40,777 bases of DNA from Acidimicrobiales bacterium. Lineage in GTDB: Bacteria; Actinomycetota; Acidimicrobiia; Acidimicrobiales; Iamiaceae. The notes under the pieces were generated by a model. That model saw nothing but the letters and a program-made list of their open reading frames with translations. It searched no databases and was not told where the DNA came from. This document shows, piece by piece, positions 1 through 40,777 of this stretch. A program made the translations under genes and the position numbers. The stretch spans positions 1 through 40,777 of the forward strand of contig JAOBWM010000185.1 of the NCBI GenBank assembly GCA_025463365.1, given 5' to 3'. The number at the start of each line of letters is the position of its first letter. Position 1 is the stretch's first letter.

Positions 1-110
1 GGGCCGCCTCGCGCAGGGAGGTCAGGTCTTCCGGGCTTGGAGATGGGATTTCGACCGCTTGGCCGCCACCGTTGGTCGTCGGCACGCACCCAACCTACGT
101 CGTGCCTCCC

Positions 111-128
111 GCTGGTCTGGGGACCAGC
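111..128 (-). terminator. Hairpin after the small HTH gene
   Basis: A perfect 7-bp inverted repeat (GCTGGTC, loop TGGG, GACCAGC) lies 7 bases past the stop codon of the minus-strand HTH gene. It has no U-tract, so termination is plausible but unproven. Confidence 0.4.
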
Positions 129-135
129 CGAGGTG

Positions 136-336
136 TCAGGCGCGGGCGGAAGCCCAGGCCTCAATGTGTTGTCGGACCCACAGCCGTGTGCGGCCCGCCC
201 CGCGCTCAACGGCGGGCCGCGGGAAGTCGGCGTACCGCTTCAAGTAGGTGGTGACGCTGCTGCGATGACTGAGCCCAAGGATCTCGGCGACGTCTTGGGA
301 GTCGATGAGGTCATCGGTGTCGACTACGGGGGCCAT
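136..336 (-). CDS. Small AlpA/MerR-like HTH protein (copy A)
   Basis: A 66-residue protein consisting of little more than one DNA-binding domain. Residues about 10-30 (LIDSQDVAEILGLSHRSSVT) form a helix-turn-helix of the AlpA/excisionase type, followed by a wing region ending in RLWVRQHIEAWASARA, the W-x-x-x-x-I-x-x-W pattern of this family. Such proteins act as excisionases or as activators of integrase genes in phage-like elements. It is divergently transcribed from the XRE gene and has a counterpart at 10781-10984. The ATG lacks a clear Shine-Dalgarno sequence and may be leaderless. Excisionase versus plain regulator cannot be decided from sequence. Confidence 0.65.
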   Translation of the reverse strand: MAPVVDTDDLIDSQDVAEILGLSHRSSVTTYLKRYADFPRPAVERGAGRTRLWVRQHIEAWASARA

Positions 337-344
337 GCTGGTCA

Positions 345-399
345 GTCTAACGATGTTGACATCCGGAGCTCGGATCCCCTACAGTCTTAATCGTTAGAC
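345..399 (+). promoter_or_regulatory. Promoter of XRE gene A inside a symmetric operator pair
   Basis: A sigma-70-like promoter TTGACA (356-361), 18 bp, TACAGT (380-385) points toward the XRE gene. It is bracketed by a perfect 10-bp inverted repeat, GTCTAACGAT at 345-354 and ATCGTTAGAC at 390-399. One arm sits just upstream of the -35 box and the other at the expected start site. A second small palindrome (ATCCG GAGCT CGGAT, 361-375) lies in the spacer. The layout suggests repression of the divergent HTH/XRE promoters, probably by one of their products (inference). Confidence 0.6.
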
Positions 400-414
400 A
401 ACGTGCGCCGCAGT

Positions 415-456
415 GACCCCGGCGGTGGTGGAACACCCCGGGGCCCGGCCAGAACC
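415..456 (+). ncRNA. Conserved leader hairpin before XRE gene A
   Basis: Forty-two bases can be aligned without gaps with 11047-11088. The stem is CCCCGG, bulged C, GGTG, then a variable loop, then CACC CCGGGG. Four of the eight differences between the copies fall together in the loop, and one falls at both partners of a stem pair (C-G here, T-A in the other copy), so the pairing is preserved. A conserved CCGGCCAG tail follows, then the ribosome-binding site GAGAGG. This suggests a structured 5' leader. A DNA-level operator is also possible. Confidence 0.55.
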
Positions 457-474
457 TGTGTGAGAGGTAATGAC

Positions 475-918
475 GTGAAGGATCTTAAGGATGATGTGGA
501 CGCCGCCGTTGTGGCGCCCCGGCGACTGGCGTTGGGGCGTGCGATCCGGGCCGCTCGTGGAGCGATGTCCCAGACCGAGTTCGGCCGATTGGCCGGCCGG
601 CCGCAGTCCGTGGTCTCGGAGTGGGAGTCGGCGACCCGTGCGCCTGGTCTCGAACTTCTGAGCCGCCTGGAGGAAGGTCTTGGGGTGCCCCTGGGAACGT
701 TGGCTGCCGAGGCGGGCTACTTCTCGGAGGACGTGTTCGGTAGCGCGAGCGACGTGGTCGCTTGTCGGGCCTGCGATTCTCTGGACGAAGCATCTGCGTC
801 GGTCTCGGCCGCGGAGCTGCTCGGGTTCGAGGCTCGGTTGGCGAGTGAGGTCGACAATGGGACGCGGACCTGGCGGGTCGAGGTTGTTCGGCGGTCAGTC
901 GCCGACGGGACCCGGTGA
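475..918 (+). CDS. XRE-family HTH regulator (copy A)
   Basis: A 147-residue protein. Residues about 20-80 form a Cro/C1-type helix-turn-helix (LGRAIRAARGAMSQTEFGRL, then GRPQSVVSEWESATRAPGLE), followed by LLSRLEEGLGVPLGTLAAEA, the usual last helix of this domain. The C-terminal 60 residues are specific to this protein. The GTG start at 475 is chosen because GAGAGG lies 7 bases before it and because the conserved leader hairpin would otherwise be translated. The 3' end overlaps the end of the convergent minus-strand gene by 24 bp. It is shorter at the C-terminus than its counterpart in copy B. Its role as repressor of the element is inferred from its position at a palindromic promoter. Confidence 0.75.
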   Translation: MKDLKDDVDAAVVAPRRLALGRAIRAARGAMSQTEFGRLAGRPQSVVSEWESATRAPGLELLSRLEEGLGVPLGTLAAEAGYFSEDVFGSASDVVACRACDSLDEASASVSAAELLGFEARLASEVDNGTRTWRVEVVRRSVADGTR

Positions 919-1497
919 CTGGACCGCAGCCCGGCGCTTCGCCTCCTTGAGCCAGCCATGCACCGTGCTAATGGCCACCCGGTTCGCCTCCGCGATGTCA
1001 GCAGCCGGGCGTCGACTCTTCAAGCTCTGCGCTTGGTGGATGCGCCAAACCTCGGCGTAGAAGGCGTCGGCGCGCTTTCCCCGCGCTGGTACCGAGAGGT
1101 GCAGCTCGATGTCCTCCCACCCGATCGAGTCCTGGTGGATCTGTCTGGTTCGAACGGCCGCCTCGGCGGGAGAGCAGGCACCAGGGTCGAGGACCGGTGC
1201 GCCGCGATCGTTCCCGAGCGCGTAGTCGACCTCGTCATCGTGCAGGGCTCGTTCGAGCTGTCCCATGGGCAGGTTGCGCATCGTCGTGCCAGTGACTCGT
1301 CGCTCGTCGAGCGACCTGATTGTTACCTCGACGGGAGCGAAGTGGTCTCCAGGCCTCCCTCGGGTCGCTCTGACGTGGACGTGCAGGTGCTCCTCCGGTT
1401 GCCAGAGGAGCCAGCCGCCTTTGCCTACGTACAGCGGGCCTCCCCCCACCGAGTAGGAGCGCCTCGGCGTGATCTTGTGCTGACCCTTGATGACCAT
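895..1497 (-). CDS. HTH protein of the IAEANGV...STVHGWLKEAKRR type (copy A)
   Basis: A 200-residue protein with a C-terminal helix-turn-helix: residues about 165-190 read RPAADIAEANRVAISTVHGW followed by LKEAKRR. The N-terminal part begins with a conserved patch (SVGGGPLYVGKGGWLLWQPE) and holds a second one around LPMGQLERAL. Proteins with this tail are common in actinobacterial mobile elements, as far as I know without an assigned function. It is divergent from the recombinase-like gene, with an operator-like region between them. The ATG at 1497 has AGGA 8 bases upstream. Earlier in-frame starts (GTG 1515, ATG 1506) are possible but do not match copy B. Likely a regulator of the recombinase/transposase operon (inference). 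Confidence 0.6.
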   Translation of the reverse strand: MVIKGQHKITPRRSYSVGGGPLYVGKGGWLLWQPEEHLHVHVRATRGRPGDHFAPVEVTIRSLDERRVTGTTMRNLPMGQLERALHDDEVDYALGNDRGAPVLDPGACSPAEAAVRTRQIHQDSIGWEDIELHLSVPARGKRADAFYAEVWRIHQAQSLKSRRPAADIAEANRVAISTVHGWLKEAKRRAAVQSPGPVGD

Positions 1498-1538
1498 GAG
1501 CCACATCCTAACCACCTTTGCTGGACCACCTCAGCGAA

Positions 1539-1570
1539 ACCAGGTTTGCAAACATGGGGCCAGGTGTGCC
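1539..1570. promoter_or_regulatory. Operator-like repeats in divergent region, copy A
   Basis: The gap between the divergent HTH and recombinase-like genes contains ACCAGGTTTGCAAACATGG (1539-1557) and CCAGGTGTGCC (1560-1570), two copies of a CCAGGTKTGC motif in direct orientation. The same motif recurs in the matching gap of copy B. The element-specific spacing and the divergent context suggest a binding site for one of the module's three HTH proteins. Confidence 0.5.
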
Positions 1571-1584
1571 AAAGTCATCGCCTC

Positions 1585-2556
1585 ATGACGCAACCGCCGA
1601 TGCCGAACTCAGCAGATCCGGTCCGCTCCCAGCGGGTCGGCGGCCGCGGCCAAACGCGCACTGCGCCGTTCGACCTGGCTGCGTTCGCCGACACCTACGA
1701 GCCGCGCGATCAACAAAGGTGGTCCGAGGTCCAGGCGACCGTGCGGGAGTGCGTGGGCCGCTCCGGTGTTGTGGCATACCCATCAGCCCATCGGCTGACT
1801 CGGGCTCTCACGGGGCTCGCCGTGCACTGCGTGGAGCAGGGAGTGCCGCTGGACGTGGAGCGGATGTTGCACCCCGATCGGGTCGAGGCTTTCATCGCCA
1901 GCCTTGGAGAGCTCAAAGCGCGGAGCGACTGGCGCGCCGATCTGTACAGGCTCGGCCGGAAGCTGACCAAGAAGGCTCCGTATCGACCGAAGCTCGAAGT
2001 CGGCCGTCGCCCGCCTCATGAGCCGTACACGGATGATGAGTTGGCTGCGCTTCGGCGCGTCATCTCGAACCAGGGCACGCCGCACCGTGTCCAGAGCGGC
2101 ATCGGTCTGTTCTTGCTCGGTCTTGGCGCTGGTCTCGACGGACGGTGGGCGCCGTTCATCCGACCCGACCAGGTTTGGCGAACCAGCGGCGGCGTCGTCG
2201 TGGTCCAGGCGGAGGCCCCTCACGCGCGGCGGGTGCCGGTCGATCCGCTCGTGGCCGACGACCTGATCGCGATGGCGGAACGAACTCGGACGGATTGTCT
2301 TGTGGGCGCCTATTCCACAAGCTCCAACCGTGCCTACCAGCTCGTGAACGCCATCCAGGTTCCGCAGGGACTCCCAGAGCTCAGCCTGCGCCGGCTGCGC
2401 TCGACGTGGATCGCTCGACAGCTCATCGTTGGTATGCCGGTGCCCCACCTGATCGACGCCGGCGGCCTCGAAACCACGGCCCGGCTCGCTGAGATGCTGC
2501 CTTACGTGCGCAGGGCCATCGGGCTGCCGGAGTGGGCAACGGAGCGGCGGCCATGA
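1585..2556 (+). CDS. Tyrosine-recombinase-like protein (copy A)
   Basis: A 323-residue protein. The first 130 residues look like a SAM-like core-binding domain (VAYPSAHRLTRALTGLAVHC). The rest follows the tyrosine recombinase fold: LGLGAGLDGRWAPFIRPDQV at the box I position, RRLRSTWIARQLIVG at the box II HxxR position, and LPYV near the C-terminus where the nucleophile would lie. Compared with the family, the box I arginine is replaced by aspartate (GLD), the box II histidine is missing and only the second arginine is clear. It may therefore be inactive, use a rearranged active site, or serve as a DNA-binding partner. Its ATG follows the operator region. Its stop overlaps the next gene as ATGA, so the two are translationally coupled. 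Confidence 0.65.
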   Translation: MTQPPMPNSADPVRSQRVGGRGQTRTAPFDLAAFADTYEPRDQQRWSEVQATVRECVGRSGVVAYPSAHRLTRALTGLAVHCVEQGVPLDVERMLHPDRVEAFIASLGELKARSDWRADLYRLGRKLTKKAPYRPKLEVGRRPPHEPYTDDELAALRRVISNQGTPHRVQSGIGLFLLGLGAGLDGRWAPFIRPDQVWRTSGGVVVVQAEAPHARRVPVDPLVADDLIAMAERTRTDCLVGAYSTSSNRAYQLVNAIQVPQGLPELSLRRLRSTWIARQLIVGMPVPHLIDAGGLETTARLAEMLPYVRRAIGLPEWATERRP

Positions 2557-4304
2557 CCGCCGGACGTAGCGTCGACCGGCTCGACCTCTCCGGCACGCCC
2601 ATCGACATCGGCGACTTCGAGCGGGCCCTCCAGATCGTCGTGAAGACGGGATACCACGAGACCTTCGCTGCGGAACTCAATCAGGGATGGGGAGCGCCCC
2701 GCCGCAATGACATCCTCGGATTCCTGGTCGCCTGCCAGGTGAACGCGTTTCGCCGCGAGCACACCGGCGAGCTCTTGGCGATCACCCGGGTCCTGAACGG
2801 CTTCTCCTCCAACCAATGCGATCGCGTTGGGCTGGTGCACTGGACGATCGAGAATTCGTACGACCGGGTCGACCGGATCTTCAACGACATCACCACCCTC
2901 GAAAGGTCCAGCGTTGTCGGCCGGGATCCCTCGCAGCTCGACAACATCTGCGACCGGTTCTCCAACGCCATGATCGAGGCGTCGATCTCCCAGCGCGACA
3001 AGGTGTCCACCGCCGTGGCCTACGACGCCACCGCCATCGAGGGTTGGGCCAATCCGCATTTCTTGGAACTCGACGGCGAGCCGGGACCGAGTGACGAGGA
3101 GGCTGGCATCCGCAAGGAGCAGACCTTCGTCCAAGCCACCTTCGGCGTCGGGCCAGATGGTCGCAAGATCCCGACCAAGGATCGAGATGCGCGGTCCGGC
3201 CACCGCAGCGCCGTTGCCAAGAAGAAGGCGTCCCTCTACACGGGCTACCAATGCCACATCGGGGTCCAGACCCGGTCAGCCGAGATCCGCAACCCCGTCG
3301 ATGGCGTGGCGCTCGGCCCGGAAGTACCCCAGTTGATTCGGGCAGCTGCAATCACCGAGGCCGGAGCTCACGCAGCGCGCACGTGCCGGCACCTCATCAC
3401 CCGATACGGGAGCGGGGAGTGGGCTATGGAGGACATCATCGCCGACCGAGGGATGACGCTCGGGGTCGACGAATGGCAGCTCCCGCTGCGTGCCGAGGGT
3501 CGCCGGCCGTTCTTCGATCTCCACACTCAGCAGCGCGGCATCAAGACGACCTCCAAGAACTTCGTGACCGTCGACGGCTGGCCCGTCAGCCACGCCGCCC
3601 CGCCCAGTGCCCTCGTAGGCGAAGGCGGTAAGCCGCTTCCCATGCCTTCCCGCGGTGCGTCACACGAAGCCCGTGACGAGAGCGCCCGCCGGTTCAAGGA
3701 GCGAGCGCGCTACACGTTCCGTGTTCATCAGCGTCCCGACGCCGACGGTGCCATGCGATTTCGTGGCCCCCTCGCGAGCGGTCGACTCCGCACCAACGCA
3801 GCGCCCTACGAACACACGATGCGGCTGCCCCATTCGAAGCCCCTCGTCGATCTCCCCGAGGACTGGGAACCGTCCTTCGACGGCGTGATTACCGTCATGC
3901 CGAGAGAGCTCCCGCTCTACCAGTCGGTTCAGTTCGGCACTCGGGCGTGGCAGCAGGCCTACCTCGGCCGGCGTCAGGCGGCGGAGTCGGCCAACGCCGG
4001 GCTCAAGCAGGCGAAGGCCAACATCGAGAACAAGGGCCACTTCAAGGTATTCACGAGGAACAAGATCTCCTTCCTCATGGCCTTCGAGATGGTCGCCTAC
4101 AACGTGCGTCGGTCCGAAGCCTTCTGGCGAGATCAGCGTCTCAAGCGCGGCGCCCAGGCGAATGGGGATGGGCGTACCGCCAGAGAGCGGGCCCAGAGGC
4201 GCGCGGGCACGAACGCAGAGATCGCCGCCGAAGCGGCCTCGGCGTCAGCGGCCGACGTGATGTGTCTGGACGGTCCGAGCGTGGACACCCACCCGCCTCC
4301 CTGA
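2553..4304 (+). CDS. DDE transposase-like protein, IS4-type signature (copy A)
   Basis: A 583-residue protein with a recognisable RNase H-like DDE catalytic set: D158 (in VAYDATAIEGW), D298 (in IIADRGM) and E478 in YLGRRQAAESANAGLK. The last string fits the YREK signature of the IS4 group (Y-3-R-3-E-6-K). The N-terminal 150 residues include a helical region (RNDILGFLVACQVNAF...HTGELLAITRVLNGFSS) that may bind DNA. It is longer than typical IS4 transposases and is not flanked by obvious terminal inverted repeats. ATG overlaps the stop of the recombinase-like gene by 4 bp. It has a full-length homologue at 13345-15072 with all three catalytic positions kept. Activity as a transposase is inferred from residues only. 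Confidence 0.7.
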   Translation: MTAGRSVDRLDLSGTPIDIGDFERALQIVVKTGYHETFAAELNQGWGAPRRNDILGFLVACQVNAFRREHTGELLAITRVLNGFSSNQCDRVGLVHWTIENSYDRVDRIFNDITTLERSSVVGRDPSQLDNICDRFSNAMIEASISQRDKVSTAVAYDATAIEGWANPHFLELDGEPGPSDEEAGIRKEQTFVQATFGVGPDGRKIPTKDRDARSGHRSAVAKKKASLYTGYQCHIGVQTRSAEIRNPVDGVALGPEVPQLIRAAAITEAGAHAARTCRHLITRYGSGEWAMEDIIADRGMTLGVDEWQLPLRAEGRRPFFDLHTQQRGIKTTSKNFVTVDGWPVSHAAPPSALVGEGGKPLPMPSRGASHEARDESARRFKERARYTFRVHQRPDADGAMRFRGPLASGRLRTNAAPYEHTMRLPHSKPLVDLPEDWEPSFDGVITVMPRELPLYQSVQFGTRAWQQAYLGRRQAAESANAGLKQAKANIENKGHFKVFTRNKISFLMAFEMVAYNVRRSEAFWRDQRLKRGAQANGDGRTARERAQRRAGTNAEIAAEAASASAADVMCLDGPSVDTHPPP

Positions 4305-4325
4305 CCTGACCAGCGCCATCCATGT

Positions 4326-4356
4326 GCCAATGAGGCGCCAATGGCGCCTCATTGGC
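4326..4356. terminator. Perfect 15-bp inverted repeat after the DDE gene (copy A)
   Basis: GCCAATGAGGCGCCA and TGGCGCCTCATTGGC form a perfect 15-bp stem with a one-base loop, 21 bases after the stop codon. The core GAGGCGCC/GGCGCCTC followed by GCGCGCC recurs at the same place in copy B. It may be a bidirectional terminator or part of the element end. Confidence 0.5.
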
Positions 4357-4447
4357 GCGCCCGGGATCAAGACCTGGCGATGGCACAGGCCAAAAACCCA
4401 AGGAAGCTCGGGCACGAGGCGAGAAATCCCCTGCCAGTTCGGGCAGG

Positions 4448-4478
4448 GCGAGAGCCTCCGGTTTTCGGAGACTCTCGC
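4448..4478. terminator. 13-bp stem hairpin with GTTTT loop
   Basis: GCGAGAGCCTCCG and CGGAGACTCTCGC pair over 13 positions with one mismatch. It lies between convergent genes, so it could terminate either strand. Confidence 0.4.
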
Positions 4479-4509
4479 CTACTTGCCTGAACCCGGGTGC
4501 CCACTTTTG

Positions 4510-4534
4510 TGAACACCCCCTGGAGGGGTGTTCA
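4510..4534. terminator. 10-bp perfect hairpin
   Basis: TGAACACCCC, loop CTGGA, GGGGTGTTCA. It lies 90 bases beyond the 3' end of the minus-strand gene and is the last of three hairpins in the gap. Confidence 0.4.
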
Positions 4535-4625
4535 GGAATCCTCTGGCCAGGATCGACGCGTCCACCTACACCAAGGCTCCACAGGCTTGGACCAGGCGGC
4601 TCCACATCCCCTGGTCACAGACCTG

Positions 4626-5054
4626 TCAGTACATATGGTGAACGGCGCGCCAGAGGGTCGCAATTCGGACCCCCTCGTCGGTGAGGCAGATCGGGTCGGT
4701 ATCCCTGACGGGGGAGCCCGTCGGACGATCCCGCCAGAAGAGCGCGCCGCTGTTGCGCTTGCCGAACAGGTTCGCTGTCGATTGCACCTCGTCGCCGTAC
4801 ATCTCGCGACGGATCCGGAGAGACTCTGCCCGGGTGATCGACCCATTCTCCTCGATGAGCGCGAGGTGCCGGTGGGCTACCTCCCCGAGAGTTCGAACCC
4901 TGCCTGCGGTCTTCAGGTCCATGTAGGGGATCTCGTCCTGCTCGACGAGGGCCGAAGCGAGGATGCTTCGAGCCTCGCGGATGAGGGCCTCGGCCTGGAC
5001 GAGCCTTTCGAGTGCGTGTGCGGTCGCCTGTGATTGTTCGTTGTGGTCGTCCAC
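4626..5054 (-). CDS. Unknown protein, probable winged-helix
   Basis: A 142-residue protein of unrecognised family. The first 45 residues are helical and acidic/alanine-rich (ATAHALERLVQAEALIREAR). The centre (LALIEENGSITRAESLRIRR) and the following NSGALFWRD...DPICLTDEGVRIA resemble a winged helix: two helices, then a beta wing and a final helix. It could be a DNA-binding regulator, but that is inference from pattern. The GTG start has GAAAGG 8 bases upstream. The promoter region carries a perfect palindrome (5062-5081). It lies downstream of the P63C repressor on the same strand with a separate promoter, so it may be that repressor's target. Confidence 0.6.
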   Translation of the reverse strand: MDDHNEQSQATAHALERLVQAEALIREARSILASALVEQDEIPYMDLKTAGRVRTLGEVAHRHLALIEENGSITRAESLRIRREMYGDEVQSTANLFGKRNSGALFWRDRPTGSPVRDTDPICLTDEGVRIATLWRAVHHMY

Positions 5055-5061
5055 GGAGTGC

Positions 5062-5081
5062 CTTTCGTAAGGTTACGAAAG
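5062..5081 (-). promoter_or_regulatory. Palindromic operator of the 4626-5054 gene
   Basis: CTTTCGTAA GG TTACGAAAG is a perfect 9-bp inverted repeat with a 2-base centre, 7 bp before the start codon. On the minus strand a possible promoter TTGCAT, 18 bp, TAAAGT lies just upstream, which puts the palindrome at the start of transcription. The arm TTTCGT is shared with the operator of the P63C gene. Confidence 0.5.
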
Positions 5082-5189
5082 ACTTTACGTGTCACGGGCT
5101 CGAAAATGCAATCGAAATTTACGAGAGGTCGTACGGTGCCCCTCGCACGGGGTCTGACCAGCCAGTTAACGAAATCGAAGAGGTCGGTC

Positions 5190-6275
5190 TCAGCGCCCAG
5201 GCGGGTCGATGAACATGCGGAGCTGGATCGCCTGCTTGCCGAACTTCTCGGCCATGCGGTACCGCAGCTCGTCCATCGTGTTGCACGCCGATGCCATGCC
5301 GACCAGGAGCCAGATGTGCTCCACGAGGCGCTGAAGGCCGTAGTTGGAGCTGAGCCACTGGTGGTAGTTCTGGCCCTTGCGAGGCGGCGGTGCGTTGTTC
5401 TTGAGCCAGTCCGCAACGTCCTCGTCCAACAGGTTGTAGACCAGCTCGTTGACCAGCATCCCCCAGTACTTGGGGCGCTGCTGGACCGTGCCCGTCCACC
5501 CAGTGAGTCGCCCGAACTCCACCCACAAGGCGTCGGGGAAGGTCTTCTCCCACGGCCGCATCTCCACCTCCAGGTAGGCCCGCAGCTTGAGCTGCAAGGC
5601 ATCCTCGGCACGGGTGTACTGGTAGCCGGTCGCCTCGTCGATCAGGGCGATGAAGCCGACATTGGCGCAAGCAGCCAGGAACGCGCCTGCCCGCCTGGCG
5701 ATGTCCTGCTGGCGAGCGGTGAGCGGTGGATCGTTCTCGTCTCGCGCCTTCACGAACGCTCGACAGATCTCAAGGAAGCACTCGGCGGTGATTCCGGCGA
5801 CTCGCTTGTGGTTGATGTTGTCCAGGGTGAAGTCGACTAGCTCGTCGTCGAGGTCCACGCGCATGTACTTCCGCACCGGCTGGATGTACTTCCGGAGATC
5901 ACCACCGAGCGTGCTGTCCTCCGACTTGGCGATGGACTTCAGGGCGCTCGTCCGACTGATGATTCGCCGGCCATCGCTCAACACGTAGCAGGCGACGGAG
6001 GGCGCATCGTCACCATCGCCCACGGTCAGGTCTGCGCTGGCGATGGCGCTCGGGAGGAGTACCGGGAGGGCGGCGGGCGGCGGAAGGAAGTCTCCTGGTT
6101 CGATCGTCCGGCCCTTGGCTGCTGCCGCCGCCATGATCTTGTCTCGCCACTTGGTCGGGATGTTGCCGGTCTTGGACCAGTGGGCCACCGTCGTCTGCTT
6201 CGTGCCGATGACCGAGGCGAGCGCCGTCTGGCTCCCGAACTTCTTGATGATCCGCTGAGCGGGGTTGGATTCCAC
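5190..6275 (-). CDS. HTH and P63C-domain phage-type protein
   Basis: A 361-residue protein. Residues about 5-50 (RIIKKFGSQTALASVIGTKQ, TTVAHWSKTGNIPTKW) form a Cro/YdaS-like helix-turn-helix. From about residue 115 it matches the P63C domain known from phages and islands, with the diagnostic GFIALIDEATGYQYTR near residue 210-225 followed by WEKTFPDALWVEFGRLTGW. The biochemical role of P63C is, to my knowledge, undefined. Fused to an HTH it is presumably a repressor. The GTG start has GGAAC close upstream. An inverted repeat TCGTTAGC/GCTAACGA sits 12-37 bp before the gene, consistent with autoregulation. A further half-site (TTAACGAAAT) lies just past its stop, upstream of the next gene. Confidence 0.75.
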   Translation of the reverse strand: MESNPAQRIIKKFGSQTALASVIGTKQTTVAHWSKTGNIPTKWRDKIMAAAAAKGRTIEPGDFLPPPAALPVLLPSAIASADLTVGDGDDAPSVACYVLSDGRRIISRTSALKSIAKSEDSTLGGDLRKYIQPVRKYMRVDLDDELVDFTLDNINHKRVAGITAECFLEICRAFVKARDENDPPLTARQQDIARRAGAFLAACANVGFIALIDEATGYQYTRAEDALQLKLRAYLEVEMRPWEKTFPDALWVEFGRLTGWTGTVQQRPKYWGMLVNELVYNLLDEDVADWLKNNAPPPRKGQNYHQWLSSNYGLQRLVEHIWLLVGMASACNTMDELRYRMAEKFGKQAIQLRMFIDPPGR

Positions 6276-6286
6276 GAGGTTCCGTT

Positions 6287-6312
6287 TCGTTAGCGTGAGG
6301 TACAGCTAACGA
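6287..6312 (-). promoter_or_regulatory. Operator of the P63C repressor gene
   Basis: TCGTTAGC (6287-6294) and GCTAACGA (6305-6312) form a perfect 8-bp inverted repeat with a 10-bp centre. A third half-site-like TTTTCGTT follows at 6315-6322. It resembles the operator at 5062-5081 (shared TTTCGT half), so both promoters may be bound by the HTH of the P63C protein. Confidence 0.5.
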
Positions 6313-6599
6313 GATTTTCGTTGGAGCGTCAAGCGCAAATCGTTGTCGCTCCCATGAGATCAGGGGGAGGGTGCGATGCCAGCGGTTCGTTCACGCGGAC
6401 GTGGCCCTCGCCGAGACCACCTCCGGCACGTTCGACGCCGAGCTCAAGTTCTAGCAAGCCAGTTCGAGGATCGCCTTGAAGCGCAGAGCTCGTCTGGCAA
6501 GGCTCACCTCGAAGAGATCCAGGACATGAAGGCCAAGGTGGAGAAGCTGGGGCTGATAGCCCCAGCCACTCAGGGCTGGAACCCATGCACCGAGCCTGG
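6313..6599. other. Gap with no convincing gene; possible gene remnants
   Basis: Short plus-strand frames give fragments that look protein-like (from about 6371, RCQRFVHADVALAETTSGTF, ending after 26 residues; and another ending at 6603) but without a full domain or clean start. They may be decayed remnants. There are no strong hairpins. Confidence 0.35.
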
Positions 6600-6797
6600 C
6601 TAGACGTCTACGTCGGCGTAGCGAGGGAAGTACCGGTAGACCTCGCCGTACTCCTGAATGTGAGCCTCATCGAGGAACGGGAGTCCCGCCAGCCCCGGTT
6701 CGCAGGGGAACCTGCTCTCAAGGTCGCCCATCTCCCGGGCCTCGAGTGGAGGCTGAGCGGGCGGACGCAGGGCGCTCACCCTAGAGTCGGACAGCAC
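6600..6797 (-). CDS. Small unknown protein
   Basis: About 65 residues if translation begins at the GTG at 6797; an earlier in-frame start at 6851 would overlap the divergent zinc-ribbon gene. The C-terminal half (FLDEAHIQEYGEVYRYFPRY) looks like real protein and is acidic and aromatic. No family is recognised, no good ribosome-binding site is seen, and an overlapping plus-strand frame is also open. It may be a remnant. Confidence 0.3.
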   Translation of the reverse strand: MLSDSRVSALRPPAQPPLEAREMGDLESRFPCEPGLAGLPFLDEAHIQEYGEVYRYFPRYADVDV

Positions 6798-6842
6798 TGG
6801 GAGGCGTGTGAGCGATGCGTCGCGAAGTAGGAGGAAGCCGCG

Positions 6843-7244
6843 TTGACACAAGTAACTGTGAACTGCTCATGCGGAACTGTGTCCACCTGCACGACCGCTG
6901 CCGATTCGACGTGGTTTCGTTGCGTCAATAAGCAATGTCCGCAGATGTGGCAGGTTCAGCCTTGCCGCAAGTGTGCCCAGAGCTATGCAATACCCGACGA
7001 GCTTGGGTGGCGCAGGGCGAGTAAGCCCACGTATTGGAGATGTCCAGGTGGTCATGTCGTCAAGGCCGTGTGGGCAGCTGGCCGAATAGTACCTCAGACT
7101 GTTTCGTGCCCTAATTGCTCCAGCCGATCCGTAGAAAAGATTTCAGGCGCGAAGAAACTTGGTGCTGGAGCCATATTCGGGGTCCTGAGCGCCGGGTTTG
7201 TTTCGAAATCTTTTAAGTGTCAGACCTGCGGTCACACGTGGTAG
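6843..7244 (+). CDS. Zinc-ribbon protein
   Basis: A 133-residue protein with four cysteine pairs or near-pairs: CSCG near residue 8, CVNKQC and CRKC around 27-44, CPNC near 91 and CQTCGHTW at the end. The spacing suits two or more structural zinc ribbons. A short hydrophobic stretch (AIFGVLSAGFVSKSF) precedes the last pair. The TTG start is supported by TAGGAGG about 8 bases upstream. Codons use far more A/T at third positions than the neighbours, a sign of separate acquisition. Function is not evident. Its place beside the restriction-modification gene suggests island cargo. Confidence 0.7.
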   Translation: MTQVTVNCSCGTVSTCTTAADSTWFRCVNKQCPQMWQVQPCRKCAQSYAIPDELGWRRASKPTYWRCPGGHVVKAVWAAGRIVPQTVSCPNCSSRSVEKISGAKKLGAGAIFGVLSAGFVSKSFKCQTCGHTW

Positions 7245-7385
7245 GAGACCACCGTGGGGGTCCACGACGCGAGCCGTAGCACCTCCTCGGAAGCCCAAGC
7301 CAGGCAGCGAAGCTCGATAAGAATCGGTCGGTAGTGGGTCAGCTTGAGAAGGCTCCAAATCCAAACTGACCCACCTCCGAAAGAC

Positions 7386-10300
7386 TTAGAGCCGACGTGC
7401 CCGGACGCTTTCGAGGACGGCGGCGTCGAGGGCGCCGCCGTCAGGGGCGATCCCGCTCTCGCCTGCGAGGGCAATCGAGACGATCGCCCGGTGACTCGGC
7501 TCCGCAGGGTCAAACCTAGGGATCGGCAACCGATGGAGCGTGGTTGGGCCGATGGTTGTGGATGAGGCGAGCCGCGAGATGGCGTCGGTCGCCACCTCGG
7601 AGTTCATCCAACCCTCGATGTAGCGAGCCTCGTCCTCCGACGTTGGGACGTGGACGTTGCTCTTGTTGTTGGGGTAGGCCGAGGTCGTGAACCCCAGCTT
7701 CGGGTCGTAGGTCGGGTAGGAAACACCCACTGGCGGGCGCTTCTTCGGGTGCATGTAGCGGGCAAGCACTACGGGCTTTTCGCGCGCAAGATGCTCTGTA
7801 GGGCCGAGTACCCCCCAAGGGAACCTCATCGAGGGCTGGAGCTTTCCGTAGGGGGATCTCGCTGCGAGACGACTGATCCAGGTCTCCAGATAGTCGAATA
7901 GGTGGGGACCGAACCGAATGAGCTCGTCGAGTGACAGAAATCGGTTGACATCATCAGGATGGTGGGGCAGCAAGGCATACAGCCCGGAAGTCTCGATTCG
8001 AAATCTCTCCACGTTCTGGCCTCTGACGAGCGGCCACAAAAACTTGGCCTCGATTACGCCCTCTCGCGGTGACTCAGCCCTCGTGTTGTCGCCCGCGGTA
8101 GGCACATTCCGAACGAGCACCAAGCCGCTCGGGTCCGGTACGGAGCTGAGGATCTCGTAGACGAAGTAGCCGTCAAGTCCACGGGTGTGGAAGCCTTGGC
8201 CCCACGTGTAACTGATCGGATCTCCTTTCGGGAGCAGCTTGAGCGACCCCGATTGGACCCAAGGGGAACCCATGTTGCGCGGCTCGGCCGGGCTTATCTC
8301 CACCGCGGTCGAGACGAGACGTGACGCAACCTGCCCCCAGTGGTGGTCCGACGGGAGGGGGGCACGCGCTACCGACCTTGTCCACAGGTCCTTCGGGATC
8401 GGCCAGCTCGGCTCACGCCCTGCGGAGAGGTAGAGCGCAATTGGGAGATTGGCCGCATCTGGGCTGAACGGCTTGATCGCAGTCCAGTCATCAACCGCAA
8501 GCGGCTGAAAGCGCACGCTTGGCTGGTCGAGATCGGGTTGCTGTAGCCGACACCTGCGCATTCGCTCGTTGCCCGGATCAGCGATGAGAAAGGACTCGGG
8601 CAGCAGAAACGCAACAATCGCTCCCTCCTTGGCATACGAGACGATGCTCCGAGCGACAAGCAGGGTTGCGATGTCCGCTAGCGGAATTCCGCCGCCCTTG
8701 CCCTTCTTGGCCCATAGTCCCCAACTCAGCCACAGGGACCGGGAACGCTCCTGCCACGACTGCGGAAGGTGCTTCCAGCTGATCCAAGGCGGATTTCCGA
8801 TCACCAGATCCACTGGGCCGATCGTGGCCGGAGCGAATGCCTGTTCGATGATGCGGGCCCAGACACCATCCTTCTCATGCTTGTGCAGCTCAAGGATCTG
8901 CTCGTAGATGAGGGCAGATGCCTCGAGGGTCTCGTCCATCTGCGCCGGAGTTAGTCCCAACGGATCGAGGTCCGCCTCGAGCCGCATCCGGAACGTCAAT
9001 GCCGTTCGGCCGCTCTCGACGCCTCTCTCGATATTTTCGCGCAGCGAGTGAAGCCCGCCAAGGGAAGCCAAGCTCGACGGTACGTCGACGTTGCCGATCG
9101 CAAGCGGAAGGCGCCGGAAGTCACCCTGCTGATGCAACTCGACCTCGCCTCGGATCGGATCGGGCAGAAGGATAGAGTCGGCCTGGAAGACTTGGGGGGT
9201 GACGGAGGTCAATGTCTCAATCCGGTCACCGAGCGCCAGTAGCAGGTTGATTCGGGCCATCAGCACCGCAACGGGATTGATGTCGAAGCCGATCACGTTT
9301 CCAAGCGCTTGAAGTGCCGCCTTCCCGCGCTCGCTCGGGTGCAGGGCATCCTGTACGACCAACTCTCGGCTCAGGGCGGCCACCAAGAACGTGCCGGATC
9401 CACAGGACGGATCGAGCACCCGGAGGGACGCACCGTTCCCTCCCGCTAGCTCGATCGCCCTTGTCAGGGTGCGCTCAGCGAGCCATTGCGGCGTAAAGAA
9501 CTCCCCGAGGGCTCGCCGCAACGGCCGCGGGACGACTGCACCGTAGAAGTCCCTAAGAAGGTCGCCTGCAATGCCCCGGGCAGAGTTCGTGACCCGCGCC
9601 CAAGCCAGTTCCCCAAAGACGCGCAACAACGAGCGCACCGATTCAGCCAACGCGGGGTCATCTGAGAGCAGATGGGCATACCATCCGAACAAATCCCCGG
9701 CCATCAGGCCGGGAGACCTCAGATGGGTGGACGTGGTGCCATCCTCCATGGCCAGAAGCGCACTGACCATCTCGTCCGGCGGGAGCGAGACCCACGATGT
9801 CGGGCGCTTGTCACTGGCGCCAGCGCCAAGCGACAGAAGCTCAGTGCCAATCAGTTTTGCAGCGAGGGCCACGTAGGTATGGAGCGAGAAGAGCGCCTCG
9901 GCGTAGGCGCGATCTTTGAGAACCGGAGCTAACCGGTCGCCAAGCAGCTTTTCGATTGGCTGATTCGATGGCCAAGGATCACCGGATGATGTGATTCCGT
10001 AGGAAACCCCAGCGAGCTGGATCCATTGCCGAAGCAAGGTGTCCGTACGGCCGTCCGGCTCACGATCGGCAACCGCGCGTGCCATCGCACCGATCAGCTC
10101 GAGGACCTCCGGCCTTGCGAGTCCAAGGCGCGCCGCGATCGTCGAACCCGTGACGGGATCCGTGCGCACGGTGTCGATCAGGTTCAGAATTCGAGCGCAG
10201 CTCTCCGGCCCGTTGCCCCGCCAGGTGAACCGTTCAGCCGATGTCGCGGGAGGAGCGATGCCGGCGAGTTGAAGCATGCCTTGCTCACCCATTTCAAGCG

Positions 10301-10673
10301 GAGCGGACGCGTCCCGGTAGTGCGCCCATGTCGAGCCATCGGTCACAATGACCACGTCGGCAGCCATCGTGGAGTCCTCGATGTACTTGAGGGCTTGAAG
10401 CGCAGCCGCTTCCCGCGCCTTCGCGCTCTCTAGCGAGCCAGGGATCTTGTACTCAACAATCGCCCGCCCGATGCGCGAGTCGTACCGGCCGGCCAAGCCG
10501 GTGCCCTCATGGGAGAGGGCAGCCTGGTCGAGCCCGAGGACCCGTGTAGCCCAAGGCTGAAAGAACAGCCAGAGGTGGTGCCGAAGGTCAGCCTCGGTAC
10601 CGCCTTGCCGCGCCGCTTCCGTGGACCGTGTCGACAGGAGATCTGCGTGTTCCTGCTCGATGGCGCTGGTCAC
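7386..10673 (-). CDS. Single-chain type IIG-like restriction-modification enzyme
   Basis: About 1095 residues. The N-terminal region carries a PD-(D/E)xK-like pattern (GRYDSRIGRAIVEYK, about residue 70), suggesting a nuclease. The N6-adenine methyltransferase core has the SAM-binding motif VLDPSCGSGTFLVAAL (about 420) and the catalytic NPPW motif in DLVIGNPPWISW (about 625). The C-terminal third (RFRIETSGLYALLPHH, then VGVSYPTYDPKLG) resembles the target-recognition region of Eco57I-type enzymes. Such proteins methylate and cut DNA with one polypeptide. The GTG at 10673 is preferred over 10691 because GAGG lies 7 bases upstream. No separate R or S subunit is adjacent. Recognition sequence and cutting ability cannot be read from sequence. 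Confidence 0.8.
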   Translation of the reverse strand: MTSAIEQEHADLLSTRSTEAARQGGTEADLRHHLWLFFQPWATRVLGLDQAALSHEGTGLAGRYDSRIGRAIVEYKIPGSLESAKAREAAALQALKYIEDSTMAADVVIVTDGSTWAHYRDASAPLEMGEQGMLQLAGIAPPATSAERFTWRGNGPESCARILNLIDTVRTDPVTGSTIAARLGLARPEVLELIGAMARAVADREPDGRTDTLLRQWIQLAGVSYGITSSGDPWPSNQPIEKLLGDRLAPVLKDRAYAEALFSLHTYVALAAKLIGTELLSLGAGASDKRPTSWVSLPPDEMVSALLAMEDGTTSTHLRSPGLMAGDLFGWYAHLLSDDPALAESVRSLLRVFGELAWARVTNSARGIAGDLLRDFYGAVVPRPLRRALGEFFTPQWLAERTLTRAIELAGGNGASLRVLDPSCGSGTFLVAALSRELVVQDALHPSERGKAALQALGNVIGFDINPVAVLMARINLLLALGDRIETLTSVTPQVFQADSILLPDPIRGEVELHQQGDFRRLPLAIGNVDVPSSLASLGGLHSLRENIERGVESGRTALTFRMRLEADLDPLGLTPAQMDETLEASALIYEQILELHKHEKDGVWARIIEQAFAPATIGPVDLVIGNPPWISWKHLPQSWQERSRSLWLSWGLWAKKGKGGGIPLADIATLLVARSIVSYAKEGAIVAFLLPESFLIADPGNERMRRCRLQQPDLDQPSVRFQPLAVDDWTAIKPFSPDAANLPIALYLSAGREPSWPIPKDLWTRSVARAPLPSDHHWGQVASRLVSTAVEISPAEPRNMGSPWVQSGSLKLLPKGDPISYTWGQGFHTRGLDGYFVYEILSSVPDPSGLVLVRNVPTAGDNTRAESPREGVIEAKFLWPLVRGQNVERFRIETSGLYALLPHHPDDVNRFLSLDELIRFGPHLFDYLETWISRLAARSPYGKLQPSMRFPWGVLGPTEHLAREKPVVLARYMHPKKRPPVGVSYPTYDPKLGFTTSAYPNNKSNVHVPTSEDEARYIEGWMNSEVATDAISRLASSTTIGPTTLHRLPIPRFDPAEPSHRAIVSIALAGESGIAPDGGALDAAVLESVRARRL

Positions 10674-10780
10674 TGGTGCCTCAAGGCACACTGTGACTGA
10701 CTTGAGCTTGAGGTACGTGGCATGAGGGCACCGAAGCTAATTCGCCGGCCGGCGCCACGGCGTGACGGAAGAGGTTGCCC

Positions 10781-10984
10781 CTACCTGGATCGCCTCGAGC
10801 GTCCGTCCAGCCACACCTGAATGTCTCTACGAGACCAGAGGACGCACCGGCTCTTCTCGATCACCGGATCGGGGAAGGTCCCATAGCGACTCCGGTAGAC
10901 CGAGATGGCGGTACGGCTACTGAGACCCAACATCGCCGCGACCTCGCTGGCGTCGAGTAGCTCATTCGGGTCGATCCGCTCCAT
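10781..10984 (-). CDS. Small AlpA/MerR-like HTH protein (copy B)
   Basis: A 67-residue protein with helix-turn-helix LLDASEVAAMLGLSSRTAIS and the tail VLWSRRDIQVWLDGRSRRSR. The pattern ILGL/MLGLS, Y-x-x-R-Y, FP, then W-x-x-x-x-I-x-x-W matches copy A. The ATG at 10984 is preferred over a preceding TTG. As in copy A it diverges from an XRE gene. The role as excisionase or regulator is inferred. Confidence 0.65.
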   Translation of the reverse strand: MERIDPNELLDASEVAAMLGLSSRTAISVYRSRYGTFPDPVIEKSRCVLWSRRDIQVWLDGRSRRSR

Positions 10985-10999
10985 CAAGCCGAACCCTAG

Positions 11000-11042
11000 T
11001 TGACGCAGGCCAACTCAGTCAGCTACGTTGACGTACGACAAC
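11000..11042 (+). promoter_or_regulatory. Promoter and palindrome before XRE gene B
   Basis: TTGACG (11000-11005), 18 bp, TACGTT (11024-11029) repeats the spacing of the copy A promoter. Overlapping its -10 end is a 16-bp near-palindrome with arms GTTG/CAAC around CGTACG (11027-11042, one mismatched pair). The operator sequence differs from copy A, so the two modules may be insulated from each other. Confidence 0.5.
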
Positions 11043-11046
11043 AGGT

Positions 11047-11088
11047 GGTCCCGGCGGTGCATCAACACCCCGGGACCCGGCCAGCACC
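11047..11088 (+). ncRNA. Conserved leader hairpin before XRE gene B
   Basis: Stem GTCCCGG, bulged C, GGTG, loop CATCAA, CACC, CCGGGAC, followed by the conserved CCGGCCAG. Against copy A, one stem pair changes from C-G to T-A and an A-C mismatch becomes G-C, so pairing is maintained or improved while the loop changes. The ribosome-binding site GAGGAGG follows within 10 bases. Confidence 0.55.
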
Positions 11089-11106
11089 CCCGAGGAGGGT
11101 CCTGAC

Positions 11107-11715
11107 ATGACGCACGATAATCCGTCTCTGCGCGCTCAGCTTTCACGATCGCAGGCTCTTGGTCGAGCCATCCGCGATGCTCGCAGGGGTTTGATGACCC
11201 AGGCGGAACTGGGCGAGCAACTCGCCTTTCCGCAGTCGTGCATCTCGGCTTGGGAGCACGGCCAAACAGAGCTTTCGCTTGAACGACTGGCGTCGATTGA
11301 GCGAGCTCTGAGGTTGCCGCCCGGTCGCTTGGCTGTTGAAGCCGGCTACGTCGGCGATGACGCACTGCGCCTATTTCCGGCTGCGATGGAAGAGGACAGC
11401 CATTCTGTACACTTCCCGGTACGGGTGCGGGGTTGGCTGCGGCTGCACAGCCCGTTGGTCGAGAGCTTGGTCCTGCTCCGCTCGTCGGGCGATGACGAGG
11501 CTCTCAACGCGCTCCTTGAGTCGCGCAAGGTGAAGTCGTTCCGGCTTGCGTGGGAGATCTGGGAGCGGATGCTCCCGAGGGGCGAGTCGCCCGCGACGCA
11601 TCTCACTGCACATCTTCGGGCCGACCTAGTTGCGGCCTGCATGTTCGGAGTCTGGGGCATCGACACAGGCCAGGAGGCCTACCCCGGCCTCAGGGCTGCT
11701 GAGTCGAACGCGTGA
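11107..11715 (+). CDS. XRE-family HTH regulator (copy B)
   Basis: A 202-residue protein. Residues about 18-75 form the helix-turn-helix (LGRAIRDARRGLMTQAELGE, then QSCISAWEHGQTELSLERLA), followed by IERALRLPPGRLAVEAGYVG, which matches the VPLGTLAAEAGYF segment of copy A. The C-terminal 100 residues are longer than in copy A and have no domain I recognise. ATG with GAGGAGG 8 bases upstream. It ends 5 bp from the convergent HTH gene. Confidence 0.75.
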   Translation: MTHDNPSLRAQLSRSQALGRAIRDARRGLMTQAELGEQLAFPQSCISAWEHGQTELSLERLASIERALRLPPGRLAVEAGYVGDDALRLFPAAMEEDSHSVHFPVRVRGWLRLHSPLVESLVLLRSSGDDEALNALLESRKVKSFRLAWEIWERMLPRGESPATHLTAHLRADLVAACMFGVWGIDTGQEAYPGLRAAESNA

Positions 11716-11720
11716 GGTCG

Positions 11721-12293
11721 CTACTGGCTCTTCGAGCGACGCTTGTGTTCCTTGAGCCAACCATGAACGGTGCTGATCGCGACGCCGTTTGCTTCGGCAA
11801 TAACCGCTGCTGGGCGGTGGCTGTTCTTTGCCACGTCCTGGTGGATGCGCCACACGCCCTCGTAGAAGGCGTCGTCGCGTCTGCCGGGGCGAGGGATCTC
11901 CAGTTGGAGCTCGACGGGCTCCCACCCAACCATCTCCCTCTCGATCGCTTCGACCTTGGCTTGCGCTTGTTCAGTGGAACACCGGGCCGGATTGAAACGG
12001 GGCGAGCCGCTGCGGTCCAGCGCCTCGATCACCTCCGGGTCTCGGAGTGCTCGCTCAAGCTGCCCCATGGGCAAGTCGCGAAGGGTCGAGCCCGTGATCT
12101 TGTCGTCGTCCGTGGTCCGCACACTGAGACCGACCGGCGCCCACAGGTGCGCAAGCCGCTTGACCTCAACGCGCACGTCCAGCGCGGGGAGCGGACGCCA
12201 GAGCAACCACGCGTCACCCCCGACATACACGGGGCCGCCTCCAACCGAGAACCGACGGCGGGGCTTGAGCTTGCTAGCTCGGGCTGCGTCCAT
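11721..12293 (-). CDS. HTH protein of the IAEANGV...STVHGWLKEHKRR type (copy B)
   Basis: A 190-residue homologue of the copy A protein: SVGGGPVYVGGDAWLLWRP at the start, LRDLPMGQLERAL in the middle and RPAAVIAEANGVAISTVHGW plus LKEHKRR at the end. ATG at 12293 is chosen by alignment with copy A. It begins within the operator region, so the transcript may be leaderless or nearly so. It is probably a regulator acting on the divergent recombinase/transposase operon (inference). Confidence 0.6.
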   Translation of the reverse strand: MDAARASKLKPRRRFSVGGGPVYVGGDAWLLWRPLPALDVRVEVKRLAHLWAPVGLSVRTTDDDKITGSTLRDLPMGQLERALRDPEVIEALDRSGSPRFNPARCSTEQAQAKVEAIEREMVGWEPVELQLEIPRPGRRDDAFYEGVWRIHQDVAKNSHRPAAVIAEANGVAISTVHGWLKEHKRRSKSQ

Positions 12294-12306
12294 ATCTGCA
12301 CGATAC

Positions 12307-12353
12307 ACCAGGTGTGCGCAACATGGTTCGCGAACCCAGGTTTGCGAACCTGG
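12307..12353. promoter_or_regulatory. Operator-like repeats in divergent region, copy B
   Basis: ACCAGGTGTGCGCAACATGG (12307-12326), the perfect 12-bp palindrome GGTTCGCGAACC (12325-12336) and the near-palindrome CCAGGTTTGCGAACCTGG (12336-12353, 16 of 18 symmetric) are packed end to end. The CCAGGTKTGC unit matches the corresponding gap of copy A. Confidence 0.55.
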
Positions 12354-12377
12354 TGTGAATGTGATTGAGTCTCCGCC

Positions 12378-13355
12378 ATGAACGCCCTAGACCCAGCATC
12401 CGGCTTCGAACGCTCCATTGCCGAGCAACGCGTCGGCGGCCGTGGCTACACCCGCACAACGTCCTTCTCCCTCGAGGAGTTTGCGGCGGCCTACGTCCCG
12501 GCTGATCTGATCGGTTGGAGCGAGGTCGAGGAATTCGTGCGACGCGGGCTTCTCGCATCGGAGGTGCGGACGTACTCGCATGCCCAGCGAACGGCCCGCG
12601 CCCTGACAATGCTCGCCCGGCACTGTGTCTCCGCGGGCGTGCCTCTCGATCCAGAGCGGGCGCTCCATCCCGACCGAGTCGGGCACTTCGTCGCCACCGA
12701 CCTGGCCGGCATGGCGTCCGCGTGCGACTGGGCCAGCGACCTGAGCAGGGTCGGCAGGCGGCTCACCCGCAACGCGCCGTGGATCCCGAAGCGAACCTTC
12801 GGCCGTGGTCACAAGAAGGCGCCTCTGTCCGAGTCAGAGATCGCAGCCCTGTCGAGACTGGTACGGACCCAGACCACCGACGGTCGCCGCCGCGCCGGGC
12901 AGGCGTTTCTGTTCCTGGGCCTCGGTGCTGGCCTAGACGGCAGGTGGGCGACCCGCATTGCACCATCGGATGTCGGCGACGAAGCCCGTGGTGTTGTGGT
13001 GCACGTTCCCGGGCCAAAACCTCGAACCGTGCCCGTCGCAGATAGGTGGGCGCAGGAGCTAATCGACCTGGCCCGCTCCACGGAGACGACCTGCCTCGTC
13101 GGCCAGCGCTCAACCTCGGCCAATCGGGCCAGCGCGCTGACGCAGTCGATCAAATCCACAACGGGTGACGCTGTACTGGATCTCGGCCGATTGCGGTCGA
13201 CCTGGCTCGTCAACCGAATGCTTGATGGACTCGCCCTGCCCACGCTCTTGCGCGAGGCCGGGCTGATCTCGACCAGCCAGCTGGACGGGATGCTGCCTTA
13301 CGTCGACGCTCGATTGGCCGAGCTTGAGGGCAAGGTCGAGCCCCATGCCGGCTGA
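12378..13355 (+). CDS. Tyrosine-recombinase-like protein (copy B)
   Basis: A 325-residue homologue of the copy A protein: QRVGGRGYTRTTSFSLEEFA at the N-terminus, LGLGAGLDGRWATRI at the box I position, GRLRSTWLVNRMLDG at box II and MLPYV near the end. Both copies share the same departures from the family: GLD instead of GLR, no box II histidine, but kept RLRSTW and LPYV. Shared loss in diverged copies argues for a stable altered function rather than recent decay. The stop overlaps the next gene by 11 bp. Confidence 0.65.
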   Translation: MNALDPASGFERSIAEQRVGGRGYTRTTSFSLEEFAAAYVPADLIGWSEVEEFVRRGLLASEVRTYSHAQRTARALTMLARHCVSAGVPLDPERALHPDRVGHFVATDLAGMASACDWASDLSRVGRRLTRNAPWIPKRTFGRGHKKAPLSESEIAALSRLVRTQTTDGRRRAGQAFLFLGLGAGLDGRWATRIAPSDVGDEARGVVVHVPGPKPRTVPVADRWAQELIDLARSTETTCLVGQRSTSANRASALTQSIKSTTGDAVLDLGRLRSTWLVNRMLDGLALPTLLREAGLISTSQLDGMLPYVDARLAELEGKVEPHAG

Positions 13356-15072
13356 GCGGAATCGACAGGTTCTCAACCTCACCCCCGCTCCTTCAACATC
13401 GGAGGATTTCGAGCTCGCCCTCAGCGTGATCGTCCGATCCGGCGTGGAGGATCTCGTCCGTGCGGAACTGTACGGAAACCCTGGCAGGCACCGTCGCGAT
13501 GATCTCCGCGGCCTCCTCGTTGCCGGGCTTCTCAATGCGCTCCTTCCGGCGCACACCGGCGAGCTGACCGCGGTAACCCGCATTATGAACGGGTTCAGTA
13601 GTCGACAGCGCACCCGCCTCGGAATCGCCGATTGGATCCCGGGCCCGCCCGCCTACAAGCGAGTCACTCGCCTGTTTGCCGCAATGGCGGCCCTCGATAA
13701 TCTCGAAACGGTCAGCCGAGACCCGGAGCGGCTCGACGGCGTAGCTCACCGTATCGCCAATTCCCTCATCCTCGCCTCGATCCCGCCCGAGTATCACTTG
13801 TCGACAAGCGTCGCGATCGACGGGACTGACGTCGAAACGTTTGCCGCATGCACCTACGCAGACAACGAGATCGAGCTTGACGGGGATCCGGGACCGAGCG
13901 AGCAGGAGACGGCGTACCGCCATACGTCGAAGCCGGGCGGCGCCCACTGGCAGGTCCTAGCGATAGGGCCCGACGGGCGGAAGCGGTACACAAAAGATCC
14001 CACTGCACGCGCCGGTCACCGCAGTGCGACCGCGAACCGCCGCGCTGGCCCATACATCGGTCATGAGCTTCATCTCATGACTCAGGTGCGCGACTGTCAG
14101 ATCACGAATCCGGTCAACGGCGCGACGCTCGGGCCCAGGGTGCCCCATCTCATTCGCGGCGCCTACCTCGCCGAAGCTGGCGCACACCGCGCGCGGGTGG
14201 GACGCAAGCTCGTCGAACTCGCCAGCTCTGACTGGGCGGTGGGCGATGTAGTCACCGACCGGGGCTACACGAGAAGCCCAGCCGAGTTTCAGCTCCTCCT
14301 GCGCGCCTCCGGACGGCGGGTGTTTTTCGATCTCTATCCGGACCAGCGGGGCGACCACCCCACGACGAAAGGGGTCCGGATAGTCGACGGCTGGCCATAC
14401 TCCCGGGCGCCGAGCCCACTCCTGGACTCTCCAGCCCCGCCACCGCGGCCGCCGAGGAACCGCTCGCACGACGCCAAGCTCCCGTACTTCAAGGCCTACG
14501 AGGACCGGGCAACCTATCGGTGGTCCCTACATGCTGGGCCCGATGCCGACGGCTCGATGCGATTTCGAGGTCCCTTTGCGGCGGGACGTCTCCGTAGCCG
14601 CGCGTATCCGCGTACCATGAGGGGCTCGGAGACCAAGCCGCTCGTCGACCTTCCAAGCACGTGGGACCGGGCCTTTGACGGCACGGCGACCTTCCAGGCG
14701 GCTGAACTGCCCCACTGGCAACCAACGATTCCCTACTCCCGGGCGTGGGACCGGGCCTACATGGCTCGCCGGCAGGGCGTCGAATCCGCCAACGCAGGCC
14801 TCAAGGAGGCCGGGGCCGACATCGGAAACCACAAACACATCAAGGTCTTTGGCACCGTCAAGCGCGCTCTGATGCTCGCGTTCGAGATCGCGGCCTACAA
14901 CATCCGCCGGATACGGACGTTCGAGGCCGGGACGCAAGTCCTGCCGACACCCGAGACTCCCGGCCCTAGCGCTCGAGCGCCACGTCGGGTCGGAACCTTT
15001 CAAAGCATCGTGGCCGAGGCGGCAGCGACGCTGGCTCGTGAAGCGGCAGGCCCTCCGAGCCCCCCTCCATAG
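13345..15072 (+). CDS. DDE transposase-like protein, IS4-type signature (copy B)
   Basis: A 575-residue protein with D159 (VAIDGTDVETFA), D305 (VVTDRGYTRS) and E480 in YMARRQGVESANAGLKEA, giving Y-3-R-3-E-6-K. Other strings shared with copy A are ELDGDPGPSEQE, AGHRSATANRRAG, DADGSMRFRGPFAAGRLR and KPLVDLP. ATG at 13345 overlaps the end of the recombinase-like gene, so expression is probably coupled. No terminal inverted repeats are seen around the gene itself. Confidence 0.7.
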   Translation: MPAERNRQVLNLTPAPSTSEDFELALSVIVRSGVEDLVRAELYGNPGRHRRDDLRGLLVAGLLNALLPAHTGELTAVTRIMNGFSSRQRTRLGIADWIPGPPAYKRVTRLFAAMAALDNLETVSRDPERLDGVAHRIANSLILASIPPEYHLSTSVAIDGTDVETFAACTYADNEIELDGDPGPSEQETAYRHTSKPGGAHWQVLAIGPDGRKRYTKDPTARAGHRSATANRRAGPYIGHELHLMTQVRDCQITNPVNGATLGPRVPHLIRGAYLAEAGAHRARVGRKLVELASSDWAVGDVVTDRGYTRSPAEFQLLLRASGRRVFFDLYPDQRGDHPTTKGVRIVDGWPYSRAPSPLLDSPAPPPRPPRNRSHDAKLPYFKAYEDRATYRWSLHAGPDADGSMRFRGPFAAGRLRSRAYPRTMRGSETKPLVDLPSTWDRAFDGTATFQAAELPHWQPTIPYSRAWDRAYMARRQGVESANAGLKEAGADIGNHKHIKVFGTVKRALMLAFEIAAYNIRRIRTFEAGTQVLPTPETPGPSARAPRRVGTFQSIVAEAAATLAREAAGPPSPPP

Positions 15073-15087
15073 CCGTGCCTTTCCCCA

Positions 15088-15110
15088 GGCTGCACCCGAG
15101 GCGCCACGAA
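15088..15110. terminator. GAGGCGCC hairpin after the DDE gene (copy B)
   Basis: CGAGGCGCC, loop ACGAA, GGCGCCTCG, followed by TTTGCGCGCC. It matches the position and core of the copy A hairpin (GAGGCGCC/GGCGCCTC then GCGCGCC). Confidence 0.5.
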
Positions 15111-15212
15111 GGCGCCTCGTTTGCGCGCCTCCATTCAGGCCGACAGGCCTGTCCGACCGCCCAAAACTCCTGCCGGTACGTCCTCGAGTCCAAAACCCAG
15201 AACGTTTCGGCA

Positions 15213-15248
15213 GGTTCGGGATCCGCCCTTGTGGGCGGATCCCGAACC
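15213..15248. terminator. Perfect 16-bp stem at the right end of element B
   Basis: GGTTCGGGATCCGCCC, loop TTGT, GGGCGGATCCCGAACC. It is a long perfect hairpin 41 bp from the tRNA 3' end. It could stop transcripts coming out of the element or mark its end. Confidence 0.5.
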
Positions 15249-15266
15249 CGTTTCCGGAACTAGGAC

Positions 15267-15285
15267 GCCTTCCTTGCCGGAAGGC
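15267..15285 (-). terminator. Terminator-like hairpin after tRNA-Cys
   Basis: GCCTTCC, 5-base loop, GGAAGGC, starting 5 bases past the encoded CCA on the minus strand. It lacks a strong U-tract. Confidence 0.5.
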
Positions 15286-15289
15286 TCCC

Positions 15290-15364
15290 TGGAGGCGGCG
15301 CCGGGAATCGAACCCGGGTAGAGGGCTTTGCAGGCCCTTGCCTAAACCACTCGGCCACGCCGCC
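15290..15364 (-). tRNA. tRNA-Cys (GCA)
   Basis: On the minus strand the acceptor stem GGCGGCG pairs with CGCCGCC, followed by discriminator U and an encoded CCA (15290-15292). The D arm holds GAGUGGUUUAGGC, the anticodon loop is CUGCAAA (anticodon GCA) and the T arm is CCGGGUUCGAUUCCCGG. All four arms are intact, so the island insertion left a complete gene. Its 3' end faces the island. Confidence 0.95.
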
Positions 15365-15406
15365 AGGTCGGGACACCCTAGTGCCATGACGGTTGAGGGT
15401 CGGTCG

Positions 15407-15754
15407 TCAGTCAGTCGTTGCCGACGGGCCGGTCGTGGTGGTCGTGAGCACGTCGTGGGCGCGGATGCATGCCTGGGCGACCTTGGCGAAGGCCAGGTAC
15501 CCGGCCTTGGTGGTGGGGTCGTCGTCATGGGCGCCGTCGAGCAGGACCGCGAGATCCTGGGTCTCATGGCGGCTGACGCAGGCGGCCTGCTCCTGGCGCC
15601 ACCCGATGCCCACCAGGTACTCCCGGTTGCGGCGTTCGAGCCGGGCGCGGCCGCCTTCGGACGCGGGTGGGGACGCGTCGGACGTGCACGAGGCGAGCAG
15701 CAGGCCCGCCCCGGCCGCCAGCACGGCGAGCCGGCGGCCGCGGTGCTGGCTCAT
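15407..15754 (-). CDS. Small lipoprotein, third of a tandem paralogous set
   Basis: A 115-residue protein with a signal peptide (RRLAVLAAGAGLLLASC) ending in the lipobox LASC at about residue 20, so probably a membrane-anchored lipoprotein. The mature part holds two further cysteines, in QEQAACVSRHE and KVAQACIRAHD, the same layout as its two upstream neighbours. The tail is T-rich. The ATG overlaps the stop of the gene upstream (ATGA), indicating translational coupling. Function unknown. Confidence 0.65.
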   Translation of the reverse strand: MSQHRGRRLAVLAAGAGLLLASCTSDASPPASEGGRARLERRNREYLVGIGWRQEQAACVSRHETQDLAVLLDGAHDDDPTTKAGYLAFAKVAQACIRAHDVLTTTTTGPSATTD

Positions 15755-16155
15755 CCGCCCGGTCCTGTCGTCGTCGAAGCCGGCGCGGTGCCGGCGGACC
15801 GGGTCGTGGTCGTCGCGCCGTCGCCGTTGACGCAGACCTGGAGGGCGGCGCTGAACTGCTTCAACGCCGGACTGTCGGCGGTGAGGTCGGCGCGCTGGTC
15901 GAGGGCCCGCACCACGGGGGTGTCGAGCTGCTCGAGGATGCAGCGGGCCTGGCGGGCGGAGAAGGAGCTCCGGAGCCGGGCCTCCACGCGTTGGAGCCGG
16001 GCCTCGGCCGGATCGGTGGGCGTGTCCTTGCTGCACCCGGCGCCGAGGACGGCGAGCAGGAGCGCGGCCGCGCCGAGCGACGCCGCCCGACGCCGGGACG
16101 TGGCCGATCGCGGTCCACGGATGCGATCCTCGGTTGGGCGGACGTCAGGCGTCAT
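15751..16155 (-). CDS. Small lipoprotein, second of a tandem paralogous set
   Basis: A 134-residue protein. An arginine-rich N-terminus is followed by the hydrophobic stretch ASLGAAALLLAVLGAGCSKD with lipobox GAGC. The mature part has RQARCILEQLD and AALQVCVNGDG, matching the paired cysteines of the neighbours, and a T-rich tail. It is overlapped by 11 bp at its start by the gene upstream and by 4 bp at its end by the gene downstream, so the three are one operon. Function unknown. Confidence 0.65.
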   Translation of the reverse strand: MTPDVRPTEDRIRGPRSATSRRRAASLGAAALLLAVLGAGCSKDTPTDPAEARLQRVEARLRSSFSARQARCILEQLDTPVVRALDQRADLTADSPALKQFSAALQVCVNGDGATTTTRSAGTAPASTTTGPGG

Positions 16156-16420
16156 GGAGGCACGCCTTGGCCGCGGTGCGGTAGTCCTGACCCTGAGCGA
16201 AGGCATCGAGGTCGTCGGACTCGACGACCGGGTCGGCACCCACGTGGTCGACGATGCAGGACGCCTGGTCCTGGGTGAGGCCGTAGGCGTGGAGCTTCTC
16301 CACGGCCTGGCGGCGCGGCGCGGTGGCGGCCGGATCCGAGGATCCACCGCTGGAGCCGCACGCGGCGGCTGCGACGGCGAACGACGCGGCGAGCACCACG
16401 GCTCGGGGCAGGTTGCGCAC
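16145..16420 (-). CDS. Small lipoprotein, first of a tandem paralogous set
   Basis: A 91-residue protein with signal peptide VVLAASFAVAAAACGSSGG (lipobox AAAC) and a short mature domain holding DQASCIVDHVG and AAKACLHDA. The GTG start has GAGG about 6 bases upstream and is the first gene of the operon. The shared pattern Q-x-x-C-I/V and a second C about 40 residues later suggests a disulfide within a small helical domain. Function unknown. Confidence 0.65.
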   Translation of the reverse strand: MRNLPRAVVLAASFAVAAAACGSSGGSSDPAATAPRRQAVEKLHAYGLTQDQASCIVDHVGADPVVESDDLDAFAQGQDYRTAAKACLHDA

Positions 16421-16579
16421 GGAAGACCTCAACGCAGGGGACGGGTTCGGGGTGGCCCCGGCATCCTCGCGCAGGCGTCGCGAGTGGGGTGGCACCCCGC
16501 CCGAGTTGCGTCGACCGGGCTGGTCGACTGGACTTGATCCCCACGTGTCCACCGTTCCGAAGGGGGCCGAGGCAGGCTC

Positions 16580-17248
16580 ATGGCTATCGAAGTCGAGACC
16601 AAGGACTGCACGCAGCTCGGCGACGCCGAGCTTGCCGAGATGGCCGACCTGTGCGCCGACGGGCCCAGCCGCTTCGAGATCGGCGTCTTGTCGAAGGCCG
16701 CCGAAGCGTGGGTGCTCGTCACCCTCGCTCGCGACGCCGGTCGACTGAAGGGCTTCTCGTTCAGCACGCTGGAGCGCATCGGTGGTACGCCCAGCGTCAT
16801 CGTCGGCCTCGCGTCGATCAAGCGCACCGCCAAGCGGGAGACCGTGCTGCGAGCCATCGTCCACGACCAGCTCCGTCGGGCCGTGCTCGCCTTCCCGGAC
16901 GAGGACGTCCTGGTGGGGACCCGCTTCGCCACGGTCTCGGGCTACGAGGCCTTCCGCACGCTGGTCGACATCGTGCCGCGGCCGGACTACCTGGCCACCG
17001 GCGAGGAGCGGGCCTGGGGCCGGCGCCTGGCCAAGCGCTTCGGCATCAACGCCAGCCGCTACGACGAGCGCTCGTTCATCGTCCGGGGCGACGACTCGTA
17101 CCCCGAGGTGCTCGACCACGAGACGCTCAAGCCGGAGAAGCTCGATCCCGGCTACGCGCAGTTCTTCGACAAGGTGGACGAGCAGCGCGGCGACGCGTTG
17201 ATCGCGTTCGGCTGGGCCACCGCCGACGACCTGTTGAAGCTGGCCTGA
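16580..17248 (+). CDS. Unknown protein, possibly GNAT-like
   Basis: A 222-residue soluble protein, complete from ATG. The middle (LKGFSFSTLERIGGTPSVIV, then RAIVHDQLRRAVLAFPDEDV) and the SGYEAFR segment have the strand-helix rhythm of an N-acetyltransferase fold, but no acetyl-CoA loop is clear. It diverges from the lipoprotein operon, sharing a 159-bp promoter gap. Function is uncertain. Confidence 0.55.
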   Translation: MAIEVETKDCTQLGDAELAEMADLCADGPSRFEIGVLSKAAEAWVLVTLARDAGRLKGFSFSTLERIGGTPSVIVGLASIKRTAKRETVLRAIVHDQLRRAVLAFPDEDVLVGTRFATVSGYEAFRTLVDIVPRPDYLATGEERAWGRRLAKRFGINASRYDERSFIVRGDDSYPEVLDHETLKPEKLDPGYAQFFDKVDEQRGDALIAFGWATADDLLKLA

Positions 17249-17288
17249 CCCTGCCTTCCCTCCCGCGCCGGCACATCGGCGCGCGCGA

Positions 17289-17417
17289 GGGGTTGCTGTC
17301 CGTTCCAGCTGCCGTGCCTGTCGGGTCGACCGTCTCTCGACGGTTGGCTGGGGTGTGCGGGGGGTTGCTGTCCGTTCCAGCCGCCGTGCCCGTCGGGTCG
17401 ACCGTCTCTCGACGGTT
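17289..17417. repeat. Two 57-bp direct repeats with internal hairpin
   Basis: Copies at 17289-17345 and 17361-17417 differ at two positions and are offset by 72 bp. Each ends in the hairpin ACCGTC TCTC GACGGT. They lie between the end of one plus-strand gene and the nitroreductase, so they may act as a duplicated terminator or processing site. Confidence 0.75.
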
Positions 17418-17438
17418 TGCCCGCTGACGGCCGGCGCG

Positions 17439-18065
17439 GTGGAGCTCGTCGACGCCATCCGCGGCCGCCGAATGGTGCGCGCCTTCGGGCCGGCACCTGT
17501 CGATCCCGGAGTGGTCACCGCGCTGTGCGACCTGGCCCGTCGTGCGCCGTCGGCGGGCAACAGCCAGGCCACCGCGTACGTCGTCCTCGACGAGCCCGAG
17601 GCCACCGCCCGCTACTGGGATGCGACGTTGGCGCCCGAGCGGCGTGCCGGCTTCCGGTGGCCGGGTCTCCTGGCTGCCCCGGTCCTGGTGCTGGTGGCGG
17701 TGCGGCCCGCGGCCTACGTCGAGCGGTACGCCGAGCCCGACAAGGCCGCGACGGGGCTGGGTGCCGCGGTCGATGCGTGGCGGGTCCCGTACTGGTGGGT
17801 CGACGCCGGCGCCGCGGCGGAGCACCTGTTGCTGGGAGCGGTCGATGCCGGCCTGGGGGCGTGCCTGTTCGGTGCGTTCGACCACGAGGCCGCGGTGGCC
17901 GCCGCCTTCGGCGTGCCGGAGGGCTGGCGCCTCGTCGCCACCATCGCCCTCGGCCACCCCGCGGTCGTCGCCACCGACGGCGATGTCCCGTCGGAGCGGA
18001 CCGGTCGTTCCGCCGGCAGACCCCGCCCTCCGATCGACCAGGTCGTCCACCGCAACCACTGGTGA
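17439..18065 (+). CDS. Nitroreductase family protein
   Basis: About 208 residues from the GTG chosen here. It has the FMN-binding start ELVDAIRGRRMVRAFGPAPV, then LARRAPSAGNSQAT, the helix DAGAAAEHLLLGAVDAGLGA and the terminal VATIALGHPA, all typical of the nitroreductase fold. These enzymes use FMN and NAD(P)H to reduce diverse substrates; some act on F420- or coenzyme-linked reactions. The start is uncertain because no good ribosome-binding site is seen and the frame stays open upstream into the direct repeats. The substrate cannot be told. Confidence 0.75.
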   Translation: MELVDAIRGRRMVRAFGPAPVDPGVVTALCDLARRAPSAGNSQATAYVVLDEPEATARYWDATLAPERRAGFRWPGLLAAPVLVLVAVRPAAYVERYAEPDKAATGLGAAVDAWRVPYWWVDAGAAAEHLLLGAVDAGLGACLFGAFDHEAAVAAAFGVPEGWRLVATIALGHPAVVATDGDVPSERTGRSAGRPRPPIDQVVHRNHW

Positions 18066-18733
18066 CCCTCCCCCCGGACGCCACCCATCCGGCGCCACCG
18101 ACCCGCCCCTTCCGTGGTGTGCGCGCTCTGGCGCGTAGAGCGCACGTCGGCGCACACACCTCTCCCGCTCCACTCGTGGTGTGCGCGCCCTGACGCGTGG
18201 GGCGCGTGCTGGTACACACACCTCTGGGGGCCGAGGGTGTGCGCGCTGTGGCGCGTGCGGCGCGGGTTGGTGCACACACCCCTCCCGGCCGGCTCGGGGT
18301 GTGCGCGCCCTGGCGCGTGGGGCGCGGCTTGGTGCACACACCTCGGGGAGGGGCGGGGTGTGTGCGCTGTGGCGCGTGGGGCGCGGGTTGGTGCACACGC
18401 CTCTCCCGGCCGGCTCGTGGTGTGTGCGCTGTGGCGCGTGGGGCGCGGGTTGGTGCACACACCCCTCCCGGCTGGCTCGGGGTGTGTGCGCTGTGGCGCG
18501 TGGGGCGCGGGTTGGTGCACACACCCGTCCCGCTCCACTCGTGGTGTGTGCGCGGTGGCGCGTGGGGCGCGGGTTGGTGCACACACCCGTCCCGCTCCGC
18601 TCGTGGTGTGTGGGCGGTGGCGCGTGGGGCGCGGGTTGGTGCACACACCTCGGGGGAGGGGCGGGGTGTGTGCACTGTGGCGCGTGGGGCGCGGGTTGGT
18701 GCACACACCCCTCCGGCCGGGGCCCGGGGTGGG
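18066..18733. other. Intergenic gap between convergent genes
   Basis: A gap of 668 bases between the nitroreductase and the DUF255 gene, almost wholly the tandem repeat array. I see no gene in it on either strand. Confidence 0.8.
18116..18724. repeat. Ten-unit tandem array of palindromic repeats
   Basis: Units begin at 18116, 18178, 18236, 18298, 18357, 18419, 18481, 18543, 18605 and 18665, with period 58-62 bp. A typical unit is a perfect 9-bp inverted repeat GGTGTGTGC ... GCACACACC around a conserved core holding GGCGCGTGGGGCGCGGGTTG. Inter-hairpin spacers fall into three classes (C-rich ending CTCCACTCG, C-rich ending CCGGCTCG, and G-rich TCGGGGGAGGGGCGG). The array fills the gap between convergent genes. 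All frames are long and open through it, but the peptides are only the repeat translated. A single related copy is at 34161-34205. Confidence 0.9.
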
Positions 18734-20728
18734 TCAGGTGGGGGAGGGGTGGAGTTGGGCGACGAGGGACTCGGGGTCGGCGACGGGGGCCTGGCAGGTG
18801 AAGTTGCGACAGACGTAGGCCAGGCCGTCGGCGCGGTCCTGCCAGAGCGGTGAGTCGTAGGGCTCGCCCCACGCGAGCACGGCGCCAGGGAGGTAGCGGG
18901 TCTGGACAGCGAGGACCAGGGGGGCCGCGTCGCCCACGATCGCGACCTCGTCGATGCCATGGACCACCAGGTCGACGGCGGCGAGCAGGTGGGCGAAGGC
19001 GGTCGGGTGCTTCGCGGCGGCCTCGACGACCGCAGCGATGAGCGCCTCGGCGTGGTCGCGGTAGCGGTCGACGCCGGTGAGGGCGGCCAGGCGCAGCAGG
19101 CCGACGGCGGCCAGGCTGTTGGCGGCCGGGGTCGCCTGGTCGAGCAGGTCCTTGGCCCGGGTCACGAGTCGCTCGGCGTCGTCGCCCGTGGTGAAGAACC
19201 CCGGCTGCTCCGGATCCCAGAAGAGCCGGATGAGATCGTCGGCCACCACCTCCGCGGCGGCGATCCATCGGGCCTGCCCGGTCGCTTCGGCCAGGCGGGT
19301 GAAGGCGTCGACCAGCGCGGCGTGGTCCACGGCGAGCGCGAGGTGGCGGGCTCGTCCTTCTCCCGAGCCGTCGTCCTGCCAGCTCCGGAGCCAGCGTCCC
19401 TCGGGGGTGCGCAGCCGCTCGAGGAGGAACTCGGCGGCGGTCACCGCGGCCTGTGTCCAGAGGCGGTTCCCGGTCGCGGCGCCGGCCTCGGCGAGCGTGG
19501 CGATCATCAGCGCGTTCCACTCGGTCAGGACCTTGTCGTCCAAACCGGGACGGATCCGTGCCTCTCGAGCCTCGAGGAGGCGGCGGCGGGCGTCGGTCAC
19601 CAGTGGGGGTTCGGGCTCGCCGGGCATGCCGTGGAGGCGGTTCAAGATGGTGGCGCCGTCGAAGTTGCCCCGATCGTCGACGCCCCACCAGGCGAGCACC
19701 GGATCGGCGTCGAGCCCGAGGACCTCGCGGATCTCGGCCGGCGTCCACACGTAGTACTTGCCCTCGACGCCTTCGCTGTCGGCGTCCTCGGCGGCGTAGA
19801 AGCCGCCGGCGGCGTGCCGGAGGTCCCGCAGCACGTAGGCGACGATGTCCTCGAGGACGATGCGGTGGCGCTCGCTGCCCGTGGCCTGCCAGGCATGGAG
19901 GTAGGCGCGGGCCAACAAGGCCTGGTCGTACAGCATCTTCTCGAAGTGCGGGACCAGCCAGCGCTCGTCGACCGAGTACCGGGAGAAGCCACCGCCGAGG
20001 TGGTCGTGGATCCCGCCCGCGGCCATCGCGTCGAACGAGCGCTCGACCACGGCGAGCGCGTCAGGGTCTGCGTGGCGGTGGTGGTGGCGCAACAACAGGT
20101 CGAGGCTCATCGTCTGGGGGAACTTCGGCGCCCCGCCGAACCCGCCCCAGGTCGGGTCGTGTTCGGCGACCAGGCGGTCTCGGGCATCGGACAGGAGCGT
20201 GGCGCTGGGGACGCCCCCGGCACCGGGGAGGCTGGCCGCGCCGAGGTGCGCGGTGATGCGCGCGGCCTGTTCCGCGAGCTCGGGGCGACGGTGCTTCCAG
20301 GCATCGTCGATGGCCCGGCAGACCTGGAGGAACGACGGCCGACCGGGCACCGACGTGGGCGGGAAGTAGGTGCCGGTGAAGAAGGGCTCGCCGGTCGCCG
20401 TCAGGAAGGCGGTGAGCGGCCAGCCACCCGAACCGGTCATCGCCTGGACGGCATCCATGTAGACGGAGTCGACGTCGGGGCGCTCCTCGCGGTCGACCTT
20501 GATGTTGACGAAGAGCTCGTTCATGACCGCCGCGGTGGCCGGATCCTCGAAGGATTCGTGGGCCATCACGTGACACCAGTGGCACGCCGAGTACCCGATC
20601 GACAGCAGGATCGGTCGGTCCGTGGCCCGAGCCTCGGCGAACGCCTCCTCGCCCCATGGGTGCCAGTCGACGGGGTTCTCAGCGTGCTGGCGCAGGTAGG
20701 GGGAGGTCTCGTCTGCGAGGCGGTTCAT
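18734..20728 (-). CDS. DUF255 thioredoxin-domain protein (YyaL family)
   Basis: A 664-residue protein of usual family length. It starts [20 protein letters not shown] and carries the thioredoxin-like motif [16 protein letters not shown] (CxxC) near residue 48, followed by [10 protein letters not shown] and [10 protein letters not shown]. The remainder is a helical six-hairpin glycosidase-like region ([38 protein letters not shown]). The family is widespread; its biochemical role is unsettled. ATG at 20728 is chosen because the conserved N-terminal motif begins right after it. It is convergent with the nitroreductase across the repeat array. Confidence 0.85.
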
Positions 20729-20871
20729 GGCCGTCCACGGTAGCGGCCGACCCTGCCGGCCCATCGTGACTAGCGATGAGCGTGATCACCTGAATCGCGC
20801 GTGACGATTCTCACATGTCGAATGAGTTACGAAATGGTTGAGGTTGTGACACACTGGCCGATCTTCGGTGA

Positions 20872-21681
<810 letters not shown>

Positions 21682-21734
21682 TCCGTCGCTGACCGTTCTC
21701 CAACCGGGCAACCTCCCCCGTTCCCGGTGGGGGT

Positions 21735-21764
21735 CGACGGCTCCCGCTTCGGCGGGGGCCGTCG
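21735..21764 (+). terminator. Terminator-like hairpin with UUCG loop after rpf
   Basis: CGACGGCTCCCGC, loop TTCG, GCGGGGGCCGTCG: a 13-bp stem with one T-G wobble, 53 bases past the rpf stop. There is no T-tract, as is common in high-GC genomes. Confidence 0.6.
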
Positions 21765-21811
21765 GCGCGTTGGAGGGGACAGCCGGAGCCGTTGCCCATT
21801 TTCCTCAAAGT

Positions 21812-21842
21812 TGACCGGTTGAGTGGGCTTTGGGTTATAGTC
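21812..21842 (+). promoter_or_regulatory. Probable promoter of the sulfate operon
   Basis: TTGACC and a good -10 box TATAGT lie about 19 bp apart, some 70 bp before the sbp start, in an unusually A/T-rich stretch. The spacing is slightly long, and no regulator site was recognised with confidence. Confidence 0.4.
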
Positions 21843-21910
21843 CCCCAGTCCGATAGGAAAAGCACAGAATGACGGCCCCGCATCGTCGGTGGCAGGGAGA
21901 GGACCCGAAG

Positions 21911-22939
21911 ATGACCAAGCACACGCGGATCGCCACCATGGTGTTCGCCATCGGCGCCCTGGCGCTGTCGTCGTGCGCCAGCTCCGTGGGCGACGGTGGC
22001 AGTGGTGGTGGCGGATCCACCCGGCTCTCGCTGGTGGCCTTCTCGGTCGCCAAGGCCCCCTACGACGTGTTGCAGAGCGACTTCGCCAAGACCTCCGCCG
22101 GGAAGGGCGTGTCGTGGCAGTCGTCCTATGGCGCCTCCGGCGACCAGAGCCGGGCCGTCGAGGCCGGCCAGAAGGCCGACTACGTCCACTTCTCCCTCGA
22201 GGGCGATGTGACCCGTCTCGTCGACAAGGGCCTCGTGGCCAGCGACTGGAACAAGGGCGCGACGAAGGGGATCGTGTCGAACTCGGTCGTGGTCTTCGTG
22301 GTCCGCAAGGGCAACCCGAAGCACATCACCACGTGGGAGGACCTCGTGAAGCCGGGTGTCGGCATCGTGAGCCCGAACCCCGGTTCATCTGGCTCGGCGC
22401 GGTGGAACATCCTCGCCGCCTACGGCCACGTGCTCGCCGACGGTGGCGACAAGACCGAGGCCAAGGCTTACCTGACCAAGTTCTTCGAGAACGTCAAGGC
22501 CCTCCCGGCCAGCGGTCGCGAGGCCACGACGACCTTCACCGGCGGCACCGGCGACGTCTTGATCTCCTACGAGAACGAGGCGATCCTGGCCCGCCAGAAC
22601 GACACCGCGATCGACTACGTGGTTCCCGACGACACCTTGCTGATCCAGAACCCGGCCGCCGTCACCAAGGGGGCACCGGCCAGCGCCCGGGCGTTCTTGG
22701 ACTACGTGCTCAGCCCGGCCGGCCAGGAAGTGTTCGCCTCGAAGGGCTTCCGGCCTGTCATCGACGGCGTGAAGGTGGACGTCAAGGGGGCCAACGACCC
22801 CGCTGATCCGTTCCCCACGCCTGCCAAGCAGTTCACCATCGACGACACGTTCGGTGGCTGGAGCAAGGCCAACAAGGAGTTCTTCGACGAGGACACCGGG
22901 CTCGTGCCCGAGGTCCAGAAGCAGACCGGGAAGAACTGA
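21911..22939 (+). CDS. sbp: Sulfate/thiosulfate-binding lipoprotein
   Basis: A 342-residue protein, first gene of the sulfate importer operon. The signal peptide ends in the lipobox LSSC (GALALSSCAS), so it is a membrane-tethered binding protein as in other Gram-positives. Family motifs: SLVAFSVAKAPYDVLQSDFA, WQSSYGASGDQSRAVEAGQK, ADYVHFSLEGDVTRLV, PNPGSSGSARWNILAAYG, and DVLISYENEAILA. It delivers sulfate to the CysT/CysW/CysA transporter. ATG at 21911 has AGAGGA 7 bases upstream; an earlier in-frame ATG at 21869 is less likely. It ends 3 bp before cysT. Confidence 0.9.
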   Translation: MTKHTRIATMVFAIGALALSSCASSVGDGGSGGGGSTRLSLVAFSVAKAPYDVLQSDFAKTSAGKGVSWQSSYGASGDQSRAVEAGQKADYVHFSLEGDVTRLVDKGLVASDWNKGATKGIVSNSVVVFVVRKGNPKHITTWEDLVKPGVGIVSPNPGSSGSARWNILAAYGHVLADGGDKTEAKAYLTKFFENVKALPASGREATTTFTGGTGDVLISYENEAILARQNDTAIDYVVPDDTLLIQNPAAVTKGAPASARAFLDYVLSPAGQEVFASKGFRPVIDGVKVDVKGANDPADPFPTPAKQFTIDDTFGGWSKANKEFFDEDTGLVPEVQKQTGKN

Positions 22940-22942
22940 CCT

Positions 22943-23791
22943 TTGGCGGTCCCGGAACTCACGGGTGGTCGACCGGCGGCATTGCGCCGCCGGTCGAACC
23001 GCGTCGGGCGCCTCGGCGCCGCGTCGGGCATCGGCCTCGGCGTGTCCGTGCTGTGGCTGAGCCTGCTCGTCCTCCTGCCCCTGACGGCCATCGTCATCCA
23101 GGCCTCGAAGGGCGGGTGGTCCGGCTTCTGGCACACGCTCGACAACGAGCAGACCGCGGCGGCGTTGAAGCTCACCATCGGGCAGGCGTTCCTCGTCACG
23201 CTCGTGAACGTCGTCATGGGCACCCTGATCGCGTGGGTGCTCGCTCGTGACCAGTTCATCGGCAAGCGGGTCCTCGACGTCGTGATCGACGTGCCGTTCG
23301 CCCTCCCCACGATCGTGGCCGGCCTCGTCCTGCTGGCGCTCTACGGACCGAACAGCCCGCTCGGCGTGAGCGTGATCAACACCGAGAAGGCCGTGTTCCT
23401 CGCGTTCCTCTTCGTGACGCTGCCCTTCGTGGTCCGCACCGTTCAGCCCGTGCTCGAGGAGCTCGAGCGCGATGTCGAGGAGGCGGCGGCTTCGCTCGGT
23501 GCCAGCCGGTTCACGATCTTCCGGCGCGTCATCCTGCCGAGCCTCTTCCCGGCCATCGCTGCCGGCGCCGCGCTGTCCTTCGCCCGGGCGGTGAGCGAGT
23601 ACGGCTCGCTCGTACTGCTCTCGGGCAGCCTGCCGTTCAAGACCGAGGTCGCGTCCGTTCGGATCCTGACGTTCGTCGAGAACGGCGACCTCGCCACCGC
23701 CGCCTCGATCGCGACCGTGCTGCTGCTCGTCTCACTCCTCGTCATCGTCCTGCTCGACGTGCTGCAGCGCCGGGTCGCTCGCCGTGGGTGA
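22943..23791 (+). CDS. cysT: Sulfate ABC transporter permease CysT
   Basis: A 282-residue membrane protein with about six hydrophobic segments, the first at SVLWLSLLVLLPLTAIVIQA. The EAA loop that contacts the ATPase reads EEAAASLGASRFTIFRRVIL. It forms the membrane channel with CysW. The TTG start lies 3 bp after the sbp stop without a clear ribosome-binding site of its own, so translation is probably coupled. It overlaps cysW by 8 bp. Confidence 0.9.
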   Translation: MAVPELTGGRPAALRRRSNRVGRLGAASGIGLGVSVLWLSLLVLLPLTAIVIQASKGGWSGFWHTLDNEQTAAALKLTIGQAFLVTLVNVVMGTLIAWVLARDQFIGKRVLDVVIDVPFALPTIVAGLVLLALYGPNSPLGVSVINTEKAVFLAFLFVTLPFVVRTVQPVLEELERDVEEAAASLGASRFTIFRRVILPSLFPAIAAGAALSFARAVSEYGSLVLLSGSLPFKTEVASVRILTFVENGDLATAASIATVLLLVSLLVIVLLDVLQRRVARRG

Positions 23792-24692
23792 CGCGTCGGG
23801 GCCGGTGGTGGTCGACCTGGACCCGTCGATCGACGAGATCGACGCGCCCCCAGCCGACGTGCCGCCGAAGGCGAGCCGAGCCCGGCGGGGCCGTCGGCGG
23901 CCGGTCGAGTACGCCTTTCGGGCCATCGCCGTCGCCTACGTCTTCTTCCTCGTCGTGTGGCCGGTGGGTCTCGTCGGGGTCAAGACCTTCTCCAAGGGCC
24001 TCAAGCCAGTTGGTGATGCGCTCACCGATCCGCAGGTGGTCCATGCCTTCCGCCTCACCCTGCTCGTCGCCGTGCTCTCGGTGGTCATCAACACCGTGTT
24101 CGGCGTGGGCATCTCCATCCTGCTCGTGCGGTACCGGTTCCCGGGTCGGCGCGTCCTCAGCGCCTTGATCGACCTGCCGCTGTCGGTGTCGCCCGTCGTC
24201 GTGGGCCTGGCGCTCGTGCTCGTGTACGGCGGGCGGGGCAACTGGTTCGGCCCATCGCTCGAGCGGGCCGGCATCCAGGTCATCTTCGCCACCCCCGGCA
24301 TCGTCCTCGCCACGATCTTCGTATCGCTGCCGCTCGTGGTCCGCGAGCTCGTGCCGGTGCTCGAGGAGATCGGCACCGAACAGGAGCAGGCGGCCCGGAG
24401 CCTGGGGGCCAGCGCCTGGCAGTCGTTCTGGCGGATCACGTTCCCGGCCATCCGGTGGGCCACCGTCTACGGCGTCGTGCTCAGCCTGGCCCGCTCGCTC
24501 GGCGAGTTCGGCGCCGTGAAGATCGTGTCGGGCAACTTCGTGAACCAGACCCAGACCGTCACCCTCGTGGTGGAGCAGAAGTACCAGGAGTTCCAGCAGC
24601 AGACCGCCTACATCACGTCGTTCTTCTTGGCGGCCGTGTCGGTGCTCTGCCTCGTGATCGTGTCGGTCCTCCGGCCGAAGGGAGAGCAATGA
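23784..24692 (+). CDS. cysW: Sulfate ABC transporter permease CysW
   Basis: A 302-residue membrane protein with an extra hydrophilic N-terminal stretch of about 50 residues ([20 protein letters not shown]) before the first transmembrane segment. Family strings include [20 protein letters not shown] and [20 protein letters not shown]. The EAA loop is [20 protein letters not shown]. It pairs with CysT. The GTG start overlaps cysT; the stop overlaps a small downstream frame as ATGA. Confidence 0.9.
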
Positions 24693-24844
24693 TGACCCCG
24701 AAGAGCCCGAAGAGCGCGATGAGCCCGATGAGCCCGATGAGCCCGGACCGAGGGCCGAACGATGGGGAGGGGTGGATGGGCGGTCTGGTCCCGACCACTC
24801 GCCTCGTCGATGGCCGAGCGACGACGTCGAGGAGCGGACGGTGA
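24689..24844 (+). CDS. Possible 51-residue small protein inside the cys operon
   Basis: The frame begins with ATGATG overlapping the cysW stop and ends with GTGA overlapping the cysA start, the geometry of a translationally coupled gene. GGGAGAG lies just upstream. The product starts [20 protein letters not shown] and has no recognised domain. The nucleotide sequence contains three direct GATGAGCCC repeats. It may only be a coupling spacer that carries ribosomes from cysW to cysA. Confidence 0.4.
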
Positions 24845-25821
24845 GCATCGAGATCAAGGGTGTCGGCAAGCGGTTCGGGGACTTCGTCGCCCTCGCCGAC
24901 ATCGATCTGAACGTTCGCAGCGGCCAGCTGACCGCGCTGCTGGGCCCGAGCGGCGGCGGCAAGTCCACCTTGCTGCGGATCATCGCCGGGCTCGAGAGCG
25001 CGGACGAAGGCACCGTCGTCATCGAGGGCAACGAGGCCACCCACCTGCCGCCCCAGAAGCGCAACGTGGGGTTCGTGTTCCAGCACTACGCCGCGTTCAA
25101 GCACCTGAGCGTGCGCCGCAACGTGGCCTTCGGGCTGGAGATCCGCAAGCGCCCGAAGGACGAGATCCGGCGCCGGGTGGACGAGCTGCTCGAGCTCGTG
25201 CACCTGTCGCAGTTCGCCGACCGGCTCCCGTCGCAGCTGTCGGGCGGCCAGCGCCAGCGCATGGCGCTGGCCCGGGCCCTCGCCGTCGAGCCGAGCGTCC
25301 TGCTGCTCGACGAGCCCTTCGGTGCCCTCGACGCCAAGGTGCGCAAGGAGCTGCGCGACTGGCTGCGCCGCCTCCACGACGAGGTCCACGTCACGACGGT
25401 GTTCGTCACCCACGACCAGGAGGAGGCGCTCGAGGTCTCCGACGAGATCGTGGTGATCAACGACGGTCGCATCGAACAGGTGGGCGGGCCCGACGACCTC
25501 TACGACCGTCCCGCGAACGACTTCGTCATGAGCTTCCTCGGCCCGGTGACGCGCCTCGGTGGCGTGCTGGTCCGCCCGCACGACCTCGAGGTGTACGCCG
25601 CCGATCCGGGTCCCGGCGCGGTCGCCGGCACCGTGGCCCGCGTGGTGCGGGTGGGCTTCGAGGTGCGGGTGGACGTGTCCGTTGGCGGTGACGCCTCCGA
25701 GCCGCCCGTCCAGGTGGTGCTCACGCGGACCGAGGCGCTCCGCCTCGGGTTGGAGGAGGGCAAGGCCGTCTGGGTGAAGGCCACGGCCGGCGCACCCACG
25801 GTCGTGGGCGCAGCCGGCTGA
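24841..25821 (+). CDS. cysA: Sulfate ABC transporter ATPase CysA
   Basis: A 326-residue ATPase. Walker A is GPSGGGKST (about residue 36), the Q-loop is in [13 protein letters not shown], the ABC signature is LSGGQRQR, Walker B is [11 protein letters not shown] and the switch histidine is in [14 protein letters not shown]. From about residue 235 a C-terminal TOBE-like regulatory domain follows ([12 protein letters not shown]). GTG with GAGGAG 7 bases upstream. It powers sulfate import with CysT and CysW. It is convergent with the next gene and separated from it by 17 bp. Confidence 0.9.
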
Positions 25822-25838
25822 GTCGGCCGTAGGTCCTG

Positions 25839-28007
25839 TCAGCCGACCCGGCGGGCGTACTCGTCGGATCGCTGGAAGCCCGTCACGAGGGCGTCGGTGC
25901 TGGAGCCCTTCACCTTCTTGACCCAGTAGGTCCAACCGCTGGGATCGGGTGCCCGGCCGAGCATGCCCAGGAAGACCATCGCCACGTTGACCTCGGGGGA
26001 CAGGATCGTCTTGGCGCTGCCCTCGGCGTAGCCCGCCACGAGCGTGCCGCGGGTCGTGCCGGTGGTGAGCTTGACGAGGTCGTTGGCCCGCTCGACCGTG
26101 GTCGGGGCCCGCTTGAACAGGTTCTGGTAGATGTGCGTGATGAAGTCGTTGTTGCTCAGCCCCGACACCGAGGGATCCTCGGCGTAGGTCTGGGCCAGGT
26201 CGGCCGGGGTGTCGCCGCTGCGCAGGCGGGCGACGGCCGCGTCGACGGTCGCCTTCGTGGGTGGGTACGTCCCCCGGACGCCGAGGTACGCGCGCACCGC
26301 GGGCGCGACCACCGCGCCGAACTCGCTGGAACCCATGAACGATCGGATTACCGTGCTCCCGGTCGTGCCGTTGTGGAGGCGGCTCGTCCAGAACGTCGTG
26401 CCGGCGACATCGGCTGACCGGCCGAGGAAGTCGGTGTACTGCTGGCGCACGAACGATGCCGGGCAGTTGAACGGGATCCACGCGTCGTGCTCGGGCTGGT
26501 ACCGGCCGGATCGGCGGGCGTCGCGGTGGAACTGTGGCCAATCGGCGCGGCACAGGCTGTTTCCGGTGGCGAAGAGGTAGACGCGGGTGAGGTCGCCGGG
26601 CGCCATGACGCCCCCGTGCCCGTTGACCCGGTACACGGTGGACTGGGCGATCACGGTCTTGCCGTTGACCTCGGCCACCGCCGGCGACGATCCGGGGGCG
26701 AGGGTGCCGACGTCGGTGAGGCGGTACGAGTCCTCGACCGCGCCCGTCTTGCCGTCGTAGATGCGGAGGTCCTTGTCGAGGGTCGAGATGACCTCCTGCG
26801 AACCGTCGGCGTCGACGTCCGCGATGACCGTCCCGCCGGAGGTGTAGTAGCCGGTGTTGCAGCCGTTGATGCTCGTGGCGTTGCAGCCCCTCCAGTTGCG
26901 GTGGCCGTTCGCCTCGTAGGAGTACAGCCACCCACCGTCGGACGCGAAGGAGACCTCGAGCTTGCCGTCGCCGTCGAGGTCGCCGATGGCGGGCGAGCCC
27001 ATGACCCGGCCCTCGACGGTGACCGGCCAGCCGGGCAGGTTCTTGCGGTTGTAGGCGGTGATCGCCCGCACCTGGCGGCCCCGGGGGTCGGGCCAGTTGA
27101 AGCCCGTGCCCACGACGAGCTCGGGGTACTTGTCGCCGTTCAGGTCAGCGATGGCCGGCGAGGACCACACGGTCTGGCCGGCGACGGAGAGCGGGTAGCC
27201 GGGGTAGTTGGCGCCGTTGTTGCCGTGCAGGACCCAGATGAGCCCGCCCTCGGGCTTGCCCAGCGGGTTGTTGGCGTAGATGTCGCCGCCGACGATGACC
27301 TCGGGCTTCCCGTCACGGTCGATGTCGGCGACCGTCGGGCTCGACCAGTTGCTGTCCTCGAGGAACTTGCGCCACAGGAGCGTCCCGGTCTTCGACCACG
27401 CATAGATGGTGTGGTCGTAGTTCGAGGCGACGATGTCGAGGATCTTGTCGCCGTTCACGTCGGCGATCGTCGGGGTACCGAAGAAGCCATCGGGCCGGCA
27501 GTCGGTCCCGGGCGGGCAGTACAACGGCGCGCCCTGGCGGAACGTGCGGACGATCGCCCCGGTCGGCCCGTTCAGCCAGATCACGCGCCCGTCCATCGTC
27601 CCCACGATCACGTCGGGCTTGCCGTCGCTGCCGAGGTCGGCGATGGTCGGCGAGGCCTGGATGGCCGTGTTGCCGACCTTCACCGACCAGAGCCGCGAAC
27701 GGTCGGTCGTGCGGTATGCCTCGACGGTCCCGTCCATGCTCCCGATCACGATCTCGGGGGTGTTGTCGCCGGTGATGTCGGCCAGGGCCGGGCTGGCGTA
27801 CGCCTGCTTGGGTCCGTCGCCCTGGTAGATGCCCGAGAGCTTGTGGTCGATGCGTCCCTGCAGCGAGACCGAGGCCGTGGTGGCCCCGGCAGGCGCCGGT
27901 GCGAGGGGTGTACCCGCGGGACCGACGAGGAGGGTCGCGCCGACGGCGATGACGGTGGCCAAGCGGGCAGCGACGGCCCGGCGGGTGGTGCTGGCGGTGG
28001 GACGCAA
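25839..28007 (-). CDS. Secreted FG-GAP repeat protein with DUF4214 tail
   Basis: About 722 residues. A signal peptide (RLATVIAVGATLLVGPAG) is followed by a series of FG-GAP/VCBS-like repeats, each with a calcium-type loop such as ADITGDNTPEIVIGSMDG, ADVNGDKILDIVASN, ADIDRDGKPEVIVGGD and GDLDGDGKLEVSFASDGG, predicting a beta-propeller. The last 200 residues contain DUF4214-type units (VRQQYTDFLGRSADVAGTTF; IYQNLFKRAP; FLGMLGRAPDPSGWTYW) often seen in surface proteins. TTG at 28007 has GGAG 7 bases upstream and puts the signal peptide near the N-terminus; an in-frame start at 28097 is the alternative. Probably a surface or adhesion protein (inference). Confidence 0.8.
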   Translation of the reverse strand: MRPTASTTRRAVAARLATVIAVGATLLVGPAGTPLAPAPAGATTASVSLQGRIDHKLSGIYQGDGPKQAYASPALADITGDNTPEIVIGSMDGTVEAYRTTDRSRLWSVKVGNTAIQASPTIADLGSDGKPDVIVGTMDGRVIWLNGPTGAIVRTFRQGAPLYCPPGTDCRPDGFFGTPTIADVNGDKILDIVASNYDHTIYAWSKTGTLLWRKFLEDSNWSSPTVADIDRDGKPEVIVGGDIYANNPLGKPEGGLIWVLHGNNGANYPGYPLSVAGQTVWSSPAIADLNGDKYPELVVGTGFNWPDPRGRQVRAITAYNRKNLPGWPVTVEGRVMGSPAIGDLDGDGKLEVSFASDGGWLYSYEANGHRNWRGCNATSINGCNTGYYTSGGTVIADVDADGSQEVISTLDKDLRIYDGKTGAVEDSYRLTDVGTLAPGSSPAVAEVNGKTVIAQSTVYRVNGHGGVMAPGDLTRVYLFATGNSLCRADWPQFHRDARRSGRYQPEHDAWIPFNCPASFVRQQYTDFLGRSADVAGTTFWTSRLHNGTTGSTVIRSFMGSSEFGAVVAPAVRAYLGVRGTYPPTKATVDAAVARLRSGDTPADLAQTYAEDPSVSGLSNNDFITHIYQNLFKRAPTTVERANDLVKLTTGTTRGTLVAGYAEGSAKTILSPEVNVAMVFLGMLGRAPDPSGWTYWVKKVKGSSTDALVTGFQRSDEYARRVG

Positions 28008-28197
28008 GGTGGTGCTCCGGATCGAACGGGGTGGTGGCGAGGCGGGAGGGCCCACAGGGTGGCCCATCGGCGCTACCAAAGTCGACATGACGGACATTTC
28101 GGCCAGGTCGGGACGGAATCACCCACTCTGGTGACGCCTGTCACGGTGACGCCCGTTGTGGTTCACTGGGGGGTGGGCGACCACCCGGAGGTAAGCC

Positions 28198-28632
28198 GTG
28201 CAGGTCAGCGTGTTGTTGCAGAACAAGGGCTCCGACGTCGTGTCCGTAGGGCCTGACGCATCGGTGGCCAAAGTGGTCGCGGTGCTCGCCGAACACCGCA
28301 TCGGAGCCGTCGTCGTCTCCGCCGACGGCAGCCACATCGACGGCGTCTTGTCCGAGCGCGACGTGGTGCGCGCGCTGTCGAGAGATGGCGGTGCGGCACT
28401 CGAGCGCCCGGCCCGTGACCTCATGACGTCGGAGGTCTTCACCTGCCAGCCCGACACGACGGTCGAGGAGCTGATGTCGCTCATGACCGACCGCCGGATC
28501 CGGCACATCCCGGTGTTGGTGGAGGGGAGCCTCGCCGGCCTGGTGAGCATCGGCGACGTGGTCAAGGACCGGATCTCCTCGCTCGAGCACGAGACCAAGG
28601 TCCTCCACGACTACATCGCCAACCCCTACTGA
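28198..28632 (+). CDS. CBS-domain pair protein
   Basis: A 144-residue protein of two CBS units: VVSVGPDASVAKVVAVLAEH with GVLSERDVVRAL, and FTCQPDTTVEELMSLMTDRR with IRHIPVLVEG...GLVSIGDVV. Such stand-alone pairs bind adenine nucleotides and sense energy state; partner unknown. The GTG start has GGAGG 6 bases upstream. Its upstream region has two GTGACGCC direct repeats and the palindrome GTGAC GCCT GTCAC (28131-28144), a possible operator. Confidence 0.85.
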   Translation: MQVSVLLQNKGSDVVSVGPDASVAKVVAVLAEHRIGAVVVSADGSHIDGVLSERDVVRALSRDGGAALERPARDLMTSEVFTCQPDTTVEELMSLMTDRRIRHIPVLVEGSLAGLVSIGDVVKDRISSLEHETKVLHDYIANPY

Positions 28633-28917
28633 TCCCCGCCTCACCTCGCCCCGCTGATCGCCTGGTGATCCCACAGGCCGAGGGGGCACGAGTGCGATGA
28701 CGGGCAATGTTCCATCGGGCGCCGACGACGCCAGCCGGACCCGCGTGCCCAGCGGCCACGTTGGCCACGTCCCCCCCGCTTCTGGTGTGCATTCGGAGTC
28801 CAGTGGCCGACGATCGCACACAAGAACTGAAGGCGGTCCGCTTCTGGTGTGCATTCGGAGCCGAGGAGCCGACGATCGCACACAAGAACAGGGCGCGCTG
28901 GGTTGCGCGACGGGGCG
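28633..28917. other. Intergenic gap between convergent genes
   Basis: A gap of 285 bases between the CBS gene and menE. The right part is the two-unit repeat described separately. The rest shows no gene. Confidence 0.7.
28778..28889. repeat. Two-unit repeat with GTGTGC/GCACAC arms
   Basis: Two 50-bp copies (28778-28827 and 28840-28889), offset 62 bp, identical except for a 7-base window in the middle. Each runs from GCTTCTGGTGTGCATTCGGA to GCCGACGATCGCACACAAG. Inner arms GTGTGC and GCACAC, and outer arms CTTCT and AAGAAC, are roughly symmetric. The period equals that of the array at 18116-18724, but the core sequence differs. Confidence 0.8.
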
Positions 28918-30102
28918 CTACCCGTCGCGCTGCGCCTTCCTCGGCGGCGGCGGATCGACGGGACCCTCGTCGAACCGGGGCCGGCGAACCTTGCCGAGTG
29001 AGGTCCGCGGCAGGGAGTCGACGATCACGAGCTCGCGGGGCGAGGCATAGGACGGGAGCACGTCGGCGACGTGGGCCCGGAGCTCGGCGAGACTCGGCGG
29101 CCAGGCGGTGTTCGCGGGCACCACGACGGCGACGACGCGCTCGCCCCACTCGTGGTCGGGACGGCCGGTGATCCGCACCTCGGCCACGCCGGGGTGCGAC
29201 CCCACGGCCGCTTCCACCGGCGCGGGCCACACGTTCTCGCCGCCGCTGACGATGAGGTCCTCGGCCCGTCCGTCGACGGCGAGCTTCGAGTACCCGTCCC
29301 AGTGGCCGAGGTCGCCGGTGACGAACCAGCCGTCCGGGTCGGTCACCGGCGTGACGTCGCCGGTCTTGTTGCGGATGCCGCGGGCGAGCACCGGGCCGCG
29401 GATCGCGATCTCCCCGCCCTCGCGGATGCGGACGTCGACACCGTCGAGGGGCAGCCCTTCGTAGACGACCCCGCCCCCGGTCTCGGTGAGGCCGTAGGTG
29501 CGGACGACGTTGGCGGGCCGGGCGACGGGATCCGGGGCCCCGCCGAGCACCACCCACCGGAACGACGACGGGTCCAGGCGGTCGATGGCCGTCGGCACCA
29601 GCGAGACCAGGGTGCTGCCGAGCACAGCGGGCGCGGCGGCAACATCGGCGGCGTCGAACCGCTCGAAGACGTCGACCGGCGTGTCGGTGATGATCGAGCG
29701 GACGAGGACCCCGAGACCGCCGAGGTGGCCGAGGGGGAGGCACGCGAGCCAGCGGTCGGCGCCCGGATCGATGCCGAGGCGTGCGTACACGGCCCAGGCG
29801 TGGCGCGACAGCGACTCGTCGGTGTGGACCACCAGCTTCGGCTCGCCGGTGGATCCGCTGGTGGCGATCACGAGGGCATCGCCGTCCTCGACCTGCGGGG
29901 CTCCCGGATCGACGGGGACGCGCTCGCTGTTCCCACCGCCGACGATGGCGTGGGGGCGGGCCTGGTCGAGCAGGCCGATCTGTACCTGCCGCGGCAGGCG
30001 TTGGTCGATGGGCAGCACGGCGTCGCCGTCGTCCCACGCCCGGCGTAGGGCGGCCTCGAACGCGGGTCCGCCCGGGAGGTCGATGGCCACGAGCTCGTGC
30101 AC
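28918..30102 (-). CDS. menE: O-succinylbenzoate-CoA ligase
   Basis: A 394-residue adenylate-forming enzyme, somewhat short for the family because the N-terminal part is compact. Motifs: ATSGSTGEPK (P-loop, about residue 102), YGLTETGGG, TGDLGHWDGYSKLAVDGRAE, DLIVSGGENVWP and the C-terminal PRTSLGKVRRP with the catalytic lysine. It activates o-succinylbenzoate with ATP and CoA in menaquinone synthesis. Assignment to MenE rather than another acyl-CoA ligase rests on size and on the neighbouring men genes. GTG at 30102 begins the conserved region; the frame is open further upstream. It is divergent from menA across 117 bp. Confidence 0.8.
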   Translation of the reverse strand: MHELVAIDLPGGPAFEAALRRAWDDGDAVLPIDQRLPRQVQIGLLDQARPHAIVGGGNSERVPVDPGAPQVEDGDALVIATSGSTGEPKLVVHTDESLSRHAWAVYARLGIDPGADRWLACLPLGHLGGLGVLVRSIITDTPVDVFERFDAADVAAAPAVLGSTLVSLVPTAIDRLDPSSFRWVVLGGAPDPVARPANVVRTYGLTETGGGVVYEGLPLDGVDVRIREGGEIAIRGPVLARGIRNKTGDVTPVTDPDGWFVTGDLGHWDGYSKLAVDGRAEDLIVSGGENVWPAPVEAAVGSHPGVAEVRITGRPDHEWGERVVAVVVPANTAWPPSLAELRAHVADVLPSYASPRELVIVDSLPRTSLGKVRRPRFDEGPVDPPPPRKAQRDG

Positions 30103-30219
30103 GGCCGTCAGCCTGCCAGCCCCGCCCCACCCGGCGGCGCCATGGCCGCGCGGCACGCGAGGTTCTCCCATCGACGCCGCGGCGGCCAGACTCGCCGGGA
30201 TGGGTTCCAGGAGCGGCCG

Positions 30220-31101
30220 ATGAACGTGTGGGTGGCCGGTGCGCGGCCCCGGACCCTTCCCGCGGCGATCGTGCCCGTGGCCGTCGGCACCGCCTGTGCG
30301 GTCGGTCGTGTGCCGGGGGGCCTGATCTGGTGGCGGGCCGTGGCCGCCATGGTCGTGGCCCTCGCACTGCAGGTCGCCACCAACTACGCCAACGACTACA
30401 GCGACGGCGTGCGCGGCACCGATGCCGACGACATGCGCGTCGGTCCGGTGCGCCTGGTCGGCCAGGGCCTCGCCGCGCCTCGTGCGGTGAAGCGCGCGGC
30501 GATGGCGTCCTTCGCGGTCGCCGGCGTCGTGGGAACCGCCTTGGCCCTGGCCGTCGGGCCCGAACTGTTCGTCGTGGGCGCGGCGGCGATCGCGGCCGGG
30601 TGGTTCTACACGGGGGGCCCGCGGCCCTACGGCTATGCCGGGTTGGGCGAGGCGTTCGTGTTCGTGTTCTTCGGCGTCGTGGCCACCGCCGGATCCGCCT
30701 ACGTCCAGACCGGATCGCTGGAGCCGCTCGCGCTCGGAGCGTCGGTCCCCGTCGGGTTCCTCGCGACCGCGCTCCTCGTCGTCAACAACCTCCGGGACAT
30801 CCCGGGCGATACCCAGGTCGGGAAGCGCACCCTCGCAGTCCGCCTCGGCGACCAGCGGACGCGGGTGCTCTACGTGGCGCTCGTGGTCGGCGCGATCGTC
30901 GCCGTCCCGTTCGTGGCCGGGCTCGGCTCGCGGCCGGCGGCCGCGCTGGCCCTTGCCGCCGTCCTCGTGGCGCGCAAGCCCGTGCTCGAGGTGCTCTCGG
31001 GTGCTCGTGGGCCTGGGCTCATCCCGGTCCTTGGCGCGACCGGCAAGGTCCAGCTCGCCTTCGGCCTGCTGTTCACCATCGGCCTCGCCATCATCGTCTG
31101 A
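30220..31101 (+). CDS. menA: 1,4-dihydroxy-2-naphthoate polyprenyltransferase
   Basis: A 293-residue integral membrane protein of the UbiA superfamily. The first aspartate-rich motif is [17 protein letters not shown] (about residue 49) and the second is [20 protein letters not shown] (about 188). Eight or so hydrophobic segments are visible. It joins the polyprenyl tail to the naphthoate ring at the membrane. ATG with AGGAG 7 bases upstream. It is divergent from menE and convergent with menH. Confidence 0.9.
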
Positions 31102-31157
31102 CCGGATCGGTCAGCCGGCCGACGGGGTCGGGGCGCGAGGTGATCCGCTGGCTCGCG

Positions 31158-31225
31158 TGGTCAGCCGACAGTGCGCGTGAGGCGGACGTGGGTCACGGGT
31201 GCGGTGCTGACCATCTCCGCGCACT
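31158..31225. other. Interleaved inverted repeats (pseudoknot-like) between menA and menH
   Basis: TGGTCAGC (31158-31165) pairs with GCTGACCA (31206-31213), and AGTGCGCG (31170-31177) pairs with CGCGCACT (31218-31225). Both stems are perfect 8-mers and are interleaved a-b-a'-b', with equal 4-base gaps. Such an order allows a pseudoknot or two alternative hairpins. The location between convergent genes suggests a termination or 3'-end role. Confidence 0.5.
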
Positions 31226-31239
31226 CGGGTTCCGGGTGC

Positions 31240-32016
31240 TCAGCTCGGGCCGAGGTGTGCTCGGAGGCGGGACGCCACGAGGGCGGGGCGCTGGAGGTGG
31301 GCGGCGTGGCCCGCGCCGGCCACGGGGGCGAACCGGGCGACGGGGCCGGCCCCCGCTCCCGCTCGGGCGCCGATCGCAGCCACGAGCCGGTGGCCGAGCG
31401 CGGTGAACTTGGCGTCGTGCTCCCCGGCGAGGACGAGCGTCGGCGCGTCGATCCGCGCCAGGTCGTCCCACCACGGCGGATCCATGGTCCCGGTGCCGGC
31501 GAGCCGCAGGGAGGAAGCGAGGCCGGCCGCGGTGTTGGTGCGCCGGGCTGCGAGGTCCTCGGGCGTCGGGGAGAGGTCCGCAAAGAGGGGCTGGGCGAGC
31601 CAGCGATCGAGGAACGCGTCGACGCCGTCGGCCTCGATGCGGGCGGCCAGGGCGTCGTCGGCGGCGCGGCGCGCGCTCCGCTCGTCGGGGTCGTCGATGC
31701 CGGCGGTGGCGCCGATGAGGACGAGCCGCTCGACGAGGTCGGGCCGGTCGATGGCCAGGCGGAGGGCCAGCCGGGCGCCCATCGAGTAGCCGACGTAGGT
31801 GGCCCGCCCGCCGGCCGCGCCGAGGAGCTCGGCACCGGCGGCCAGGTCGACGTGCAGGTCGCCGGACCCACCGTGGCCGGGCGCGTCGACCCGGACGACC
31901 TCGTGATCGCCGGCCAGGTCCGCAGCGACGGGAGCCCAGCTCATGAGCGTTTGGGTGAACCCATGGACCAAGACGACCCGCGCCCCCGCTCCCTCGACCA
32001 CCCGGTGCATGCCCAT
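31240..32016 (-). CDS. menH: Alpha/beta hydrolase, probable MenH
   Basis: A 258-residue alpha/beta-hydrolase. HGFTQTLMSW holds the oxyanion-side motif and the nucleophile elbow is VGYSMGARLAL (serine near residue 84), a pattern typical of MenH. The acid is in LVLAGEHDAKF and the histidine in AGAGHAAHLQRP. MenH makes 2-succinyl-6-hydroxy-2,4-cyclohexadiene carboxylate, the step after MenD, and menD lies next door in the opposite direction. ATG at 32016 or 32010 are both possible. A generic hydrolase cannot be excluded, but context favours MenH. Confidence 0.75.
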   Translation of the reverse strand: MGMHRVVEGAGARVVLVHGFTQTLMSWAPVAADLAGDHEVVRVDAPGHGGSGDLHVDLAAGAELLGAAGGRATYVGYSMGARLALRLAIDRPDLVERLVLIGATAGIDDPDERSARRAADDALAARIEADGVDAFLDRWLAQPLFADLSPTPEDLAARRTNTAAGLASSLRLAGTGTMDPPWWDDLARIDAPTLVLAGEHDAKFTALGHRLVAAIGARAGAGAGPVARFAPVAGAGHAAHLQRPALVASRLRAHLGPS

Positions 32017-32118
32017 CGCCCGGACCCTACGGCCCACCGCGGCGGGCCCCCGGCCCACCGCCCTGGGCCCCTGGCCAACGCCCACCGGGCTCGCGTCTGC
32101 GCCCCGCGGCGGTCCCTC

Positions 32119-32168
32119 CCGTTCTTGAGCAAGAACGGATTTGAGCAAGAACGATTTGAGCAAGAACG
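32119..32168. repeat. Palindrome CCGTTCTTGAGCAAGAACGG and tandem half-sites
   Basis: CCGTTCTTG AG CAAGAACGG is a perfect 9-bp inverted repeat (32119-32138). Its right half, TTGAGCAAGAACG, is then repeated twice more in tandem. This array of sites in a divergent promoter region is the usual form of an operator for a dimeric regulator. Confidence 0.6.
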
Positions 32169-32266
32169 GGGAGCGCGGGGCGGAACGAGGAGGCGGTGAG
32201 GTTCGTTGGGGGAGGCGAGGGTGCCGGCGGGGCGGTCTGGGTCGGCCGGGGTGCCGCGGCGTGTGC

Positions 32267-32306
32267 GGGGGGGCGGGTGGTTTCGGGGGTGCAGGGGGTG
32301 CGGGGG
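32267..32306 (+). promoter_or_regulatory. G-quadruplex-type motif upstream of menD
   Basis: G-runs of 7, 3, 5, 5 and 5 are separated by loops of 1, 7, 4 and 3 bases on the coding strand, 36-75 bases before the menD start. It fits the G3+N1-7 definition and includes three GGGGGTGC units. It could form in RNA or DNA. Effect unknown. Confidence 0.45.
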
Positions 32307-32341
32307 TGCGGTGGTCGGGTGGCACCTGCTCAGATGGTCGG

Positions 32342-34111
32342 GTGACCGAACCGGGACCTGTCGAGCCGTCGAGCGAGCCGGCCGACGTGGCCGCCACGTT
32401 CTGCGCCACCTTGGTCGACGAGTGGGTGCGCGGAGGCGTGACCGACGTCGTCGTGGCTCCTGGCTCCCGGTCGACCCCCATGGCGCTCGCCGTGGCCGCC
32501 GACGACCGGCTCTCGATCCACGTCCACCACGACGAGCGAGCGGCGGGGTTCACCGCCCTCGGCCTCGGCCTGGCCAGCGGCCGGCCGGCCGTGGTCCTGA
32601 CCACGAGCGGCACGGCGGCGGTCGAGCTGCACCCGGCAGTCGTCGAGGCGCACCAGGCATCCGTGCCGATGATCGTCCTGACTGCTGACCGGCCACCGGA
32701 GCTGCTCGGGGTCGGCGCCCCGCAGACGGTCGACCAGACGCACCTGTTCGGGACGGCGGTGCGCTGGTTCGCTGACCCGGGCGTGGCATCGATCGAGGCG
32801 ATGGGGTCGTGGCGCTCCCTGGCCGCCCGCTCGATCGGCGAGGCGACGACGGGGGTCGCCGGGCCAGGCCCGGTGCACGTCAACCTCCCGTTCCGCGAGC
32901 CGCTCGTGGGGACGGCGGGGTCCCTGCCGGATGGACGGGAAGACGGGCGGTCGTGGCACACGACCGAGGGCCGCCGCGTCGCCGTCGACCGGCACGGCAC
33001 CGAGCGGCTCACCGACCTCTTGGACCGGGATCGTGGCGTGATCGTCGCCGGCGCCGGCTCGGGTGAGCCCGACGCGGTGTTCACCCTGGCGCGCGCGACC
33101 GGGTGGCCCGTGCTGGCCGACCCGCGGTCGGCGTGCCGGGTGCCCGACTTCGCGGCGGTCGGTGCGTTCGACGCCATCCTCCGCCACGAGCCGACGGCAG
33201 CGGCCCTCCGACCCGAGGTCGTGCTGCAGCTCGGGGCACCGCCCGCGTCCAAGGTGCTGGCGCAGTGGATCGAGGCGAGTGGGGCGACGATCGTGGCGGT
33301 CGACGAGCACGGCCGTTGGTTCGACCCGGCCCACGCGGCCGCCCACATGTTGCACGCGGAGCCGACCGCCGCGGTGAGCGCGCTCGCCCGGCTGGTGGGC
33401 GGGAGAGAACGGCGCGACGACTGGTCCGGCCGCTGGCAGGCGGCCGAGCTGGCGGCGCAGGAGGCGATCGACCGGGCGCTGCTCGGCCACGAGGAACCGA
33501 CCGAACCCGGCATCGCTCGGACCGTCGCTCGCGAGCTGCCCGAAGGCTCGACACTCGTGGTCTCGTCGTCCATGCCGGTGCGAGACGTCGAGTGGTTCGG
33601 CGCCCTCCGCCCGGGATTGCGGGTCCTCGCGAACCGCGGCGCCAACGGCATCGACGGCGTGGTCTCGACTGCGGTCGGGGTGGCGTTGGCGGCGCGGCGG
33701 ACCGGCGACGCGACTGTCGCGCTCGTCGGCGACGTCGCCTTCCTGCACGACAGCAACGCGCTGCTCGGCATCGTCGACCGGGGCATCGACCTCACGATCG
33801 TGGTGGTCGACAACGACGGGGGTGGGATCTTCTCGTTCCTGCCGCAGGCATCCACGCTCGATCCGGACCGCTTCGAGCAGCTGTTCGGCACGCCACACGG
33901 CGTCGACCTCCGCGTCCTCGCGGCCGCCCATGGGCTCGTGACCATCGAGCCGGCCGGTGCGATCGATGTCGGCGACGCCGTGCGCGCATCCGTCGCGACC
34001 GGCGGTGCCCGTCTCGTGCTCGTGAAGACCGACCGCACGGCCAACGTCGCCGTCCACGACGAGATCCACGCCGCTGTCGCCGAGACCCTCGCGGCCCTCG
34101 ACACGCCCTGA
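32342..34111 (+). CDS. menD: 2-succinyl-5-enolpyruvyl-6-hydroxy-3-cyclohexene-1-carboxylate synthase
   Basis: A 589-residue thiamine-diphosphate enzyme, normal length. The N-terminal domain has VVVAPGSRSTPMALA, HHDERAAGFTALGLG and TTSGTAAVELHPAVVEAHQA; then TADRPPELLGVGAPQTVDQ. The cofactor-binding part has NRGANGIDGVVSTAVGVALA and GDVAFLHDSNALLG ... VDNDGGGIFSFLPQA. It joins isochorismate and 2-oxoglutarate. GTG at 32342 is chosen because conserved sequence begins just after it and the upstream frame is low-complexity glycine/arginine; the ribosome-binding site is weak. Confidence 0.9.
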   Translation: MTEPGPVEPSSEPADVAATFCATLVDEWVRGGVTDVVVAPGSRSTPMALAVAADDRLSIHVHHDERAAGFTALGLGLASGRPAVVLTTSGTAAVELHPAVVEAHQASVPMIVLTADRPPELLGVGAPQTVDQTHLFGTAVRWFADPGVASIEAMGSWRSLAARSIGEATTGVAGPGPVHVNLPFREPLVGTAGSLPDGREDGRSWHTTEGRRVAVDRHGTERLTDLLDRDRGVIVAGAGSGEPDAVFTLARATGWPVLADPRSACRVPDFAAVGAFDAILRHEPTAAALRPEVVLQLGAPPASKVLAQWIEASGATIVAVDEHGRWFDPAHAAAHMLHAEPTAAVSALARLVGGRERRDDWSGRWQAAELAAQEAIDRALLGHEEPTEPGIARTVARELPEGSTLVVSSSMPVRDVEWFGALRPGLRVLANRGANGIDGVVSTAVGVALAARRTGDATVALVGDVAFLHDSNALLGIVDRGIDLTIVVVDNDGGGIFSFLPQASTLDPDRFEQLFGTPHGVDLRVLAAAHGLVTIEPAGAIDVGDAVRASVATGGARLVLVKTDRTANVAVHDEIHAAVAETLAALDTP

Positions 34112-34160
34112 CGCCCGCCCGAGCGCCCCGCCGCGACGGATCGGCGGCGCTCCGAGTGGG

Positions 34161-34205
34161 GGTGTGTGCGTCGTGGTGTGGTGGGCGCGGGTGGGCGCGC
34201 ACACC
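34161..34205. repeat. Solitary copy of the GGTGTGTGC...GCACACC repeat
   Basis: This 45-bp unit begins GGTGTGTGCG, contains GTGGGCGCGGGT and ends GCGCGCACACC, closely matching one hairpin of the ten-unit array at 18116-18724. It again lies between convergent genes (menD and the flavin-fold gene), 49 bases past the menD stop. It may be a bidirectional terminator. Confidence 0.7.
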
Positions 34206-34284
34206 TCGGTGGGATCGACCGGCGCGGATGACGGCCTCCGGGAACAGCGAACCGCGCCCACCTCCGGGCGCCGGTCGCGGCGGG

Positions 34285-34749
34285 TCAGAAGGTCCAGCGG
34301 CCGGAGCGGCGGAAGCCGTCGCGGCCTGCCGGACCGGCCGCGGTCCAGGCGAGGATCGTGGACGGGCGCACGACCGTGAAGGGTCCGTACCGGTCCGCGT
34401 CGTAGGCGTAGTCGTACTTCTCGTCGTACGCGGCGACCGACGCGGCGCCGGCGTCGGTGCCATCCATCGAGCCCTCCACGACCACGACCTCGAGGCCGTC
34501 CCCGACGTGGACCGTCACGACCGGATCGTCGGCCAGCGACCTGCGCAGGACCGGGCTTCCGAGGCTGAGGCGGACGGCATCGTCGAGCCAGAACCCCCAC
34601 ACCGGGCGGGGGTGCGGGTGCCCGGTCGAGCGGGCGGTGACCCAGTAGAACTCGGCCGCGGCCAAGGTCGCTTCGGCCTCGGCCCAGGTGAGCGGCTCCA
34701 GCTCGCTCGGCTGGCCGTACATCCGCAGCGTCGAAGCGTTCGGCTCCAC
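34285..34749 (-). CDS. Flavin split-barrel (PPOX-like) protein
   Basis: About 154 residues. The string EAEATLAAAEFYWVTARSTG followed by HPHPRPVWGFW, then LSLGSPVLRRSLADDPVVTV and a C-terminal YGPFTVVRPSTILAW, fits the pyridoxamine-5'-phosphate-oxidase-like split barrel, members of which bind FMN or F420. The GTG at 34749 has AGGG 8 bases upstream; a GTG at 34767 is also possible. It lies between menD and menF but is probably not a menaquinone enzyme. Confidence 0.65.
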   Translation of the reverse strand: MEPNASTLRMYGQPSELEPLTWAEAEATLAAAEFYWVTARSTGHPHPRPVWGFWLDDAVRLSLGSPVLRRSLADDPVVTVHVGDGLEVVVVEGSMDGTDAGAASVAAYDEKYDYAYDADRYGPFTVVRPSTILAWTAAGPAGRDGFRRSGRWTF

Positions 34750-34789
34750 ACCGCCGACCCTAGGCACGATGGCCGGCGTCGCGCAGTCG

Positions 34790-36064
34790 TCAGGGGCGCA
34801 CGATGGCGCCGAGCATGGCTTGGAGCTTGGCTCGCGTCTCGGTGAGCTCGGTCGGCGGGTCGGAGTCGCCGACGATGCCGTTGCCGGCGATGACGCGCGC
34901 CACCGGTCCGTCGATGGCCGCTCCGCGGATGCTCACGGCCCACTGGCCGTTGCCGGCGGCATCGACCCATCCCACCGCGCCGGCGTAGCGGTCGCGTTCG
35001 AGCTCCTCGATATCGGCGATCAGATCGAGCGCGGCCTGACGTGGTCGCCCGCACACGGCAGGGGTCGGGTGCAGCGCCTCGACGAGTTCGAGCACCGATG
35101 CCGGCGGGTGTGAGAGCCGGCCCTCCACCGAGGTGGCGAGGTGCGACACGTTGGCGAGCGGGACGACCGAGGGCTCGGGCTCGTAGTCGACGTAGGAGGA
35201 GAACGCGAGGAGGGCGTCGTGCACGGCGTCGATGGTCACCTGGTGCTCGTGGCGGTACGTGGTCGACGCCAGCAGCGCGGCGGCTCGGCTCGCGTCGATG
35301 GCGGGATCGCCGGAACGAGGAACGGTCCCGGCCATCGGCTGGGCCCGGACGACATCGCCGGATCGCCCGACGAGCAGCTCGGGGCTGGCTCCGCAGAACC
35401 CCTCGACGAGGTAGAGGAAGCAGCCCGGGTACCCGATGGCGAGGCGGGCGAGGACGGTTGCGATCGGGATGGGCCGATCGGCCGTCACGGTGATCTCGCG
35501 AGCGAGCACCACCTTGTCGAGCTTGCCGGCGCGGATCTGCGCGGTGGCGCTCGCCACCGCTGCCATCCACGCCTCCGGGGCGCGGGCGGACCGGACGTCG
35601 AACGTGCCGGGTCCGTCGGCGGGCGTCGCCGGTGCCGGGAGGTGGTCGAGGACCGACGAGGTGAGGGCGTCGTGGCGGTCGTCGGCTCCAGGACCCGCCG
35701 GCACCACCGTGGTCACCCACCGCGTGCCGTCCGCGTCGCGACCGACGGTGACCTCGGCGACGATCAGGTCGGCGGCCGCGCCCGGCAAGAAGGGGAGGGC
35801 GCCGAACGCGAGCGGCCCGGTGCCCGGTCGTCGCACGTCGTCATCGACCGGGATCGAAGCCAGCACGAGGTCGGCATCGGGGCGGGGCACGCGCCGCGCC
35901 ACGCCGCGACCGGCGAAGCCGCAACGGTCCCGGGCGAAGAGCAATCCGTCTCCCGCCGCGATGGCGAGCAGGTCGACGTCACGGTCGAGCCGGCGGGTGC
36001 GGGCGTGCAGCCCGGCGTCGAGCTCGGACGCGGGCGGAGGTTCGGGGGCGCACGCGTCCGTCAT
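34790..36064 (-). CDS. menF: Isochorismate synthase
   Basis: A 424-residue chorismate-utilising enzyme. The C-terminal half has AGKLDKVVLAREITV, FCGASPELLVGRSGDVVRAQ, PMAGTVPRSGD, HEHQVTIDAVHDAL, LHPTPAVCGRPRQAALDLIA and AGNGIVGDSDPPTELTETRA, the standard set. It converts chorismate to isochorismate, the first step toward menaquinone or siderophores; the men neighbours favour menaquinone. Its ATG overlaps the stop of menG (ATGA), so menG-menF are one coupled operon. Confidence 0.85.
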   Translation of the reverse strand: MTDACAPEPPPASELDAGLHARTRRLDRDVDLLAIAAGDGLLFARDRCGFAGRGVARRVPRPDADLVLASIPVDDDVRRPGTGPLAFGALPFLPGAAADLIVAEVTVGRDADGTRWVTTVVPAGPGADDRHDALTSSVLDHLPAPATPADGPGTFDVRSARAPEAWMAAVASATAQIRAGKLDKVVLAREITVTADRPIPIATVLARLAIGYPGCFLYLVEGFCGASPELLVGRSGDVVRAQPMAGTVPRSGDPAIDASRAAALLASTTYRHEHQVTIDAVHDALLAFSSYVDYEPEPSVVPLANVSHLATSVEGRLSHPPASVLELVEALHPTPAVCGRPRQAALDLIADIEELERDRYAGAVGWVDAAGNGQWAVSIRGAAIDGPVARVIAGNGIVGDSDPPTELTETRAKLQAMLGAIVRP

Positions 36065-36759
36065 GCGCGGGTGGCGGTGATCAGCTGCGCGATGCCCGTC
36101 GAGAGCAGCTGGCGGTCCACCCGGTCGAAGCCCTGCGCCCCCAGCGTCTGCAGCATCACCTCGGGTTCGGGGAGGTACGCGACCGACTTCGGGAGGTACT
36201 GGTAGGCCGACGGATCCGAGAGGAGGCCCCCGATCCGAGGCACGACCTTGCCGAAGTAGATGCCGTGGCCCCACCGCAGCACCGGGTTCGCGGGCTCGGC
36301 CACCTCGAGCAGGGCGATGCGGCCACCGGGCCGGACCACTCGGCCGAGCTCGGCGAAGAACGGCTCGAGCTCGACGAAGTTCCGCAGGGCGAACCCGCAC
36401 GTGACGCCGTCGACGGAGGCGTCGGGCACGGGGAGCCGAAGGGCATCGGCGTGGACGAGCGGCGCATCGGTGCGGGCGGCGGCGAGCATCCCGTAGGAGA
36501 GGTCCATGCCGACAGGGCGCAGGCCGGAACCCTGCAGGCCGCGGCACAGGTCGCCGGTGCCGCACGCGAGGTCGAGGACCACCGAACCATGGGGGAGGCC
36601 GAGGTCACGGATGGTCCGCTTGCGCCAGCCGACGTCCATCCGGAACGTCATCACCCGGTTCACGAGGTCGTAGCGGGGCGCGATGGCATCGAACATCGAC
36701 CGCACCGCCCGCACCTTCTCGTCGCCGGTGGGCAGCGGTTCCGTCTCGGTGCGGGCCAT
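36061..36759 (-). CDS. menG: Demethylmenaquinone methyltransferase
   Basis: A 232-residue SAM-dependent methyltransferase of the UbiE/MenG family: MFDAIAPRYDLVNRVMTFRM, motif I VLDLACGTGDLC, VDGVTCGFALRNFVELEPFF, RVVRPGGRIALLEVAEP, and SDPSAYQYLPKSVAYLPEPE. It performs the last step of menaquinone synthesis. ATG at 36759. It is first in the pair with menF and divergent from the YaaA gene across 60 bp. Confidence 0.9.
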   Translation of the reverse strand: MARTETEPLPTGDEKVRAVRSMFDAIAPRYDLVNRVMTFRMDVGWRKRTIRDLGLPHGSVVLDLACGTGDLCRGLQGSGLRPVGMDLSYGMLAAARTDAPLVHADALRLPVPDASVDGVTCGFALRNFVELEPFFAELGRVVRPGGRIALLEVAEPANPVLRWGHGIYFGKVVPRIGGLLSDPSAYQYLPKSVAYLPEPEVMLQTLGAQGFDRVDRQLLSTGIAQLITATRA

Positions 36760-36819
36760 GGATCCGAGCGTACGGGTTGCCGGTCCGGAGCCCAGCAGGC
36801 CAGTCGGTAGCTTCCGGCG

Positions 36820-37521
36820 GTGGCCGCTCGCACCGTGATCCTCGTCCCGCCGTCGGAGGGCAAGGCCGAAGGCGGTCGCGCCCGACCGTGGGAACCGGGG
36901 CGCATGGCCGTCGCCGACCTCGACGAAGCGAGGCAGCAGCTCCTGGCCGCGCTCGGGCCGGGTCACCCGGCGGTCGGGGCACCGACCCGCAAGGCGATCG
37001 ACCGCTACACAGGCGTCCTCTACAAGGAGCTGGATGCGGCATCGCTCGTCGGTCCGGCTCGGGCCCGGCTCACCCGCAACCTCCTGATCGTGTCGGGCCT
37101 GTGGGGCTTGGTCGCGCCCGCCGACCCGATCCCGCACTACAAGTTGAAGATGTCGGCGAACGTGCCGCCGCTCGGGAAGCTGTCCACGTGGTGGCGCCCG
37201 CAGCTCACCGCCGCGCTGGCGCCGCGGGTCAAGGGCGCCGTCGTGTGGGATCTGCTGCCTATCGAGCATGCGGCGGCGGTCGACTGGGCACAGCTCGCCC
37301 CTCGCCGCCGGGTGACGGCACAGTTCCTCGATGCCCAGGGCAAGACGGTGAGCCACTGGAACAAGCTCCTGAAGGGCTCGCTCGTCCGCTGGCTCGCCGA
37401 GACCGGTACCACCGACCCGGCCGCTCTCGCCGACTTCGACCATCCGCAGGGCTACCGCCTCGACCCTGGAGCCTCGGACTTCGGCGACCGGTCCGTGGCC
37501 CTCGTCCTGCGCGCCACCTGA
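36820..37521 (+). CDS. yaaA: YaaA/DUF328 family protein
   Basis: A 233-residue protein with the family marks ILVPPSEGKAEGGRARPW at the N-terminus, AIDRYTGVLYKELDA, LIVSGLWGLVAPADPIPHYK and LKMSANVPPLG. In Escherichia coli YaaA protects DNA under peroxide stress by limiting free iron and binds DNA; the function here is inferred by family. Translation begins at a GTG. It is divergent from menG. Confidence 0.8.
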   Translation: MAARTVILVPPSEGKAEGGRARPWEPGRMAVADLDEARQQLLAALGPGHPAVGAPTRKAIDRYTGVLYKELDAASLVGPARARLTRNLLIVSGLWGLVAPADPIPHYKLKMSANVPPLGKLSTWWRPQLTAALAPRVKGAVVWDLLPIEHAAAVDWAQLAPRRRVTAQFLDAQGKTVSHWNKLLKGSLVRWLAETGTTDPAALADFDHPQGYRLDPGASDFGDRSVALVLRAT

Positions 37522-37626
37522 GGTCCGTTGCCTGAGATCGATCGCCGCCATCGGGCGACGAAGGCTCATCATCGGCTCGTGGTCGGCCGATGACCACCCA
37601 GATCGATGGGTGGAAGGCACACGCAC

Positions 37627-38565
37627 ATGTTCCTGTACGAGTTGGCCTTGGAGCTCGACGAGAAATCTGGCGACCTGGCGGAGTTCGCGGCCGGCATCGG
37701 CATCCCAGACCTCAGCGCGCCATCGACGCTGACGCGCCAACAGGCCGCCGCCATCCGTGCTGCCAAGGCCGGCCACCCCATGCCGGCGGCCGCCTACGGC
37801 GGAGCGGACGACGGCTCCAGCCCCGTCGCCTGGGCGCCCCCGGGTCAGGACCCGCCGCCTGGGATGCCAGCCTTCGAGTCGCCGCACGGCGGCGCTCCCA
37901 ACGCTCCGGGAGCTCCCGGCGCTCCCGGAGCTCCCGGCGAGACGCCCGGGTGGCCGATCGTCGGCGACCCCGACGAACCCAAGACCGCCAAGAGCCACAT
38001 GGCGATCATCGGCGTGGCCGTGGTCCTCGCGGTGACGCTCTTCGGCTACATGGTCATGAACAGCGGGCCCAACGAGGCCAGGCAGCAGAAGCTGGCGGCG
38101 GCCAATGCCAGGGATGACGCGAGGCCCGCACCGACGATCGCCCCGATCCCCTCGACGACCACCACGACGGCTGCCCACGCCTCCGATGGGTGCGGCTGCG
38201 CGGCCACGTCCCCGATGAAGCTGGAGGACGTGGCCAAGTTCTGCCTGGCCGCCCGCAAGGAGAGCGCGTACGAGCTGCGGATCGCGGCAAGCCAGATCGA
38301 GACGGACTGGGAGCGCGTCCGCGAGGACGTGCGCACGGGCCGGGCCGAATGGGAGGCCGCGTTGAACGACATGATCGCGTCCTCGGGACCGGACCTGCGC
38401 GCCGAGCTCGCCGTGTACCAGTCCTCCTACCGGCCGCTCCTCGACAAGCTCGCGGTCAGCGCCTCGCAGCAGGTCATGGTCGACGCGCTGGCTTCGACCG
38501 ACCTTCCGGAGCTGGTCGCGGCCGCTGGCTCCATCACGAGCACGATCTCCGCGAACTGCAACTGA
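37627..38565 (+). CDS. Single-pass membrane protein with IF2-N-like start
   Basis: A 312-residue protein of unrecognised family. Residues 1-30 (FLYELALELDEKSGDLAEFA) resemble the small helical domain at the N-terminus of IF-2. A P/G/A-rich stretch with collagen-like GAPGAPGAPG follows, then a transmembrane helix (MAIIGVAVVLAVTLFGYMVM, about 125-146), a T-rich linker, and an outer domain with GCGCAATSP, DVAKFCLAARKE and a final NCN that could form disulfides. ATG at 37627 has GGAAGG 9 bases upstream. The outer domain's Q/E-rich helices with spaced cysteines recall the small lipoproteins near 15407-16420, but homology is not shown. Confidence 0.6.
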   Translation: MFLYELALELDEKSGDLAEFAAGIGIPDLSAPSTLTRQQAAAIRAAKAGHPMPAAAYGGADDGSSPVAWAPPGQDPPPGMPAFESPHGGAPNAPGAPGAPGAPGETPGWPIVGDPDEPKTAKSHMAIIGVAVVLAVTLFGYMVMNSGPNEARQQKLAAANARDDARPAPTIAPIPSTTTTTAAHASDGCGCAATSPMKLEDVAKFCLAARKESAYELRIAASQIETDWERVREDVRTGRAEWEAALNDMIASSGPDLRAELAVYQSSYRPLLDKLAVSASQQVMVDALASTDLPELVAAAGSITSTISANCN

Positions 38566-38599
38566 TCAACACGGGCGCTGCGGCTGCCAGGCTGGCCCC

Positions 38600-39367
38600 G
38601 TGATGGATCGCCCCGAGCAGCCAGCGCAGCGCGACCACTGGTTCGAGGACCTGGCCGACCACCTCGGCTCGGCGTACCTCCGGTACTCGTTCACCAAGGG
38701 CACCGAGCAGGAGGTGGCCTTCCTCGTCGACGAGCTCGGGCTCGAGCCGGGCATGCGGGTGCTCGACGTGGGTTGCGGCCCGGGTCGTCACGCCCACGCG
38801 CTCGGTCGGCGCGGCATCGGGGTCCACGGCGTCGACATCAGCGAGCGGTTCGTCGAACTGGCCCGCGTCGACGCGCCCGGCGGCGTGACGTTCGAGCGGC
38901 TCGATGCCCGGCGACTCTCGTTCGACGGGGAGTTCGACGCCGCCATCTCGTTGTGCCAGGGCGCCTTCGGACTGTCCGACGGGGGAGCGGGCCGGGCCGC
39001 GCGGCCCCCCGATCCCGATGCCGGGGTGCTCGACGGCATCGGCCGCGCACTCCGCCCCGGCGGCCGTCTCGCCCTGAGCGCCTTCAGCGCCTACTTCCAG
39101 GTCCGCCACACCGAGGTCATGGGCAGCACGTTCGACGCCACCCGCGGCGTGAACCACGAGCGCACCAGCATCAAGGACGAAGCGGGCGCCGATGCCGAGG
39201 TCGACCTGTGGACCACCTGCTTCACCCCCCGTGAACTGCGCCTGTTGGCGGCGCGGTCGGGCCTGGCAACCGACGAGATCTGGTCCGTGCGACCGGGGGA
39301 GTACCGCCGGGAGGAGCCCTCGATCGACAGCGAGGAGTTCCTGCTGATCGCCCACCGCGCGATCTGA
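38600..39367 (+). CDS. Class I SAM-dependent methyltransferase
   Basis: A 255-residue protein. Motif I is MRVLDVGCGPGRHAHALGRR and motif II VHGVDISERFVELARV; DAAISLCQGAFGLSDGG and ALRPGGRLALSAFSAYFQ follow. The substrate is unknown; small molecules are typical for this subgroup. GTG at 38600 and ATG at 38603 are equally possible. It lies upstream of rpsA with 133 bp between. Confidence 0.8.
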   Translation: MMDRPEQPAQRDHWFEDLADHLGSAYLRYSFTKGTEQEVAFLVDELGLEPGMRVLDVGCGPGRHAHALGRRGIGVHGVDISERFVELARVDAPGGVTFERLDARRLSFDGEFDAAISLCQGAFGLSDGGAGRAARPPDPDAGVLDGIGRALRPGGRLALSAFSAYFQVRHTEVMGSTFDATRGVNHERTSIKDEAGADAEVDLWTTCFTPRELRLLAARSGLATDEIWSVRPGEYRREEPSIDSEEFLLIAHRAI

Positions 39368-39444
39368 GGCCCTGCCCTCGCAACGAGCGAGCGGCCGCTC
39401 ACCTTGGAGCAGGTCACAGGTCCGGTGGTACCTTTGGGAGTTCG

Positions 39445-39466
39445 CTGTGCGCCGTCCGGCGCGCAG
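39445..39466 (+). promoter_or_regulatory. Leader hairpin before rpsA
   Basis: CTGTGCGCC, loop GTCC, GGCGCGCAG: a 9-bp stem with one wobble, 34 bases before the start codon. It could be an attenuator or an autoregulatory site for S1, but only the fold is seen. Confidence 0.4.
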
Positions 39467-39500
39467 TCCGCTACCAACATCCCTCGAGAAGAGTCATCCC

Positions 39501-40777
39501 TTGTCCGATCAATCGACCATCACCCCTCCCGCCGAGATCGAGGAGTACGTCCCCCGCCAGATCACCGCCAACGACCTCGAAGGCAGCTTCGAAGATGCCA
39601 TCGCCGGCACCATGGTCAGCGTCGAGGACGGGCAGATCGTCGAGGGGACGGTGGTCAAGGTCGATCGGGACGAGGTCCTGCTCGACATCGGGTACAAGTC
39701 CGAAGGCGTGATCCCCAGCCGCGAGCTGAGCATCCGCAACGACGTCGACCCGTCCGAGGTCGTGTCGCTGGGCGACGAGATCGAAGCCCTGGTCCTCACC
39801 AAGGAGGACAAGGACGGCCGCCTCGTCCTGTCCAAGAAGCGGGCCCAGTACGAGCGGGCGTGGGGCGACATCGAGAAGAAGAAGGAAGAGGACGGCGTCG
39901 TGTCCGGCCCCGTGATCGAGGTCGTCAAGGGCGGCCTGATCATCGACATCGGCCTCCGCGGCTTCCTTCCCGCCTCCCTCGTGGAGCTGCGCCGGGTGCG
40001 AGACCTCGCCCCGTACGTCGGTCGCACGCTCGAAGCGAAGATCATCGAGCTCGACAAGAACCGCAACAACGTGGTGCTCTCCCGCCGCGCCTGGCTCGAG
40101 GAGACGCAGAAGGAACAGCGCGAGGAGTTCCTCGAGAACCTCAAGCCCGGCGAGATCCGCTCCGGTGTCGTGTCGAGCGTCGTCAACTTCGGCGCCTTCG
40201 TGGACCTCGGCGGCATGGACGGCCTCGTCCACGTGTCCGAGCTGTCCTGGAAGCACGTCGACCACCCCGGCTCCGTCGTGGCCGTCGGCGACGAGATCAC
40301 CGTGCAGGTGCTCGAGGTCGACCTCGACCGGGAGCGCATCAGCCTCTCGCTCAAGGCCACCCAGCAGGATCCGTGGCAGGAGTTCGCCGGCAGCCACCGC
40401 GTCGGCGAGCTGGTCTACGGCCGGGTCACCAAGCTCGTGCCCTTCGGCTCGTTCGTCCAGGTGGGCGACGGCATCGAGGGCCTGGTCCACATCTCGGAGA
40501 TGTCGGCACACCACGTCGACCTCCCCGAGCAGGTCGTCACCCCCGGCGAGGAGCTGTGGGTGAAGATCATCGACCTCGACCTCCAGCGTCGCCGGATCAG
40601 CCTGTCGATCAAGCAGGCGGCCGAAGGCGGCACGGTGTCGGCCGAGTACCAGGAGCACTTCGGCGAGCACGCCTACGACGACGAGGGCAACTACATCGGC
40701 GGCGACTCCTCCGAGGCCCAGGAGGCCTGGGCGGAGTACTACGCCGAGCACCCCGAGGCCATGGAGGCCGGCGTGGA
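39501..40777 (+). CDS. rpsA: 30S ribosomal protein S1 (5' part, truncated by window end)
   Basis: The frame is open from the TTG at 39501 to the end of the window (425 codons). Four S1 RNA-binding domains are visible: EGTVVKVDRDEVLLDIGYKS, VSGPVIEVVKGGLIIDIGLR, SGVVSSVVNFGAFVDLGGMD and VYGRVTKLVPFGSFVQVGDG. An acidic tail with YDDEGNYIGGDSSEAQEAW follows, typical of actinobacterial S1, so little is likely missing. The TTG has GAGAAGAG about 8 bases upstream. S1 helps mRNAs bind the 30S subunit. Confidence 0.95.
   Translation, partial: MSDQSTITPPAEIEEYVPRQITANDLEGSFEDAIAGTMVSVEDGQIVEGTVVKVDRDEVLLDIGYKSEGVIPSRELSIRNDVDPSEVVSLGDEIEALVLTKEDKDGRLVLSKKRAQYERAWGDIEKKKEEDGVVSGPVIEVVKGGLIIDIGLRGFLPASLVELRRVRDLAPYVGRTLEAKIIELDKNRNNVVLSRRAWLEETQKEQREEFLENLKPGEIRSGVVSSVVNFGAFVDLGGMDGLVHVSELSWKHVDHPGSVVAVGDEITVQVLEVDLDRERISLSLKATQQDPWQEFAGSHRVGELVYGRVTKLVPFGSFVQVGDGIEGLVHISEMSAHHVDLPEQVVTPGEELWVKIIDLDLQRRRISLSIKQAAEGGTVSAEYQEHFGEHAYDDEGNYIGGDSSEAQEAWAEYYAEHPEAMEAGV

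Follow-up and report, generated by a model that had tools for sequence, protein, structure and literature searches.

With TnsD, the transposon Tn7 inserts at a fixed place just downstream of an essential gene and carries cargo. The 3' ends of tRNA genes are occupied by tyrosine-integrase integrative elements (e.g. the AICE pSAM2), and tyrosine recombinases are classic binders of tRNA ends. The Tn7-like element Tn6022 has one fixed chromosomal target, comM, forms target duplications and requires TnsA, TnsB, TnsC and TniQ, and its TnsF protein bears zinc fingers at the N-terminus and measures 498 aa (Faure et al. 2023, PMC10293859). TnsF is an experimental precedent for a dead recombinase serving as target selector. 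The Dada DNA transposons of fish target tRNA genes (PMC8869645). A literature search that lay largely outside the subscription journals found no account of a bacterial DDE transposase acting with a dead tyrosine recombinase at tRNA genes.

The window, a stretch of 40,777 bp, is an entire contig (JAOBWM010000185.1) of a 219-contig genome assembly of an Acidimicrobiales bacterium, and the contig end lies close to the start of copy A (Table 1). It contains two copies, A and B, of the same five genes in the same order and strands: AlpA-like (-), XRE (+), a third HTH protein (-), a tyrosine-recombinase-like protein, Rec (+), and a DDE transposase (+). The pairwise BLASTP identity between the copies is 39% over 62 aa for the AlpA-like protein, 49% for XRE (72 aa only), 53% over 186 aa for HTH, 47% over 309 aa for Rec and 44% over 594 aa for DDE, with two-sequence E-values from 3e-17 (XRE) to 4e-155 (DDE), a likeness far beyond chance. 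At the DNA level, blastn finds a 184-bp match at 70% between the two HTH genes, and the non-coding DNA 3' of DDE-A and DDE-B can be aligned, the 9-mer CCCTGGAGG beginning 214 bp past the DDE-A stop and 215 bp past the DDE-B stop. A first-pass annotation of this DNA had described two such sets with matching non-coding parts, diverged too far for a recent duplication, and all of this holds; its limits of 4534 and 15250 come close to the copy ends placed here, about 4519 and 15288. It had also proposed a family of elements, with a degenerate tyrosine recombinase and an IS-type DDE protein, that fitted no element it could name; the data below agree with it on each of these points, no catalogued family being matched above its cut-off.

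Table 1. Features of the two gene sets, of the deduced element B and of its tRNA target in the window
Feature	Position	Strand	Remarks
AlpA-like HTH, copy A (accessory)	136..336	-	66 aa; HTH_17 E 0.04, below cut-off
XRE-type HTH protein, copy A (accessory)	475..918	+	HTH_3 E 9.5e-9
Third HTH protein, copy A (accessory)	895..1515	-	no family above cut-off
Rec, copy A	1585..2556	+	tyrosine-recombinase-like, catalytic residues lost
DDE transposase, copy A	2532..4304	+	overlaps Rec A; resembles IS1182, score well under the family cut-off
Right terminal region, copy A	4305..4519	.	terminates ...TTTTGTGAACACCCC
CTGGA, second copy of tRNA-Cys 3' end (UCCA+G), deduced target duplication	4520..4524	.	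between A right end and B left end; boundary placed to within about 2 bp
Element B as deduced, 10,764 bp	about 4525..15288	+	left end uncertain
142-aa protein, probable cargo of B	4626..5054	-	no Pfam or PADLOC family
P63C-domain protein, probable cargo of B	5190..6275	-	P63C Pfam E 1.3e-24; YdaS/Cro-like N-terminus below cut-off
Zinc-ribbon protein (weak), probable cargo of B	6843..7244	+	Zn_ribbon_IS1595 E 8.7e-4, below cut-off
Type IIG restriction-methyltransferase, probable cargo of B	7386..10691	-	PADLOC REase_MTase_IIG E 7.2e-120
AlpA-like HTH, copy B	10781..10984	-	HTH_17 E 0.0012, below cut-off
XRE-type HTH protein, copy B	11107..11715	+	HTH_3 E 5e-7
Third HTH protein, copy B	11721..12308	-	no family
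Rec, copy B	12378..13355	+	tyrosine-recombinase-like; AlphaFold model pLDDT 75.8
DDE transposase, copy B	13324..15072	+	D166 D312 E487; overlaps Rec B
Right terminal region, copy B	15073..15288	.	
CTGGA, target duplication at tRNA end	15289..15293	.	tRNA nucleotides 73-76 plus one
tRNA-Cys(GCA), target of B	15290..15364	-	3' end faces DDE B

Comparison with other loci indicates that the conserved unit is Rec plus DDE rather than the five-gene order, which the annotation had taken for the unit. Among the 46 full-length DDE genes for which the upstream DNA reaches far enough, 45 have Rec immediately 5' of them, sometimes as two or three Rec genes in tandem; in L023 a DDE gene at tRNA-Leu has no detectable Rec. 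All five genes together were found at no tested locus other than the two copies of the window. The models for the accessory genes were built from only these two copies; with them, the AlpA-like and XRE genes were also found beside Rec-DDE in L028, in the same order and strands, XRE gave weak matches in L024 and L031, the HTH family was found in L027, and the three proteins had no match in 26 Streptomyces loci. They are probably lineage-specific regulators. Relatives of the two window DDEs were absent from 125 pattern matches and none was found in phage records. Where only three candidates per genome were scored, the count of 28/396 is a lower bound.

The triad of the DDE protein is nearly invariant in the non-redundant full-length proteins (D166 in 32/32, D312 in 32/32 and E487 in 31/32). 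The protein shows weak matches to IS1182 and DDE_Tnp_1_6/DDE_Tnp_1: the IS1182 family was matched by 5/12 DDE members at E <= 0.01 (best E 6e-16) and DDE_Tnp_1_6 likewise by 5/12, and copies A and B score 18.2 and 14 bits with NCBIfam NF033551 (IS1182), below its cut-off of 270. The DDE proteins gave no match of the rve type (TnsB), a PDB profile search with the DDE alignment had a best E of 0.79, and the AlphaFold model has a pLDDT of 34.7.

Rec has the fold of tyrosine recombinases with most of the catalytic residues gone. Its profile matches XerA (E 2e-8), and the closest folds to the Rec B model are XerA (Z 13.8, rmsd 14.8 over 246), Tn1549 Int (Z 13.2, rmsd 3.2 over 156), HP1 Int (Z 13.1), P2 Int, XerH and Cre. 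Arg I is retained in 3/37 proteins, His II in 1/37, Arg II in 36/37, His/Trp III in 0/35 and the catalytic Tyr, at its aligned column, in 1/37. A Tyr one column earlier is present in 20/37 proteins, those of the window not among them, so that some activity is conceivable in Recs outside the window.

The 3' end of DDE typically faces a tRNA or tmRNA gene. Such a gene lies within 400 bp of the DDE 3' end, facing it, in 54 of 70 DDE ends, and only 6 other tRNAs occur across the same 1,082,046 bp. These adjacencies are not independent: tRNA-Leu(GAG) accounts for 22, all copies that share 69-100% identity with a single query, and tRNA-Ala for 16, from Streptomyces. The count drew on 79 sources and omitted the duplicates L071, L072, L116-L124 and L143, the short search loci L001-L017 and L032-L061, and two DDE ends with <350 bp beyond (L021, L026). 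The spacing between the 3' ends of DDE and of the tRNA or tmRNA is usually 190-260 bp, and the targets comprise tRNA-Cys, Leu(CAG), Leu(TAA), Leu(GAG), Tyr, Ser, Met, Gly, Ala and tmRNA. The 16/70 ends at which ARAGORN called no facing tRNA include intact copies on two plasmids and L028. Among them are window copy A, L018, L019, L028, L029, L073, L075, L078, L134 and L142, together with second relics in L066 and L069. Of the others, L022 is followed by what looks by eye like the 3' portion of a tRNA (perhaps Met), the end maps to a tmRNA 1.6 kb away in L068, the tRNA is partly N in the assembly in L108, and a tRNA-Ser call overlaps the DDE frame in L133.

Both ends were mapped in the Streptomyces locus G302, a 41-kb element with inverted repeats matching at 15/16 positions and a 7-bp target duplication, the first base of which is tRNA nucleotide 73, in the layout tRNA-GGAC / ACCAGCA / GGGACGTTCACGAG ... 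CTCGTGAACGTCCC / ACCAGCA / GAGACCCCAG. Of 199 genomes, 4 contain its predicted, rejoined empty site, and a reversed-pattern control gave 0. The 19-base terminus occurs 7 times in these 199 genomes (6 genomes); six sites adjoin tRNA-Leu and the seventh is in G580, at a place where an older element was displaced by a newer one. G613 has a double ACCAGCA, as expected of insertion followed by loss. In an end test of 16 loci with 1000 random positions each, the duplication was forced to begin at nucleotide 73, a rule first noticed in some of the loci later used to test it, and seven loci were significant: random positions as good or better numbered 0 in G302, G108, G286 and L066, 1 in G017, 10 in G134 and 14 in G308a. 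The left end was not significant in nine loci, some of which had little DNA at hand (the window, G239 with 70/1000, G308b with 191/1000, G360, G110, G176, G055, L027 and L031). L090/G165 was left out of the mapping because its last 130 bp are missing. In the seven confidently mapped loci the terminal inverted repeats are short and the target duplications, of 5 or 7 bp, begin at tRNA nucleotide 73, which leaves the targeted RNA gene intact. Inverted repeats with a 5-7 bp duplication at one defined site are the hallmark of a site-specific transposon, and the repeated genes belong to a bacterial family of such mobile elements, little noticed so far, that inserts precisely at tRNA gene ends.

The tRNA-Cys that faces DDE-B at 15290 went unmentioned in the first-pass annotation of the two modules. 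The tips of element B, read inward, are GGGGTGTTCAGGAATC (left) and GGAGCCTTCCGGCAAG (right), alike at 9/16 positions. Its left end is not significant when tested for TSD and TIR, since 325 of 1000 random positions are equally good and one further site inside B ties with it, and by eye the left tip is closer to the right end of A than to that of B. No 14-bp stretch of 15241-15370, the tRNA end, recurs elsewhere in the window. For a left end of B near 10.7 kb, by which the cargo would fall to a third element, no tRNA-end repeat with a matching tip is seen there by eye. The P63C and type IIG genes, correctly identified by the annotation as a P63C and a restriction-modification protein, most likely belong to element B; the two modules probably do not frame them as a composite transposon, each Rec-DDE pair marking the tRNA-facing right end of its own element. 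Copy A probably represents an earlier insertion at this tRNA-Cys that was later displaced: A would have jumped to the tRNA first, and B, inserting afterwards at the same nucleotide with the P63C and type IIG genes on board, would have shoved A away from it. Of the empty sites that the annotation had hoped for, the G302 type was recovered, as given above, but seven relatives read by eye had no clean site for the window's tRNA-Cys, the downstream DNA differing in each.

The Rec-DDE elements are similar to Tn7 with TnsD in their fixed place of insertion and cargo and differ in transposase family and partner proteins. With Tn6022 they share a fixed target and target duplications; they differ in that the DDE is IS1182-like, that the target is a tRNA/tmRNA end instead of comM, and that Rec has about 325 aa and no match to a zinc-finger family as opposed to the 498 aa of TnsF. 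TniQ/TnsD (PF06527) was not found in the elements, its only matches in 8 genomes being G481 C1 and G580 C100, which are not element contigs, and TnsC/TniB (PF05621) was not found at the element places, though matched in 8/8 genomes and 13/14 controls. IS1182 and other IS4-superfamily ISs are alike in the matches of DDE to IS1182 and DDE_Tnp_1_6, but the Rec-DDE elements span 5.5-41 kb, carry cargo, pair the DDE with Rec and have a fixed target, and the window DDEs score 14-18 bits vs 270. The tRNA-borne AICEs and ICEs have the same address and an integrase-fold protein, whereas the Rec-DDE elements end in inverted repeats flanked by duplications of 5-7 bp, with an intact DDE triad and a recombinase whose catalytic residues are mostly lost. 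Dada shares the targeting of tRNA genes but is eukaryotic.

Most probably, the Rec-DDE pair is the core of a site- and orientation-specific transposon in which DDE would do the chemistry and Rec would find the tRNA, the remainder of the element being cargo. The DDE protein would cut and join the element ends, because its triad is conserved. Rec, encoded just upstream by a gene overlapping that of DDE, may bind the tRNA gene and direct DDE there, akin to the steering by TnsD or TnsF of Tn7-like elements but without TniQ and TnsC, and each pair would sit at the right, tRNA-facing end of its own element. It is rather unlikely that DDE itself recognises the tRNA gene and that Rec has another job, such as end binding, regulation or cointegrate processing. 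As the two genes are adjacent, target identity could track either; MrpR and SroF, solved look-alikes of Rec, are phage regulators by their PDB titles, and L023 lies at its tRNA-Leu without Rec, though it is perhaps a relic. Weighing the other way are the known binding of tRNA ends by tyrosine recombinases, the near-constant presence of Rec, at times in tandem, and the dead recombinase proven as target selector in Tn6022.

That the islands are ordinary ones, placed at tRNA genes by an active tyrosine integrase, with Rec-DDE a passenger or Rec a degenerating integrase, is very improbable. Their usual address is indeed the tRNA 3' end, and Rec has the integrase fold with a nearby Tyr in about half of the family, but mapping showed inverted repeats at the ends and duplications of 5-7 bp instead of longer direct tRNA-end repeats, the DDE triad is intact while Rec has mostly lost its catalytic residues, and the DDE-to-tRNA spacing is fairly constant. 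A composite, with the defence cargo mobilised jointly by the five-gene modules on either side of it, would account for the 6 kb of cargo between diverged modules and for the non-significant left end of B, yet is slightly less probable still: elements with one mapped Rec-DDE unit own both ends with cargo inside (G302, also G613), and A and B are in direct orientation with their three larger proteins only 44-53% alike. Least probable is a hotspot at which many elements accumulate and Rec-DDE is merely one of them, lacking specific targeting; stacking is seen in G580 and probably in the window, and different sequences adjoin the same tRNA in other genomes, but the single orientation, similar spacing and duplications from nucleotide 73 across several tRNA types speak against it.

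Returning to Rec-guided transposition, Actinomycetota may well possess a counterpart of Tn7 made of unrelated parts, an IS1182-like DDE guided by a disarmed tyrosine recombinase that reads tRNA genes, the clades of which home to different tRNAs or tmRNA, stack insertions and assemble defence islands. The elements can transport anti-phage defence genes as cargo. If true, a dead recombinase would have been recruited a second time, outside Tn7, as the target selector of a DNA transposon, and a core of two proteins would insert DNA of up to tens of kilobases at one set nucleotide in essential genes, leaving them unbroken. This would offer Actinomycetota a simple route for the gathering of defence genes at tRNA genes. 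It would also provide a small site-specific insertion system that is open to testing and comes with many target specificities found in nature. In the tree, near relatives have a common target, and Leu(CAG), Met and Ser each reappear in separate places.

The same five genes occur twice in the window in the same order and on the same strands, as the first-pass annotation had stated, encoding an AlpA-like protein, an XRE protein, a third HTH protein, a tyrosine-recombinase-like protein (Rec) and an IS1182-like transposase (DDE). The copies, A and B, are indeed well diverged: their proteins share 39–53% identity, a figure that for the XRE pair covers just 72 residues. One whole contig (C25) makes up the window, and no further DDE copy was found in the 219-contig genome to which it belongs. 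An interspersed repeat lies at ~18113–18500 of the window, with matches, for the most part at 67–77%, in about ten further contigs of this genome.

Positions of the two five-gene sets in the window
Feature	Position
Copy A five-gene set	136–4304
Copy B five-gene set	10781–15072

The five-gene order had been taken for a recurring module, but the full set is found in no locus besides the window; the set therefore looks like a lineage variant, with the Rec-DDE pair as the core. With models built from the two window copies alone, the AlpA-like and XRE proteins are present again in locus L028 and the third HTH protein in L027, the XRE protein has weak matches in L024 and L031, and none of the three has a match across the Streptomyces loci L090–L115. 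Where a full-length DDE gene has 700 bp or more of upstream DNA, Rec lies immediately before it in 45 of 46 cases, L023 being the one without, and the two reading frames overlap both in the window and in Streptomyces. Two or three Rec paralogues stand in tandem upstream of DDE in L031, L073, L019 and L065. At 8637–10001 of L097 a stop interrupts the Rec frame and DDE is open. Relatives of DDE occur in 11 of 61 near genomes (profile of the two window proteins) and in at least 28 of 396 from the phylum as a whole (12-member profile), the window's own genome being counted in both. A Streptomyces member as the query finds relatives in 54 of 295 Streptomyces genomes and 26 named Streptomyces loci. 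Three plasmid records match DDE, and none of the phage records searched does.

Neither Rec, the third HTH protein nor DDE matches a Pfam or NCBIfam family above the cut-off. For DDE, described earlier as IS4-type, this leaves weak matches to IS1182 and DDE_Tnp_1_6. Its catalytic triad is kept (D in 32, D in 32 and E in 31 of the 32 non-redundant sequences among 46 full-length proteins). The description of Rec as a degenerate tyrosine recombinase is borne out by its fold and by the loss of most catalytic residues. A 14-member Rec profile matches XerA in the PDB (E 2e-8), and Pfam Phage_integrase matches one of the 14 members (E 0.006). The AlphaFold model of the copy B Rec (pLDDT 75.8, pTM 0.54) resembles XerA with Z 13.8 and an rmsd of 14.8 over 246 residues, a value indicating that the domains are turned in the model, and Tn1549 Int with Z 13.2 and an rmsd of 3.2 over 156. 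HP1 and P2 integrases, XerH and Cre are also similar, and the best 50 Foldseek rows are all tyrosine recombinases. In a non-redundant set of 37 Rec sequences, 3 retain Arg I, 1 has the His of motif II and 36 have Arg II; the motif-III His/Trp is retained in 0 of 35. The Tyr is found at the aligned column in 1 of 37 and one column earlier in 20 of 37, the latter absent from both window proteins. Since the catalytic residues are mostly missing, Rec is predicted to be probably inactive as a recombinase.

A convergent tRNA or tmRNA gene called by ARAGORN lies within 400 bp of the DDE 3' end in 54 of the 70 cases with at least 350 bp beyond it, and in 16 it does not. The 54 are not independent, as 22 are Streptomyces copies at tRNA-Leu(GAG) and 16 Streptomyces copies at tRNA-Ala, other lineages and targets making up 16. 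The distance is usually 190–260 bp, with extremes of 15 and 319, and only 6 other tRNAs occur across the 79 sources (1,082,046 bp). The targets are tRNA-Cys (that of copy B in the window), Leu(CAG), Leu(TAA), Leu(GAG), Tyr, Ser, Met, Gly, Ala and tmRNA; tmRNA genes point towards or lie close to the right end of the element in L020, L077, L068 and L074. The Rec-DDE copies on two plasmids, L018 (2997–9538) and L019, are not beside a called tRNA, so a second targeting mode, or a lost specificity, is possible. These plasmids are from Streptomyces clavuligerus and Rhodococcus opacus. Candidate ends in L018 would have a target duplication GGTGG and a 12/16 inverted repeat.

The right end in the Streptomyces copies compared is sharp, ...CTCGTGAACGTCCC, and only a few variable bases separate it from the tRNA; left ends were obtained by following the sequence away from the tRNA in several of the genomes. 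The element of Streptomyces genome G302 is 41.3 kb long, with GGGACGTTCACGAG at both ends and ACCAGCA on both sides, starting at the discriminator base (nucleotide 73, placed by hand from acceptor-stem pairing). The rejoined 22-base site is found empty in 4 of 199 Streptomyces genomes, the reversed control in 0, and in one of the four, G470, it lies at the aligned tRNA-Leu locus. ACCAGCA is doubled beside the left end in G613, and G481 has the duplication ACCAGCG with one extra G. Elements are stacked in G580, the newest adjoining the tRNA: past the left end of the newer element comes another right end, an older one. By eye, the right ends of distant clades are laid out alike, with a G-rich tip and, after it, two direct repeats resembling TTCACGAAA, ~24 bp apart. 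Another G-rich, tip-like sequence, TTCACACAA, directly follows the tRNA-Leu end in L203 (genome G464) and may belong to another family that uses this address.

In 16 loci the duplication was required to begin at nucleotide 73 (placed by hand from the tRNA), a rule first spotted in some of these same loci, and the best left end was scored against 1000 random positions. As good a score was reached by 0 positions each in G302, G108, G286 and L066, 1 in G017, 10 in G134 and 14 in G308a. In these seven significant loci the duplication is 5 or 7 bp long; in G580 it is 6 bp. G239 (70), G308b (191), the window (325), G360, G110, G176, G055, L027 and L031 are non-significant, several of the nine having little DNA around them.

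The window has two copies of the 9-mer CCCTGGAGG, one 214 bp past the DDE stop of copy A and one 215 bp past that of copy B, the latter overlapping the tRNA-Cys 3' end. The former, at 4518, sits between the inverted tips ...TGTGAACACCC and GGGGTGTTCAGG, and this junction is read as the right end of an element A, the duplicated tRNA end and the left end of an element B. A would have inserted at tRNA-Cys and B later at the same place, so that B would span ~4525–15288 and would carry the P63C protein along with the type IIG enzyme. What speaks against this reading is that the two tips of B are only 9/16 alike, a score equalled at another site within B and, for its left end, by the 325 random positions. 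The left end of A is beyond the contig.

In the proposed mechanism, DDE would perform the transposition chemistry and Rec, a dead recombinase, would be the putative selector of the target address. Faure et al. 2023 (PMC10293859) describe a precedent, where the Tn7-like Tn6022 requires TnsF, with an inactivated tyrosine-recombinase domain, for insertion into comM. By analogy, the simplest reading is that Rec-DDE may follow the same principle independently, with a dead recombinase providing the address. Unlike Tn6022, in which TnsF acts alongside TnsA, B, C and TniQ, the elements have no TniQ or TniB matches in the 8 genomes checked.

Defence-type cargo is present in all three elements inspected, a number that implies no frequency. 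It comprises the type IIG enzyme in the window and, among eight chosen proteins in each of the other two, a subset of their cargo genes, a GmrSD-type protein with HmaA-like and HmaC-like proteins in G302 and HmaB-like and HmaC-like proteins in G613.
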